Positions 1 to 45,187 of a DNA stretch of 45,187 nucleotides are shown here, piece by piece. The stretch is from Oscillospiraceae bacterium (GTDB lineage: Bacteria > Bacillota > Clostridia > Oscillospirales > Oscillospiraceae), in assembly GCA_017535865.1 (NCBI GenBank), contig JAFXTM010000049.1, positions 1-45,187 of the forward strand. The letters are read 5' to 3'. The translations under genes were made by a program, and so were the position numbers. The notes under the pieces are model-generated. The model was not told the origin of the DNA and made no database searches. It saw only the letters and a list, made by a program, of their open reading frames with translations. Within the stretch, counting starts at the first letter, position 1, and each line of letters begins with the position of its first letter.

Positions 1-1026
1 CTGCCCGACGTCCTGACCTGGGACTTTGTGTGGGAGGCGTCCGACGCCGCGGCGGTGAAGGACGAAAACGGGATCTACCCCGTCAACGGGCAGAAGGTGA
101 TGATCCCCTTCATCTACAAATCCACCGACAACATGATGATCCAGCTGCTCAAGCAGAAAGACGCGGGCTATTCCACCGCCGCCGGGGAGATCCGGATCTT
201 CAACGACACAACGAAGGAGCTCCTCTATACCATCGCGTCCCACGTCAAAAACGGCGCCTTCTCGACCTTCAAGATCTCCAGCTATCCCGCCAACTTCCTC
301 AACGCCGGCCAGTGTCTTTTTGCGGTGGACTCCACCGCCGGCGCGACCTGGATCGGCACCGACGCGCCGCTGCTGGACATCAGCCCCGACAAGCTCGTGC
401 GCTTTGAGACCGCCGTGCTCCCCGTGCCGCAGTTCGATCCGGAGCATCCGGTCATGATCTCTCAGGGCCCGAGCATCTGCGTCTTCAACAAGAGCGACCC
501 GCAGGAGGTCCTGGCCGCCTGGCTCTTCGCGCAGTACCTGCTCACGAATGAGGTGCAGATCGCCTACGCTGAGACCGAAGGCTATATGCCCGTCACGGCC
601 AAGGCGCAGAACGACCCGGTCTATCAGGACTATCTCAGCCGCGCGGGCGAGGACAACAACGCGCACTACGCCGTCAAGATCCAGGCCACGCAGCTCGGGC
701 TCGCGAATATCGGCAACACCTTCGTGACGCCCGTCTTCAACGGCTCGGCCTCCCTGCGCGACGCGGCGGGGCAGCTTATCGAGGACGTGACCAAGTCCGT
801 GCGCCGCAAGCAGACCGTGGACGAGAGCTATATGCAGAAGCTCTTCTCCGACACGAGCGCGCTCTACCGCCTCGACCAGATCAGCGGGAACGCGGGCAGC
901 CGGGCGGAGCTCGGTCCCCTGCCGCAGGCCGCCATCGTGCTGCTTACGACCCTCGCCGTCGCCTGGGTCCTGATCGGCCTCTACGCGGCAGCCGATGCCA
1001 TCCGAAAAAAGAAAAGCAATCGCTGA
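1..1026 (+). CDS. Extracellular solute-binding protein, 3' part, with C-terminal membrane anchor
   Basis: The frame is open from the left edge, so the N-terminus is outside the window; 341 residues are visible. The pattern, including an asparagine/aspartate-rich ligand lobe and a stretch reading AETEGYMPVTAKAQNDPVY, resembles the C-terminal lobe of family 1 ABC solute-binding proteins (sugar or polyamine type). Unusually, the chain ends in one hydrophobic helix (about fragment residues 311-333, AAIVLLTTLAVAWVLIGLY) and a basic KKKSNR tail, which would anchor it to the membrane from the C-terminus. A strong terminator follows. The substrate cannot be told, and permease genes are not in view. 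Family call is fairly safe, function is inference. Confidence 0.7.
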   Translation: MPDVLTWDFVWEASDAAAVKDENGIYPVNGQKVMIPFIYKSTDNMMIQLLKQKDAGYSTAAGEIRIFNDTTKELLYTIASHVKNGAFSTFKISSYPANFLNAGQCLFAVDSTAGATWIGTDAPLLDISPDKLVRFETAVLPVPQFDPEHPVMISQGPSICVFNKSDPQEVLAAWLFAQYLLTNEVQIAYAETEGYMPVTAKAQNDPVYQDYLSRAGEDNNAHYAVKIQATQLGLANIGNTFVTPVFNGSASLRDAAGQLIEDVTKSVRRKQTVDESYMQKLFSDTSALYRLDQISGNAGSRAELGPLPQAAIVLLTTLAVAWVLIGLYAAADAIRKKKSNR

Positions 1027-1029
1027 GAC

Positions 1030-1070
1030 GCGGAGCGCTCTCTTTTTCAGGGCGCTCCGCTCTTCTTTTT
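1030..1070 (+). terminator. Rho-independent terminator after the solute-binding protein gene
   Basis: A 9-bp perfect stem (gcggagcgc at 1030-1038 with gcgctccgc at 1052-1060) is followed by a T-rich run through 1070. It separates the first gene from the flavoprotein gene. Confidence 0.85.
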
Positions 1071-1106
1071 TATATTGTCAAATTTTTAACAGTTTGTCAC
1101 ATTCCC

Positions 1107-1134
1107 TTGATTTCCTTTGTATTTCCAGTATAAT
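1107..1134 (+). promoter_or_regulatory. Sigma-A type promoter of the flavoprotein lipoprotein gene
   Basis: TTGATT (1107-1112), a 16-bp spacer and TATAAT (1129-1134) lie in an AT-rich patch. The predicted leader is about 45 nt and carries AGGAGG (1175-1180) six bases before the ATG at 1187. No riboswitch-like fold was recognised in the leader. Confidence 0.7.
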
Positions 1135-1186
1135 AAAAACGTTCCGAGCCATACTTTCATTAGCCGAATCAATGAGGAGGACTGAC

Positions 1187-4100
1187 ATGAAAAAACTATT
1201 AGCCCTTGTTCTCGCGTTGGTTATGGTGTTCGGCCTGGCCGCCTGCGGTCAGACGGCCGCTCCCGCCGCAACGGAAGCGCCCGCCACCCCCGCGCCTACC
1301 GAGGAGCCGACTCCCGAACCGACCGAGGAACCCGTACCCGAGCCGACCGTGATGAGCTATGCGGACTTCACGGCCGCCGAGCTCGACAGCCTGGTCACGG
1401 TAGAGACCTATGTCCAGGCCAAGCAGTCCTGGTGGGAAGACAAGGCCACCTTCTATACTCAGGCGGAGGACGGCGCGTACTTCCTGTACAACATGCCCTG
1501 CTCCGAGGAGGAGTTCAATGCGCTCGTCCCCGGCACCAAGATCCGTGTGACCGGCTATAAGGCCGAGTGGGCCGGCGAGGTCGAGATCACGGACGCGAGC
1601 TTTGAGGTCCTGGAGGCCGAGCCCTTCCTGGCCGAGGCCAAGGACGTGACCGCGCTGCTCGGCACCGACGAGCTCGCCGCCAGCCAGAACCAGCTCGTCG
1701 CCTTCAAGGGCATGACCGTCGAACCCTACGATGAGTCCGGCGCCGCTTTTGCCTACAAGAACCCGAACGATCAGACCGACGACCTGTATTTCAAGGTCTC
1801 CAAGGACGGCGCGACCTATGAGTTCTGCGTGGAGTTCTATCTCTGCGGCAAGGACACCGAGGTCTATCAGGCCGTCGAGGCCCTGAACGTCGGCGATATC
1901 GTCGACCTCGAGGGTTTCCTGTACTGGTACGAGGGACCCAACCCGCATATCACCGCGCTGACCGTCGTCGAGGCCGCTCCCGCGGCCCCCGCGGTGATGA
2001 GCTACGCCGACTACGCGGCCGCCGAGCCGGACACGTATGTCACGATCGAGACCTATGTCCAGGCCAAGCAGAGCTGGTGGGACAACAAGGCTACGCTCTA
2101 TACTCAGGATCAGGACGGCGCGTACTTCCTGTATAACGCCAACTGCTCCGAGGAGGAGTACGAGAAGCTCGTGCCCGGCACCAAGATCGGCGTGCAGGGC
2201 TATAAGGCCGAGTGGGCCGGCGAGGTCGAGATCACCGATGTGTACTTTGAGATCATCCCCGACGCCGACACCTACATAGCCGAGCCGACGGACATCACCG
2301 AGGTCTGGGGCACGGTGGACATGATCGGCTACATGAACCAGCTCGTCGCCTTCAAGGGCGCGAAGGTCGAGCCCTATGACGAGTCCGGCGCGGCTTTCGC
2401 CTACAAGAACCCCAACGACAAGACCGACGACCTGTATTTCAAGGTCACCATCGGCGACACGACCTATGAATTCTGCGTGGAGTTCTATCTCTGCGGCAAG
2501 GACACCGAGGTCTATCAGGCCGTCGAAGCTCTGAACGTCGGCGATATCGTCGATCTCGAGGGCTTCCTGTACTGGTACGAGGGACCCAACCCGCATATCA
2601 CCGCGCTGACCGTCGTCGAGGCCGCTCCTGCTGAGGAGCCCGCTGCCGAGGAGGCTGCCGCGGGCGAGCCCCAGACTCTGAGCGCAAAGGCGCCGGGCGT
2701 GTTCGGCGATCCGGTGGAGGTCGAGGTCGTGGCCGACGAGAACGGCATCTACTCGGTGGAGGTCACGAAGAACAACGAGACGCAGGGCATCGGGTCCATC
2801 GCGGTGGAGCAGCTGCCCGCGAAGATCGTGGAAGCCCAGAGCGTCGAGGTCGACGGCATCGCCGGTGCGACGATGACCTCGAATGCGATCAAGACCGCCG
2901 TGGCCGCGGCGCTGGCCGAGGCCGGGATCGATCCCGCGAACTTTGCCGCTCCCGAGGCGGAAGCCGAAGAGCCGGCCGAGGCCGCGGAAGCGGAGCCGGT
3001 AAGCTATGACGTAGACGTGGTGGTCGTTGGCGCGGGCGGCGCCGGCATGACGGCCGCCATCACCGCGCACGACGAGGGCAAGACCGTGCTGCTGCTCGAG
3101 AGCCAGGCCATGGTCGGCGGAAACTCCGTGCGCTCCACCGGCGGCATGAACGCCGCGAAGACCGAGTGGCAGGACGCCAACGCGTTCGATCAGGCCGCGG
3201 GCGTGGAGGCCACGCTGAAGAAGGTCGCCAACTACCCCGACAACGAGGAGATCCAGGCGCTGGGCGCCATCGTTGCGGAGCAGTGGGCCGCGTACCAGGA
3301 GAATCCCGAGGGCTACTTTGACACGACGGAGCTCTTCCGTCTCGACACGATGATCGGCGGCGGGGCGATGAATGATCCCTCGCTGGTGAAGACGCTGGCG
3401 GAGAACAGCGAGGCGGCGATCGAGTGGCTGGGCGAGCTTGATCCGCAGGTGATCCTGCACAACGTGGCCGCCTTCGGCGGCGCGTCGGTCAAGCGCATCC
3501 ACCGCCCGGTGGACGCGGACGGGAAGGTTCTGTCCGTGGGCGCCTATGTGGTGCCGCTGCTGAAGGAGAACGTGGAGAAGCGCGGCATCGAGGTGCTGCT
3601 GAACACCACGGCGACGGAGATCCTGCTCGATGAGAGCGGAGCGGCCTGCGGTGTGCTCGCCACCGGCGCGAACGGGGAGACGGTGACGGTGAACGCGAAG
3701 GCGGTCGTCATCACGACCGGCGGCTTCGGTGCGAACAACGACATGATCGCGTCCATCCGCCCAGAGCTTGACGGCTTCATCACGACCAACGCGCCCGGCA
3801 TCCAGGGCCAGGGCATCCGGATGGCGCAGGCGATCGGGGCCGACACGGTGGATCTGGCTCAGATCCAGCTGCACCCGACGGTACATGTCGAGGGCCCGAA
3901 CGCGGTGCTGATCACGGAGGGTCTGCGCGGCGACGGCGCGATCCTGGTCAACCAGGAGGGCGTCCGCTTCTATGACGAGGTCTCGACGCGCGACAAGGTA
4001 TCGGCCGCGGAGTTTGAGCAGACAGGCGGCTACGCGTGGCTGATCGTGGACAGCCGCATGAGCGACGCGTCCAACGTCATCCAGGGTTACATCAACAAGG

Positions 4101-4495
4101 GCTACGCCGTGAGCGGCGAGAGCTACGAGGCGTTGGCGGAGGCGATCGGGGCGCCGGCGGATGTGTTTGCGGCGACGATGGCCGACTGGAACGCGAAGGT
4201 CGAGGCGAAGGAGGACGCGGACTATGGGCGCGTGAGCTTTGCTAACCCACTTGACCAGGCTCCGTACTATGCGATCAAGGTGCAGCCGGGCATCCACCAC
4301 ACGATGGGCGGCATCAAGATCGACAGCGCGGCGCAGGTGATCGACACCGAGGGCAACGTGATCGCGGGCCTGTTCGCGGCGGGTGAAGTGACCGGCGGCG
4401 TGCACGGGAACAACCGTCTGGGCGGCAACGCCGTGGCGGACTTCACGATCTTCGGCCGGATCGCCGGCCAGAGCGCGGCGGCTTACGCCGGATAA
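1187..4495 (+). CDS. Extracytoplasmic FMN/FAD flavoprotein reductase (fumarate/urocanate reductase-like lipoprotein)
   Basis: 1102 residues. The ATG at 1187 is chosen for AGGAGG six bases upstream and a classic lipoprotein signal (MKKLLALVLALVMVFGLAAC, lipobox Cys20). A Pro/Thr/Glu-rich linker (21-54) precedes two near-identical 215-residue domains (55-269, 270-484) of unrecognised family. Then comes an FMN-binding domain with DGIAGATMT (556-564); by family knowledge ApbE would attach FMN covalently to Thr562. From about residue 605 to the end is an FAD_binding_2 fumarate-reductase-type domain with GAGGAG (615-620), HHTMGG and a terminal GNNRLGGNA carrying the family's active-site Arg. Such enzymes reduce fumarate, urocanate or related enoates outside the cell using electrons from membrane quinols or flavins. 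The substrate is not readable. Monocistronic, between two terminators. The FAD and FMN parts are confident; the role as a respiratory reductase is inference. Confidence 0.88.
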   Translation: MKKLLALVLALVMVFGLAACGQTAAPAATEAPATPAPTEEPTPEPTEEPVPEPTVMSYADFTAAELDSLVTVETYVQAKQSWWEDKATFYTQAEDGAYFLYNMPCSEEEFNALVPGTKIRVTGYKAEWAGEVEITDASFEVLEAEPFLAEAKDVTALLGTDELAASQNQLVAFKGMTVEPYDESGAAFAYKNPNDQTDDLYFKVSKDGATYEFCVEFYLCGKDTEVYQAVEALNVGDIVDLEGFLYWYEGPNPHITALTVVEAAPAAPAVMSYADYAAAEPDTYVTIETYVQAKQSWWDNKATLYTQDQDGAYFLYNANCSEEEYEKLVPGTKIGVQGYKAEWAGEVEITDVYFEIIPDADTYIAEPTDITEVWGTVDMIGYMNQLVAFKGAKVEPYDESGAAFAYKNPNDKTDDLYFKVTIGDTTYEFCVEFYLCGKDTEVYQAVEALNVGDIVDLEGFLYWYEGPNPHITALTVVEAAPAEEPAAEEAAAGEPQTLSAKAPGVFGDPVEVEVVADENGIYSVEVTKNNETQGIGSIAVEQLPAKIVEAQSVEVDGIAGATMTSNAIKTAVAAALAEAGIDPANFAAPEAEAEEPAEAAEAEPVSYDVDVVVVGAGGAGMTAAITAHDEGKTVLLLESQAMVGGNSVRSTGGMNAAKTEWQDANAFDQAAGVEATLKKVANYPDNEEIQALGAIVAEQWAAYQENPEGYFDTTELFRLDTMIGGGAMNDPSLVKTLAENSEAAIEWLGELDPQVILHNVAAFGGASVKRIHRPVDADGKVLSVGAYVVPLLKENVEKRGIEVLLNTTATEILLDESGAACGVLATGANGETVTVNAKAVVITTGGFGANNDMIASIRPELDGFITTNAPGIQGQGIRMAQAIGADTVDLAQIQLHPTVHVEGPNAVLITEGLRGDGAILVNQEGVRFYDEVSTRDKVSAAEFEQTGGYAWLIVDSRMSDASNVIQGYINKGYAVSGESYEALAEAIGAPADVFAATMADWNAKVEAKEDADYGRVSFANPLDQAPYYAIKVQPGIHHTMGGIKIDSAAQVIDTEGNVIAGLFAAGEVTGGVHGNNRLGGNAVADFTIFGRIAGQSAAAYAG
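1349..2638 (+). repeat. Tandem 645-bp in-frame duplication inside the flavoprotein gene
   Basis: Copies 1349-1993 and 1994-2638 encode the two domains that both begin VMSYAD and end TALTVVEAAPA. The period is 645 bp (215 codons). Parts are almost identical at DNA level (for example around 1855-1975 and 2503-2623), while the first thirds have diverged, so the duplication is old with partial homogenisation or uneven constraint. Confidence 0.9.
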
Positions 4496-4514
4496 GCCTT
4501 TCCCCTTACAAACG

Positions 4515-4544
4515 ATCTCCCTGCCTCCGGGCAGGGAGATTTTT
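4515..4544 (+). terminator. Terminator of the flavoprotein gene
   Basis: An 11-bp perfect stem (atctccctgcc 4515-4525 with ggcagggagat 4530-4540), a tccg tetraloop and TTTTT to 4544. It lies 20 bases after the stop codon. Confidence 0.9.
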
Positions 4545-4590
4545 ATGGGAGAACGGGCACGGCCGGATGTCCTTCGTCGGGAGCGCACGC

Positions 4591-4635
4591 AAAAAACCGC
4601 CGCGGAGCCTGTTGCTCCGCGGCGGTTTCCGTTTT
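4591..4635 (-). terminator. Terminator of the mscS gene
   Basis: A 12-bp GC-rich stem (4597-4608 with 4614-4625) has AAAAAA at 4591-4596, which is a T-run on the minus strand. It also has a weaker T-rich tract on the plus side and may work in both directions. Confidence 0.8.
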
Positions 4636-4647
4636 GTTTCGATGCTT

Positions 4648-5448
4648 TTATTTCTCCACGATGTGGACGTTGACGTGCTCGTAGCTGAACTTGACGCCCT
4701 TCTCGGCGAAGGCCTCGCGCACGTTCTCGTTGAGGTTGAAGTACACATCCCAGTAGTCGGCGTTCTTGCACCAGACGCGGACCACATATTCCACCGTGCT
4801 GCCCTTGTACTCAAGCAGACGGACGAAGGGGGCGGGATCGCTGAGGATACGCTCGTCCTTCGAGATGGCGGAGGCGATGGCGGCCTTCACGTCCTCGGTC
4901 GGGCACTCATAGGAGGCGGTGAAGGTACGGTCGACGCGGCGCAGCGGCTCGCGGCTGTAGTTGTTGACGGTGCCGGCGGTCACGTCGCTGTTGGGGATGG
5001 AGACGGCAATGTTGTCGAGCGTGTCGAGCTGGGTGTAGAAGAGGCCCACGGCCTTGACAATGCCGGTCTTGCCCGCGACCTCGACGAAGTCGCCGCTGGA
5101 GAAGGGCTTGGCGATCAGCAGGGTGATGCCGGAGAAGAGGTTGGACATCACGTTCTGCACGGACAGGGACAGAGCCAGGCCGGCTACGCTGACCAGCGCG
5201 ACCAGCGAGGTGGTGTTGATGCCCAGGGCATTGGCAACGATGATGACGGCGAGGATCCACAGGAGCGTCCGGACGCCGGAGCTGATGTAATGGCGGAGCG
5301 TGGCGTCGAGCCTGGGGCTGCGCTCCAGGAGACGGTTGACGATGTTGGTGATGATCTTGATCGCGATGATGCAGATGAGCAGTGTCACGAGCGCGGAGAC
5401 GAGCGCGTTCACGGAGCTGATGCCCATGGCGGAGAGGACTTGATTCAT
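4648..5448 (-). CDS. mscS: Small-conductance mechanosensitive channel, MscS family
   Basis: 266 residues, close to the 286 of the E. coli protein. It forms a heptameric membrane channel that opens under membrane tension and releases solutes at hypo-osmotic shock. Three hydrophobic helices are visible: about 14-37, 60-78 and the Gly/Ala-patterned pore helix about 86-118 (VSVAGLALSLSVQN, then FSGITLL). The cytoplasmic beta domain follows (SGDFVEVAGKTGIVKAVGLF, IPNSDVTAGTVNNYSREP). The ATG at 5446-5448 has AAGGAG eight bases upstream. It is a single-gene unit with its own promoter at 5482-5510 and terminator. Confidence 0.95.
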   Translation of the reverse strand: MNQVLSAMGISSVNALVSALVTLLICIIAIKIITNIVNRLLERSPRLDATLRHYISSGVRTLLWILAVIIVANALGINTTSLVALVSVAGLALSLSVQNVMSNLFSGITLLIAKPFSSGDFVEVAGKTGIVKAVGLFYTQLDTLDNIAVSIPNSDVTAGTVNNYSREPLRRVDRTFTASYECPTEDVKAAIASAISKDERILSDPAPFVRLLEYKGSTVEYVVRVWCKNADYWDVYFNLNENVREAFAEKGVKFSYEHVNVHIVEK

Positions 5449-5481
5449 AGGAAAGGCTCCTTTCTTATTTGAGATGTTTCT

Positions 5482-5510
5482 ATTGTAAACGAAAGGTCCG
5501 GCCTTGTAAA
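5482..5510 (-). promoter_or_regulatory. Sigma-A type promoter of mscS
   Basis: On the minus strand: TTTACA (5505-5510), a 17-bp spacer, and TACAAT (5482-5487). It lies about 35 bases before the start codon. Confidence 0.7.
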
Positions 5511-5563
5511 TGACTTAACGAGGTTTTTTTTCGGGGAGAATGAGATATCCTTTCTCCGATCGG

Positions 5564-5577
5564 TAGATATAGGGTGA
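5564..5577 (+). promoter_or_regulatory. Shared leader box of sigma module 1
   Basis: TAGATATAGGGTGA lies 35 bases before the proposed start at 5599. Closely related boxes occur before the other three sigma genes at 28, 36 and 36 bases. It is a candidate -10 region, perhaps recognised by the cognate sigma factor. I could not define a matching -35 element. Confidence 0.45.
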
Positions 5578-5598
5578 GACAGAAAGGAAGTGAGGCGC

Positions 5599-6156
5599 TT
5601 GGACGATCGACAGATCATCGCGCTCTTCAACGCGCGCTCGGAGCAGGCGATCGCGGAGCTGGAGAAAAAATACGGCGGCGCTATCCGGAAGACGGCGGGG
5701 AACATACTCGCCGACCGGCAGGATGTGGAGGAATGCGTAAACGATACCTATCTCGGCGTCTGGAATACGATCCCGCCCCAGGAGCCGGATCCCCTCTTCA
5801 GCTACGTCTGCCGCATCGCCCGCAACCAGGCCGTCAAGCGTTGCCACCGTGAGACGGCGCAGAAACGGAACCGGCAGTACGACCTGGCGCTGGACGAGCT
5901 GGCGGAGTGCATCCCCTCCACGGTCGACGTGGAGATGGAGCACGATGCCCGGGAGCTCGCGGACGCGGTCAGCCGCTTTCTGGCCTCACTCCGCTACGAG
6001 GATCGCTTCTGCTTCCTGCGGCGCTATTTCTACGCCGATGCCGTGTCGGACATCGCCGCGCAGCTGCGCTGGAGCAGCCACCGCGTCTCGGTCCGTCTCA
6101 GCCGTGTGCGGGAAAAACTGCATCACACTTTGAAGGAGGAGGGTTTGCTGGAATGA
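5599..6156 (+). CDS. ECF-like sigma-70 family sigma factor (module 1)
   Basis: 185 residues from the TTG at 5599. Region 2 covers about residues 15-85 (NILADRQDVEECVNDTYLGVWN is the classic ECF stretch) and region 4 about 125-178 (helix-turn-helix near IAAQLRWSSHRVSVRLSRV). It would direct RNA polymerase to a dedicated promoter. A GTG at 5590 is also in frame, but TTG gives exactly the 185 residues and MDD-type N-terminus of the three paralogues, keeps the leader-box distance (35 versus 36), and leaves room for GGAAGTGAGG as ribosome site. The stop overlaps the next start by ATGA, so the pair is translationally coupled. The family is clear; the regulon is unknown. Confidence 0.9.
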   Translation: MDDRQIIALFNARSEQAIAELEKKYGGAIRKTAGNILADRQDVEECVNDTYLGVWNTIPPQEPDPLFSYVCRIARNQAVKRCHRETAQKRNRQYDLALDELAECIPSTVDVEMEHDARELADAVSRFLASLRYEDRFCFLRRYFYADAVSDIAAQLRWSSHRVSVRLSRVREKLHHTLKEEGLLE

Positions 6157-7016
6157 AACGGGAAAACCTGTCGGAGATCCTCGGCCTGCTCGATGAGCGG
6201 CTCATCGCCGAGGCGCGCGTGTATGATCCGTCCGCCGGCGGCCGCTCCCCGGAAAGGATCCGGCCGATGAAGAAAAAGCGCATTGTCACCCTCGCGCTGG
6301 CGGCGGCCCTGCTGCTGTCGCTCAGCATCGCGGCCTACGCCGCCTACAACGCTGTCGGCACGCCGCAGGCCGCGGAAAAGATCGCCCTGGAGCAGATCGA
6401 GCGCTGGAAGGAGCTGGGGCTTCTCTCCCCCGGCTTTGCGCTCGCGGACAAAGCCTACGATATCCGCGAGAGCCCGGAGCATGTCGGGAGCGACTACTGG
6501 TTCGGGCGGATCTTCACGCACAGCTACAACCTGAAATTCCGCCGCGATCTCGAAAACGACAGGCGCTGCAGCGCCTTCCTGCGCGTCGACACGATGAGCG
6601 GCAAGATCACGGAGGCGAGCCTCGACGCGCAGGCGGAGGCAGGTCGGGAGCCGGTGTCCGAGATCCGCGGGACGGATGAGAACGGGGCGGAGAAGAGCTG
6701 GTACTACTACGATAACTACGAGGACATTTTCCCCGCCGACATGACCGTGGACCGCTTCTGCTCGCTCCTCGCGCAGTACTGGGGCTTTGGCGGCTACACG
6801 ATCGCCGATACCGACGATACGGAATACTATCACGAGCACTGGGAGGCCGTCGACGGCTCGACGCTGCTGCGGGACCTGGCCTCCATCAACCCGAACTACT
6901 ATCTCACCGTCTTCTTCGACGGCGATCAGACCGGCGTCCCCATGTACATCCAGCTGCATTCCTTCCCGGGCGGCTATGTGAATCTCATGCTCGGGACGAA
7001 CCACGGCATCGGCTAA
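6153..7016 (+). CDS. Membrane-anchored partner of sigma factor 1, putative anti-sigma factor
   Basis: 287 residues; the start overlaps the sigma stop by 4 bases. A cytoplasmic head of about 38 residues carries ILGLLDERLIAEA, then SPERIRPMKKKRI and one membrane helix (about 43-63, LALAAALLLSLSIAAYAAY). The remaining roughly 220 residues are outside and rich in Tyr, Asp and Trp (for example KSWYYYDNYED); I do not recognise a named domain. The head and anchor match the three other sigma partners in this window, while the outer domain does not. Position and topology suggest an anti-sigma factor that senses an envelope signal; this is inference, and the head is shorter than a normal anti-sigma domain. 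Confidence 0.7.
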   Translation: MKRENLSEILGLLDERLIAEARVYDPSAGGRSPERIRPMKKKRIVTLALAAALLLSLSIAAYAAYNAVGTPQAAEKIALEQIERWKELGLLSPGFALADKAYDIRESPEHVGSDYWFGRIFTHSYNLKFRRDLENDRRCSAFLRVDTMSGKITEASLDAQAEAGREPVSEIRGTDENGAEKSWYYYDNYEDIFPADMTVDRFCSLLAQYWGFGGYTIADTDDTEYYHEHWEAVDGSTLLRDLASINPNYYLTVFFDGDQTGVPMYIQLHSFPGGYVNLMLGTNHGIG

Positions 7017-7029
7017 GCCCCTGTCGAAC

Positions 7030-7070
7030 AAGCGCCGCGGAGCTTTTGCTCTGCGGCGCTTGTCAATTTT
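7030..7070 (+). terminator. Terminator after sigma module 1
   Basis: A 14-bp stem (7030-7043 with 7048-7061, one G-U type mismatch) has a TTTT loop and is followed by TTGTCAATTTT. The stem core GCCGCGGAGC resembles that of the terminator at 4597-4625. It lies between convergent genes and may also end ruvX transcription. Confidence 0.75.
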
Positions 7071-7076
7071 ATCCGT

Positions 7077-7484
7077 TCACAGACTCCCGAGGTAGCCCTC
7101 AAGGATCAGGCTCGCCGCCACGGCGTCCACGCTGCGGCGGTGCTGCTTCTCCTTTTTCCCGTTGGCGTGCAGGATGGCGTGCGCCTCGATGCTGCTGCGC
7201 CGTTCATCCCACAGGATGACCGGCAGGCCCGTATCCCGCAGCAGCAGCTCCCGGAACGCACGGCTCTTCTCCGCGCGCGGTCCCTCGCTGCCGTCCATGT
7301 TTTTCGGCAGGCCCAGCACCAGCGTTCCCACCTCGCGCGCTTTCGCTTCCTCCGCGATGCGGGCCGAGGCGCGCTCCATATCCCACTCCTGCATCGTCCA
7401 GGCCTCTCCGCAGAGCAGGCCAAGCGGGTCGGACACAGCCAGCCCGATGCGCCGGTCGCCGTAATCGATCGCCATAACTCTCAT
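7077..7484 (-). CDS. ruvX: Putative pre-16S rRNA nuclease / Holliday junction resolvase-like YqgF
   Basis: 135 residues, the usual family length. An RNase-H-like fold is shown by VMAIDYGDRRIGLAVSD at the N-terminus (metal-binding Asp), LVLGLPKNMDGSEGPRA in the middle and LWDERRSS plus SVDAVAASLIL near the end. The family processes the 16S rRNA 5' end. The ATG at 7482-7484 is preferred over a longer frame because GAGGTG lies seven bases upstream. It starts 10 bases after the folC stop and its ribosome site overlaps that stop, so the two are one transcription unit. Confidence 0.92.
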   Translation of the reverse strand: MRVMAIDYGDRRIGLAVSDPLGLLCGEAWTMQEWDMERASARIAEEAKAREVGTLVLGLPKNMDGSEGPRAEKSRAFRELLLRDTGLPVILWDERRSSIEAHAILHANGKKEKQHRRSVDAVAASLILEGYLGSL

Positions 7485-7494
7485 GCCGCTCACC

Positions 7495-8760
7495 TCAATA
7501 CAGCTGGAAGCAGGCACGGACCGCGCCCGCCATATAGAGCGAGCCCACCGCGCAGACCATACCGTCCTCTCCGGCCTGCTCCATTGCCGTGCTTACGCCC
7601 TCGGGGATGCCGCCGCAGACCGTGACGGGCTTTCCGAAGCGCGCCAGTTCTTTTCCCAGATCCGCCGCGGGCAGCGCCCGATCGGAGTCCGGCGTGACAC
7701 ACACCCAGGCGTCCGCGGCCGGCGCCAGGATCTCCGCAAGGCGCGGATAGTCCTTGTCGGCGAGAACGCCGATGAGCAGCACGCGTTTTTGATCGGGAAA
7801 ATAGTGCAGCAGATTCTCCGCCACCGTCTCGGCACACTGGGGGTTATGCCCGCCGTCGACGATGAAGGCCGGTTCCTCCCGCACGAGTTCGAAGCGCGCG
7901 GGCCAGCTGACGGCGTAGAGCCCGTGTTCCACCGCCTCCTCCGGGAGTTTCCAGCCACGCGTGCGCAGGACCTCGACCAGCTCCAGCACGACGGCCGCGT
8001 TCCTGCGCTGGTGTGCGCCCAGCAGCGGGATCGCACAGGGCAGGCCGCGATAGGTGAAGACCTGGCCCTCCAGGCTGTCGAATTCCGGGACGATCTGCGA
8101 AAAATCCGCCGTGTGCAGCGTCGCGCCGAGCGCCTCGCAGCGCGCGCGGACCACCTCCATGACGTTCCCGGCCTGCGGGTAGAGCACAACTTCGCAGCCG
8201 GGCTTGATGATGCCGGCTTTCTCAAAGGCGATCTGCTCCACGGTGTTCCCGAGCACGGCGGTGTGGTCGAGGCCGATGTTCATGATGACGGCAGCCTCCG
8301 GCTGCCCGATGATGTTGGTGGCGTCGAAGCGGCCCCCAAGCCCCACCTCCAGCACAACGACGTCGACCTTTTCGCGCGCGTACCAGAGCAGCGCCAGTGC
8401 GGTCATCATCTCAAATTCCGTCGGGTGCTCCTCCATCGCGTCGGCGAGCGGCGCGAGCTCCGCCACGAGCGCGGCAAGCGTGTCGTCTTCAATGGGGCGG
8501 CCGTTGAGCTGCATGCGCTCGTTGAAGCGGAAGAGATAGGGCGAGGTGAACAGGCCCGTCCGATACCCGGCGGCCTTGAGCACCGAGGCGGTCATGGCCG
8601 CGCAGCTGCCTTTTCCGTTGGTCCCGGCGATGTGGACGTATTTCAGTTTTTTCTGCGGGTCGCCCAGTTTTTCGAGCAGCGCGCCGATCCGCTCCAGTCC
8701 CGGGCGGGAGCCGTACCAGCGCAGTCCGCCGATATAGGCGAGCGCTTCCTTGTAATCCAT
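7495..8760 (-). CDS. folC: Bifunctional folylpolyglutamate synthase / dihydrofolate synthase
   Basis: 421 residues, normal for FolC. It adds glutamates to folates, and in many bacteria also joins glutamate to dihydropteroate, using ATP in the cytoplasm. The ATP loop is GTNGKGS (46-52), followed by FTSPYLFRFNERMQLNG; the Mur-ligase-type core shows NIGLDHTAVLG and the C-terminal domain DGGHNPQCAE. AGGAAG precedes the ATG at 8758-8760. It is the first gene of the folC-ruvX unit and is driven by the promoter at 8794-8822. Confidence 0.95.
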   Translation of the reverse strand: MDYKEALAYIGGLRWYGSRPGLERIGALLEKLGDPQKKLKYVHIAGTNGKGSCAAMTASVLKAAGYRTGLFTSPYLFRFNERMQLNGRPIEDDTLAALVAELAPLADAMEEHPTEFEMMTALALLWYAREKVDVVVLEVGLGGRFDATNIIGQPEAAVIMNIGLDHTAVLGNTVEQIAFEKAGIIKPGCEVVLYPQAGNVMEVVRARCEALGATLHTADFSQIVPEFDSLEGQVFTYRGLPCAIPLLGAHQRRNAAVVLELVEVLRTRGWKLPEEAVEHGLYAVSWPARFELVREEPAFIVDGGHNPQCAETVAENLLHYFPDQKRVLLIGVLADKDYPRLAEILAPAADAWVCVTPDSDRALPAADLGKELARFGKPVTVCGGIPEGVSTAMEQAGEDGMVCAVGSLYMAGAVRACFQLY

Positions 8761-8793
8761 GTCATCGCTTCCTGTCTGTTGGTTTCTTCCTGC

Positions 8794-8822
8794 ATGATAG
8801 CATCGTTTCCTTCAATCTGCAA
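8794..8822 (-). promoter_or_regulatory. Promoter of folC-ruvX
   Basis: On the minus strand: TTGCAG (8817-8822), a 17-bp spacer, and TATCAT (8794-8799) with an extended TGC just upstream. Its -35 box sits two bases from the -35 box of the opposite promoter at 8825. Confidence 0.65.
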
Positions 8823-8824
8823 GC

Positions 8825-8853
8825 TTTACAGATCGGAAATCGGTTGCTATAAT
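8825..8853 (+). promoter_or_regulatory. Promoter of the ABM protein / AEC transporter pair
   Basis: TTTACA (8825-8830), a 17-bp spacer and TATAAT (8848-8853) with an extended TGC. This is a near-consensus sigma-A promoter, back to back with the folC promoter. Confidence 0.8.
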
Positions 8854-8882
8854 ACTTCTATCCTGTAGGGGAGGGATGCCCC

Positions 8883-9173
8883 ATGATCAAGATCGTTTCC
8901 CGGCGGCTCATCCGCACGGAGGACATAGGACGGTTCCAGGCGCTCGCGGGCGAGCTGGTGCGCCTGTCGCAGAAAGAGCCCGGCTGTCTGAGCTATACGC
9001 TCAACCAGAGCCGCGACGATCCCCGCCTGCACGCATTCATCGAGTGCTGGGCCGACCAGGCTGCCCTCGACGCGCACGGCACGGCCGAGCATTTTCAGCG
9101 CCTCGTGCCGCAGTTCGCGGCGCTGACAGAGGAGCGTCCTCCTCTGGAGCGTTACGAGGAGATCGAGGGCTGA
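8883..9173 (+). CDS. Antibiotic biosynthesis monooxygenase (ABM) domain protein, YgiN-like
   Basis: 96 residues, one dimeric alpha/beta-barrel ABM domain. Visible family pattern: an opening MIKIVSRRLI strand, EPGCLSYTLNQSRDDP in the middle and FIECWADQAALDAHGTAEHFQRLV at the end. Relatives oxidise quinols or other aromatics without cofactor, but many have unknown roles. GGGAGGG precedes the ATG. It lies four bases before the transporter gene and is probably co-transcribed with it; a shared substrate is possible but unproven. Confidence 0.85.
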   Translation: MIKIVSRRLIRTEDIGRFQALAGELVRLSQKEPGCLSYTLNQSRDDPRLHAFIECWADQAALDAHGTAEHFQRLVPQFAALTEERPPLERYEEIEG

Positions 9174-9177
9174 GACC

Positions 9178-10119
9178 ATGTGGGGAAATTTCATTGCCTG
9201 TCTGGACGCCGTGCTGCCGATCTTCGGCCTGATCCTGCTCGGTTACGCCGCCAAGCGCATGGGTCTGCTGGATCGTGACGACGTGCGGAAAATGAACAAG
9301 GTCTTTTTCCGCTTCTTCATGCCCGTCATGCTCTTCTACAACATCTACTGCTCCGATCTGAGCGCAGCCGTTCAGCCGGCTCTGATCGCCTACGCGCTGG
9401 GCTGCACGCTGCTGGTCTTTCTTTTCTCGCTCGCGATCGTGCGGCGCGTCGAGCCGGAGCGCAGCCGCCGCGGCGTGATCGTGCAGGGTCTGTATCGCTC
9501 CAACCTCGTCGTGATCGGGCTGCCGGTCGTCGAGAGCCTGATGGGGCCGGACAACCTCGGCCCGGTGGTCCTGCTGATCGCAACGGTGGTGCCGCTGTTC
9601 AACACGCTTGCCGTGATCGTGCTGGAATACTACGGCGGCGAGCGGACGCGCCCCGCCCGGCTCGTCCTCGACGTGCTGAAAAACCCGCTGAACCTGGGCT
9701 CGGTCGCGGGCATTCTGGCCCTTCTCCTCGGGCTGAAGCTCCCCCTGCCGGCGGAAACGGTGGCGGAGCAGATGAGCGCGGCCGCAAGCCCGGTCATGCT
9801 CTTTCTGCTTGGCGCCTTCCTCCAGCCGTCCGCCATGAAGCACGACCGCCGCGCCGTCCTCTGGGTGAGCGCCGGGCGGCTGCTGATCGTCCCGGCTCTG
9901 ACGCTGCTCCCGGCGGTGCTGCTCGGCTGGCGCGGCGTGGCGCTGGCCTCGCTGATTCCGGTCTTCGCCTCCTCCACGGCGGTGAATTCCTTTACGATGG
10001 CGCAGCAGATGGGCGGCGACGCGGAGCTCGCCGGGAACATCGTGGTCGCGACCAGCGCGCTTTGTTCACTGACGCTGTTCTTCTGGTGTTTTCTCTTTAA
10101 GAGTCTGGGGCTTCTCTGA
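9178..10119 (+). CDS. AEC family (auxin efflux carrier-like) transporter
   Basis: 313 residues, standard length. About ten hydrophobic segments are arranged as two halves: the first covers about residues 10-150 (VLPIFGLILLGYAAKRMGLL, VFFRFFMPVMLFYNI), the second about 165-313 (NPLNLGSVAGILALLLGL, ALASLIPVFASSTAVNSF). Family members export or import organic anions such as malate; the substrate cannot be predicted. It follows the ABM gene by four bases and ends at a strong terminator. Confidence 0.9.
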   Translation: MWGNFIACLDAVLPIFGLILLGYAAKRMGLLDRDDVRKMNKVFFRFFMPVMLFYNIYCSDLSAAVQPALIAYALGCTLLVFLFSLAIVRRVEPERSRRGVIVQGLYRSNLVVIGLPVVESLMGPDNLGPVVLLIATVVPLFNTLAVIVLEYYGGERTRPARLVLDVLKNPLNLGSVAGILALLLGLKLPLPAETVAEQMSAAASPVMLFLLGAFLQPSAMKHDRRAVLWVSAGRLLIVPALTLLPAVLLGWRGVALASLIPVFASSTAVNSFTMAQQMGGDAELAGNIVVATSALCSLTLFFWCFLFKSLGLL

Positions 10120-10137
10120 AAAGGCAACGGTCCTCCC

Positions 10138-10179
10138 GGCGGGAGGCGCTTCGCGTGGAAGCGCCTCCCGCCGCTTTTT
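10138..10179 (+). terminator. Terminator after the AEC transporter gene
   Basis: A 14-bp perfect stem (10138-10151 with 10159-10172) is followed by GCTTTTT. Confidence 0.9.
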
Positions 10180-10189
10180 GGAAAAGGTC

Positions 10190-10218
10190 TTGACACCGTG
10201 CTTTCTCCACACTATAAT
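10190..10218 (+). promoter_or_regulatory. Perfect-consensus promoter of the TetR-CPBP operon
   Basis: TTGACA (10190-10195), exactly 17 bp, TATAAT (10213-10218). A promoter this strong before a TetR gene suggests it is normally held off by repression. Confidence 0.85.
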
Positions 10219-10248
10219 AACAATCGTTATATAACAACAATTATTGTT
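10217..10248 (+). promoter_or_regulatory. Candidate TetR operator pair
   Basis: Two short inverted repeats overlap and follow the -10 box: ATAAC-aatc-GTTAT (10217-10230, overlapping the -10) and AACAA-tta-TTGTT (10236-10248). The position suits autorepression by the TetR protein encoded 18 bases downstream. Binding is inference. Confidence 0.5.
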
Positions 10249-10265
10249 TTCGGAGGTGAACGGAC

Positions 10266-10850
10266 ATGCCGCCGAAAAGCAAGATCACACGGGACATGAT
10301 CGTAGACGCGGCCGTGAAAGTCGCCCGTGAAACGGGGGCGGAAGCGGTCAATGCGAGGACCGTGGCGCAGACGCTGCATTGCTCCACGCAGCCGGTCATG
10401 TACCATTTTTCCACAATGGAAGAACTGAAGCGGGCGGCCTACTCCCAAGCGGACCGGTTTCATACGGACTATCTGATGCACAGCTCCGGCAAAATCAATC
10501 CTCTTCTGGAAATCGGCCTGCATTATATCCGCTTTGCGATCGAAGAGCCGCATCTGTTCCGTTTTCTGTTTCAGTCCGGATACGCGAAGGAAAGCAATCT
10601 GTCGGAGATGATCGCCTCCGAAGAGCTGGCTCCGGTCCTTTCTGCCATGCAGGAGGGCTTGAAAATGGATCCGGACAAGACCCGGAAAGTGTTTTTGACC
10701 GTCGCCCTGTTTGCCCACGGCTATGCAAGCATCATCGCCAACAACGCCTTGGAATTTGACGAACGTACGGTCGCCGCCCATTTGGAGCGCGCGTTCAACG
10801 GCGCGGTGCTCGCCGTCAGGCAGGAGGAAAACGATGAAAAAACTGTATGA
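10266..10850 (+). CDS. TetR/AcrR family transcriptional regulator
   Basis: 194 residues. The N-terminal helix-turn-helix covers about 8-55 (ITRDMIVDAAVKVARETGAE, then ARTVAQTLHCSTQPVMYHFS), with the family tyrosine-histidine-phenylalanine. The C-terminal ligand domain is roughly 60-185. GGAGGTGA precedes the ATG. Its stop lies 17 bases inside the following CPBP gene, so the two form one operon; the likely target is its own promoter with the inverted repeats at 10217-10248. The ligand is unknown. Confidence 0.92.
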   Translation: MPPKSKITRDMIVDAAVKVARETGAEAVNARTVAQTLHCSTQPVMYHFSTMEELKRAAYSQADRFHTDYLMHSSGKINPLLEIGLHYIRFAIEEPHLFRFLFQSGYAKESNLSEMIASEELAPVLSAMQEGLKMDPDKTRKVFLTVALFAHGYASIIANNALEFDERTVAAHLERAFNGAVLAVRQEENDEKTV

Positions 10851-11592
10851 AAAAAGCGAGATCCTGTTTGCGCTCTTCTGGATCGTGCTTTACACGGTCT
10901 GTATGGGAAATCTGCGCAATCTCGGGGACGACAGTCCGTATATGACGGTCGGTCTGATTGTGATCTCCGTTTCGATGCTCCTGTTCGTTTGGAGAAACGG
11001 ACTGCTGGAGAAATACGGTTTGTCCGGCTGGGCCGGGAACAGCAAGGCCATGCTGTGGTTTCTCCCGCTTTGGATCATCACGACCCTCAACCTCTGGGGC
11101 GGCATCACACCGCGCTTTCCGATGCCGGGGCAGCTCTTCGTTGTCGTGTCGATGGCTTTTGTCGGCTTCGCCGAGGAGCTGATCTTCCGGGGCTTCCTGT
11201 TCAAAGCCATGCTGAAGAGCGGCAGCGTCAAGACGGCCGTGATCGTCTCCTCCGTCACCTTTGGTCTTGGGCACATTTTGAATTTGTTTACCGGACACGA
11301 GCTGGCGGAAACACTCTTGCAGGTCGTCTTTGCCGTCGCCTATGGCTTTCTTGTCACGATGGTTTTTTACAAGAGCGGCAGCCTGCTCCCCTGCATCCTG
11401 TCTCACAGCCTGTTTGATGTGTTTGCTCAATATGCGTCGAGCGACGCCTCTCCTCTGCTGAACTGGGTCGGTCACGGCGTTATCATCATCCTGACGCTCC
11501 TGTATTGTCTGTACTTGACAAAGCGCGTGGAGACGCCCGCCGTCAACCGATCCGACACGCCGGAAGAGGCTTCGTCCTGTCCGCAGGAATAG
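10834..11592 (+). CDS. CPBP family intramembrane metalloprotease
   Basis: 252 residues from the ATG at 10834, which has AGGAGG at 10822-10827, inside the TetR gene. About seven hydrophobic helices. The protease (CAAX/ABI) motifs are EELIFRG (EExxxR), FGLGHI and HSLFDVF, so the catalytic set is complete. Bacterial members act in prenyl-protein-like processing, bacteriocin immunity or resistance. The TetR linkage suggests it is induced by a small molecule; the substrate is unknown. It is a different paralogue from the CPBP gene at 21854. Confidence 0.88.
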   Translation: MKKLYEKSEILFALFWIVLYTVCMGNLRNLGDDSPYMTVGLIVISVSMLLFVWRNGLLEKYGLSGWAGNSKAMLWFLPLWIITTLNLWGGITPRFPMPGQLFVVVSMAFVGFAEELIFRGFLFKAMLKSGSVKTAVIVSSVTFGLGHILNLFTGHELAETLLQVVFAVAYGFLVTMVFYKSGSLLPCILSHSLFDVFAQYASSDASPLLNWVGHGVIIILTLLYCLYLTKRVETPAVNRSDTPEEASSCPQE

Positions 11593-11635
11593 CGGGCGTC
11601 CGTCGTCACCCCAAACCTTCTCTCGGAACAGCCGG

Positions 11636-11670
11636 GCAGGCGTGATCGAAGCGATCACGCCTGCTTTTTT
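11636..11670 (+). terminator. Terminator of the TetR-CPBP operon
   Basis: A 13-bp perfect stem (gcaggcgtgatcg 11636-11648, loop aag, cgatcacgcctgc 11652-11664) is followed by TTTTTT. The rest of the gap to 11794 holds no clear promoter or other feature. Confidence 0.95.
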
Positions 11671-11794
11671 GTCTCGGTGTCCTGAGGGGAGGAACCCTGC
11701 GCGCGGGGAAAGTTTTTCCCGCCGCCCGCTTCGCCTTTCTTTTCATGCCCGACGGCGTATGCTCGGGGCAGACGACACCAGGGAGGGACGAGCC

Positions 11795-12619
11795 ATGCAG
11801 GCATTGAAAACACGCCCCGGGGCGCGGCGGGGCGGCATCCTCTATCTGCGCACGGAGGACATCGCGCCGAGTCCCGTGCAGCCCCGACAGCACTTTGACG
11901 ACGAAGCCCTGCGGGAGCTCAGCGAGAGCATCCGCAGCTACGGAATCCTCAACCCCCTCACGCTGCGTCTGCGCGGCGGACGCTATGAGCTCGTGGCCGG
12001 CGAGCGTCGCCTGAGGGCCGCCAAGCTCGCCGGTCTGGAGGAGGTCCCCTGCATCCTGCTGGATGTGAACATGGAGGACGCGGGGCTGATCGCTCTCGTC
12101 GAGAACCTCCAGCGCAAGGATCTGGATTTCATCGAGGAGGCGACCGGTATCCGGCAGCTCATCCACATGTTCGGCATGAGCCAGGAGGAGGCCGCGCGGC
12201 GGATCGGCCGCTCCCAGTCGGCCGTGGCCAACAAGCTGCGCCTCCTGCGCCTCCCGCCCGACGTGCTGGAAGCCCTGCGGCAGAACGGCCTGAGCGAGCG
12301 GCACGGCCGCGCGCTGCTTCGCCTCTGCGGGGAGGAGGCCCAGCGGGCCGCGCTCGCCTACATTCTCGAGCACGATCTGACCGTGGCGGCCACGGAGGCC
12401 TATGTGGACTCGCTGCTCGCCGCGCCCGCTGCGGCGCCCGCGCTTCCCGCGCGGCGGAGGACCTTTGTTCTAAAGGATGTACGGCTTTTTCTCAACAGCC
12501 TCTCGCGCAGCGTCGAGATCATGAAGCAGGGCGGCATCGCCGCCGGGATCCGCCGGGAGGAGACCGAGGACGCCCTGATCGTGACCATTTCCATCCCGAA
12601 GGCCAGGGAACAGACATAA
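11795..12619 (+). CDS. ParB/Spo0J/Noc family DNA-binding CTPase-like protein
   Basis: 274 residues from the ATG at 11795 (GGGAGGG upstream). The N-terminal ParB domain shows PSPVQPRQHFDDEALREL, VAGERRLRAAKLAG (the GERRxxA nucleotide motif) and ENLQRKDLDFIEEA, so the CTP-binding motifs are intact. A helix-turn-helix follows at about 125-165 (MSQEEAARRIGRSQSAVANK). The C-terminal part would dimerise. No parA gene is adjacent, which favours a Noc-like (nucleoid occlusion) protein over the partition ParB; no obvious parS or Noc site was seen. The role is inference. Confidence 0.85.
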   Translation: MQALKTRPGARRGGILYLRTEDIAPSPVQPRQHFDDEALRELSESIRSYGILNPLTLRLRGGRYELVAGERRLRAAKLAGLEEVPCILLDVNMEDAGLIALVENLQRKDLDFIEEATGIRQLIHMFGMSQEEAARRIGRSQSAVANKLRLLRLPPDVLEALRQNGLSERHGRALLRLCGEEAQRAALAYILEHDLTVAATEAYVDSLLAAPAAAPALPARRRTFVLKDVRLFLNSLSRSVEIMKQGGIAAGIRREETEDALIVTISIPKAREQT

Positions 12620-12664
12620 AACCCGCGTACGCACCATATATATGGCGATACGGGGGTGATCGCT

Positions 12665-12943
12665 GTGATCCATTTCTTTTCGGACCTGCGCTGCAAGGAG
12701 GTCATCGACATCCACTCCGGTTTTCGACTCGGCTTTGTCTGCGACGCGGAGTACGACGACGCCGAGGGGCGCCTTCTCTCGCTGATCACGCCGGGCCGGG
12801 CAAGGTTCTTCGGCCTGCTCGGGCGGGAGGACGACTACGTCCTTCCCTGGAACTGCATCGCCCGCGTGGGCCGGGACATCATTCTGGTCGACACCAAGGA
12901 GGCCCCCGCCCGTCGAAAGCGGAAAAAGCCCGGGCTGTTCTAG
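12665..12943 (+). CDS. YlmC/YmxH family sporulation protein (PRC-barrel)
   Basis: 92 residues starting at the GTG at 12665. A GTG nine bases earlier is in frame, but GGGGGTGAT (12652-12660) is spaced correctly only for the later one. The sequence IHFFSDLRCKEVIDIHSGFRLG, then RFFGLLGREDDYVLPWNCI and GRDIILV, is the full signature of this small PRC-barrel-like family found in endospore formers. Molecular function is not known. It supports a spore-forming host. It lies 45 bases after the ParB-like gene; an own promoter is possible (ATA 12616-12618, CATATATA 12635-12642). Confidence 0.85.
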   Translation: MIHFFSDLRCKEVIDIHSGFRLGFVCDAEYDDAEGRLLSLITPGRARFFGLLGREDDYVLPWNCIARVGRDIILVDTKEAPARRKRKKPGLF

Positions 12944-12969
12944 GCGCTCGCGCCCCGCGTGTCTTTTCC

Positions 12970-12998
12970 TCGACAGCGTCCTCTTTTTGTGCTATACT
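12970..12998 (+). promoter_or_regulatory. Promoter of the inositol-monophosphatase-like / hydrolase pair
   Basis: TCGACA (12970-12975), a 17-bp spacer, and TATACT (12993-12998) with an extended TGC. It lies about 29 bases before the start codon at 13027. Confidence 0.7.
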
Positions 12999-13026
12999 GT
13001 CCGCACGAAAAGGGGGCGCTGTTTCT

Positions 13027-13827
13027 ATGGATATGGAGGAAAAGAAGCGGATCCTCGACGCGGTCTGCGCGGCGGAGCGCGAGGCGGCGGAGCTGCTGCG
13101 CCACGCGCATGGGGTGCTGGCCGAGTGCAAGACCGGCCACCGCGACGTGGTGACAGAGTACGACCGGCGTGTGCAGGATCTGCTGCTCGACCGGCTGAGC
13201 GCGGCCTGCCCGGGCGCGCGCTTTTTCTGCGAGGAGAACGACCGGCACGACGATCTGCACGCCGAGCACGTCTTCATCATCGACCCGATCGACGGGACGA
13301 TGAACTTTGTGCGCGGGCTCAACCACAGCTGCATCTCGGTCGCCTATCAGAACCGCGGGACGCTCGAGGCCGCCGCGGTCTGCAACCCCTATGTGGACGA
13401 GCTCTTCACCGCGCTGCGCGGCGGCGGCGCCTTTCTGAACGGGCGGCCTCTCCACGCCGATCCCGCCCCGCTCTCCGAGACCCTCGTCCTCTGCGGCACC
13501 TCGCCCTACCGCGAGGATCTCACCGCGCGGACCTTCCGGCTGATGGAGGCCGCGCACCGCGCGAGCCTCGATATCCGGCGGCAGGGCTCGGCCGAGCTCG
13601 ACCTCTGCAGCGTGGCCGCGGGCCGCGCCGGGGCCTACTTCGAGCTCTCGCTGAGTCTCTGGGACTATGCGGCGGGCTTTCTGATCGTGCAGGAGGCAGG
13701 CGGCTTCTGCACACAGCTGGACGGTTCTCCCCTCCCCTTTGACGGAGGCAAGCCCGCCGTCCTCGCCGGCGGACCACAGGCCTGGGCGGACTTTCGCGCC
13801 ATGGCGGCGCAGAAAGAGGAAGGCTGA
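13027..13827 (+). CDS. Inositol monophosphatase family protein
   Basis: 266 residues, normal for the family of Mg-dependent phosphatases acting on inositol phosphate, related sugars or PAP. Metal ligands are visible in DPIDGTMNF (86-94), FFCEEN (the upstream Glu) and LSLWDYAAGFLIVQEAGG (third Asp). The ATG at 13027 is followed by another in-frame ATG at 13033; either is possible. It is first in a pair with the hydrolase gene four bases downstream. The true substrate cannot be told from sequence. Confidence 0.9.
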   Translation: MDMEEKKRILDAVCAAEREAAELLRHAHGVLAECKTGHRDVVTEYDRRVQDLLLDRLSAACPGARFFCEENDRHDDLHAEHVFIIDPIDGTMNFVRGLNHSCISVAYQNRGTLEAAAVCNPYVDELFTALRGGGAFLNGRPLHADPAPLSETLVLCGTSPYREDLTARTFRLMEAAHRASLDIRRQGSAELDLCSVAAGRAGAYFELSLSLWDYAAGFLIVQEAGGFCTQLDGSPLPFDGGKPAVLAGGPQAWADFRAMAAQKEEG

Positions 13828-13831
13828 GGAT

Positions 13832-14647
13832 ATGGAGGAAAAAAGCTTTCCGACCCGTTGCGGGACCATCCGCTACTGGGTCGGTGGGGGGGCGGAACAG
13901 GCCGCTCCCCAGCTGATCTTTCTCCCCGGCCTGACGGCTGATCACCGGCTGTTTGAAAAGCAGCTCGCATATTTTGAGGGAAAGTTCCCCGTGCTCGTGT
14001 GGGACGCGCCCGGCCACGCGGCCTCCTGGCCGTTTTCACTGACGTTTACGCTGCCGGACAAGGCCCGCTGGCTGGAGGAGATCCTGCGGCAGGAGGGCTT
14101 TGACGCCCCGGTGATCGTCGGGCAGTCCATGGGCGGCTATGTCGGGCAGGTCTACGCCGAGCTGTTTCCGGGAAAACTGAAAGGGTTCGTGTCGATCGAC
14201 TCCGCTCCTCTGCAGCGGGAGTACGTGACGGCCGCGGAGATCTGGCTGCTCAAGCGGATGGAGCCGGTCTACCGCCATTATCCCTGGAAATCGCTCCTGA
14301 AGTCCGGGACCGAGGGCGTCGCGACCTCCGCCTACGGCCGGGAGCTCATGCGTGAAATGATGCTGACCTACGACGGTGACCAGGCGCGCTATGCCGCGCT
14401 CGCCGGGCACGGCTACCGAATCCTGGCCGAGGCCATGGAGGCCGGGCTGCCGTACCGGATCCCCTGCCCCGCGCTGCTGCTCTGCGGGGAGAAGGACCGA
14501 GCCGGCTCCTGCGTCCGCTACAACAGGGCCTGGCACAAGAAGACGGGCATCCCGCTCGTATGGCTCGAAGGCGCGGGGCACAATGCCAACACCGACGCGC
14601 CGGAGCGCGTCAACGCGCTGATCGCGGACTTTGTGCAGAAGCTGTAA
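13832..14647 (+). CDS. Alpha/beta hydrolase
   Basis: 271 residues from the ATG at 13832, which has AGAGGAAGG upstream and lies four bases after the previous stop. Full catalytic set: nucleophile Ser99 in GQSMGG, Asp222 in GEKDRAG and His250 in GAGHNAN; the oxyanion strand is LIFLPGLTADHRLF. The cap region is about 125-205. It is cytoplasmic with no signal. Likely an esterase or peptidase-type hydrolase; substrate unknown. Confidence 0.88.
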   Translation: MEEKSFPTRCGTIRYWVGGGAEQAAPQLIFLPGLTADHRLFEKQLAYFEGKFPVLVWDAPGHAASWPFSLTFTLPDKARWLEEILRQEGFDAPVIVGQSMGGYVGQVYAELFPGKLKGFVSIDSAPLQREYVTAAEIWLLKRMEPVYRHYPWKSLLKSGTEGVATSAYGRELMREMMLTYDGDQARYAALAGHGYRILAEAMEAGLPYRIPCPALLLCGEKDRAGSCVRYNRAWHKKTGIPLVWLEGAGHNANTDAPERVNALIADFVQKL

Positions 14648-14679
14648 GCGTAGACGCCGGGGGAATCAATAACGTAAAG

Positions 14680-14713
14680 AGGCCGCCGCATCCCGGAGAT
14701 GCGGCGGCCTTTT
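14680..14713 (+). terminator. Terminator after the hydrolase gene
   Basis: A 13-bp stem (14680-14692 with 14698-14710) followed by TTTT. Confidence 0.85.
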
Positions 14714-14746
14714 ACCGTGCTTTTGTTATTTCTCTCGATGTTTGGC

Positions 14747-14760
14747 GTGTATAGGGGTGA
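14747..14760 (+). promoter_or_regulatory. Shared leader box of sigma module 2
   Basis: GTGTATAGGGGTGA lies 28 bases before the start at 14775. It matches the boxes of modules 1, 3 and 4 (core TATA-GGGTGA) but is closer to the start than theirs. Confidence 0.4.
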
Positions 14761-14774
14761 AAGGAGAGGGTGAT

Positions 14775-15332
14775 ATGGACGATGCCGCGATCGTCGCGCT
14801 GTTCTGGGCGCGTTCGGAGGACGCGATCCGGGAGGCGGAAAAGCGCTACGGGAGCTATTGCGCCGCCATTGCCGGGCGCATCCTGAGCGACGCCGAGGAT
14901 ACGCGCGAATGTCTCAATGATCTCTGGCTCGCCGCCTGGCGCTCCATTCCGCCCCAGCGCCCCGAAAACCTGCGCTGTTATCTGGGGAAGCTGATCCGAA
15001 ACCTTGCCATTTCCCTCCGGCGGAGGACACACCGTCAGAAGCGAGGCGGTGGGGAGACCGATCTGGTACTGGAAGAGCTGGGTGAATGCGTATCCGGAGG
15101 GACGGAGCCCGAACAAGTGCTGGAGGCGCAGGTGCTGTGCGAGGCGCTGGATCGCTGGCTGGCCGCGCTGCCTCTGCGGGACCGGCAGCTTTTTGTGAAC
15201 CGTTATTTTTATGTGCGCAGCGTGCCGGAGCTCGCTGAAACGGCGGGCACGAGCCGCGCGAATGTCAACAGCACGCTGTACCGGTTGAGGAAAAAGCTGC
15301 GGGTGTATCTGGAGAAGGAGGGCCTGGTATGA
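14775..15332 (+). CDS. ECF-like sigma-70 family sigma factor (module 2)
   Basis: 185 residues from the ATG at 14775 (AAGGAGAGGG upstream). Region 2 shows GRILSDAEDTRECLNDLWLAAW, with a Leu-for-Val change relative to the paralogues; region 4 shows LPLRDRQLFVNRYFYVRSV and a helix-turn-helix at ELAETAGTSRANVNSTLYRL. It is the most divergent of the four sigma factors here. It lacks the NTAQKRNSRYD linker, having THRQKRGGGETDL instead. The stop overlaps the next start by ATGA. Confidence 0.9.
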   Translation: MDDAAIVALFWARSEDAIREAEKRYGSYCAAIAGRILSDAEDTRECLNDLWLAAWRSIPPQRPENLRCYLGKLIRNLAISLRRRTHRQKRGGGETDLVLEELGECVSGGTEPEQVLEAQVLCEALDRWLAALPLRDRQLFVNRYFYVRSVPELAETAGTSRANVNSTLYRLRKKLRVYLEKEGLV

Positions 15333-16957
15333 AAGTGCAAGCTTTGTTTGACGCTCTCGGCGGGATCGACGATCGCTTTCTCGCAGAGGCGGAGGCGCTG
15401 CGGCCCGTCCCGCATAAAAAACGCTGGCTGCGCGCGGCGCTGATCGCCGCGGTGCTCGCCGGGCTTTTCAGCGTCACGGCCTATGCGGCTGGCTGGTTTG
15501 GCCTGGGCGCCCGGGTCACGCCCTCCCGGGACCTGAGTCTGAGCGGCATACTGGACTCCGAGGAGGCGCGTGCCTACACGGATTGGACGGCATACCGGGA
15601 CACATACGTCGACGCGTTTCTTGCCTCGCAGGGTGACGCCCCCTTTGATATGGCCTGGACGTCGGAGAGCCCGGAGCTCAATGGCGCCGCCGTGCTGTAC
15701 GGCGCGCCGGACCGGAGCAGCGCCGTCCGACTGCTGGATATCGCCGCGCAGCACGGTCTGACGCTCCACACGCGCGCGCTGCGTTTCACGAGCGGAGCAA
15801 ACTTCCTCCGAGCGGCGGGCATCCCTCGCTTTGCCGGAGAAGAAACAGAATATCGCGGTTTGGTCTATGAGGATGGGAGCTATACGGCCGAGCTCACGAT
15901 CCCGCTCGGAGATGGAGACGCGATTTTGACGCTCGAACGCCATTTTACCGGGAAAATGCAGCCGACCGGACTGGAACGTACATTGGTCCAGCCTGAAAAC
16001 TTCCTTGAGTGGAGTTATCAAAACGCCCATGGGCAGGTGCTCTCACTGGCGCTGTCTTCTGTCGATGAGCAGCTCTTTGCCCTCGGGAATGAGCGTGTTC
16101 CGCGCGACGGCAATCGCCTGTTTCCCTTCTATATATTCTATTGTCAGAAAGGGCAGTATCTAACCGCCGCAGGCAATCTGCGTCTCAGTTCGCTCCAGGG
16201 TTTCGACGAGGCGACGGCCCGAGCGCAGCTCGAAACCATCGCGGACGCCATCGACTTCGGAGCCGCTGCCGCGGCCGACTGTGACACCGCGTTCTTCCTG
16301 GACTTCACGCCCGTCTCTGCGCCCGGAGACGGCAAGCCCGATCTGGCCGCCTTTCTGGCGCAGCCGGAGGCACAGGCCACTCTGGCGATGCAGAGGGAGC
16401 TCTCGGAAGCCATCGGGACGGAGATTGGCCGCGGTATGGAGTTTGCCGTCCACGGCGGCGGTGATCTGGACGTCCTGCGAAACGGCGACCCGCTCTCCGG
16501 CTCCAAAATCGACTCGCTGCTGGAAGCCGCGGCCGCGCAGTATCATCTGCGGTATCCGAGCCAATGCCGCTCTTTCCGGGGCAGCGGCCTGAGCGAAAAT
16601 GAAATCCTTGCCGCCGCCGGGCAAGGCGATTTTGGCGGTGAGATCCGGTATCTGCTGGATAACGGCGTTTTCTGGGGATTTGATACAGACCGCAACGAGT
16701 TTCTCTATCTGCCCCACGGCGGTTTCTTGGCGGGCTCGCTTCTCTATGCGCTGCCCGAGGCGGCAGAGGGTGAAGGCTGGTTTTATAAGAATCAAAACGG
16801 AGACACGGTCTGGCTGTGCCGGGCAACAGACGAGCCGCGCGTCGGCTATCTCCTCTATGAGAGCGAGGGCGGCTGGTTCCTGCTGCTCGTCAACGGCCCG
16901 GAACTCTGGCAGCTGGAGGAAGCCGCCGATCGGCTCCGGCTGAGCGAACTGAACTGA
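15329..16957 (+). CDS. Membrane-anchored partner of sigma factor 2 with large ectodomain, putative anti-sigma factor
   Basis: 542 residues, by far the largest of the four partners. The head (1-32) carries ALGGIDDRFLAEAEALRP, the shared motif. The basic stretch is HKKRWLRA, followed by one membrane helix (about 34-54, LIAAVLAGLFSVTAYAAGWF). About 485 residues would lie outside. The ectodomain begins with VTPSRDLSLSG and contains no family I recognise. The partner shares head layout but not the MKKKRI junction of the other three. The start overlaps the sigma stop. The anti-sigma role is inferred from coupling and topology only. Confidence 0.68.
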   Translation: MKVQALFDALGGIDDRFLAEAEALRPVPHKKRWLRAALIAAVLAGLFSVTAYAAGWFGLGARVTPSRDLSLSGILDSEEARAYTDWTAYRDTYVDAFLASQGDAPFDMAWTSESPELNGAAVLYGAPDRSSAVRLLDIAAQHGLTLHTRALRFTSGANFLRAAGIPRFAGEETEYRGLVYEDGSYTAELTIPLGDGDAILTLERHFTGKMQPTGLERTLVQPENFLEWSYQNAHGQVLSLALSSVDEQLFALGNERVPRDGNRLFPFYIFYCQKGQYLTAAGNLRLSSLQGFDEATARAQLETIADAIDFGAAAAADCDTAFFLDFTPVSAPGDGKPDLAAFLAQPEAQATLAMQRELSEAIGTEIGRGMEFAVHGGGDLDVLRNGDPLSGSKIDSLLEAAAAQYHLRYPSQCRSFRGSGLSENEILAAAGQGDFGGEIRYLLDNGVFWGFDTDRNEFLYLPHGGFLAGSLLYALPEAAEGEGWFYKNQNGDTVWLCRATDEPRVGYLLYESEGGWFLLLVNGPELWQLEEAADRLRLSELN

Positions 16958-16963
16958 ACGCAG

Positions 16964-17004
16964 CACAGGGGACGTGATGATCTCACGTCCCCTGTGCCTT
17001 TTCT
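16964..17004 (+). terminator. Terminator after sigma module 2
   Basis: A 14-bp perfect stem (cacaggggacgtga 16964-16977 with tcacgtcccctgtg 16983-16996) followed by CCTTTTCTGTTT. The opposite strand lacks a T-run, so pdxK termination here is less certain. Confidence 0.9.
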
Positions 17005-17012
17005 GTTTGCTT

Positions 17013-17846
17013 TCAGGCCTGCAGCATCCGGATATACTCCGGCAGCGCGAGCTCGAACTTCACGCCGTACCAGTGGGCGGGATCGCCCTGCGTGAGCTCG
17101 ATGCAGCGCACCGTGTAGTCCGCGGCGAGCGCCGCGGCGGCGTAGGCGTCTTTCCCGTTCAGGAGCGCCCCGACAAAGGCCGCGGCGTAGACGTCGCCGG
17201 TGCCGTGGCAGCCCTTGGCGATCTTCCGATGCTCGTAGTACCTCGTCACGCCCTTCTCGCGCACCACGACGCCCGTCCGCTCCGGCGCGTAGCCCACGCC
17301 GGTCAGCACGATCGTCTTTGCGCCCGCCGCCGTCAGGCGGTCAAGCAGCGCGGCGATCCACGCCTCGTCATAGTCCTCGCGGTACGGCGTATCCGTGAGG
17401 AAGCAGGCCTCGGTGATGTTCGGCAGGATGATGTCCGCGCCGAAAGCGAGGCCCTTCATGGCCTCCACATAGGCCGCGTCAAAGGCGGGATAGAGCTTCC
17501 CGTTGTCGGCCATGGCCGGGTCCACGATGCGCAGGCCGTCCGTCTCCAGGAGCGTGTCGAAGATATCCTGTACATACGCGATCTGCTCGGCGCTGCCGAG
17601 GTAGCCGGTATAGACCGCGCCGAAGCGGATGTTCTCCTTCCGCCAGTGCGCGGCGATGGCCGGGATATCCGCGGTCAGATCACGGACTGTAAAGCCCGAG
17701 AAGCCCGCCGTGTGGGTGGACAGGACGGCCGAGGGCAGGATGCAGGTCTCCATCCCCGCCGCGGAGAGGATGGGCAGCGCCACGGTCAGCGAGCACTGAC
17801 CCACGCAGGAGATGTCCTGGACCGTCAGGATTTTTTGATAAGACAT
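17013..17846 (-). CDS. Pyridoxamine / pyridoxal kinase, PdxK/PdxY type
   Basis: 277 residues. A ribokinase-fold enzyme that phosphorylates pyridoxamine or pyridoxal in the salvage route to PLP. Visible: ILTVQDISCVGQCSLTVALP at the N-terminus, STHTAGFSGF, VDPAMADNGKLY, LPNITEACFLTD, and KGCHGTGDVYAAAFVGALL with the GTGD catalytic Asp. The ATG at 17844-17846 is preferred over an upstream TTG because GGAGGG is spaced seven bases before it. It is divergent from a MocR-type PLP-binding regulator, a typical arrangement for control of vitamin B6 genes. Confidence 0.93.
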   Translation of the reverse strand: MSYQKILTVQDISCVGQCSLTVALPILSAAGMETCILPSAVLSTHTAGFSGFTVRDLTADIPAIAAHWRKENIRFGAVYTGYLGSAEQIAYVQDIFDTLLETDGLRIVDPAMADNGKLYPAFDAAYVEAMKGLAFGADIILPNITEACFLTDTPYREDYDEAWIAALLDRLTAAGAKTIVLTGVGYAPERTGVVVREKGVTRYYEHRKIAKGCHGTGDVYAAAFVGALLNGKDAYAAAALAADYTVRCIELTQGDPAHWYGVKFELALPEYIRMLQA

Positions 17847-17885
17847 GGATGATCCCTCCAAAACGGATTGCGGGAAACTGTCGGC

Positions 17886-17913
17886 TTGACATTTCTCTGC
17901 GTCGGATTATAAT
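17886..17913 (+). promoter_or_regulatory. Promoter of the MocR gene
   Basis: TTGACA (17886-17891), a 16-bp spacer and TATAAT (17908-17913), reading toward the MocR gene. Confidence 0.75.
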
Positions 17914-17919
17914 GGGAAA

Positions 17920-17965
17920 CTGACCTTAATACTATAACCAGTTTTATGATTTTTTATAGGGTCAG
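17920..17965. promoter_or_regulatory. Nested inverted repeats between pdxK and the MocR gene
   Basis: CTGACC (17920-17925) pairs with GGTCAG (17960-17965) and CTATAA (17932-17937) with TTATAG (17954-17959), in an AT-rich patch just downstream of the MocR promoter. They are candidate MocR/PdxR operator half-sites. The arms are short and the layout is not fully symmetric. Confidence 0.35.
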
Positions 17966-17977
17966 ATTCGGAACAAC

Positions 17978-19057
17978 ATGAACTACTCGATCGAAAAGCA
18001 CGGCGCGGAGAGCGCCTATATGCAGCTCTACCGACAACTGCGGCAGGACATCGTCGGCGGGGCGGTCCCACGCGGGATGCGCCTGCCCTCCAAACGGACG
18101 CTGGCCGAGGAGCTCGGCGTCTCCGTCATCACCGTGGAGCACGCCTATGCCCTGCTGGTGGACGAGGGCTACGCCGAGTCGCGCCCGCGCAGCGGCTATT
18201 TCGCCGCCTTCGGCGGCCCGGCGCCGCCCAGCGCCGCCTGGCGCCCGAGCCTTGCGGACATGAGCGCGCCGCGGGAGGCCCCGGCGGACTTTCCCTTCAG
18301 CACGCTCGCGCGGACCATGCGCACGGTGCTGAGCGACTACGACCGGCGCATCCTCGAGCCCTCGCCCAGCCGGGGCGTGCCCGAGCTGCGGGCGGCGCTG
18401 GCGGGGTATCTCCGCCGCAGCCGCGGCATGGCGGTCTCGCCGGAGCAGCTGGTCATCGGCTCCGGTGCGGAGTATCTCTACAGCCTGGTGGTGCAGCTGC
18501 TCGGGCGGGAGCGCGGTTTTGCGCTCGAGGACCCCTGCTATGAGAAGATCCGCCGGGTCTACGAGGCCAACGGCGCGCGCTGCGAGGCGCTGAAACTCGG
18601 TCCGGACGGGATCGAGAGCGGCGCGCTGCGCGCCTGCCGCGCGGGGGTGCTGCACGTGACGCCCTTTCACTCCTATCCCAGCGGCATCACCGCCTCGGCC
18701 GCCAAGCGCCATGAATACGCCGCCTGGGCCAGGGAGCGGGACGCGGTGATCGTGGAGGACGACTACGACTCGGAGCTCGCAAGCCCCACACGGCAGATCG
18801 ACACCATCTTCTCCCTGGCCCCGGAGCGGGTCATCTATCTCAACACCTTTTCCAAAACCCTCGCGCCGTCCATGCGCACAGGCTACATGGTGCTGCCCGA
18901 GGCGCTGACCGAGGCATACCGGACGCGGCTGGATTTTTATTCCTGCACCGTCCCCGTCTACGATCAGTACGTGCTGGCCGCCTTTCTGGAGGGCGGACAC
19001 CTGGAACGCTATATCAACCGCCGGCGGCGGAAGCTGCGCCGGCAGAGAGAGGAGTAA
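17978..19057 (+). CDS. MocR-type (GntR HTH plus aminotransferase-like) regulator, C-terminally short
   Basis: 359 residues. A GntR winged helix covers about 10-75 (LPSKRTLAEELGVSVITVEHAY). The fold-type I aminotransferase-like domain follows, with VIGSGAEYLYSLV, the phosphate-side VIVEDDYDSEL and the PLP lysine K293 in TFSKTLAP. Family proteins usually continue about 150-170 residues beyond that lysine; here only 66 remain, ending RRRRKLRRQREE. The C-terminal subdomain therefore seems missing. It lies next to pdxK (divergent) and five bases before a PLP enzyme gene. A PdxR-like role, sensing PLP, is plausible; whether the short form still works is unknown. Confidence 0.85.
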   Translation: MNYSIEKHGAESAYMQLYRQLRQDIVGGAVPRGMRLPSKRTLAEELGVSVITVEHAYALLVDEGYAESRPRSGYFAAFGGPAPPSAAWRPSLADMSAPREAPADFPFSTLARTMRTVLSDYDRRILEPSPSRGVPELRAALAGYLRRSRGMAVSPEQLVIGSGAEYLYSLVVQLLGRERGFALEDPCYEKIRRVYEANGARCEALKLGPDGIESGALRACRAGVLHVTPFHSYPSGITASAAKRHEYAAWARERDAVIVEDDYDSELASPTRQIDTIFSLAPERVIYLNTFSKTLAPSMRTGYMVLPEALTEAYRTRLDFYSCTVPVYDQYVLAAFLEGGHLERYINRRRRKLRRQREE

Positions 19058-19062
19058 ACGCC

Positions 19063-20088
19063 ATGCTGTACTTCAAGAGCGACTATACCGAAGGCGCGCA
19101 CCCGAAGATCCTCGAAGCGCTGGAGAGGACCAACCTCGTCTCCCAGCCCGGCTATGGGGAGGACTGCTTCAGCGCCGCGGCGAGGGAGAAAATCCGCCTC
19201 GCCTGCGGAAAGCCGGAGGCGGACGTGTATCTGCTCACCGGCGGCACACAGACCAACCTCATCGTGATCTCGGCGCTACTGCGGCGCTGGGAGGGCGTGG
19301 TCTGCGCCGGGACCGGGCACATTGCCGTGCACGAGGCCGGGGCGATCGAGTTCAGCGGCCACAAGGTGCTCACGCTCCCCGCCCACGACGGCAAGCTGCG
19401 CGCGGACGAGCTGGCGGCCCTGGCGGAGCGCTTTTACGCCGACGGTACCCACGAGCACATGGTCTATCCCGGCATGGTCTATCTCTCCCAGCCCACCGAG
19501 CTCGGGACGCTCTACAGCCGGGCGGAGCTGGAGGCGATCGCCGCGGTCTGCCGCCGCTTTGAGATGCCGCTCTTCCTCGACGGAGCGCGGCTCGGCTACG
19601 GGCTCGCCGCCGCGGAAAACGATCTGAGCCTTGCGGCGCTCGCGGACATCGTCGACGTGTTCTACATCGGCGGGACCAAGGTCGGCGCGCTCTGCGGCGA
19701 GGCCGTGGTCTTCCCGCGCGGGAACATGCCGCCGCACTTTACCACGATGGTCAAGCAGCAGGGCGGGCTGCTCGCAAAGGGGCGGCTGCTCGGCGTGCAG
19801 TTCGACGCGCTCTTCACCGACGGATTGTATTTTGAGCTCGGCCGCGGAGCCGTCGCGCTCGCGATGAAGCTGAAAAAGGCCTTTGTTGAGAGGGGCTACC
19901 CGCTCTTTCTGGACTCCCCCACAAACCAGCAGTTCGTGATTTTGACGGCGGAGCAGGAGACGCGCCTCGCCCGCGAGGCCGCCTTTGAGCGCTGGGAGCC
20001 GCTGCCTGACGGCCGCTATGCCGTACGCTTCGTCACGAGCTGGGCCACCACGGTCGAGCAGGTGGACGCGCTGATCGCGCTGCTCTGA
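19063..20088 (+). CDS. Low-specificity L-threonine aldolase / beta-eliminating lyase family
   Basis: 341 residues, standard length. A PLP enzyme that splits L-threonine or allo-threonine to glycine and acetaldehyde. Visible: the opening FKSDYTEGAHPKILEAL, LLTGGTQTNLI, LFLDGARLGYGLA and the PLP lysine in YIGGTKVGALCGEA. AGAGAGGAG lies in the end of the MocR gene, so the two are coupled. The neighbouring pyridoxal kinase and PLP-binding regulator make a small PLP-centred cluster. Confidence 0.92.
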   Translation: MLYFKSDYTEGAHPKILEALERTNLVSQPGYGEDCFSAAAREKIRLACGKPEADVYLLTGGTQTNLIVISALLRRWEGVVCAGTGHIAVHEAGAIEFSGHKVLTLPAHDGKLRADELAALAERFYADGTHEHMVYPGMVYLSQPTELGTLYSRAELEAIAAVCRRFEMPLFLDGARLGYGLAAAENDLSLAALADIVDVFYIGGTKVGALCGEAVVFPRGNMPPHFTTMVKQQGGLLAKGRLLGVQFDALFTDGLYFELGRGAVALAMKLKKAFVERGYPLFLDSPTNQQFVILTAEQETRLAREAAFERWEPLPDGRYAVRFVTSWATTVEQVDALIALL

Positions 20089-20093
20089 CTCGT

Positions 20094-20150
20094 ATAAAAC
20101 AGCATGGGCGCCTGTCTTTCGACAGGCGCCTATGCTGTTTTATGCTTTTT
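20094..20150. terminator. Bidirectional terminator between threonine aldolase and the DUF2804 gene
   Basis: A 22- to 23-bp stem (20094-20116 with 20121-20143, one G-T mismatch) around a TTTC loop. T-rich tracts lie on both strands. It separates two convergent units. Confidence 0.9.
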
Positions 20151-21177
20151 ACCATTTGTTTTCCACTTTTTCCGCGAAGCCCGGGAAGTCCTTCACGCGG
20201 ATCTCTGTGCCGTCATCCAGGATCGCCGTGCCGGTGAAGCGGCCGAAGACCTGGTGCTGATCGGACTTGATGAGCTTGAGGTCCGTGCAGGAGGCGCGGT
20301 CCAGCACCGGGACGAAGTCCATCGTAAAGCGGCCGTCGTCGGAGTCGAAGGTCCAGGGTGAGAGAAAGTCCTTCTCCCCGCCGGGGATATGGAAATTCAC
20401 CCGGCTCAGCTTGTGGGCCTTGCCGTTATGGAACAGCATGTTCTCCGTCGCGGCGGAGCAGTCGCCGAAGCCGTAGCCGATGTTCCAGCCGAAGGGCGCG
20501 CCGTCCACAGCGCCGGAGGCGGAGCCCCAGTACCAGGTGTTGTGATAGGTCCAGACGCCGCGGCCCCAGTCCAGCACGGCGAAGCTTTCCTCCGGATCAA
20601 AGCGGTAGATCCGTCCGCCGTAGCTCACCTCGCCCGCGGCACGCAGGCAGTTGATCTTCTGGTTGAAGTAGAAGTGTCCCTTTTTGTCGAAGGGCGTGCA
20701 GATGACCATGCTCTCCGCCGGCGGATCGCTGAGCTCGATCTGCGCGCTCAGCGCGCCCGCGGGGCCGAAGTTCTCCATCTGCGCAGTCAGGACCCGTCGG
20801 CCGCTGCCGTCGTTCTCGAAGGCGAGGGCGTGGCGCTTCCCGCCGTGGCGCACGTCGCCGCGGACGCTCGTCTCCGGCATGCGGAGCTTCCCGAGCGGGA
20901 GCAGGGACATGGGGCTCGTCGTGATTTCCCAGCCCTCCTCGAAGTCCAGGAGAGACACGGAGTCCATGCCCATGTAGCCGTTGTCCGCGACGGTCAGCGC
21001 GAGCGCGAAGCGGCCGTTGTTGATAAGATAATAATCCCACTCCTTGATGCGCAGCTTCCCCGCGCGGATATCCGCGCGCCGATAGCGCGGCAGCATCGTT
21101 TTGGCATAGCCGGGCTCGTTCAGATTCCCCTCTGCGTCGAGCAGCGGGAGCGCGCGTGTGATCTCGTGCTGTGTCAT
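20149..21177 (-). CDS. DUF2804 domain-containing protein
   Basis: 342 residues. The pattern PLLDAEGNLNEPGYA at the start and FAVLDWGRGVWTYHNTWYWG, then GWNIGYGFGDCSAATENM in the middle, matches DUF2804, a lipocalin-like family of unknown role. No signal peptide or membrane helix is seen. It is last in the miaB-mutS operon: its ATG overlaps the trmO stop (ATGA), so its translation is tied to trmO. No function is proposed. Confidence 0.78.
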   Translation of the reverse strand: MTQHEITRALPLLDAEGNLNEPGYAKTMLPRYRRADIRAGKLRIKEWDYYLINNGRFALALTVADNGYMGMDSVSLLDFEEGWEITTSPMSLLPLGKLRMPETSVRGDVRHGGKRHALAFENDGSGRRVLTAQMENFGPAGALSAQIELSDPPAESMVICTPFDKKGHFYFNQKINCLRAAGEVSYGGRIYRFDPEESFAVLDWGRGVWTYHNTWYWGSASGAVDGAPFGWNIGYGFGDCSAATENMLFHNGKAHKLSRVNFHIPGGEKDFLSPWTFDSDDGRFTMDFVPVLDRASCTDLKLIKSDQHQVFGRFTGTAILDDGTEIRVKDFPGFAEKVENKW

Positions 21178-21854
21178 CTCTCCACCTCCGTGACGGTTAC
21201 GCAGCCGTTCTCTACCCGAAACTTCACGTTTTGCCCGGCAAAGGCCAGGCCGTACACCCGCTCCGGGTCCTTCTGATAGCGTGGGCGCGGGTCCTGCGCG
21301 AGCACGCCCCGCAGCGCCGCCCGCTTTTCCGCCGGGATCTTTTCCTCCGTGCCGGGCGCGAACACGACTTCCAGCGTCTCCCCGGGGTCCGGCGCGAAGC
21401 CGGCGCTTGCCTCCGGCCGGGAGTCGGCGTAGGGCAGATAGGGCTTGATGTCGTAGATCGGCGTGCCGTCCATCAGGTCGGCGCCGCCCACGCGCAGCAC
21501 CGGGCCAAGCGCCGGGTCCGTCTCGATGCCGAGCAGCCGCACGCAGCTCAGGCCGAGCGCGTTCGGGCGAAAGGGCGAGCGCGTGGCAAAGACGCCAAGG
21601 CGCGCGTTCCCGCCGAGGCGCGGCGGACGCACCGTAGGCGAGAAGTCCTCCCGCACGGATTCGGAGAACTGCCAGATCAGCCAGAGGTGGCTGAAGCCCT
21701 CGAGCCCGCGGAGCGCGTCGGGATTTCGGTATTCGGGCTCAAACACGATCCGCCCCTCCAGCTCCTCCACGATCCCGGCCTGCCGGGGCAGGCCGAACTT
21801 GTCCGGGAGGTCGCTGTGCAGCCGGGCGATGGTCTTGATCTCATAGGTATCCAT
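21174..21854 (-). CDS. trmO: tRNA (N6-threonylcarbamoyladenosine(37)-N6)-methyltransferase TrmO
   Basis: 226 residues. A SAM-dependent UPF0066-family enzyme that adds a methyl group to t6A37 of threonine tRNAs. Visible: the LEGFSHLWLIWQFSES strand-helix and the diagnostic GVFATRSPFRPNALGLSCV stretch; the C-terminal domain ends with DPRPRYQKDPERVYGLAF. The start codon shares one base with the upstream CPBP stop (TAATG). Its presence beside miaB puts two tRNA position-37 modification enzymes in one operon. Confidence 0.93.
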   Translation of the reverse strand: MDTYEIKTIARLHSDLPDKFGLPRQAGIVEELEGRIVFEPEYRNPDALRGLEGFSHLWLIWQFSESVREDFSPTVRPPRLGGNARLGVFATRSPFRPNALGLSCVRLLGIETDPALGPVLRVGGADLMDGTPIYDIKPYLPYADSRPEASAGFAPDPGETLEVVFAPGTEEKIPAEKRAALRGVLAQDPRPRYQKDPERVYGLAFAGQNVKFRVENGCVTVTEVER

Positions 21855-22564
21855 TACAGCAGCTTCTCCAGCATCGTGAGCGCGTTGAGCGCGATAAAGT
21901 TGACGAACATATGAAACAGGATGCTGCCCCAGATGCTGTTCGTCCGCTCGTAGATGCGGCAGAGCAGGAAAGTCACGGGCAGGTACTGCAGCGCGTAGAC
22001 CCAGGCGGCGGGGTCGCTGATCGCATAGCCCCAGACGTGATAGAGCGAGAAGAGCAGGATGCAGGTCAGATAGGCGAGCAGACGGTTGACGCGCCGAAGA
22101 CCGCCGAATATCCCCGCCCGGAAGACGAGCTCCTCCACGATCGGAGCGAGGAACACGGCCAGCGCGGCCACCGGGCCGCTGCTCGTCTGCGCCATGTCGA
22201 TCACGGCGGCGTTGTTCGGGTTGTCGACATCTTCGATCAGGAGCAGCAGGATCCCGCTGATCGCCATGTTGAAGAGCAGCATTGCCCCATAGCTCAGCAG
22301 GATCTCGAGCAGCATATAGCCGGGCCGGTCGCAGAGCGGGTCGAAGTCCCGCCGCAGGAAACGAAACTGCGTGAGCAGCATATAGACCGCGCCGATCGCG
22401 TAGACCGCGACGTTCAGCCAGCTGGTGTCGATCGTCGGAAAGAACCGGCAGATCGCCTGCGGCAGCAGGTACAGGTGGATCGGCAGCCAGACGAGCGCCA
22501 GGATCCGCTCCGCCGTACTCTGCCGGCTCGTAAAAGGCGCCTGTTCGCGCCTGCGCGTCTCCAT
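21854..22564 (-). CDS. CPBP family intramembrane metalloprotease (second paralogue)
   Basis: 236 residues, seven or so hydrophobic helices. Motifs: EELVFRAG (EExxxR), LLFSLYHVWGY (second motif) and LFHMFVNF (HxxxN/D). The last motif has Asn where many members have Asp, but Asn also occurs. Its ATG overlaps the mutS stop by one base (TGATG), so it is tied to MutS translation. The substrate is unknown and no link to mismatch repair is established. Confidence 0.85.
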   Translation of the reverse strand: METRRREQAPFTSRQSTAERILALVWLPIHLYLLPQAICRFFPTIDTSWLNVAVYAIGAVYMLLTQFRFLRRDFDPLCDRPGYMLLEILLSYGAMLLFNMAISGILLLLIEDVDNPNNAAVIDMAQTSSGPVAALAVFLAPIVEELVFRAGIFGGLRRVNRLLAYLTCILLFSLYHVWGYAISDPAAWVYALQYLPVTFLLCRIYERTNSIWGSILFHMFVNFIALNALTMLEKLL

Positions 22565-25167
22565 CAGCCTCTCGCTTTCTTCTGCAGCTCGAAGAGCAGG
22601 TTCATCGCCTCGAGCGGGGTGAGCGTGTTCAGGTCCGTGGCGAGCAGGGCCTGCTTCAGTTCGTCGGCGGCCACGTCGGCAAAACTGATCTGATCGTCCG
22701 CCGCCGGCGCGGCGGCGGGCGGCGGGGCGATCCCCTCCGCCTCCAGCTCCCGGAGATAGGTCTTGGCCTTCTGGATCACGGGATCGGGCAGTCCGGCGAG
22801 CTTGGCGACCTCGATGCCGTAGCTGTCGTCCGCCGCGCCGCGCACGATCTTGCGCAGAAAGACCAGGGTCCCGCCCTGCTTTTTGGCCGTGATGTTGTAG
22901 TTGCGCACGCCGCCGATCTCCCCCTCGAGCGAGGAGAGCTCGTGGTAGTGCGTGGCAAACATGGTCTTTGCGCCGAGGCGGCGCTTGTCCGCGCAGTACT
23001 CCAGCACCGCGCGGGCGATGGCCATCCCGTCATAGGTGGAGGTCCCGCGGCCGATCTCGTCAAGGATCAGCAGGGAGGACGCCGTCGCGTGGCGGAGGAT
23101 GTTCGCCATCTCGTTCATCTCCACCATGAAGGTGGACTGACCGGCGGCCAGGTCATCCGAGGCGCCGATGCGCGTGAAGACCCGGTCCACCACCCCGATC
23201 GTCGCGCTCTTCGCCGGGACGAAGGAGCCCATCTGAGCCATCAGCACGATCAGCGCGGTCTGGCGCATATAGGTGGATTTGCCGGCCATGTTCGGGCCGG
23301 TAACGATGGCGACGCGGTCCTCGCGGTCGTTGAGGCGGGTGTCGTTCGGAACGAAGAGCACATCCTTCAGGGTCTGCTCCACCACGGGATGGCGGCCCTC
23401 GGCGATGTGCAGCTCGCGCGAGGCGTCCACCTCGGGCATGGAGTAGTTGTTGCGCACGGCCGTCTCGGCCAGGGAGCAGAGCGCATCGAGCCGGGCCACC
23501 GCGTCCGCGGAAGCCTGCACCCGTTCCACCTGGGAGGCAACGCGGTCGCGCAGCTCGCAGAAAATCTGATACTCGAGCTCGTTGATCCGCTCGCGGGCGG
23601 TGAGCAGCGTGTTTTCCAGTTCCTTGAGTTCCTGCGTGAAGTAGCGCTCGTTGGAGACCAGCGTCTGTTTGCGGATATAGTCCTCCGGCAGCTTCTCGAT
23701 CCCCGCCGAGCGCGGCACGTCGAGGTAATAGCCGAAGACCTTGTTGTAGCCCACCTTGAGCTTTTTGATGCCTGTCCGCTCGCGCTCGCGCGCTTCGAGC
23801 GCCGCCACCATCTGCGTGCCGTTGTCGCGCACGTCGCGCAGTCTGTCCAGCTCCTCGGAATAGCCGGGGCGCAGGATGCCGCCCTCGCGCACGGAGAAGG
23901 GGGGATCGTCCTGGATGGCGCGGTCGATGTAATAGACCAGATCCGGCAGCTCGTCCATGCCCGCGATCTCCTGCAGTTCGTTGCAGCGGAAGGGCGCGAG
24001 CAGCTCCTTGAGCCGGGGCAGGAGCATCGCGCAGTTGCACAGCGCGCGCAGATCCTTGCCGCCCGCCGTGCCGTATACGCAGCGGCCCACCAGCCGCTGC
24101 ATGTCGGTGATCTCGCGCAGCGTGAGCATCAGTTCTCCGCGCACGACGTTGTCTTTCACCAGCTCGTTCACTGCGGCGAGGCGCCGCTTGATGCCGACCA
24201 CGCTCAGCAGCGGCCGCTCGACCCAGGCGCGCAGCAGCCGCCCGCCCATGGGGGTCTTCGTGCGGTCGAGCACCCAGAGCAGGGAGCCGCGCTTTTCCCC
24301 GCTGCGCAGGGATTCGGTGAGCTCCAGGCTCCGCCGCGTGGTCCAGTCGAGCTCCATATAGCGCCCGCCGTAAAACACGTCCAGACGGCGGATATGGCTC
24401 AGGTCGAATTTCTGCGTCGCCTGCAGGTACCGCAGCAGCGCGCCCGCGGCGCTGATCGCCGCCGGGCCGTCCCCGAGCCCGCTCTCGTCCGCGTCGCGGA
24501 AGGAGAACTGCTCGCAGAGCTTCGCCGCGGCGGGCATGTATTCAAAATAATCCGGCCCCGCCTCAAGCAGCGCGTCGAGCCGCTTTGCGAGAAACTCCCC
24601 GATTGGCGCGCTTTCGAAGGCGGAGGGGGAGAGCAGCGCCTCCCGCGGGGCGAAGCGTCCCAGCTCGTTGAGGATGTGGGCCTCGGCGTCGCCGGGGTAG
24701 AAGGCGCAGCAGAACTCGCCCGTGGACACGTCGCAGAAAGCGACGCCGCCGCTCTCTCCGCTGAGCTGGACCGCGGCGATATAGTTGCTCCGCCCCTCCT
24801 CGAGCATGGAGCTCTCGGTGACGGTGCCGGGCGTGATGATGCGGATGACCTCGCGCTGCACGAGCCCCTTGGCAAGCGCCGGGTCCTCCATCTGCTCGCA
24901 GATGGCGACCTTGTAGCCCTTGGCGATGAGCCGGGCGATGTAGGCCTCGGCACTGTGGTAGGGCACGCCGCACATGGGGGTGCGCTCCTCCGGATCCTCG
25001 ACGTTGCGGTCGCGCGTCGTGAGCGCGAGATCCAGCTCTTTTGAGGCGAGCTTGGCGTCCTCGTCGAACATCTCATAGAAATCCCCCAGCCGGAAGAACA
25101 GCAGGCAGTCGGGATGCTGGGCCTTGATGTCCAGGTATTGCCGCTTCATGGGGGTCAGTTCTGCCAT
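22564..25167 (-). CDS. mutS: DNA mismatch repair protein MutS
   Basis: 867 residues. It binds mismatches and starts repair with MutL. Mismatch-binding motif GDFYEMF (Phe30, Glu32), Walker A GPNMAGKST (624-632), Walker B DEIGRGTSTYDG and the C-terminal helix-turn-helix and dimer segment ending NLLFELQKKARG. All key residues are present. The ribosome site is weak (AGAGAGAAAAG). It starts 19 bases after the miaB stop, and its stop overlaps the CPBP start. In many Clostridia miaB, mutS, mutL and miaA lie in one operon; here mutL is on the other strand. Confidence 0.97.
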   Translation of the reverse strand: MAELTPMKRQYLDIKAQHPDCLLFFRLGDFYEMFDEDAKLASKELDLALTTRDRNVEDPEERTPMCGVPYHSAEAYIARLIAKGYKVAICEQMEDPALAKGLVQREVIRIITPGTVTESSMLEEGRSNYIAAVQLSGESGGVAFCDVSTGEFCCAFYPGDAEAHILNELGRFAPREALLSPSAFESAPIGEFLAKRLDALLEAGPDYFEYMPAAAKLCEQFSFRDADESGLGDGPAAISAAGALLRYLQATQKFDLSHIRRLDVFYGGRYMELDWTTRRSLELTESLRSGEKRGSLLWVLDRTKTPMGGRLLRAWVERPLLSVVGIKRRLAAVNELVKDNVVRGELMLTLREITDMQRLVGRCVYGTAGGKDLRALCNCAMLLPRLKELLAPFRCNELQEIAGMDELPDLVYYIDRAIQDDPPFSVREGGILRPGYSEELDRLRDVRDNGTQMVAALEARERERTGIKKLKVGYNKVFGYYLDVPRSAGIEKLPEDYIRKQTLVSNERYFTQELKELENTLLTARERINELEYQIFCELRDRVASQVERVQASADAVARLDALCSLAETAVRNNYSMPEVDASRELHIAEGRHPVVEQTLKDVLFVPNDTRLNDREDRVAIVTGPNMAGKSTYMRQTALIVLMAQMGSFVPAKSATIGVVDRVFTRIGASDDLAAGQSTFMVEMNEMANILRHATASSLLILDEIGRGTSTYDGMAIARAVLEYCADKRRLGAKTMFATHYHELSSLEGEIGGVRNYNITAKKQGGTLVFLRKIVRGAADDSYGIEVAKLAGLPDPVIQKAKTYLRELEAEGIAPPPAAAPAADDQISFADVAADELKQALLATDLNTLTPLEAMNLLFELQKKARG

Positions 25168-25186
25168 ATCTTTTCTCTCTTTCTTC

Positions 25187-26599
25187 TCAAACGAGTTCTC
25201 CGTACAGCGCCCAGGTGTTGCTGGCGGTTATTTTCACATCGACGAAGGAGCCGATCAGGGCAGGGTCGCCTTGGAGATGCACGAGGCGGCCGCCGTTGGT
25301 GCGGCTGGAGAGGTTGCAGGGCTCGCGGCCGGTCTCCCCGTCCACGAGGACGCGGAGGGTCTTGCCCTCGTACTCCCGGTGCTTCTCGCCGGAGATCCGG
25401 TTTGAGAGCTCCGTCAGCGCGTCAAAATGCCGCTGTTTGTCGGCGCGGGTGTAGGGGTCGGGCATGGAGGCCGCGGGGGTGCCGACACGCTTGGAGTAGA
25501 TAAATGTGAACATCGCGTCGAAGCAGACCTGCTCGCAGAGCGAGAGCGTCTCGGCAAATTCCTCCTCCGTCTCGCCGGGGAAGCCCACGATGATGTCCGT
25601 CGTCAGCACCAGGTCCGGCATGTACTGCCGGGCGAGCGCGGCCTGTGCAAGATACTTTTCCCGCGTGTAGCTGCGGTTCATGGCTTTCAGGACGCGGTCG
25701 CTGCCGGACTGCACCGGCAGGTGCAGATGATGGGCGCACTTTTCGCATTCCGCCATGGTCCGGAAGAGCTTTTCGGTCGCGTCCTTCGGGTGGCTCGTCA
25801 TAAAGCGGATGAGAAAATCCCCGGGAATGTCGTTGACCATGCGGAGAAGATCGGCAAAGTCCACGCCGCCGCCGAGATCCCGGCCGTAGGAATTCACGTT
25901 CTGCCCGAGCAGCGTGATGTCCTTATAGCCCTGCCGCACGAGCTCGCGCGCCTCGGCAAGCACCGCTTCGGGCTCGCGGGAGCGCTCGCGCCCGCGGACG
26001 TAGGGCACGACGCAGTAGGTGCAGAAATTGTTGCAGCCGTACATGATCGACAGCCAGGCCTTCACCTTGCCGTCACGCCGCACGGGGATCCCCTCCGCCA
26101 CGGCGCCCTCGTTCTTTTCCGCCGCGAAGACGCGCTTATGCCGCTGCATGACCCGCTGCAGCAGCTCCGGAAACCGCCAGAGCTCGTGCGGCCCAAAGAC
26201 CAGATCCACCACGGGATAGGACTTTTTGATCTTCTCGGCCATGTGCTCCTGCTGCACCATGCAGCCGCAGACCGCGACGATCTGCGAAGGCCGGGCTTTC
26301 TTCGAGTGGTTGAGCGCCCCGACGTTGCCGAGCACGCGCATCTCCGCGTGTTCGCGCACCGCGCAGGTGTTCACCACGACCACGTCCGCCTCAAACTCGT
26401 CCTGCGTGAAGCCGTAGCCCATCGCAGCGAGATAGCCGCGCAGCTTTTCACTGTCCGCCTCGTTCTGCTGACAGCCGTAGGTGTCTACCATAGCGAGGGG
26501 CCTGGCCCCGTCCGCCGTGACCATGTCCAGGATCTCCCCGCAGATCCGCTCCTGACGGCGGATCTCCTCCGGGGCGATCACCCTGCGTTCGTATTTCAT
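25187..26599 (-). CDS. miaB: tRNA-2-methylthio-N6-dimethylallyladenosine synthase MiaB
   Basis: 470 residues. A radical-SAM enzyme that adds the methylthio group to i6A37. The N-terminal UPF0004 domain has Cys residues in DTYGCQQNEADSEKLRG, NTCAVREHAE and CGCMVQQ; the radical SAM cluster is CNNFCTYC; a TRAM domain ends the chain (about 405-470). The ATG at 26597-26599 is preferred over a longer frame because AAGGA precedes it. It heads the operon miaB-mutS-CPBP-trmO-DUF2804. Its substrate is made by MiaA, encoded at 28617. Confidence 0.95.
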   Translation of the reverse strand: MKYERRVIAPEEIRRQERICGEILDMVTADGARPLAMVDTYGCQQNEADSEKLRGYLAAMGYGFTQDEFEADVVVVNTCAVREHAEMRVLGNVGALNHSKKARPSQIVAVCGCMVQQEHMAEKIKKSYPVVDLVFGPHELWRFPELLQRVMQRHKRVFAAEKNEGAVAEGIPVRRDGKVKAWLSIMYGCNNFCTYCVVPYVRGRERSREPEAVLAEARELVRQGYKDITLLGQNVNSYGRDLGGGVDFADLLRMVNDIPGDFLIRFMTSHPKDATEKLFRTMAECEKCAHHLHLPVQSGSDRVLKAMNRSYTREKYLAQAALARQYMPDLVLTTDIIVGFPGETEEEFAETLSLCEQVCFDAMFTFIYSKRVGTPAASMPDPYTRADKQRHFDALTELSNRISGEKHREYEGKTLRVLVDGETGREPCNLSSRTNGGRLVHLQGDPALIGSFVDVKITASNTWALYGELV

Positions 26600-26675
26600 A
26601 GGTTTTTCCTTTTCTGCCAAGAGTATTTCATTGTATTTTAACACAAAGGGTATGGAAGTTTCAATAAGAATCCTG

Positions 26676-26681
26676 TATAAT
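26676..26681 (+). promoter_or_regulatory. -10 element of the mutL promoter
   Basis: TATAAT at 26676-26681 lies about 44 bases before the mutL ATG. The expected -35 position (near 26653, TGGAAG) matches consensus poorly, so the promoter may be moderate or need an activator. Confidence 0.5.
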
Positions 26682-26724
26682 GAAGCATCTGAAAGGTGTC
26701 TGAACGAAAGGATGGTTTTGCTGT

Positions 26725-28620
26725 ATGGCCGTTATCCATATCCTCGACCCCCATGTGGCCGATATGATCGCCGCCGGCGAGGTCGTGGAGCGCCCCGCTT
26801 CCGTAATCAAGGAGCTGATGGAGAACGCCTTTGACGCCGGCGCGCGCAACATCACCGTGGAGCTGCGCGGCGGCGGCGCGACCTATATCCGCGTGACGGA
26901 CGACGGCTGCGGCATGGCCCCGGAGGATGCGGGCGTCGCATTTTTGCGCCATGCCACCTCCAAGCTGCGCGACGAAAAAGGGCTGGAGGCGATCCGGACG
27001 ATGGGCTTCCGCGGCGAGGCGCTTGCGGCGATCTCCGCGGTCTCGCATGTGGAGCTGCGCACCCGCCGCCGGGAAGATGAGAGCGGCACCCTCGTCACGC
27101 TGACGGCCGGGGATATCCAGGAGATGGAGCCGGTCGGCTGTCCGGAGGGGACCACGATGATCGTAAAGGACCTCTTCTTCAACACCCCCGCGCGGCTGAA
27201 GTTTCTCAAGTCTGACCGGGCCGAGGCCTCCGCCTGCGTGCAGACCGCGCTGCGCTGCGCGCTGGGCCGGCCTGAGGTCTCCGTGCGGCTGTTTCGCGAC
27301 GGGAAGGAGGAGTTTTTCTCCCCCGGCGACGGGCGGCAGGACTCCTGCGTGTATACGCTGCTGGGACGGGATCTCGCCGCAACGCTGCTTCCCTGCCGTG
27401 CCTCGGACGGCGGGCTGCGCGTCTCCGGCTTCGTGTCCTCCCCCGCGGCGGGGCGCGGCAATCGCGGCGCCCAGTATTTCTTCTGCAACGGCCGCACGAT
27501 CCGCTCCCAGCTTCTGCAGACCGCGCTTGAGCAGGCCTACAAAAACACCCTGCTCACCGGGCGCTTTCCCGCCTGCGTGCTGTATCTCGACCTGGGCTAC
27601 GCCAGCGTGGACGTGAACGTCCATCCTGCCAAGACCGAGGTGAAATTCTCCCAGGAAAAGCAGGTCTTCGACCTGATCTACAACGCCGTGCGCCTCGCGC
27701 TCGAGCAGGAGGACCGGACGGCCGAGGTCGTCCCCTCCCCCGCCACGCGCCGGCTCGTCGAGCCGAAGGGCGACTTTTTCCAAAGCATGAACGCCGAGAG
27801 CTTTCGCGCTTTCACCTCAGATAAGCCCCGTGACCCCGCGCCGGTCCGGGACAAGAGTGCCGGGGCCTTCCGTCCCGCCTCCAAGGGGACGCTCCGCGCG
27901 CCCGCCGCGGAGGAGCAGACGAGGCTGGATCTCTCCGTTTTGGCTCCTTCCGGTTCGGTTTCTCCCAAAAACGGGAAAAATTCTCCGCTTTCGACAACTT
28001 TTTTTCAAAAAACTGTGGAAAACTCTGTTCAAAGTGTGGAAAGCATACAAGCCCCGCCCTATAAACTGCTGGGCGAGACCATGAACACCTACATCCTCGT
28101 GGAGCAGGGCGAGCAGTTGATCCTCATCGACAAGCACGCTGCGCACGAGCGTATGAATTTTGACCGCCTCAAGGCGCAGCCGCGCAGTATCACGGCGCAG
28201 CAGCTCCTGGAGCCGCTGCCGCTGCGCACCACGCCGGAGGACGCGGAGCTGCTGGAGCGGCACGAAGCGCTTTTGCGGGAGCTCGGCTTTGAGCTCGACC
28301 CCTTCGGAGAGGAGAGCTGGGTGCTGCGCGCCGTGCCCGCCGACATTGCGGGCGGAGACGCGCGCGCCGCGGTGGAGGAGATCCTGGAAAAGCTCCGCTC
28401 CGGCCGGGCGCCGGATGCGCAGAGCGCACGGGACGAGATCCTGCACACCGTGGCCTGCAAGGCTGCCATCAAGGCGGGCTGGGACACGAGCGAGGCCGAG
28501 CGGCGGCGCATCGCCGAGGCGGTGCTCTCGGGCGCGGTCAAATATTGCCCGCACGGGCGGCCGGTCTCGGTGGTCCTGAGCCGCCGGGAGCTCGACAAGA
28601 TGTTTAAGCGCATCGTATGA
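26725..28620 (+). CDS. mutL: DNA mismatch repair protein MutL, endonuclease type
   Basis: 631 residues. The GHKL ATPase domain has catalytic Glu33 in LMENAFDAGA, DDGCGM and GFRGEALAAI. A proline- and serine-rich linker (about 335-445) joins it to the C-terminal dimerisation domain. That domain bears the nicking-endonuclease motifs: DKHAAHERMNFD (469-480, with Asp480 in place of the usual final Glu), TVACKAAIKAGW and CPHGRPVS. It should therefore nick DNA itself, as expected in organisms without MutH. The start at 26725 has AAAGGA about ten bases upstream. The stop overlaps miaA by ATGA. Confidence 0.96.
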   Translation: MAVIHILDPHVADMIAAGEVVERPASVIKELMENAFDAGARNITVELRGGGATYIRVTDDGCGMAPEDAGVAFLRHATSKLRDEKGLEAIRTMGFRGEALAAISAVSHVELRTRRREDESGTLVTLTAGDIQEMEPVGCPEGTTMIVKDLFFNTPARLKFLKSDRAEASACVQTALRCALGRPEVSVRLFRDGKEEFFSPGDGRQDSCVYTLLGRDLAATLLPCRASDGGLRVSGFVSSPAAGRGNRGAQYFFCNGRTIRSQLLQTALEQAYKNTLLTGRFPACVLYLDLGYASVDVNVHPAKTEVKFSQEKQVFDLIYNAVRLALEQEDRTAEVVPSPATRRLVEPKGDFFQSMNAESFRAFTSDKPRDPAPVRDKSAGAFRPASKGTLRAPAAEEQTRLDLSVLAPSGSVSPKNGKNSPLSTTFFQKTVENSVQSVESIQAPPYKLLGETMNTYILVEQGEQLILIDKHAAHERMNFDRLKAQPRSITAQQLLEPLPLRTTPEDAELLERHEALLRELGFELDPFGEESWVLRAVPADIAGGDARAAVEEILEKLRSGRAPDAQSARDEILHTVACKAAIKAGWDTSEAERRRIAEAVLSGAVKYCPHGRPVSVVLSRRELDKMFKRIV

Positions 28621-29552
28621 GCGGCCGTGTGATCGTGGTGGCGGGTCCCACCGCCACCGGCAAGACGCGCCTTGGCATCGAGCTTGCCCGCCGCTGCGGC
28701 GGGGAGATCGTCTCCGCCGACTCCATGCAGGTCTACCGCGGCATGGATATCGGCACCGCCAAGGCCACGCCCGCGGAGCGCGCCGAGGCCGTGCACCACA
28801 TGCTCGATATAGCCGAGCCCTGGGAGGACTACTCCGTCTCCCGCTATGTGCGGGAGGCTTCCGCCGTCTGCGACCGGCTGCTTGCGGAGGGCAAGACCCC
28901 CATTCTCGTGGGCGGCACCGGTCTCTATATCGACTCTCTGCTCGCCGGGCGGGAATTTTCGGGGCGGCAGGAGGGCGACGAGGCGCTGCGCCGCGCGCTC
29001 GGTGAGGAATACGACCGTCTCGGCGGTGAGACCATGCGCGAGCAGCTCCGGGCTTTCGATCCGGAGCGCGCCGCCAAGCTCCACCCCGGCGACAAGCGCC
29101 GGATCGTCCGCGCCATCGAGGTCTATCGCCTCACCGGCAAGACCATCTCGCAGCACGACGCGGAGACCCGCGCCCTCCCGCCGCGCTACGATTCCCTCCG
29201 TCTCGTCCTGAACTACGCCGACCGCGCCGCTCTCTACGCGCGCATCGACGCGCGGGTAGACGAGATGTTTCGCGCGGGTCTTTTCGAGGAGGTCGAACGA
29301 CTGCTCGCCGCGGGCCTCTCCCCCGCCTGCACGGCCATGCAGGCCATCGGCTACAAGGAGACCGCCCTCGCGCTCTCCGGCGTGATCAGCCGGGAGGAAG
29401 CCGCCGTGCAGATCAAGCAGAACAGCCGCCGCTATGCCAAGCGGCAGCTCACCTGGTTCGGGCGCGACGCGCTCGCCCACCGGATCACCTGGGCCGCGGC
29501 ACCGGACCCCGACGCCGCGATTAAACAGATCGCGCCTCTGCTTTCGACATGA
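28617..29552 (+). CDS. miaA: tRNA dimethylallyltransferase MiaA
   Basis: 311 residues. It transfers dimethylallyl to A37 of UNN-reading tRNAs; MiaB then methylthiolates it. Walker A GPTATGKT (10-17), then SADSMQVYRGMDIGTAKAT, GGTGLYIDSLLAG and QAIGYKE are the family hallmarks. The start overlaps the mutL stop by four bases. Confidence 0.96.
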   Translation: MSGRVIVVAGPTATGKTRLGIELARRCGGEIVSADSMQVYRGMDIGTAKATPAERAEAVHHMLDIAEPWEDYSVSRYVREASAVCDRLLAEGKTPILVGGTGLYIDSLLAGREFSGRQEGDEALRRALGEEYDRLGGETMREQLRAFDPERAAKLHPGDKRRIVRAIEVYRLTGKTISQHDAETRALPPRYDSLRLVLNYADRAALYARIDARVDEMFRAGLFEEVERLLAAGLSPACTAMQAIGYKETALALSGVISREEAAVQIKQNSRRYAKRQLTWFGRDALAHRITWAAAPDPDAAIKQIAPLLST

Positions 29553-29632
29553 TCTGCGCAGCGCTCTGCGTATCATAGAGATACTGTCCGATCCGGAACA
29601 GAATCTTCCAAGATACAAGGAGCGAGAGACAC

Positions 29633-29860
29633 ATGCTGAAAACACAAAACCTTCAGGACGCTTTCCTGAACCAGGCCCGGCGCGAAAAGCTCACCGTCAC
29701 GATGTTTCTGATGAACGGCTTTCAGCTGCACGGCGTCGTCAAGGGCTTCGACGGCTTCACCGTCGTGCTCGACTCCGAGGGGAAACAGCAGCTCATCTAC
29801 AAGCACGCCATCTCCACCATCGTCCCGCCGCGGCCCCTGTCCATTGAGAGCGATACATAA
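29633..29860 (+). CDS. hfq: RNA chaperone Hfq
   Basis: 75 residues. An Sm-fold hexamer that helps small RNAs pair with messages. Sm1 is [20 protein letters not shown] through [10 protein letters not shown], Sm2 is LIYKHAIST with the Tyr-Lys-His uridine pocket. AAGGAG lies ten bases before the ATG. It follows miaA as in many bacteria. Its 3' end overlaps the next gene by 17 bases. Confidence 0.95.
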
Positions 29861-30506
29861 GCGCTCGGACGGCCCCTTTCTGCGCGGCGTGACGGCTCTG
29901 CTGTTCCTTGCCGCCTGCGCCTGGGGCGGGGCGGCGGTCCACGCGCTGATCCGCGCGCCGGTCCGGCCCGCCGCGGAGCCGGGTGCGTCCGGGCTCGCGC
30001 TGCAGGGTATCTGTCTGCGCCGCGAAGCGCCGCTCTGTCTGGCGGCGGACGCCGCCCTCTGCGTCGAAGACGGCGAGCGCGTCCCGGCGGGTGGCCTGCT
30101 CGCCCGGCTTTCGGACGGAACATCCGTCCGGGCCGACGCGCCGGCCGTTTTCTTTGCAGGCTTCGACGGGCTGGAGACGCTCGAGCCCGGGATGCTGGAG
30201 CCCTTCGACGTTCCCTGTCTTCACGCGCTGCTGCATCGGGAGCCGGAGAGTCCTCCCGGCTGCCGGGGGCGGCTCGTCTCGGACAGCATCTGGTACTATG
30301 CAGCGCTCGCCCCGGCCGGGGACGCGCCCCCGGAGCCGGGCTTCTGCCGCCTGCGCTTTGCGGGCGAGCGCGAGTGGCTCTCTGCCCGTCTGCTCGCGGT
30401 CAGCGAAGCGGAGGCGGGGGAACGCGCGCTGCTCTTCCGGCTCAGCCGCGGCGGGGACTATCTCTCCCTGCGGCGGGTGGAAGCCGTTCTGTATCTTGCC
30501 GTATAG
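29844..30506 (+). CDS. Membrane-anchored HlyD-like protein of unknown function
   Basis: 220 residues from the ATG at 29844, inside the end of hfq. One hydrophobic segment at about 16-37 ([20 protein letters not shown]) would anchor it, with the rest outside. The ectodomain has a lipoyl/barrel-sandwich feel ([19 protein letters not shown]) followed by [19 protein letters not shown], as seen in short HlyD-like membrane-fusion proteins. No transporter partner is near. It sits between hfq and yggS at the edge of the division cluster. The family is tentative. Confidence 0.55.
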
Positions 30507-30525
30507 ACAGAAAGAAGGTCATGCC

Positions 30526-31227
30526 ATGACGATCGCTGAAAACGTCGCCCAAATAAAGGAAACCATCGCGCAGGCCGCCCGCGCCGCCGGCCGGGACCCG
30601 GCCGAGGTCCGCCTTGTCGCCGCCTCCAAAATGAACGACGCCGACCGGGTCCGGAAGGCCATCGCCGCGGGAGTGGAGATCTGCGGAGAGAACCGCGTGC
30701 AGGAGATGATGGAAAAGAACGCGCTCGGCGCCTATGCGGGCGCGGAGCTCCATTTCATCGGGCATCTGCAGAAAAACAAGGTCAAGCAGGTCGTGGGCCT
30801 CGCCTCGCTGATCCACTCCGTCGACAGCACGGAACTGCTCGCCGTGATCGACCGCTGTGCAGCCGCGCGCGGGCTCGTGCAGGACGTTCTGCTCGAGGTC
30901 AACATCGGCGGAGAGGCCTCCAAGTCCGGCTTTGCGCCGGATGAGATCCCCGCCGCGCTGGAAAACGCCTCGAAATTCGGCTCCGTGCGGGTGCGCGGGC
31001 TGATGGCGATCCCGCCGGTTTGTGTCGCCCCGGAAGAGAATCGGCCTTTTTTTCTCCGAATGAAGCAGCTTTTTGTTGACAATGGACGAAAAAAATACGA
31101 TAATGTATCTATGGATTTTTTGTCTATGGGCATGTCCGGCGATTATCCAGTGGCCATCTCCTGCGGGGCCAACCTGGTTCGCGTCGGCACCGCTCTCTTC
31201 GGCGCCCGTGACTATTCCAGGAAATAG
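30526..31227 (+). CDS. YggS/PROSC family PLP-binding protein (YlmE)
   Basis: 233 residues. A cytoplasmic PLP-binding protein important for PLP homeostasis, without known catalysis. The PLP lysine lies in LVAASKMNDADRV; ICGENRVQEM, HFIGHLQKNKVK and SMGMSGDYPVAI are the family signature. The ATG at 30526 is used; the ATG at 30521 is out of frame and closes at once. It is placed before sepF as ylmE is in Bacillus. Confidence 0.95.
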   Translation: MTIAENVAQIKETIAQAARAAGRDPAEVRLVAASKMNDADRVRKAIAAGVEICGENRVQEMMEKNALGAYAGAELHFIGHLQKNKVKQVVGLASLIHSVDSTELLAVIDRCAAARGLVQDVLLEVNIGGEASKSGFAPDEIPAALENASKFGSVRVRGLMAIPPVCVAPEENRPFFLRMKQLFVDNGRKKYDNVSMDFLSMGMSGDYPVAISCGANLVRVGTALFGARDYSRK

Positions 31228-31252
31228 CGATTCTCTTTGGAGGCAACACACC

Positions 31253-31816
31253 ATGAGTTTCATGGACGAACTGCGTAAATTGACCCAGCCCTATGACGAC
31301 GACGATTTCTTTGAAGACTCCGACGGCAGTCTGCGGGAGCCGGCCCAGCCCAGCGCGGCTCAACTCGAGTTTGAGACCAACTTCGGCTCCGAGCCTGCCG
31401 GGACGCCCGAACCCGCGGCCAAGCCGAAGCCGGCGCGTCAGGCGTCGGAAGGCGGGCTGTTCGGCGGTCTGGGAAAGAAAAACGGCGGCAAGCCCCGGGC
31501 CCAGCGGGAACGCACGGTCAACTTCGGCGGCAGCGACCAGCAGGTGATCCTCTTCAGCCCCAAGACTTTCGACGAGGCCGGGGAGCTCGTTAATTACCTC
31601 GGCATCGGCCGCAGCGTCGTGATGACGCTTGAGGGCGTCCCGAACGACAGCGCCCGCCGGCTGCTCGACTTTCTCTCCGGCGTCACCTTCGCGCTGGACG
31701 GCAAGATCACGCCGATCTCCGCGAAGACCTATTTTGTTACCCCCAAGCATGTGGACGTGCTCAGCCCCGGCGCCCCGACACAGGAGCAGCCGGTGAGCGA
31801 CGGCCAATACTTTTGA
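31253..31816 (+). CDS. sepF: Cell division protein SepF
   Basis: 187 residues. It binds FtsZ and the membrane and stabilises the division ring. The N-terminal MSFMDELRKL is the membrane-binding amphipathic helix; an acidic, Pro-rich linker follows (about 15-85); the SepF core is about 88-175 (VILFSPKTFDEAGELVNYL, NDSARRLLDFLSGVTFALDG, KITPISAKTYFVTP). TTGGAGG precedes the ATG at 31253. Next to divIVA; ylmG and ylmH, which lie between them in Bacillus, are absent. Confidence 0.95.
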   Translation: MSFMDELRKLTQPYDDDDFFEDSDGSLREPAQPSAAQLEFETNFGSEPAGTPEPAAKPKPARQASEGGLFGGLGKKNGGKPRAQRERTVNFGGSDQQVILFSPKTFDEAGELVNYLGIGRSVVMTLEGVPNDSARRLLDFLSGVTFALDGKITPISAKTYFVTPKHVDVLSPGAPTQEQPVSDGQYF

Positions 31817-31865
31817 TCCCGCAGACGCATAGAAAACCAAGAAAGAATGAAAGGTGGATATTGAT

Positions 31866-32462
31866 ATGATTACTGCTCAGGACATCCGTGAAAAAGCTTT
31901 CGACAAGGCCCGCGGCGGCGGTTATGACCCGGCGTCCGTCGACGAATTTCTGGAGGAGCTGGCCGACGAGGTCGCCGCTGCCCAGAAAGAGAACGCCGTT
32001 CTCAAGAGCAAAATGAAGGTCCTCGTCGACAAGATCGAGGAGTACCGCTCCAACGAGGAAGCGCTGAATCTGGCCCTCCTCTCCGCTCAGAAGCTGGCCG
32101 TCCAGATCGAAGCCGAGGCCCGTCAGCGCGCCAGCGCCACCATTGCCGAGGCGGAGGCAAAGGCCCAGGCCGTGATCGGCTCCATCGAAGAGGAGAGAGT
32201 CGCCAATGAGCAGCGTCTGGCCGATGCCAAGAAGGCCAAGAGCTCCTTTATCGCGGAGGCAAAGGCCATGATCCAGGCCCAGCTGGACAAGCTGAGCGCC
32301 ATTGACCTCGGCGAGCTCAGCGCCGAAGAGAGCGGCGAGCCGAGCAGCGAAAGCAGCGCCTCCCGCCCGGGGTCCGAGCCCTCCTTTGATTTCGGGTTTT
32401 CCGCGTTGAAGGATGCCACCGCTCCCAGCAAGCTGGAGAGCACCCAGACCTTCACGGTCTGA
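31866..32462 (+). CDS. divIVA: DivIVA family polar/septal protein
   Basis: 198 residues from the ATG at 31866, which has AAAGGTGG eight bases upstream. The N-terminal membrane-binding domain shows DIREKAFDKARGGGYDPASVDEFLEE-type spacing (residues 6-31). A long coiled coil covers about 35-150 (heptad-rich ENAVLKSKMKVLVDKIEE, then Ala/Glu-rich). The C-terminal 45 residues are Ser/Pro-rich. It recruits division and pole proteins at curved membrane. Confidence 0.93.
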   Translation: MITAQDIREKAFDKARGGGYDPASVDEFLEELADEVAAAQKENAVLKSKMKVLVDKIEEYRSNEEALNLALLSAQKLAVQIEAEARQRASATIAEAEAKAQAVIGSIEEERVANEQRLADAKKAKSSFIAEAKAMIQAQLDKLSAIDLGELSAEESGEPSSESSASRPGSEPSFDFGFSALKDATAPSKLESTQTFTV

Positions 32463-32483
32463 TTCTGTCTTTCCATTGCCAGA

Positions 32484-32518
32484 CGGGGCGGGCGCAGCAC
32501 GCGCGCGCCCCGCTGTTT
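32484..32518 (+). terminator. Possible weak terminator between divIVA and ileS
   Basis: A GC-rich hairpin (32484-32494 with 32503-32512, one bulge) is followed only by CTGTTTGG. It may be an attenuating hairpin or a weak terminator. The 115-bp gap is too short for a T-box leader. Confidence 0.35.
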
Positions 32519-32577
32519 GGTATTGACCGCGGAATATTTTCCGTATTTTCATCCATAACAACAACAGGAGAACGCCG

Positions 32578-35376
32578 ATGTCTAAGGACTTTAACGCCAC
32601 GCTGAACCTTCCGAAAACCGATTTTCCCATGCGGGCCGGCCTGCCCAAACGCGAGCCGGATATGCTCCGGCACTGGGAAGAACTGGACGTCTATCACGAG
32701 CATCTGAAAAAGAGCGAAGGCCTGCCCCTTTTCAATCTTCACGACGGCCCTCCCTTCTCCAACGGTGATATTCACATGGGCCACGCGCTCAACAAGGCCC
32801 TGAAAGACTTCATCAACCGCAGCTACATGATGCGCGGCTATCACGTGCCCTATATCCCCGGCTGGGATAACCACGGCATGCCGATCGAGAGCGCCATCAT
32901 CAAGGAGCAGAAGCTCAACCACAAGGCCATGAGCGTGGCGGATTTCCGCTCCGCCTGCGAGGCCTACGCCAACAAGTACATCGACCGGCAGCGCGTCGGC
33001 TTCAAGCGGCTCGGCGTCATCGGCGACTGGGAGCATCCCTACACCACGATGAACAAGGGCTTCGAGGCGGACGAAGTGCGCATCTTCGGTAAGATGTACC
33101 GCAACGGCCATATCTACAAGGGCTTCAAGCCCGTCTATTGGTGCTATCACGACGAGACCGCCCTGGCCGAGGCGGAGATCGAGTACCACGATGATCCGGT
33201 CGATTCCGTGTATGTGAAGTTCCCCATGCACGACGACCAAGGCAAGCTGAGCCATCTGGACAAGGCAAAGCTCTTTTTCCTGATCTGGACCACCACGACC
33301 TGGACGCTGCCGGGCAACATTGGCATCGCGCTGCATCCCGACCTGGATTACGCCATCGTGAAGGCCCCCAACGGCGAACTGTATATCCTTGCCGAGGCTC
33401 TGGTCGATACGGTCATGGAAAAGGGCGGCGTCACCGATTACGAGATCGTGGAGACCCATCCCGGCACCTTCTTTGAGTACATGCTGGCCGACCACCCCTT
33501 CCTGCCGAAGACCAGCCTGCTGATGCTCGCGGACTACGTCACGACCGACTCCGGCACCGGCTGCGTGCATACCGCGCCCGGCTTCGGCGACGTCGACTAT
33601 CAGACCTGCAAGCAATACGGCACGGAAATGGTGGTCCCCGTCGACGATCAGGGCCGCCACACCGAATACGCCGGCAAGTACGCCGGTCTGATCGTGGAAA
33701 TGTCCAACCCGATCATCGCCGCCGACATGAAAGAGAGCGGCATGCTCTTCGCCGAAGAGCGTCTGATGCACAGCTATCCGCATTGCTGGCGCTGCAAGCA
33801 GCCCATCATCTTCCGCGCCACGCCGCAGTGGTTCTGCTCGGTCGACTCCTTCAAGGAGGAGGCCATCGCCGCCTGCGAGGGCGTGCGCTGGCTGCCCACC
33901 TGGGGCAAGGAACGCATGGGCGCCATGATCCGCGAGCGCAGCGACTGGTGCATCTCCCGTCAGCGCCGCTGGGGTCTGCCGATTCCTGTGTTCTACTGCG
34001 ACGACTGCGGCAAGCCCGTCTGCACCGATGAGAGCATCGAGGCTGTCGCCTCCCTCTTTGAAAAAGAGGGCAGCAACGCCTGGTTTGACCGCCCCGCGGC
34101 CGAGATCCTGCCCGAGGGCTTCACCTGCCCGCACTGCGGCGGCAAGCACTTCACGCAGGAGACCAACACGCTTGACGGCTGGTTCGACTCCGGCTCCACC
34201 CATTTTGCCGCCATGAAGCGCGACCAGGGCTTCTGGCCCGCCACGATGTACATCGAGGGCGGCGACCAGTACCGCGGCTGGTTCCAGTCCTCCCTGCTGG
34301 TGGCTGTCGGTGCGATGGGCATGGGCGCCCCCTACAAGGAGTGCCTGACCCACGGCTGGACGGTGGACGGCGAGGGCAAGGCCATGCACAAGTCCCTCGG
34401 CAACGGCGTGGATCCCGCCGAACTCTTTGCGGAATTCGGCGCCGATCTTGTCCGGCTCTGGGCCGGTTCCGCCGACTACCATGTGGATGTGCGCTGCTCC
34501 AAGGAGATCTTCAAGCAGCTCAGCCAGAACTATCTGAAGTTCCGCAACACCGCCCGCTACTGCCTCGGCAACCTCGACGGCTTCGACGCCGATCGCCTGG
34601 TCGCACCGGCGGATATGCTGGCGCTGGACCGCTGGGTCATCACCAAGCTCAACGCGCTGATCGAGAAGGTCGAGGCCGCTTACCGGGACTATGAGTTCCA
34701 CGTGGTCTCCCATCTGGTCAACGATTTCTGCGTGGTCGAGCTCTCCAGCTTCTACCTCGACATCATCAAGGACCGCCTCTACTGCGAGGAGCGCGACGGG
34801 CTCAAGCGCCGCAGCGCGCAGACCGCTCTGTTCCTGATCCTGGATACGCTGACCAAGCTTTTTGCGCCTATCCTCGCCTTCACCTGCGACGAGATCTGGC
34901 TGGCCATGCCGCACCGTGAGGGCGACGACGTCCGCAACGTCGTGCTCAACCAGATGAACAAGCCCTTTGCGGAATACGCCCTCTCCCCCGAGGAGATGGC
35001 CCGCTGGGACGAGCTGATCGCGCTGCGCAACGACGTCAACGGCGTACTCGAAAACGCCCGTGCCGCCAAGCGCATCGGCAAGCCGCTCGAAGCGGCCGTC
35101 ACCCTGCGCCCGACGGACTCCGACGCCCGCGCGCTGGCCGATCGCCTGTCCGACATGGATCTTGAGGAGCTCTTCATCGTCTCCCGCTGCCTGATCGCTG
35201 AGGACGAGGCGCCTCTCGAGGCCGCCGCGGCCGCCCAGGCCAGCCAGGCTCCCGGGCTGCAGATCTCCGTCGTCGAGGCGCCCGGCGTGAAGTGCCCGCG
35301 CTGCTGGAAGCATTCCACCGAGGCCGATCCCGAGACCGGGCTCTGCCCGCGCTGCGCCGCCGTCCTGGCCGGCTGA
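32578..35376 (+). CDS. ileS: Isoleucyl-tRNA synthetase
   Basis: 932 residues. HIGH motif HMGH (66-69) in SNGDIHMGHALNK; the KMSKS loop reads AMHKS (602-606), a variant where the first Lys is Ala and the central Ser is His. The CP1 editing domain is about 190-390 (IWTTTTWTLPGN, DSGTGCVHTAPGFG). The C-terminal zinc site is CPRCWKHS and CPRCAAVL. Type, length and motif order fit bacterial IleRS. AGGAG precedes the ATG. Confidence 0.96.
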   Translation: MSKDFNATLNLPKTDFPMRAGLPKREPDMLRHWEELDVYHEHLKKSEGLPLFNLHDGPPFSNGDIHMGHALNKALKDFINRSYMMRGYHVPYIPGWDNHGMPIESAIIKEQKLNHKAMSVADFRSACEAYANKYIDRQRVGFKRLGVIGDWEHPYTTMNKGFEADEVRIFGKMYRNGHIYKGFKPVYWCYHDETALAEAEIEYHDDPVDSVYVKFPMHDDQGKLSHLDKAKLFFLIWTTTTWTLPGNIGIALHPDLDYAIVKAPNGELYILAEALVDTVMEKGGVTDYEIVETHPGTFFEYMLADHPFLPKTSLLMLADYVTTDSGTGCVHTAPGFGDVDYQTCKQYGTEMVVPVDDQGRHTEYAGKYAGLIVEMSNPIIAADMKESGMLFAEERLMHSYPHCWRCKQPIIFRATPQWFCSVDSFKEEAIAACEGVRWLPTWGKERMGAMIRERSDWCISRQRRWGLPIPVFYCDDCGKPVCTDESIEAVASLFEKEGSNAWFDRPAAEILPEGFTCPHCGGKHFTQETNTLDGWFDSGSTHFAAMKRDQGFWPATMYIEGGDQYRGWFQSSLLVAVGAMGMGAPYKECLTHGWTVDGEGKAMHKSLGNGVDPAELFAEFGADLVRLWAGSADYHVDVRCSKEIFKQLSQNYLKFRNTARYCLGNLDGFDADRLVAPADMLALDRWVITKLNALIEKVEAAYRDYEFHVVSHLVNDFCVVELSSFYLDIIKDRLYCEERDGLKRRSAQTALFLILDTLTKLFAPILAFTCDEIWLAMPHREGDDVRNVVLNQMNKPFAEYALSPEEMARWDELIALRNDVNGVLENARAAKRIGKPLEAAVTLRPTDSDARALADRLSDMDLEELFIVSRCLIAEDEAPLEAAAAAQASQAPGLQISVVEAPGVKCPRCWKHSTEADPETGLCPRCAAVLAG

Positions 35377-35471
35377 GTTCATATCCCCCGCTTTGCGTTT
35401 ATCCATATTCCCGCAAACCCCAAGAAAACTCAAGCCGTCGGATCGCTCCGCGGCAGATAGGAGAGGACACT

Positions 35472-36581
35472 ATGCTGTATGCCATTTTTGCCGTGTTGGT
35501 CATCATTCTTGACCAGGGCGTAAAGTACTGGGTCTCCAACGCCATCCACATGGAGTCGGCCGGCGAGAAGTTCATTCCGGACATCCTCAGTATCGTCAAC
35601 GTCCATAACGACGGAGCCGCGTTCAGTTTTCTGGCCGGCAGCAACGCCCGTATTTACTTTATCATCCTGACCGGTGTTTTCACCGTCCTGGTCATCATAG
35701 CGCTGGCGACGAAATTCATCTCCGGCCCGCTGGCCCGGTGGAGCATCGTGATGGTGGCGGCCGGCGGCATCTCCAACTGCATCGACCGCGTGATCTACGG
35801 CTATGTGCAGGATATGTTCAAGTGCGAATTCGTGAACTTCCCGGTGTTCAACGTGGCGGATATCTTTATCACCGTCTTTGCGCTGCTCTTTGTGCTCGCC
35901 ATCATCTTTGAGCGGGATCGCCGCCGCGACTTCCGTTTTGATGACGACGAGGAGTTCGGCGAGGAAGAAGACGAAGACGAAGAGGAAGAGGAAGCCCCGC
36001 GCCGCCTGAGCCGCAAGGAAAAACGCGCTCAGCGCCGTGCCGAGCCCGAGGAGGAAGACGAGGAAGAGGAGGATGAGGAAGAGCCTCCCCGCCGCCCGAG
36101 CCGCAAGGAGAAGCGCGCCCAGCGCCGCGTCGAGCCCGAGGAGGAAGACGAGGAAGAGGAAGAACCCCGCCGCCCGAGCCGCAAGGAGAAGCGCGCCCAG
36201 CGCCGTGCCGAACGCGAGGAGGCGCTCGCTCAGGAAGAGGAGGAAGAGCCTCCCGCCCGCTCCCGCCGTGCCGCCGCACAGAAGCCCGCCGCTCCCGCAG
36301 AGTCCGGCCGCAAGGCCCGGACCTCCAAGTACGACGCGGAGTATGAGCAGTTCAAAGCCCGCCGCGCCGCTGCGCAGAAGCAGGCAGCCGCGCAGAAGCA
36401 GGCCGAGGTCAAGCCCGTGGCGGAGCCCGCGCCTGTCGTCGAACCCGCGCCGGCGGTCAAACCCGAGCCCGTGGTCAAGCCCGAGTCGAAGCCCGCCGCT
36501 CCCGCCGTCGAGCCCAAGCCTTTCAGCGTCAGCTCCGACACGGAATTCTCGCTGGACGACATTCTGGCCGAGTTCAAGTAA
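35472..36581 (+). CDS. lspA: Lipoprotein signal peptidase LspA with long charged C-terminal extension
   Basis: 369 residues, more than twice the usual 150-170. Residues 1-150 are a normal LspA: LVIILDQGVKYWV, VHNDGAAFSFL, and catalytic Asp105 (NCIDRV) and Asp130 (FNVADIF) in four membrane helices. From about 150 on is a low-complexity cytoplasmic tail: acidic runs alternate with three copies of SRKEKRAQRR, then an Ala/Gln/Pro/Val-rich part and a terminal FSLDDILAEFK. The tail is read in one continuous frame, with no frameshift visible. LspA removes lipoprotein signals after lipidation; the flavoprotein at 1187 is one likely substrate. The tail's role is unknown. Confidence 0.93.
   Translation: MLYAIFAVLVIILDQGVKYWVSNAIHMESAGEKFIPDILSIVNVHNDGAAFSFLAGSNARIYFIILTGVFTVLVIIALATKFISGPLARWSIVMVAAGGISNCIDRVIYGYVQDMFKCEFVNFPVFNVADIFITVFALLFVLAIIFERDRRRDFRFDDDEEFGEEEDEDEEEEEAPRRLSRKEKRAQRRAEPEEEDEEEEDEEEPPRRPSRKEKRAQRRVEPEEEDEEEEEPRRPSRKEKRAQRRAEREEALAQEEEEEPPARSRRAAAQKPAAPAESGRKARTSKYDAEYEQFKARRAAAQKQAAAQKQAEVKPVAEPAPVVEPAPAVKPEPVVKPESKPAAPAVEPKPFSVSSDTEFSLDDILAEFK
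35997..36220 (+). repeat. Three imperfect tandem repeats in the lspA tail
   Basis: Units start near 35997, 36087 and 36165 (periods about 90 and 78 bp). Each encodes RR-(L/P)-SRKEKRAQRR followed by a Glu/Asp run. The third unit is truncated after the basic part. In-frame length changes would alter the tail without disturbing LspA. Confidence 0.85.
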
Positions 36582-36584
36582 ACA

Positions 36585-37505
36585 ATGGATGAATCCCTGC
36601 GGATCATCACAGCCAAGGAGAGCGGCGAGCGGATCGACGCTCTCCTTGCGCGCTCTGTGGAGGACCTGAGCCGCAGCGCCGCCCAGCACCTGATCGAGGA
36701 GGGGCGCGTCACACTCGATGGGCTGCCGCTGCGGAAAAACTACAAGGTCCGCGCCGGGGACGAGTTCGAGCTGCTGCTGCCGCCGCCCGCCGACGTGCCG
36801 CTCCTGCCGCAGGAGATGGCGCTGGACGTCGTGTTTGAGGATGCGGACGTGATCGTCGTCAACAAGCCCCGCGGGCTCGTGGTCCATCCCGCGCCCGGGC
36901 ATCCGGACGGGACGCTGGTTAACGCGCTGCTCTGGCACTGCGGAGACTCGCTCTCCGGCATCGGCGGGGAGAAGCGGCCCGGTATCGTCCACCGCATCGA
37001 CAAGGACACCTCTGGCCTGCTGATCGTCGCCAAAAACGATCTGGCCCATCAGCGTCTCTCGGCGCAGCTCGCGGACCGGAGTCTCTCCCGGGTGTATGAG
37101 GCCATTGTGCGCGGCGGCTTCCGGGAGGACGAGGGCACGGTGGACCGGCCCATCGGCCGCCATCCGACCGACCGCAAACGGATGGCCGTGCTCGCGAGCG
37201 GCCGAAACGCCGTGACGCACTGGCAGGTCCTGTGCCGCTACCGCGATCACACACATATCCGCTGTCAGCTTGAAACCGGCCGCACGCACCAGATCCGTGT
37301 CCATATGGCGAGCATCGGCCATCCCCTGCTGGGCGACGGAGCCTACGGGGCTCCCTCGCCGGAAAAGGGCCTGGCGGGTCAGTGCCTGCACGCGCGCTGT
37401 CTGAAGTTCGTCCACCCCCGCAGCGGCGAGGCGATCCGTCTGGAGACGGAGCTGCCGCCGTATTTTCTCGAAGTACTCAGCAAGCTTGGGAATCCCATCG
37501 AATAG
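36585..37505 (+). CDS. RluA-family 23S rRNA pseudouridine synthase (RluD/YlyB-like)
   Basis: 306 residues. An S4 RNA-binding domain (about 13-70, ERIDALLARSVEDLSRS) is followed by the synthase domain with catalytic Asp139 in HRIDKDTSGLL and the late ETGRTHQIRVHM. It isomerises uridines in 23S rRNA. It begins three bases after the lspA stop, the lspA-ylyB order known from Bacillus. Confidence 0.95.
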   Translation: MDESLRIITAKESGERIDALLARSVEDLSRSAAQHLIEEGRVTLDGLPLRKNYKVRAGDEFELLLPPPADVPLLPQEMALDVVFEDADVIVVNKPRGLVVHPAPGHPDGTLVNALLWHCGDSLSGIGGEKRPGIVHRIDKDTSGLLIVAKNDLAHQRLSAQLADRSLSRVYEAIVRGGFREDEGTVDRPIGRHPTDRKRMAVLASGRNAVTHWQVLCRYRDHTHIRCQLETGRTHQIRVHMASIGHPLLGDGAYGAPSPEKGLAGQCLHARCLKFVHPRSGEAIRLETELPPYFLEVLSKLGNPIE

Positions 37506-37514
37506 GAGGCTGTT

Positions 37515-37706
37515 ATGGATATCAAGAAAATCGCCGTATTCGTTGTCGTTCTGCTCTTCATCCTGGCCGTGATCTCGTTGGTCTTCCGTCTGCTGGCGGG
37601 CCTCGCGAGCGGCGCGTTCAATCTCGTGCTCGGCGCGATCGTCGTGATCGGTCTGATCGTCATCGTGACCTGGATGTTCGCCTACGCGAAAAAGAAACGG
37701 AAATAA
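37515..37706 (+). CDS. Small two-helix membrane protein
   Basis: 63 residues: MDIKKIAVFVVVLLFILAVI begins the first helix (about 6-30), a second is about 34-56, and the tail is basic (AYAKKKRK). AGGAGG lies seven bases before the ATG, and it starts nine bases after the previous stop, so it is very likely a real co-transcribed gene. No family recognised. Confidence 0.75.
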   Translation: MDIKKIAVFVVVLLFILAVISLVFRLLAGLASGAFNLVLGAIVVIGLIVIVTWMFAYAKKKRK

Positions 37707-37717
37707 GGCGGAACGGG

Positions 37718-37763
37718 AAAAGACCACAGCTTTGGAAAACTCCGAAGCTGTGGTCTTTTTTTG
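37718..37763. terminator. Bidirectional terminator between the division cluster and sigma module 3
   Basis: A 15-bp stem (37718-37732 with 37745-37759) has a T-run on the plus side and TCTTTTCCC on the minus side. It can end both convergent units. Confidence 0.9.
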
Positions 37764-37781
37764 GGGGAAAACGCGCCTGTT

Positions 37782-38561
37782 TCAGCCGGCCGCGCGGATG
37801 AGTTCCGCCGCCATTTCAGTCAGGGTCTCGAGCGAACCAGCGCCCGCCGCCATGTCCATAAGCAAATAGTTCACGCCCTCCAGCGTGAAGGCGGCAGAGA
37901 CGATCTCGCGTTCTTCGATCTTGTCCGAACCGAAGGAGATATAGAAGTGTCCGGCCGCCTCGCGGGCAAGATCGTCCGCTGTTTTCTCATAGTTCTCGGG
38001 GACCAGCTTGTATTGGTCGCGGTTCAGATTCACCGTCACGCCGTCGACGGTCCTCTGCTCACTGGGCGCGGGCGCTTTGCCGCCGCCTTCCAGATCCAGC
38101 ACGGGGCTGAGATCGAGGTACAGCTCCGGCGCGCCATTCCTGGAATAGTTCACATGGACGCCGTAGTATTCCTTCAGCACCTCGAGGTCCTCTCCGAACA
38201 CAGCCTGCCCGTTCACGCTGAGGCCGGCGAAGGCGTAGCCGTTGGAAAAGCGCTCGGGTACGGTCACCGGGTAGCCGACGGTCTTTTCGACTCGGGAAAG
38301 CTCCGAAAGACTGGTGTATTCCGCCGTCTGCGGCATGGAGTAAGTCCCGACGGAACGGGGGATCCCGGAGAGCGCGTAAGCCGCGGCTCCCAGCAGGAGG
38401 ATCAGCGCCGCCGCCAGGGCGAAGGTGAGGATGCGTTTCTTTTTCATGTGTGAAATCCTTTCCGGGAAGGCCTGTGCAGACCCGGGAGAAAAGACCAGGG
38501 TGTCGCGTATATGGCGCTCTGCCAGCTCGTTCAGCGCCAGGGAAAGGCTCTCTTGCGTCAT
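37782..38561 (-). CDS. Membrane-anchored partner of sigma factor 3, putative anti-sigma factor
   Basis: 259 residues. The head (1-38) carries ALNELAERHIRDT, a degenerate form of the shared LDDR motif, then PERISHMKKKRI. The membrane helix (about 44-63, FALAAALILLLGAAAYA) is identical to that of partner 4 because of a 93-bp DNA repeat. The outer 190 residues include SVGTYSMPQTAEYTSLSELS and VGYPVTVPERFSNGYAF, a pattern similar to DUF4367-type domains seen in sigma-factor partners. The start overlaps the sigma stop (ATGA). Regulator role inferred. Confidence 0.7.
   Translation of the reverse strand: MTQESLSLALNELAERHIRDTLVFSPGSAQAFPERISHMKKKRILTFALAAALILLLGAAAYALSGIPRSVGTYSMPQTAEYTSLSELSRVEKTVGYPVTVPERFSNGYAFAGLSVNGQAVFGEDLEVLKEYYGVHVNYSRNGAPELYLDLSPVLDLEGGGKAPAPSEQRTVDGVTVNLNRDQYKLVPENYEKTADDLAREAAGHFYISFGSDKIEEREIVSAAFTLEGVNYLLMDMAAGAGSLETLTEMAAELIRAAG
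38374..38466 (-). repeat. 93-bp perfect direct repeat, copy 1
   Basis: Identical to 40123-40215. It encodes the peptide from the membrane head to the end of the helix (core SPERISHMKKKRILTFALA in part) of the partner proteins 3 and 4. Confidence 0.95.
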
Positions 38562-39115
38562 ACAGGCACTCCCTCCTTCAGCAGTTGTTTTCTGAGTTTT
38601 TCTTTGACCCGGTGGAGACGGACAGCCGCCGCGCCATAGCTCATCCCCGCCATCCCGGCAGCCTCGGCCAGCGAGTCGGCGAACCAGTACCGGCGCATGA
38701 AGAGGAATTTGTCCTCATAGGAGAGCGTGTCCAGAAAACGGTCGATCGTCCGGGCAAGTTCCCTTGCGTCAATGCGGTCTTCCACCGAGCGGCTGTCCGG
38801 GATGCACTCCGCGAGTTCGTCCAGCGCGAGGTCGTAGCGGCTGTTCCGTTTCTGCGCTGTGTTGGCGTGGTATCGCTTCGTCGCAAGATTGCGCGCGATC
38901 CTGCAGACATAGCTCCGCAGCGGAGCGGGGCGCTGCGGCGGGATGCTGTTCCAGGCGCCGAGCCACGTGTCGTTGACGCACTCCTTCGCGTCCTCCGCGT
39001 CGCCCAGGATATTGAACGCGACGCGCTGTACCGCGCTCCCGTGTTTTTCCGCCAGCTCGACGATCGCCTGTTCCGAACGTTCAAAGAACAGGTCCAGGAT
39101 CTCCTCGTCGCTCAT
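38558..39115 (-). CDS. ECF-like sigma-70 family sigma factor (module 3)
   Basis: 185 residues, ATG at 39113-39115 with AGAGGTGA upstream. Region 2: NILGDAEDAKECVNDTWLGAWN and IPPQRPAPLRSYVCRIARNL; region 4: LSYEDKFLFMRRYWFADSL with the helix-turn-helix EAAGMAGMSYGAAAVRLHRV. The linker NTAQKRNSRYDLALDELAEC matches module 4 closely, showing a recent duplication. The stop overlaps the partner start. Confidence 0.92.
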   Translation of the reverse strand: MSDEEILDLFFERSEQAIVELAEKHGSAVQRVAFNILGDAEDAKECVNDTWLGAWNSIPPQRPAPLRSYVCRIARNLATKRYHANTAQKRNSRYDLALDELAECIPDSRSVEDRIDARELARTIDRFLDTLSYEDKFLFMRRYWFADSLAEAAGMAGMSYGAAAVRLHRVKEKLRKQLLKEGVPV

Positions 39116-39136
39116 CTCCGCTCACCTCTTTCCGGG

Positions 39137-39151
39137 TCCACCCATATACTA
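39137..39151 (-). promoter_or_regulatory. Shared leader box of sigma module 3
   Basis: On the minus strand TAGTATATGGGTGGA, 36 bases before the ATG. The same distance is found in module 4. Confidence 0.5.
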
Positions 39152-39194
39152 CGGTTTCAGAAAGGTTTTTTACCGCCGCTTACGATATTATATC

Positions 39195-39230
39195 AAAAAG
39201 CCGGAAGAATCTTCTCAGGATTCTCCCGGC
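39195..39230 (-). terminator. Terminator between sigma modules 4 and 3
   Basis: A 12-bp stem (39200-39211 with 39219-39230, one G-U) is followed on the minus strand by TTTTT. The two tandem modules are therefore separate transcription units. Confidence 0.85.
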
Positions 39231-39245
39231 CTGCCGGATTGCCTG

Positions 39246-40310
39246 TTATTTTCTTTCCCAGAGGACCAGGTCGCCGAGGACGATCCGCTGCACATCGTCG
39301 ATGTCGATCGCGCCGCCCCAGCCGCAGGTCAGATGGACGGCCCCGTCTTTATACGGCGTCGTCAGCGCGCCGCCGGTGGAAAAAGCCGAGCCGTCGGAGA
39401 AAACGATCTCTGCCTCGATGCAGATCTTATCCTCCAGCAGGCTCCAGGGCTCATACGCAGCCCAGTCCGCCTCCGGGGTGTGGAAGGAGGCCGCGCCTTC
39501 GTAGCTCACTTTCCAGACGGCGCTGAAGGGCGTCAGCTCCAGACCGATGATCTCGATATCCTTATCCAGCTCCTCGTCGTGATAGACGGCGCGGCCGAAA
39601 TCGAAGACCCGGCTCTGCTCCCCGGTCAGCGCAAAGGGGACCGGTCCGAAGCTCCGGGGCTCCCCATCCTCCGGGAGCATCTGCACGGCGAGGGGAACGG
39701 CGTCGGTCCCCAGCTCCGTCATGGCCCGCTCCACCATGTTCACGTCCAGAAAGCCCTGCAGCGTCAGGGTCTGCGTCTCTTTGTCGTAGGCGTGTTCCAT
39801 CACCGCGGCGCGGATCTCGTCCGTGCCCGAAAGGGACAGCTCCACCGGGAGCTGCGGCGCGGCGAAGCCGCCGATCTCCGTCCCCTCGATGCACCAGACA
39901 AAGCGCGTTTTGTCCGGGAAGGCGGCCGCTTCCTCCTCCGACACGGGGGAGATGTTGACATAGACGCGCTGCTCCCGCCCGTCGTTGACGGCGGAGAGCA
40001 GGACGAGGCCCTGCCCCTGTCCGTCGGGAACGGCGTATTCCACATAGCTGTCGACCTTGTTTTCCTCGATCCCGAAATCCGCTTTCAGCTCCTGCTGCCG
40101 GACGGTGTGCACGCTCCAAGAGGCGTAAGCCGCGGCTCCCAGCAGGAGGATCAGCGCCGCCGCCAGGGCGAAGGTGAGGATGCGTTTCTTTTTCATGTGT
40201 GAAATCCTTTCCGGGCTTTCCTGCACCGCCACGGGAAGATAGGCTTCCGCTTCGCTGACGTACCGGTCGTCCAACCCGTTCAGCATACGCGTGATCGTTT
40301 CCCGCTTCAT
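39246..40310 (-). CDS. Membrane-anchored partner of sigma factor 4, putative anti-sigma factor
   Basis: 354 residues. The head (1-38) has MLNGLDDRYVSEAEAYLPV, the clearest form of the shared motif, then SPERISHMKKKRI and one helix (about 45-62). The outer 290 residues (VSEEEAAAFPDKTRFVWCIEG, VEYAVPDGQGQGLV, KDGAVHLTCGWGG) resemble the beta-rich DUF4179-like ectodomains linked to sigma factors, but I cannot assign the family firmly. The start overlaps the sigma stop by four bases. Confidence 0.7.
   Translation of the reverse strand: MKRETITRMLNGLDDRYVSEAEAYLPVAVQESPERISHMKKKRILTFALAAALILLLGAAAYASWSVHTVRQQELKADFGIEENKVDSYVEYAVPDGQGQGLVLLSAVNDGREQRVYVNISPVSEEEAAAFPDKTRFVWCIEGTEIGGFAAPQLPVELSLSGTDEIRAAVMEHAYDKETQTLTLQGFLDVNMVERAMTELGTDAVPLAVQMLPEDGEPRSFGPVPFALTGEQSRVFDFGRAVYHDEELDKDIEIIGLELTPFSAVWKVSYEGAASFHTPEADWAAYEPWSLLEDKICIEAEIVFSDGSAFSTGGALTTPYKDGAVHLTCGWGGAIDIDDVQRIVLGDLVLWERK
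40123..40215 (-). repeat. 93-bp perfect direct repeat, copy 2
   Basis: Identical to 38374-38466. The sequence on both sides diverges quickly, so the repeat is an island of identity within older paralogues. Confidence 0.95.
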
Positions 40311-40864
40311 ACAAGAAATCCCTCCTTCTCAAGATAGCGTTTGAGTTTTTTTCGGATACGGAAAAGGCGGACTGTCACGCTGTTGGCGGTGGAATCCGCC
40401 ATCCGGGCAATGTCCGGCAGCGGATCGCCATACCAGTAGCGGCGCGTAAAGAGAAAGCGGTCCGCATAGCTCAGCGTGGCCATAAAGCCGTTGATCGCGG
40501 CGGCGAGTTCTTTCGCTTCGTATGCCGCCTCCACGCTGCCGCCGTCGGACAGGATCGCTTCCAACTCATCCAGCGCGGCGTCATAGCGGCTGTTTCGCTT
40601 CTGCGCCGTGTTGGCGTGATACTTCATCGTCGCAAGATTGCGCGCGATCTTGCAGACGAAGGTCCGCAGCGGCGACGGCCGGTGCGGCGGGACAGCGTTC
40701 CAGACCCCGAGCCAGGTATCGTTCACACACTCCTCGGCGTCCTGCTCGTTCCCCAGGATGTTCCGCGCCACTGCGGTCACGGCGCTGCCGTGTTTTTTGG
40801 CAAGCTCTTCGATCGCCTGTTCCGAGCGCTCAAAAAACAGGTCGATGATCTCCGTGTCTGTCAC
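40307..40864 (-). CDS. ECF-like sigma-70 family sigma factor (module 4)
   Basis: 185 residues from the GTG at 40862-40864 with GAGGTGA seven bases upstream. Region 2: NILGNEQDAEECVNDTWLGVWN; region 4: LSYADRFLFTRRYWYGDPL and helix-turn-helix IARMADSTANSVTVRLFRI. Closest relative is module 3. The stop overlaps the partner start. Confidence 0.92.
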   Translation of the reverse strand: MTDTEIIDLFFERSEQAIEELAKKHGSAVTAVARNILGNEQDAEECVNDTWLGVWNAVPPHRPSPLRTFVCKIARNLATMKYHANTAQKRNSRYDAALDELEAILSDGGSVEAAYEAKELAAAINGFMATLSYADRFLFTRRYWYGDPLPDIARMADSTANSVTVRLFRIRKKLKRYLEKEGFLV

Positions 40865-40885
40865 AGGCTGTCACCTCTTTCCGCT

Positions 40886-40900
40886 CTCACTTCTATACTA
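40886..40900 (-). promoter_or_regulatory. Shared leader box of sigma module 4
   Basis: On the minus strand TAGTATAGAAGTGAG, 36 bases before the GTG start. After the box, both modules 3 and 4 read GGAAAGAGGTGA. Confidence 0.5.
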
Positions 40901-40943
40901 GGGATTTCCGCCAGATCCTTAACAAGAAAGAAACGCAGACGAA

Positions 40944-40980
40944 CAGAGCCCACCGCGCCGAAACGGAGCGGTGGGCTCTG
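40944..40980 (-). terminator. Terminator of the rubrerythrin gene
   Basis: A 13-bp perfect stem (cagagcccaccgc 40944-40956 with gcggtgggctctg 40968-40980). The minus-strand tail is only moderately T-rich (TTCGTCTGCGTTTCTTT). Confidence 0.65.
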
Positions 40981-40998
40981 TCCTGTTCGTTTTTTTGC

Positions 40999-41538
40999 TC
41001 AGTAGTTCGCCTCGTGGACCTCGAAGTAGGCCTGCGGATGATTGCAGACGGGGCAGGTCTCCGGCGCCTTGGTGCCTACCACGATGTGCCCGCAGTTGCG
41101 GCACTCCCAGACCTTGACCTCGCTCTTTTCAAAGACACGCGCGGTCTCGACGTTCTGCAGCAGGGCGCGGTAGCGATCCTCGTGCATCTTTTCGATGGCG
41201 GCGACGCCGCGGAACTTGGCGGCCAGCTCGGGGAAGCCCTCCTCCTCGGCCTCGCGGGCCATACGCTCGTACATATCGGTCCACTCGAAGTTCTCGCCCT
41301 CGGCGGCGTGCAGCAGATTTTCCTCCGTCGTGCCGAGCCCGCCCAGCTCCTTGAACCAGAGCTTCGCGTGTTCCTTCTCATTGTCGGCCGTTTTCAGGAA
41401 CAGGGCCGCGATCTGCTCAAAGCCCTGCTTTTTGGCGGCGGAAGCGAAATAGGTGTATTTGTTGCGCGCCTGGGATTCGCCCGCAAAGGCCTCCCAGAGG
41501 TTCTTTTCCGTTTTGGTGCCAGCGTATTTGTTTGCCAT
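40999..41538 (-). CDS. rbr: Rubrerythrin
   Basis: 179 residues. A diiron ferritin-like domain (about 1-135: [36 protein letters not shown]) is followed by a C-terminal rubredoxin domain with CRNCGH and CPVCNHPQ. It reduces hydrogen peroxide in anaerobes. The ATG at 41536-41538 has AGGAGG upstream; the longer frame is not needed. It has its own strong promoter and a terminator. Confidence 0.96.
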
Positions 41539-41569
41539 GGTAAACCCTCCTTGGTATTCGGTTGATCCC

Positions 41570-41598
41570 ACTATACCAATATTTTTCCCCAGCGTCAA
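41570..41598 (-). promoter_or_regulatory. Promoter of the rubrerythrin gene
   Basis: On the minus strand: TTGACG (41593-41598), a 17-bp spacer and TATAGT (41570-41575). A PerR box was looked for and not seen clearly. Confidence 0.8.
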
Positions 41599-41602
41599 CG
41601 GT

Positions 41603-42391
41603 TTATCCGCCGGCGCGGAGCGCCGCGGTCATTTTTGCCGCGTTCTCCCCAAAATACGCAATGTCCCGCTCATACAGCGCGAGATGTCCCGCGTCGATGT
41701 TCTTCCGCATATCCTCGTTGCCGCCCGCGGCCTCATCCCGCATGTAGGCGATCAGGCTCCGAAGCCGTTCGATCATCGCCTCCGGGAGGCGCTCTCTTTC
41801 GTCCGCGCTCAGACCGTAGCCGTCCGCGAACACGCGCAGGCGGCGGAGCTGGCCGGGGAGATCCTCCCGGCACTCCGGGTTCGACGGGGCCATGAACGGA
41901 GTCCATCGATAGGCCGCGTAGGCGAAGTCCCAGAGCCGCGGTCCCGGGTGGAGCGTATCGAAATCGATGATCCCGTACACGTGTCCCACACGAAAGGTCA
42001 CATTGTACGGCGCGAAGTCCCCGTGACACATGACCTCCGCCGGCATGCGGGCCGGCAGCATCCAGCGTTCCTTGCCTGTCAGGCGTTCGACGTATGCCGC
42101 GCCGACATCGTGACAACGGCGCAGCCAGGCCGCCGCCTCCGTCAGGACCGTATCGTTGAAAAGCGCCTCCGGGAGCGGTCCGGGACAAACCTCCCCCTCC
42201 ACGAAGGAGACGACTTCCCTGCCGTCCTCGCGGATCCCGTACGGCACCGGGATATTGTCGACGCCGTTCTCCCGCAGATATTTCAGAAAGGCGTGCACAT
42301 AGGGCGTCCAGGCATTTCCGGGGCGCAGCACCCGGTCAGCCTCTCTCACGATCTTGCCTTCGCGGCCGCCGCTCAGTATCTGCTTTTCCAT
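41603..42391 (-). CDS. Aminoglycoside-phosphotransferase-fold kinase (phosphotransferase)
   Basis: 262 residues. The kinase-like fold shows [14 protein letters not shown] (HGDxxxxN catalytic loop) and [19 protein letters not shown] (metal-binding Asp). The N-terminal part is short and lacks a clear glycine loop. Family members phosphorylate choline, fructosamine, homoserine or antibiotics; nothing here shows a substrate, and it should not be read as a resistance gene. It has its own promoter and lies upstream of rubrerythrin on the same strand. Confidence 0.85.
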
Positions 42392-42422
42392 CCTGTCATC
42401 TCCCTTGCTCGGTATCTGCTCC

Positions 42423-42451
42423 GATTATACCGCAGCAGACGCGGTTTGCCT
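42423..42451 (-). promoter_or_regulatory. Promoter of the phosphotransferase gene
   Basis: On the minus strand: TAGGCA (42446-42451), a 17-bp spacer and TATAAT (42423-42428). Confidence 0.6.
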
Positions 42452-42465
42452 ATATCCCGTGACGA

Positions 42466-42502
42466 CAAAAGAGGTCCGCAAAGAAGCTTTGCGGACCTCT
42501 TT
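42466..42502. terminator. Terminator of the OYE-family reductase gene
   Basis: A 17-bp perfect stem (42466-42482 with 42486-42502) with A-run and T-run built into its foot, so it can act on both strands. It stands 12 bases after the reductase stop codon. Confidence 0.9.
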
Positions 42503-42514
42503 TCGTGCGGATAA

Positions 42515-44674
42515 TCAGATCTTGCGGGCGGTCAGGTTGCCGGCTGTGACAGCCTCCGCGATGTTCCAGGGCTTCTCGCAGTCGCCGACGCAGTAGACCT
42601 CAATGCCGTCCAGGCCCTCGGCGAGCGCCTTGTTGGGCAGCATATCCATGGCCTCGATCACCGTGTCGCAGGCGATCGTGACATCGACGCCCGCCTCGCT
42701 GCCGATGGTGACGGTCCCGTCGCCGACAGCCTTGATCTTCGCGTTCGGCCACAGACGCGTACCGCGGGAATAGAGCATCGGCAGGGTAAAGGTCTTGACC
42801 CAGGAGGACTGGCCCTTGTCGAGCTTGTCCTTGGGATCGGGGCTCACGATCGTGACGTGCTTGCCGTGTGCGTTCAGGAACTGGGCCATATCGACCGCCT
42901 GGCAGCTTCCGCCGACGATCGTGACCTCCTGCCCGACCAGGTCGGCCTTCATGACCGACTCGATGGGCATGACCTTGGTGCCGGCCGTGGACTCCAGCCC
43001 CAGTGTGTCGCGCAGGCCGCCGACAGCAAGGATCACGACATCGGGCGCTTCGGCCTTGATGAAGTCTGCGTCGACCTCTTTCCCGGTGACGACCTTGACG
43101 CCCTTGATCTCCTGCTGACGCTTCAGATAGGCCAGGAAGTCTTCCAGGTTCTCATGCGGCCCCTTGATCACGGAGGCAAAAGGCAGCAGGCCGCCCAGGA
43201 AGCCCTTCTTCTCGTACAGCGTAACATCATAGCCGCGCTCGGCCGCGATGCGGGCTGCCTCCATGCCGCCCGGGCCGCCTCCGACGACCATGACCTTCTT
43301 CTCGCCGTCCGCGGGCAGGGGAATCGGTCCCTCGGGCATGACCTCGCGCCAGGCGCGCTGCGTCGCGACATTGACACGGCAGTGCTCGTAGGTGTTGCCG
43401 TCCTCGTCGTAGTCGAAGTGGCAGTGCAGGCAGCGGGTGCAGGGGGCAATCTCATCATAGCGGAACTCGCGCAGCTTATTGACATACTCGGGCTCGCAGC
43501 AGAGCGAGCGGGTCATCATCATGAAGTCCAGCTTGCCCTCGGCGATCGCGTCGTCGAACATCTTGGGCGCGTGTGCGGGATCCATATAGGTGACGCCGCC
43601 GCAGGGGATGCTGACCGCCTGCTTGACCTCCTGCACGATGTTCAGCAGCAGGCCGCAGCCGGAGTGGTTCGCGACCAGCTTGCCCTGCCAGTGGCGGCTG
43701 AAGTCGAACTGCGCGCCGTAGCCATTGGTGCCCTCGATACCGTAGCCGGTGAAGTAGAGCTCCGAAGCGAACTGGCAGATATGGCGGCCGATGGGACCGA
43801 GACGCAGGTGCAGGCTGTCGGCACCGGCAGCCTCCAGGAGCTTGGCAAAAACACAGCTCTCCTCGACCGTCGTGGCCAGGGAGCTGTCGCCCATATTCTG
43901 GTCGTCCTCCTCGATGACATTCATCAGGACCTGGACGACAAAGTCCTTGCCGCACTTTTCTTTGATGCCCTCGACGATCTCCGTCACGAAGCGGGCGCGG
44001 TTTTCAAAGGACTGCGGGCCGTATTCGTCCTCGCGGGTGTTGCGCAGACGGGAGAAGAAGGTCTGGCCGACGTTGTTGCCTGCGGCGTTGATCTCGACGG
44101 CGTCCAGACCCTGGCTCTGCAGATAAACCGCGGCGCCGATGAAGTCCGCCTGCAGCATGTGGACGTCGTCCAGCGTCATGTCGTGGGAGTTGAAGCTCAT
44201 GGTGGAGAGCTGATAGCCGACATGGCCGCCCAGCGCGTGGATCCTGTCGGCCAGCTCCCGGAAGGGCACCGTGTCCCGCGAGGGACGGCGGGTGTTCGGG
44301 AAGTTGTCATAGAGATCGACAAAGTCCTCGATCCAGATCATATCGACGCCGCCCTTGGCGAAGTCCTCGTAGTAGTGCAGCCATTCCTCCGGATTCCGTC
44401 CCGTGTCGGAACCGGCGGCGGATTTGACCATGCGGTGCTTGATTTCCAGGGGACCGAGCTTCCAGGGGGAGAAAACGTGGCTCAGGTCGGTGTCCCGGCT
44501 GCGGTAGTCATAGTCCTGCGGGTTGAGCCGGGCAATGGCCTCCTGCGGGGTCAGGACCGGCGCCTCCTCGGCATAGGCGGGGACTTCCTTTCCGAGCAGC
44601 CCGGTGACCGCAAGGCCCATCGCGCCTGCGGCGGTCCCCTTCAGGAAATCCCGACGGGAAATTTTGATCGACAT
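42515..44674 (-). CDS. Tat-exported Old-Yellow-Enzyme-family reductase (FMN, 4Fe-4S, FAD)
   Basis: 719 residues. The Tat signal SRRDFLKG (6-13) and a hydrophobic stretch end near PAYAEE (about 33-37). An FMN-binding TIM barrel (about 60-400) follows, with VEINAAGNNVGQTFFSRLRN-type active-site strand. A 4Fe-4S cluster is set by Cys412, 415, 418 and 432. The FAD/NAD part has GGGPGG (465-470) and continues to the end. Layout matches 2,4-dienoyl-CoA reductase and bile-acid enoate reductases, but those are cytoplasmic and lack a Tat signal. Exported relatives are thought to reduce enoates as respiratory acceptors. GGAGG precedes the ATG at 44672-44674. Substrate unknown. Confidence 0.9.
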   Translation of the reverse strand: MSIKISRRDFLKGTAAGAMGLAVTGLLGKEVPAYAEEAPVLTPQEAIARLNPQDYDYRSRDTDLSHVFSPWKLGPLEIKHRMVKSAAGSDTGRNPEEWLHYYEDFAKGGVDMIWIEDFVDLYDNFPNTRRPSRDTVPFRELADRIHALGGHVGYQLSTMSFNSHDMTLDDVHMLQADFIGAAVYLQSQGLDAVEINAAGNNVGQTFFSRLRNTREDEYGPQSFENRARFVTEIVEGIKEKCGKDFVVQVLMNVIEEDDQNMGDSSLATTVEESCVFAKLLEAAGADSLHLRLGPIGRHICQFASELYFTGYGIEGTNGYGAQFDFSRHWQGKLVANHSGCGLLLNIVQEVKQAVSIPCGGVTYMDPAHAPKMFDDAIAEGKLDFMMMTRSLCCEPEYVNKLREFRYDEIAPCTRCLHCHFDYDEDGNTYEHCRVNVATQRAWREVMPEGPIPLPADGEKKVMVVGGGPGGMEAARIAAERGYDVTLYEKKGFLGGLLPFASVIKGPHENLEDFLAYLKRQQEIKGVKVVTGKEVDADFIKAEAPDVVILAVGGLRDTLGLESTAGTKVMPIESVMKADLVGQEVTIVGGSCQAVDMAQFLNAHGKHVTIVSPDPKDKLDKGQSSWVKTFTLPMLYSRGTRLWPNAKIKAVGDGTVTIGSEAGVDVTIACDTVIEAMDMLPNKALAEGLDGIEVYCVGDCEKPWNIAEAVTAGNLTARKI

Positions 44675-44784
44675 TCTTTTTCCTCCTTTTTTGATTTGTC
44701 CGTATACATTGGCGCTGCACGCGAACCCGCCGTGTCAGCGCCTCTCTGTGCCGAGAATATCATAGGGAGGAAAGAAAAGCAAAT

Positions 44785-44817
44785 AAAAAAGCAGAGCCGC
44801 TCTTTCGAGCGGCTCTG
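44785..44817 (-). terminator. Terminator of the rRNA operon
   Basis: An 11-bp perfect stem (44792-44802 with 44807-44817) has a GAAA loop on the minus strand and a T6 run (44785-44790). It lies two bases from the 5S 3' end. Confidence 0.9.
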
Positions 44818-44818
44818 T

Positions 44819-44935
<117 letters not shown>

Positions 44936-45007
44936 ATTCAGGGTTTGTACCCTGAAAACTAAACAGGGAAGGGGAAGAAGTAAGGCAGAACCTGCATAAG
45001 ATCTTTG

Positions 45008-45187
45008 TAGGTCAAGCCCTCGGGCTATTAGTACCGGTAGGCTGAACACATTACTGTGCGTACACCGCCGGCCTATCAACGAGGTAGTCTTCCTCGGCCC
45101 TTACTCCTTATGGATGGGAGATCTTATCTTAGGGGGAGTTTCACGCTTAGATGCCTTCAGCGTTTATCTCGTCCAGACGTAGCTACC
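45008..45187 (-). rRNA. rrl: 23S ribosomal RNA, 3' end only
   Basis: The last about 180 nt are visible. The minus strand contains GGTACTAATAGCCCGAGGG and GGCTTGACC at the 3' end, with CTAAGCGTGAAACTCCCC upstream. It is cut by the right edge of the window. The order 23S-5S on the minus strand means the operon is transcribed leftward. The 72-base spacer to 5S has a hairpin (ttcaggg 44938-44944 with ccctgaa) and no tRNA. Confidence 0.93.

Follow-up and report, generated by a model that had tools for sequence, protein, structure and literature searches.

ECF sigma factors paired with a one-helix membrane anti-sigma factor, the outer domains of which are diverse, are a known kind of system, as exemplified by RsiV/BAS1627 and SigI/RsgI. 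In Clostridium thermocellum and relatives, 8–16 paralogous and autoregulated SigI/RsgI pairs occur per genome, and the RsgI paralogues keep the inner part and the transmembrane (TM) segment while their outer sensors differ (PMC6056542). This system is processed by RseP and then by ClpXP, which recognises XAA within the helix (PMC12203970). RsiV and BAS1627 (ECF30) have a DUF4179 helix region in common and are otherwise unrelated (PMC6066255). In the CnrH/CnrY system, the class II anti-sigma factor CnrY has a very short two-helix cytoplasmic anti-sigma segment before the membrane (PMC7406223); anti-sigma domains of less than 50 aa are set aside in that paper. Class II anti-sigma factors of the CnrY type are characterised by two short helices that wrap around sigma2 and sigma4.

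Four sigma factor/partner modules

The window is the whole stretch of DNA analysed here, 45,187 nucleotides from a metagenome-assembled genome (MAG) of an Oscillospiraceae bacterium. An earlier note had described in it four 185-residue ECF sigma genes, each overlapping by an exact ATGA with the gene of a one-helix membrane protein, with outer domains differing in length. All of these features could be recovered: the sigma ORFs begin at 5599 (+), 14775 (+), 39115 (-) and 40864 (-), sigma stop and partner start overlap as ATGA in all four modules (M1–M4), one helix is predicted in each partner, and the outer parts measure about 220 (M1), 485 (M2), 193 (M3) and 288 (M4) residues. The genes are as follows:

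5599..6156, + strand: M1 ECF sigma factor, 185 aa, TTG start (ORF and profile matches)
6153..7016, + strand: M1 partner, putative anti-sigma factor, 287 aa, with cytoplasmic helices, one TM segment and an outer domain (ORF, overlap, clustering)
14775..15332, + strand: M2 ECF sigma factor, 185 aa, ATG start, divergent lineage
15329..16957, + strand: M2 partner, putative anti-sigma factor, 542 aa, outer cluster 1
38558..39115, - strand: M3 ECF sigma factor, 185 aa, ATG start
37782..38561, - strand: M3 partner, putative anti-sigma factor, 259 aa, outer cluster 4
40307..40864, - strand: M4 ECF sigma factor, 185 aa, GTG start
39246..40310, - strand: M4 partner, putative anti-sigma factor, 354 aa, outer cluster 0

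The outer domain of the M1 partner belongs to outer cluster 3 and weakly resembles YpeB/YpmB. Three ORFs considered as downstream operon genes, 35430-37727 (-), 32452-35433 (-) and 16974-17852 (+), were rejected on their spurious-type codon-position GC; the first two also have Pfam matches (IleRS, LspA, RluD) on the opposite strand.

The window sigma factors are ECF (group IV sigma70) proteins, with regions 2 and 4 only in about 185 aa. In all four, TIGR02937 (sigma70-ECF; NCBIfam) and Sigma70_r2 (Pfam) score above cut-off, and Sigma70_r4_2 (Pfam) is matched, above cut-off in M2 only; related solved structures include SigW and CnrH. That the four are alike, as had been claimed, is true of their equal length and of M1, M3 and M4, which form one group, but M2 falls in a separate group and is more distant (42% identical to M1).

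Comparison with SigI/RsgI, RsiV and BAS1627

The modules resemble SigI/RsgI in forming paralogous pairs in which inner part and TM segment are retained and outer sensors differ. However, SigI consists of sigma2 and SigI-C without sigma4, whereas the sigma factors of the present family match region 2 and show a weaker match to region 4, and no SigI match was among the Pfam and NCBIfam matches listed for the window sigma factors. RsgI carries a distinct cytoplasmic domain, as well as a periplasmic domain that cleaves itself, and no RsgI match was among those listed for the partners; a further difference is that the known RsgI outer parts are largely carbohydrate-binding.

With SigV/RsiV and BAS1627 the modules share an ECF sigma factor and a one-TM anti-sigma factor, putative in the modules. 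The outer domain of BAS1627 (3fbq) is the sole chain among the matches listed that aligns along the whole modelled outer domain of M4, and in one family member, L102, the N-terminal motif of the present family is followed by an RsiV-type outer part. DUF4179 and DUF3298 (Pfam) have no match in the four window partners; among 120 other members, DUF4179 is found at E<=0.01 in five, the best just below cut-off, and DUF3298 in one, above cut-off. Copy number and swapping appear far higher than in RsiV/BAS1627.

The earlier note had regarded the modules as an undescribed system. Their kind is known, but in the literature searched, which did not extend to the ECF classification and may therefore miss an earlier grouping of the sigma factors, no account was found of the expanded sensor-swapping family, its unmodelled cytoplasmic domain or its rate of sensor exchange.

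Family size and partner architecture

Nine family sigma genes, not four, are present in the MAG, with a partner overlap of 4 nt in eight and 7 nt in one. The check for an overlapping partner that the earlier note had proposed was run over the genome and its relatives, where a TM partner was found for 209 of 214 distinct family sigma factors; for the remaining five no partner was found, or the contig end was reached. This set excludes nine of 223 distinct sigma factors scoring below 140 bits (three edge fragments and six more distant sigma factors). The overlap is exactly 4 nt in 173 of the 209 partners and 7 nt in 23; the former count, together with TIGR02937 in all four window sigma factors, argues that the layout is not due to chance. 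Since loci were taken from the strongest hits (30 loci in one search, the best 80 of 581 in another, 80 regions elsewhere), diversity is undersampled and the genus of the window oversampled. After exclusion of one partner with an outer part of less than 60 residues, the outer domains of 208 modules form 65 clusters. Pfam analysis of 120 partners, drawn from 162 non-redundant among 204 complete ones, belongs to this survey, and the same switch elsewhere bears serpin, PASTA, RsiV-type or beta-propeller outer domains.

A median of 41 residues precedes the TM segment in the 209 partners. Predicted models of two partners contain two short helices (H3-11 and H15-22/23) in this region, perhaps reminiscent of CnrY, albeit at a pLDDT of about 50. 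In the four window partners no class I anti-sigma domain was matched in Pfam at E<=1, and NCBIfam gave a single 'antisigma' match (M4, 0.035), far below cut-off. Ala-Ala occurs within the TM segment of 205 of the 209 partners; AxA lies 11 residues past the first AA in 109, and anywhere in the scanned stretch in 144, although 93 would be expected by shuffling. These motifs are compatible with a RIP-controlled anti-sigma factor, proteolysis itself being predicted. Genes for M50 proteases gave three matches in the genome, as well as matches in 14 of 14 control genomes.

Conservation of the switch and recurrent change of the outer domain

Sequence comparison establishes the pairing of the genes, the co-variation of the cytoplasmic start with the sigma factor and a recurrent change of sensor with its boundary at the helix, for which recombination is the probable cause. 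The earlier proposal of an expandable family, in which the switch is kept and the sensor swapped, is well supported by these comparative tests (covariation, helix boundary and changes on the tree). The cytoplasmic start of about 40 residues tracks its own sigma factor within genomes (r=0.631, 292 pairs, 11 genomes), a value not reached in any of 300 permutations (maximum 0.209), whereas the outer domain does not track it. Between partners with different outer domains and sigma factors at least 65% identical, the N-helices are 55% identical (510 pairs); homologous outer domains on sigma factors less than 50% identical have N-helices of 22% identity (482 pairs), with a background of 24% (16282 pairs). 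The split is not perfectly clean, since N-helix and TM segment partly follow the outer domain: N-helices are slightly closer if the outer domain is also common (0.62 vs 0.55 for sigma factors at least 65% identical, 0.86 vs 0.75 at 80% or more), and TM identity at distant sigma factors is 0.45 vs 0.31. On the sigma tree, outer type changed 54 times over the 132 modules with a label, between a minimum of 9 and a shuffled mean of 92, or 51 times once remotely related clusters were merged. Flanks were unrelated in the six close pairs read; a local-score flank comparison was set aside, as its null threshold was too low.

In the window itself, M3 and M4 have a tract of identical DNA over the helix, followed by unrelated outer domains:

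38374..38466, - strand: 93-nt identical tract in the M3 partner, about residues 33-63 (juxtamembrane and TM)
40123..40215, - strand: 93-nt identical tract in the M4 partner

The simulated maximum for such an identical run is 34 nt (3002 draws), and we read the tract as one of recombination or conversion. Among the 320 pairs that lie in one genome, differ in outer domain and have a sigma 5' DNA identity of 0.5-0.8, no other has such an identity. General concerted evolution of helix DNA within genomes was not supported: in three bins of sigma identity, same- and other-genome pairs with different outer domains had helix DNA identities of 0.46/0.44, 0.53/0.48 and 0.59/0.58.

Proposed mechanism and alternatives

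We propose, with a probability of about 0.8, that each module consists of an autoregulated ECF sigma factor and a membrane anti-sigma factor from which it is freed by regulated proteolysis, and that the family grows by duplication and recombination. The two proteins would be co-translated through the 4-nt overlap, the sigma factor would drive the promoter of its own module, and the first 40 or so residues of the partner would keep it inactive. Sensing of an extracellular signal by the outer domain, presumably at the cell envelope, would lead to an initial cleavage close to where the helix ends on the outer side, often at an A-x-A site and comparable to the cut that signal peptidase makes in RsiV, followed by a cut within the membrane by a site-2 protease. 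The latter would bare the near-invariant Ala-Ala as a ClpXP tag, and degradation of the stub would free the sigma factor. Expansion would involve duplication of whole modules, and recombination of the block of promoter, sigma factor, anti-sigma segment and helix onto unrelated outer domains, with the break at or near the helix. Several observations count against this reading: no anti-sigma profile is matched above cut-off by the four window partners, AxA is frequent by shuffling too, the split between switch and outer domain is imperfect, the 93-nt tract is a single case, and the pattern searches gave no regulon past the modules' own promoters.

The partner might instead be a co-activator, chaperone or membrane tether, its outer domain having an enzymatic or binding role of its own. 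Gene overlap and co-variation indicate a functional link only, and serpin and beta-propeller domains may have activities of their own, but the layout, the short cytoplasmic region and the TM Ala-Ala resemble known anti-sigma factors, and the outer domain of one member is of the RsiV type (7.5e-49, under the equivalog cut-off); we consider a non-inhibitory partner unlikely. Quite unlikely is that sensor and switch never recombined and that outer domains diverged very fast after duplication of whole modules until all likeness was lost; the repeated appearance of the same outer types in different parts of the sigma tree already speaks against it. Even among outer domains of the same type, identity past the helix is indeed 0.30-0.48, against values of up to 0.77 within it, and some outer clusters are remotely related (1 with 5, 2 with 7). 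However, the sigma factors s144 and s156 are 97% identical and the N-helices of their partners 100%, yet these partners, of 291 and 373 aa, belong to different outer clusters. The same outer types recur on distant sigma factors with N-helices at background identity, and the break at the helix is abrupt, identity past the TM centre being 0.55 at +5, 0.14 at +10 and 0.06 at +15 (510 pairs).

Assembly errors in metagenome bins, at places where helix-coding DNA is repeated, could also mimic single swaps through chimeras, as the genomes of the same genus are fragmented (40-310 contigs each) and the 93-nt identity is a type of repeat able to confuse assemblers. That much of the swap signal arose in this way is nevertheless very improbable: helix DNA is at least 0.94 identical in only two of 8515 pairs of any outer class, both with different outer domains, and this near absence of near-identical helix DNA in such pairs implies that merging in assembly would be rare. 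Moreover, counting well-supported branches, outer type 0 by itself requires no fewer than 11 changes; many other branches of the tree are weak.

Beyond the proposed proteolytic release and family growth, we tentatively suggest, at somewhat less than even odds, that the block from promoter to TM helix acts as a transferable switch among gut Clostridia and has recombined time after time with unrelated sensors, protease-trap serpins among them. A single undescribed mini anti-sigma domain would then make almost any extracellular fold a transcriptional receptor, with the helix-coding DNA as the exchange point. One kept switch with dozens of outer domains would provide a ready readout for the extracellular sensors of uncultured gut Clostridia, as the sensing by any outer domain placed on one tested switch could be read from one promoter. 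Members of the serpin, PASTA and RsiV types suggest proteases, wall fragments and lysozyme as signals. The family also represents natural data on how sigma/anti-sigma specificity is upheld during expansion of paralogues.

Promoters

Group-specific promoter-like motifs were identified 5' of the sigma genes, scoring above mononucleotide-shuffled controls; each group had two such controls, for which fewer starts were used than for the real sequences. The candidates in the window are:

5539..5567, + strand: M1 predicted promoter, sigma group 0 type (in the training set of the motif)
14724..14755, + strand: M2 possible promoter with a -10 of the CGTGTATAG type (shuffled maximum not exceeded)
39148..39176, - strand: M3 predicted promoter, sigma group 0 type (in the training set)
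40897..40926, - strand: M4 possible promoter (in the training set; shuffled sequences score as high)

Only those of M1 and M3, both part of the training set, exceed all five shuffled maxima. With these strict patterns no regulon was found past the promoters of the modules themselves: the group 0 pattern with three mismatches matched only the promoter of M4 in its own genome, and a stricter version had no match in 36 genomes. The group 1 pattern gave no clear excess over the reversed control in the 36 genomes, where several of its matches again lie before modules. Its single match in the MAG lies before the module of that genome on C64, and the group 1 motif is close to the ECF consensus TGAAAC/CGTATA.

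The sigma/partner modules

An earlier note on the window had described four genes for 185-residue sigmas, each followed with an exact ATGA overlap by a one-helix membrane protein (here called the partner, a putative anti-sigma factor), and this layout is borne out by the ORF coordinates and lengths:

5599, plus strand: sigma gene of module M1, partner of 287 residues
14775, plus strand: sigma gene of module M2, partner of 542 residues
39115, minus strand: sigma gene of module M3, partner of 259 residues
40864, minus strand: sigma gene of module M4, partner of 354 residues

All four sigmas pass the sigma70-ECF and Sigma region 2 models; the curated cut-off for Sigma region 4 is reached by M2 only, with M1, M3 and M4 narrowly below. 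The sigmas of M1, M3 and M4 form one group, and that of M2 is a separate lineage. No Pfam family was found above cut-off for the four partners, nor any NCBIfam family among the matches listed. The neighbours of the modules are housekeeping genes (IleRS, LspA, RluD, MutL, ParB and rubrerythrin). The window also encodes two Rce1-like (CAAX/CPBP) membrane proteases (10711-11592, plus strand; 21854-22564, minus strand), members of a superfamily that includes the site-1 protease PrsW.

The earlier note had further suggested collecting such sigma genes from this genome and its relatives to see whether each has an overlapping partner. At least 223 distinct sigmas were gathered from the window and 200 loci, and removal of nine below 140 bits left 214. 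An overlapping partner follows all nine family sigmas of the window's own genome, and a downstream partner with a TM helix was present for 209 of the 214, the other five having none found or lying at a contig end. The genes overlap by 4 nt in 173 cases and by 7 nt in 23, with other spacings in 13. The cytoplasmic part of the partner (median 41 residues, n=209) has the approximate motif L..A[LI][GN].[IL]DD..[IV].EA, and complete partners (n=204) range from 86 to 762 residues. The shortest, in module s124 (L125:793-1619), consists of the switch and helix almost without an outer domain; its sigma is closest to s143 (93% DNA identity), which is paired with a full-length partner bearing an outer domain of cluster 9.

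Exchange of outer domains

Single-linkage clustering divided the outer domains of 208 modules into 65 clusters; among the ten largest, profile comparison joins cluster 1 to 5 and 2 to 7. The cytoplasmic N-terminal segment of the partner tracks the sigma, whereas the outer domain does not. For sigmas at least 65% identical, segment identity is 55% with different outer domains (510 pairs) and 62% with a common one (179 pairs); for sigmas below 50% with homologous outer domains it is 22% (482 pairs), against a background of 24% (16282 pairs). Within 11 genomes, sigma and segment identity correlate with r=0.631 (292 pairs), and re-dealing partners inside genomes gave at most 0.209 over 300 trials. 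On these sequence comparisons, therefore, the N-terminal segment most likely binds the sigma. The TM helix is intermediate: at distant sigmas its identity is 45% if the outer domains are homologous and 31% if they are not, and it thus travels partly with either side.

A FastTree phylogeny of the sigmas (208 rows), with outer type labelled for 132 modules in ten clusters, shows 54 changes of type, where the minimum is 9 and shuffled labels give 92.2 on average. Merging the related clusters (8 states) lowers this to 51, against 85.3 on average for shuffled labels. The exact count is soft, because only 53 of the 205 inner branches have good support. For single outer types, from 2 to 11 changes are forced by the supported branches, and types 5 and 8 show little or no clustering on the tree.

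The boundary is sharp: over 510 pairs, mean partner identity falls from 0.55 to 0.14 to 0.06 in the ten residues that follow the helix on its outer side. In five close pairs whose outer domains differ, DNA identity is high over the last ~50 nt 5' of the sigma gene, in the sigma itself and along the partner N-terminus as far as the helix. Either side of this block it disappears, in some pairs only after another 50 nt of partial similarity upstream. One more close pair, of the same outer type, retains identity beyond the helix, and its flanks are unrelated too. A tract of 93 nt is identical in M3 (38374-38466) and M4 (40123-40215), approximately at partner residues 33-63, in a region elsewhere 66.7% identical, with unrelated outer domains following. 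Since such a tract occurs in this pair only among 320 same-genome pairs with different outer domains (sigma identity 0.5-0.8), it would, in this MAG assembly, mark a single recent event at the helix, either exchange or conversion.

Outer domains of cluster 6 are serpins (L082, L084, L088, L091, L103, L105, L110, L114 and L186), a call checked singly in Pfam for three of the nine members. They have an inhibitory-type hinge and occur with four different sigma groups; a serpin here could possibly act as a protease-trap sensor.

Proposed release of the sigma

By architecture the nearest relatives of the family are RsiV and BAS1627, which, according to section 16 of PMC6066255, have the helix region in common and are otherwise unrelated; the nearest functional parallel is SigI/RsgI. 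Of the 209 partners, 205 have Ala-Ala within the helix, and in 109 an A-x-A follows the first Ala-Ala at a distance of 11 residues. All four window partners carry A-Y-A at the helix's outer end, in M2 11 residues past the second Ala-Ala. A-x-A is the canonical signal peptidase site (PMC8844934), and signal peptidase makes the first cut of RsiV (PMC6066255); for RsgI, ClpXP recognises the stub left by RseP via XAA sites in the helix (PMC12203970). By analogy we propose the same three-step release, in which a signal peptidase-type first cut, as in RsiV, would be followed by an RseP-type cut and by ClpXP recognition of the stub through the helix, both as in RsgI. The window's own genome has three M50 protease matches, and each of the 14 control genomes has such matches as well.

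Predicted promoters

A two-block motif search of the regions upstream of the sigma genes, performed per sigma group, gave TGtAA.ATt-N8-.ATCc.tAGt for group 0 (M1, M3, M4), TG.AACct-N13/14-cGT.TATA for group 1, and further variants for groups 2, 3, 4 and 5. Log-likelihoods, a kind of score that related sequences raise, here compared with shuffles run with fewer starts, were 380 (shuffles 99 and 100) for group 0 and 219 (74 and 78) for group 1, with narrower margins for small groups (group 5: 57, shuffles 36 and 41). In the window, the predicted promoters of M1 and M3 exceed five shuffled maxima; those of M2 and M4 do not. Searches with strict forms of the promoter motifs found no targets other than the modules themselves. 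Many members of groups 1 and 3 have a palindrome (GAGAGCTCTC and TGAGGGACCTCA, respectively) downstream of the -10 and ahead of the ribosome site, possibly an operator or 5' hairpin.

Distribution

Literature searches limited to open-access papers found no description of this sigma/partner family or of serpin anti-sigma factors. As one contig (C91), the window belongs to an assembly of 2.48 Mb in 118 contigs, 80.5% complete, with nine family sigmas. At E<=1e-10, 53 of 60 genomes (own included) have a match, and the 36 other genomes of the genus hold 0 to 20 matches, the weakest of which may be other ECF sigmas. Class-wide, 34 of 196 genomes (own among them) match at E<=1e-30, mostly with one to five copies. 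Genomes G170 and G226, of another genus (g117), have 11 family sigmas each, apparently a second, independent expansion. Among the matches listed, the highest-ranking loci with a name come from rumen and gut bins labelled Ruminococcaceae, Oscillospiraceae or Clostridia, and isolate-labelled loci include [Ruminococcus] torques ATCC 27756, Roseburia faecis, Pseudoflavonifractor sp., P. capillosus and Clostridium vitabionis. A clostridial-type module in a record labelled Methanocorpusculum, an archaeon (L109), probably reflects a mis-binned contig. An array denser than that of the window is found in G006:C106 (55.3-80.7 kb; L121, L122, L018), with six distinct family modules in ~25 kb.
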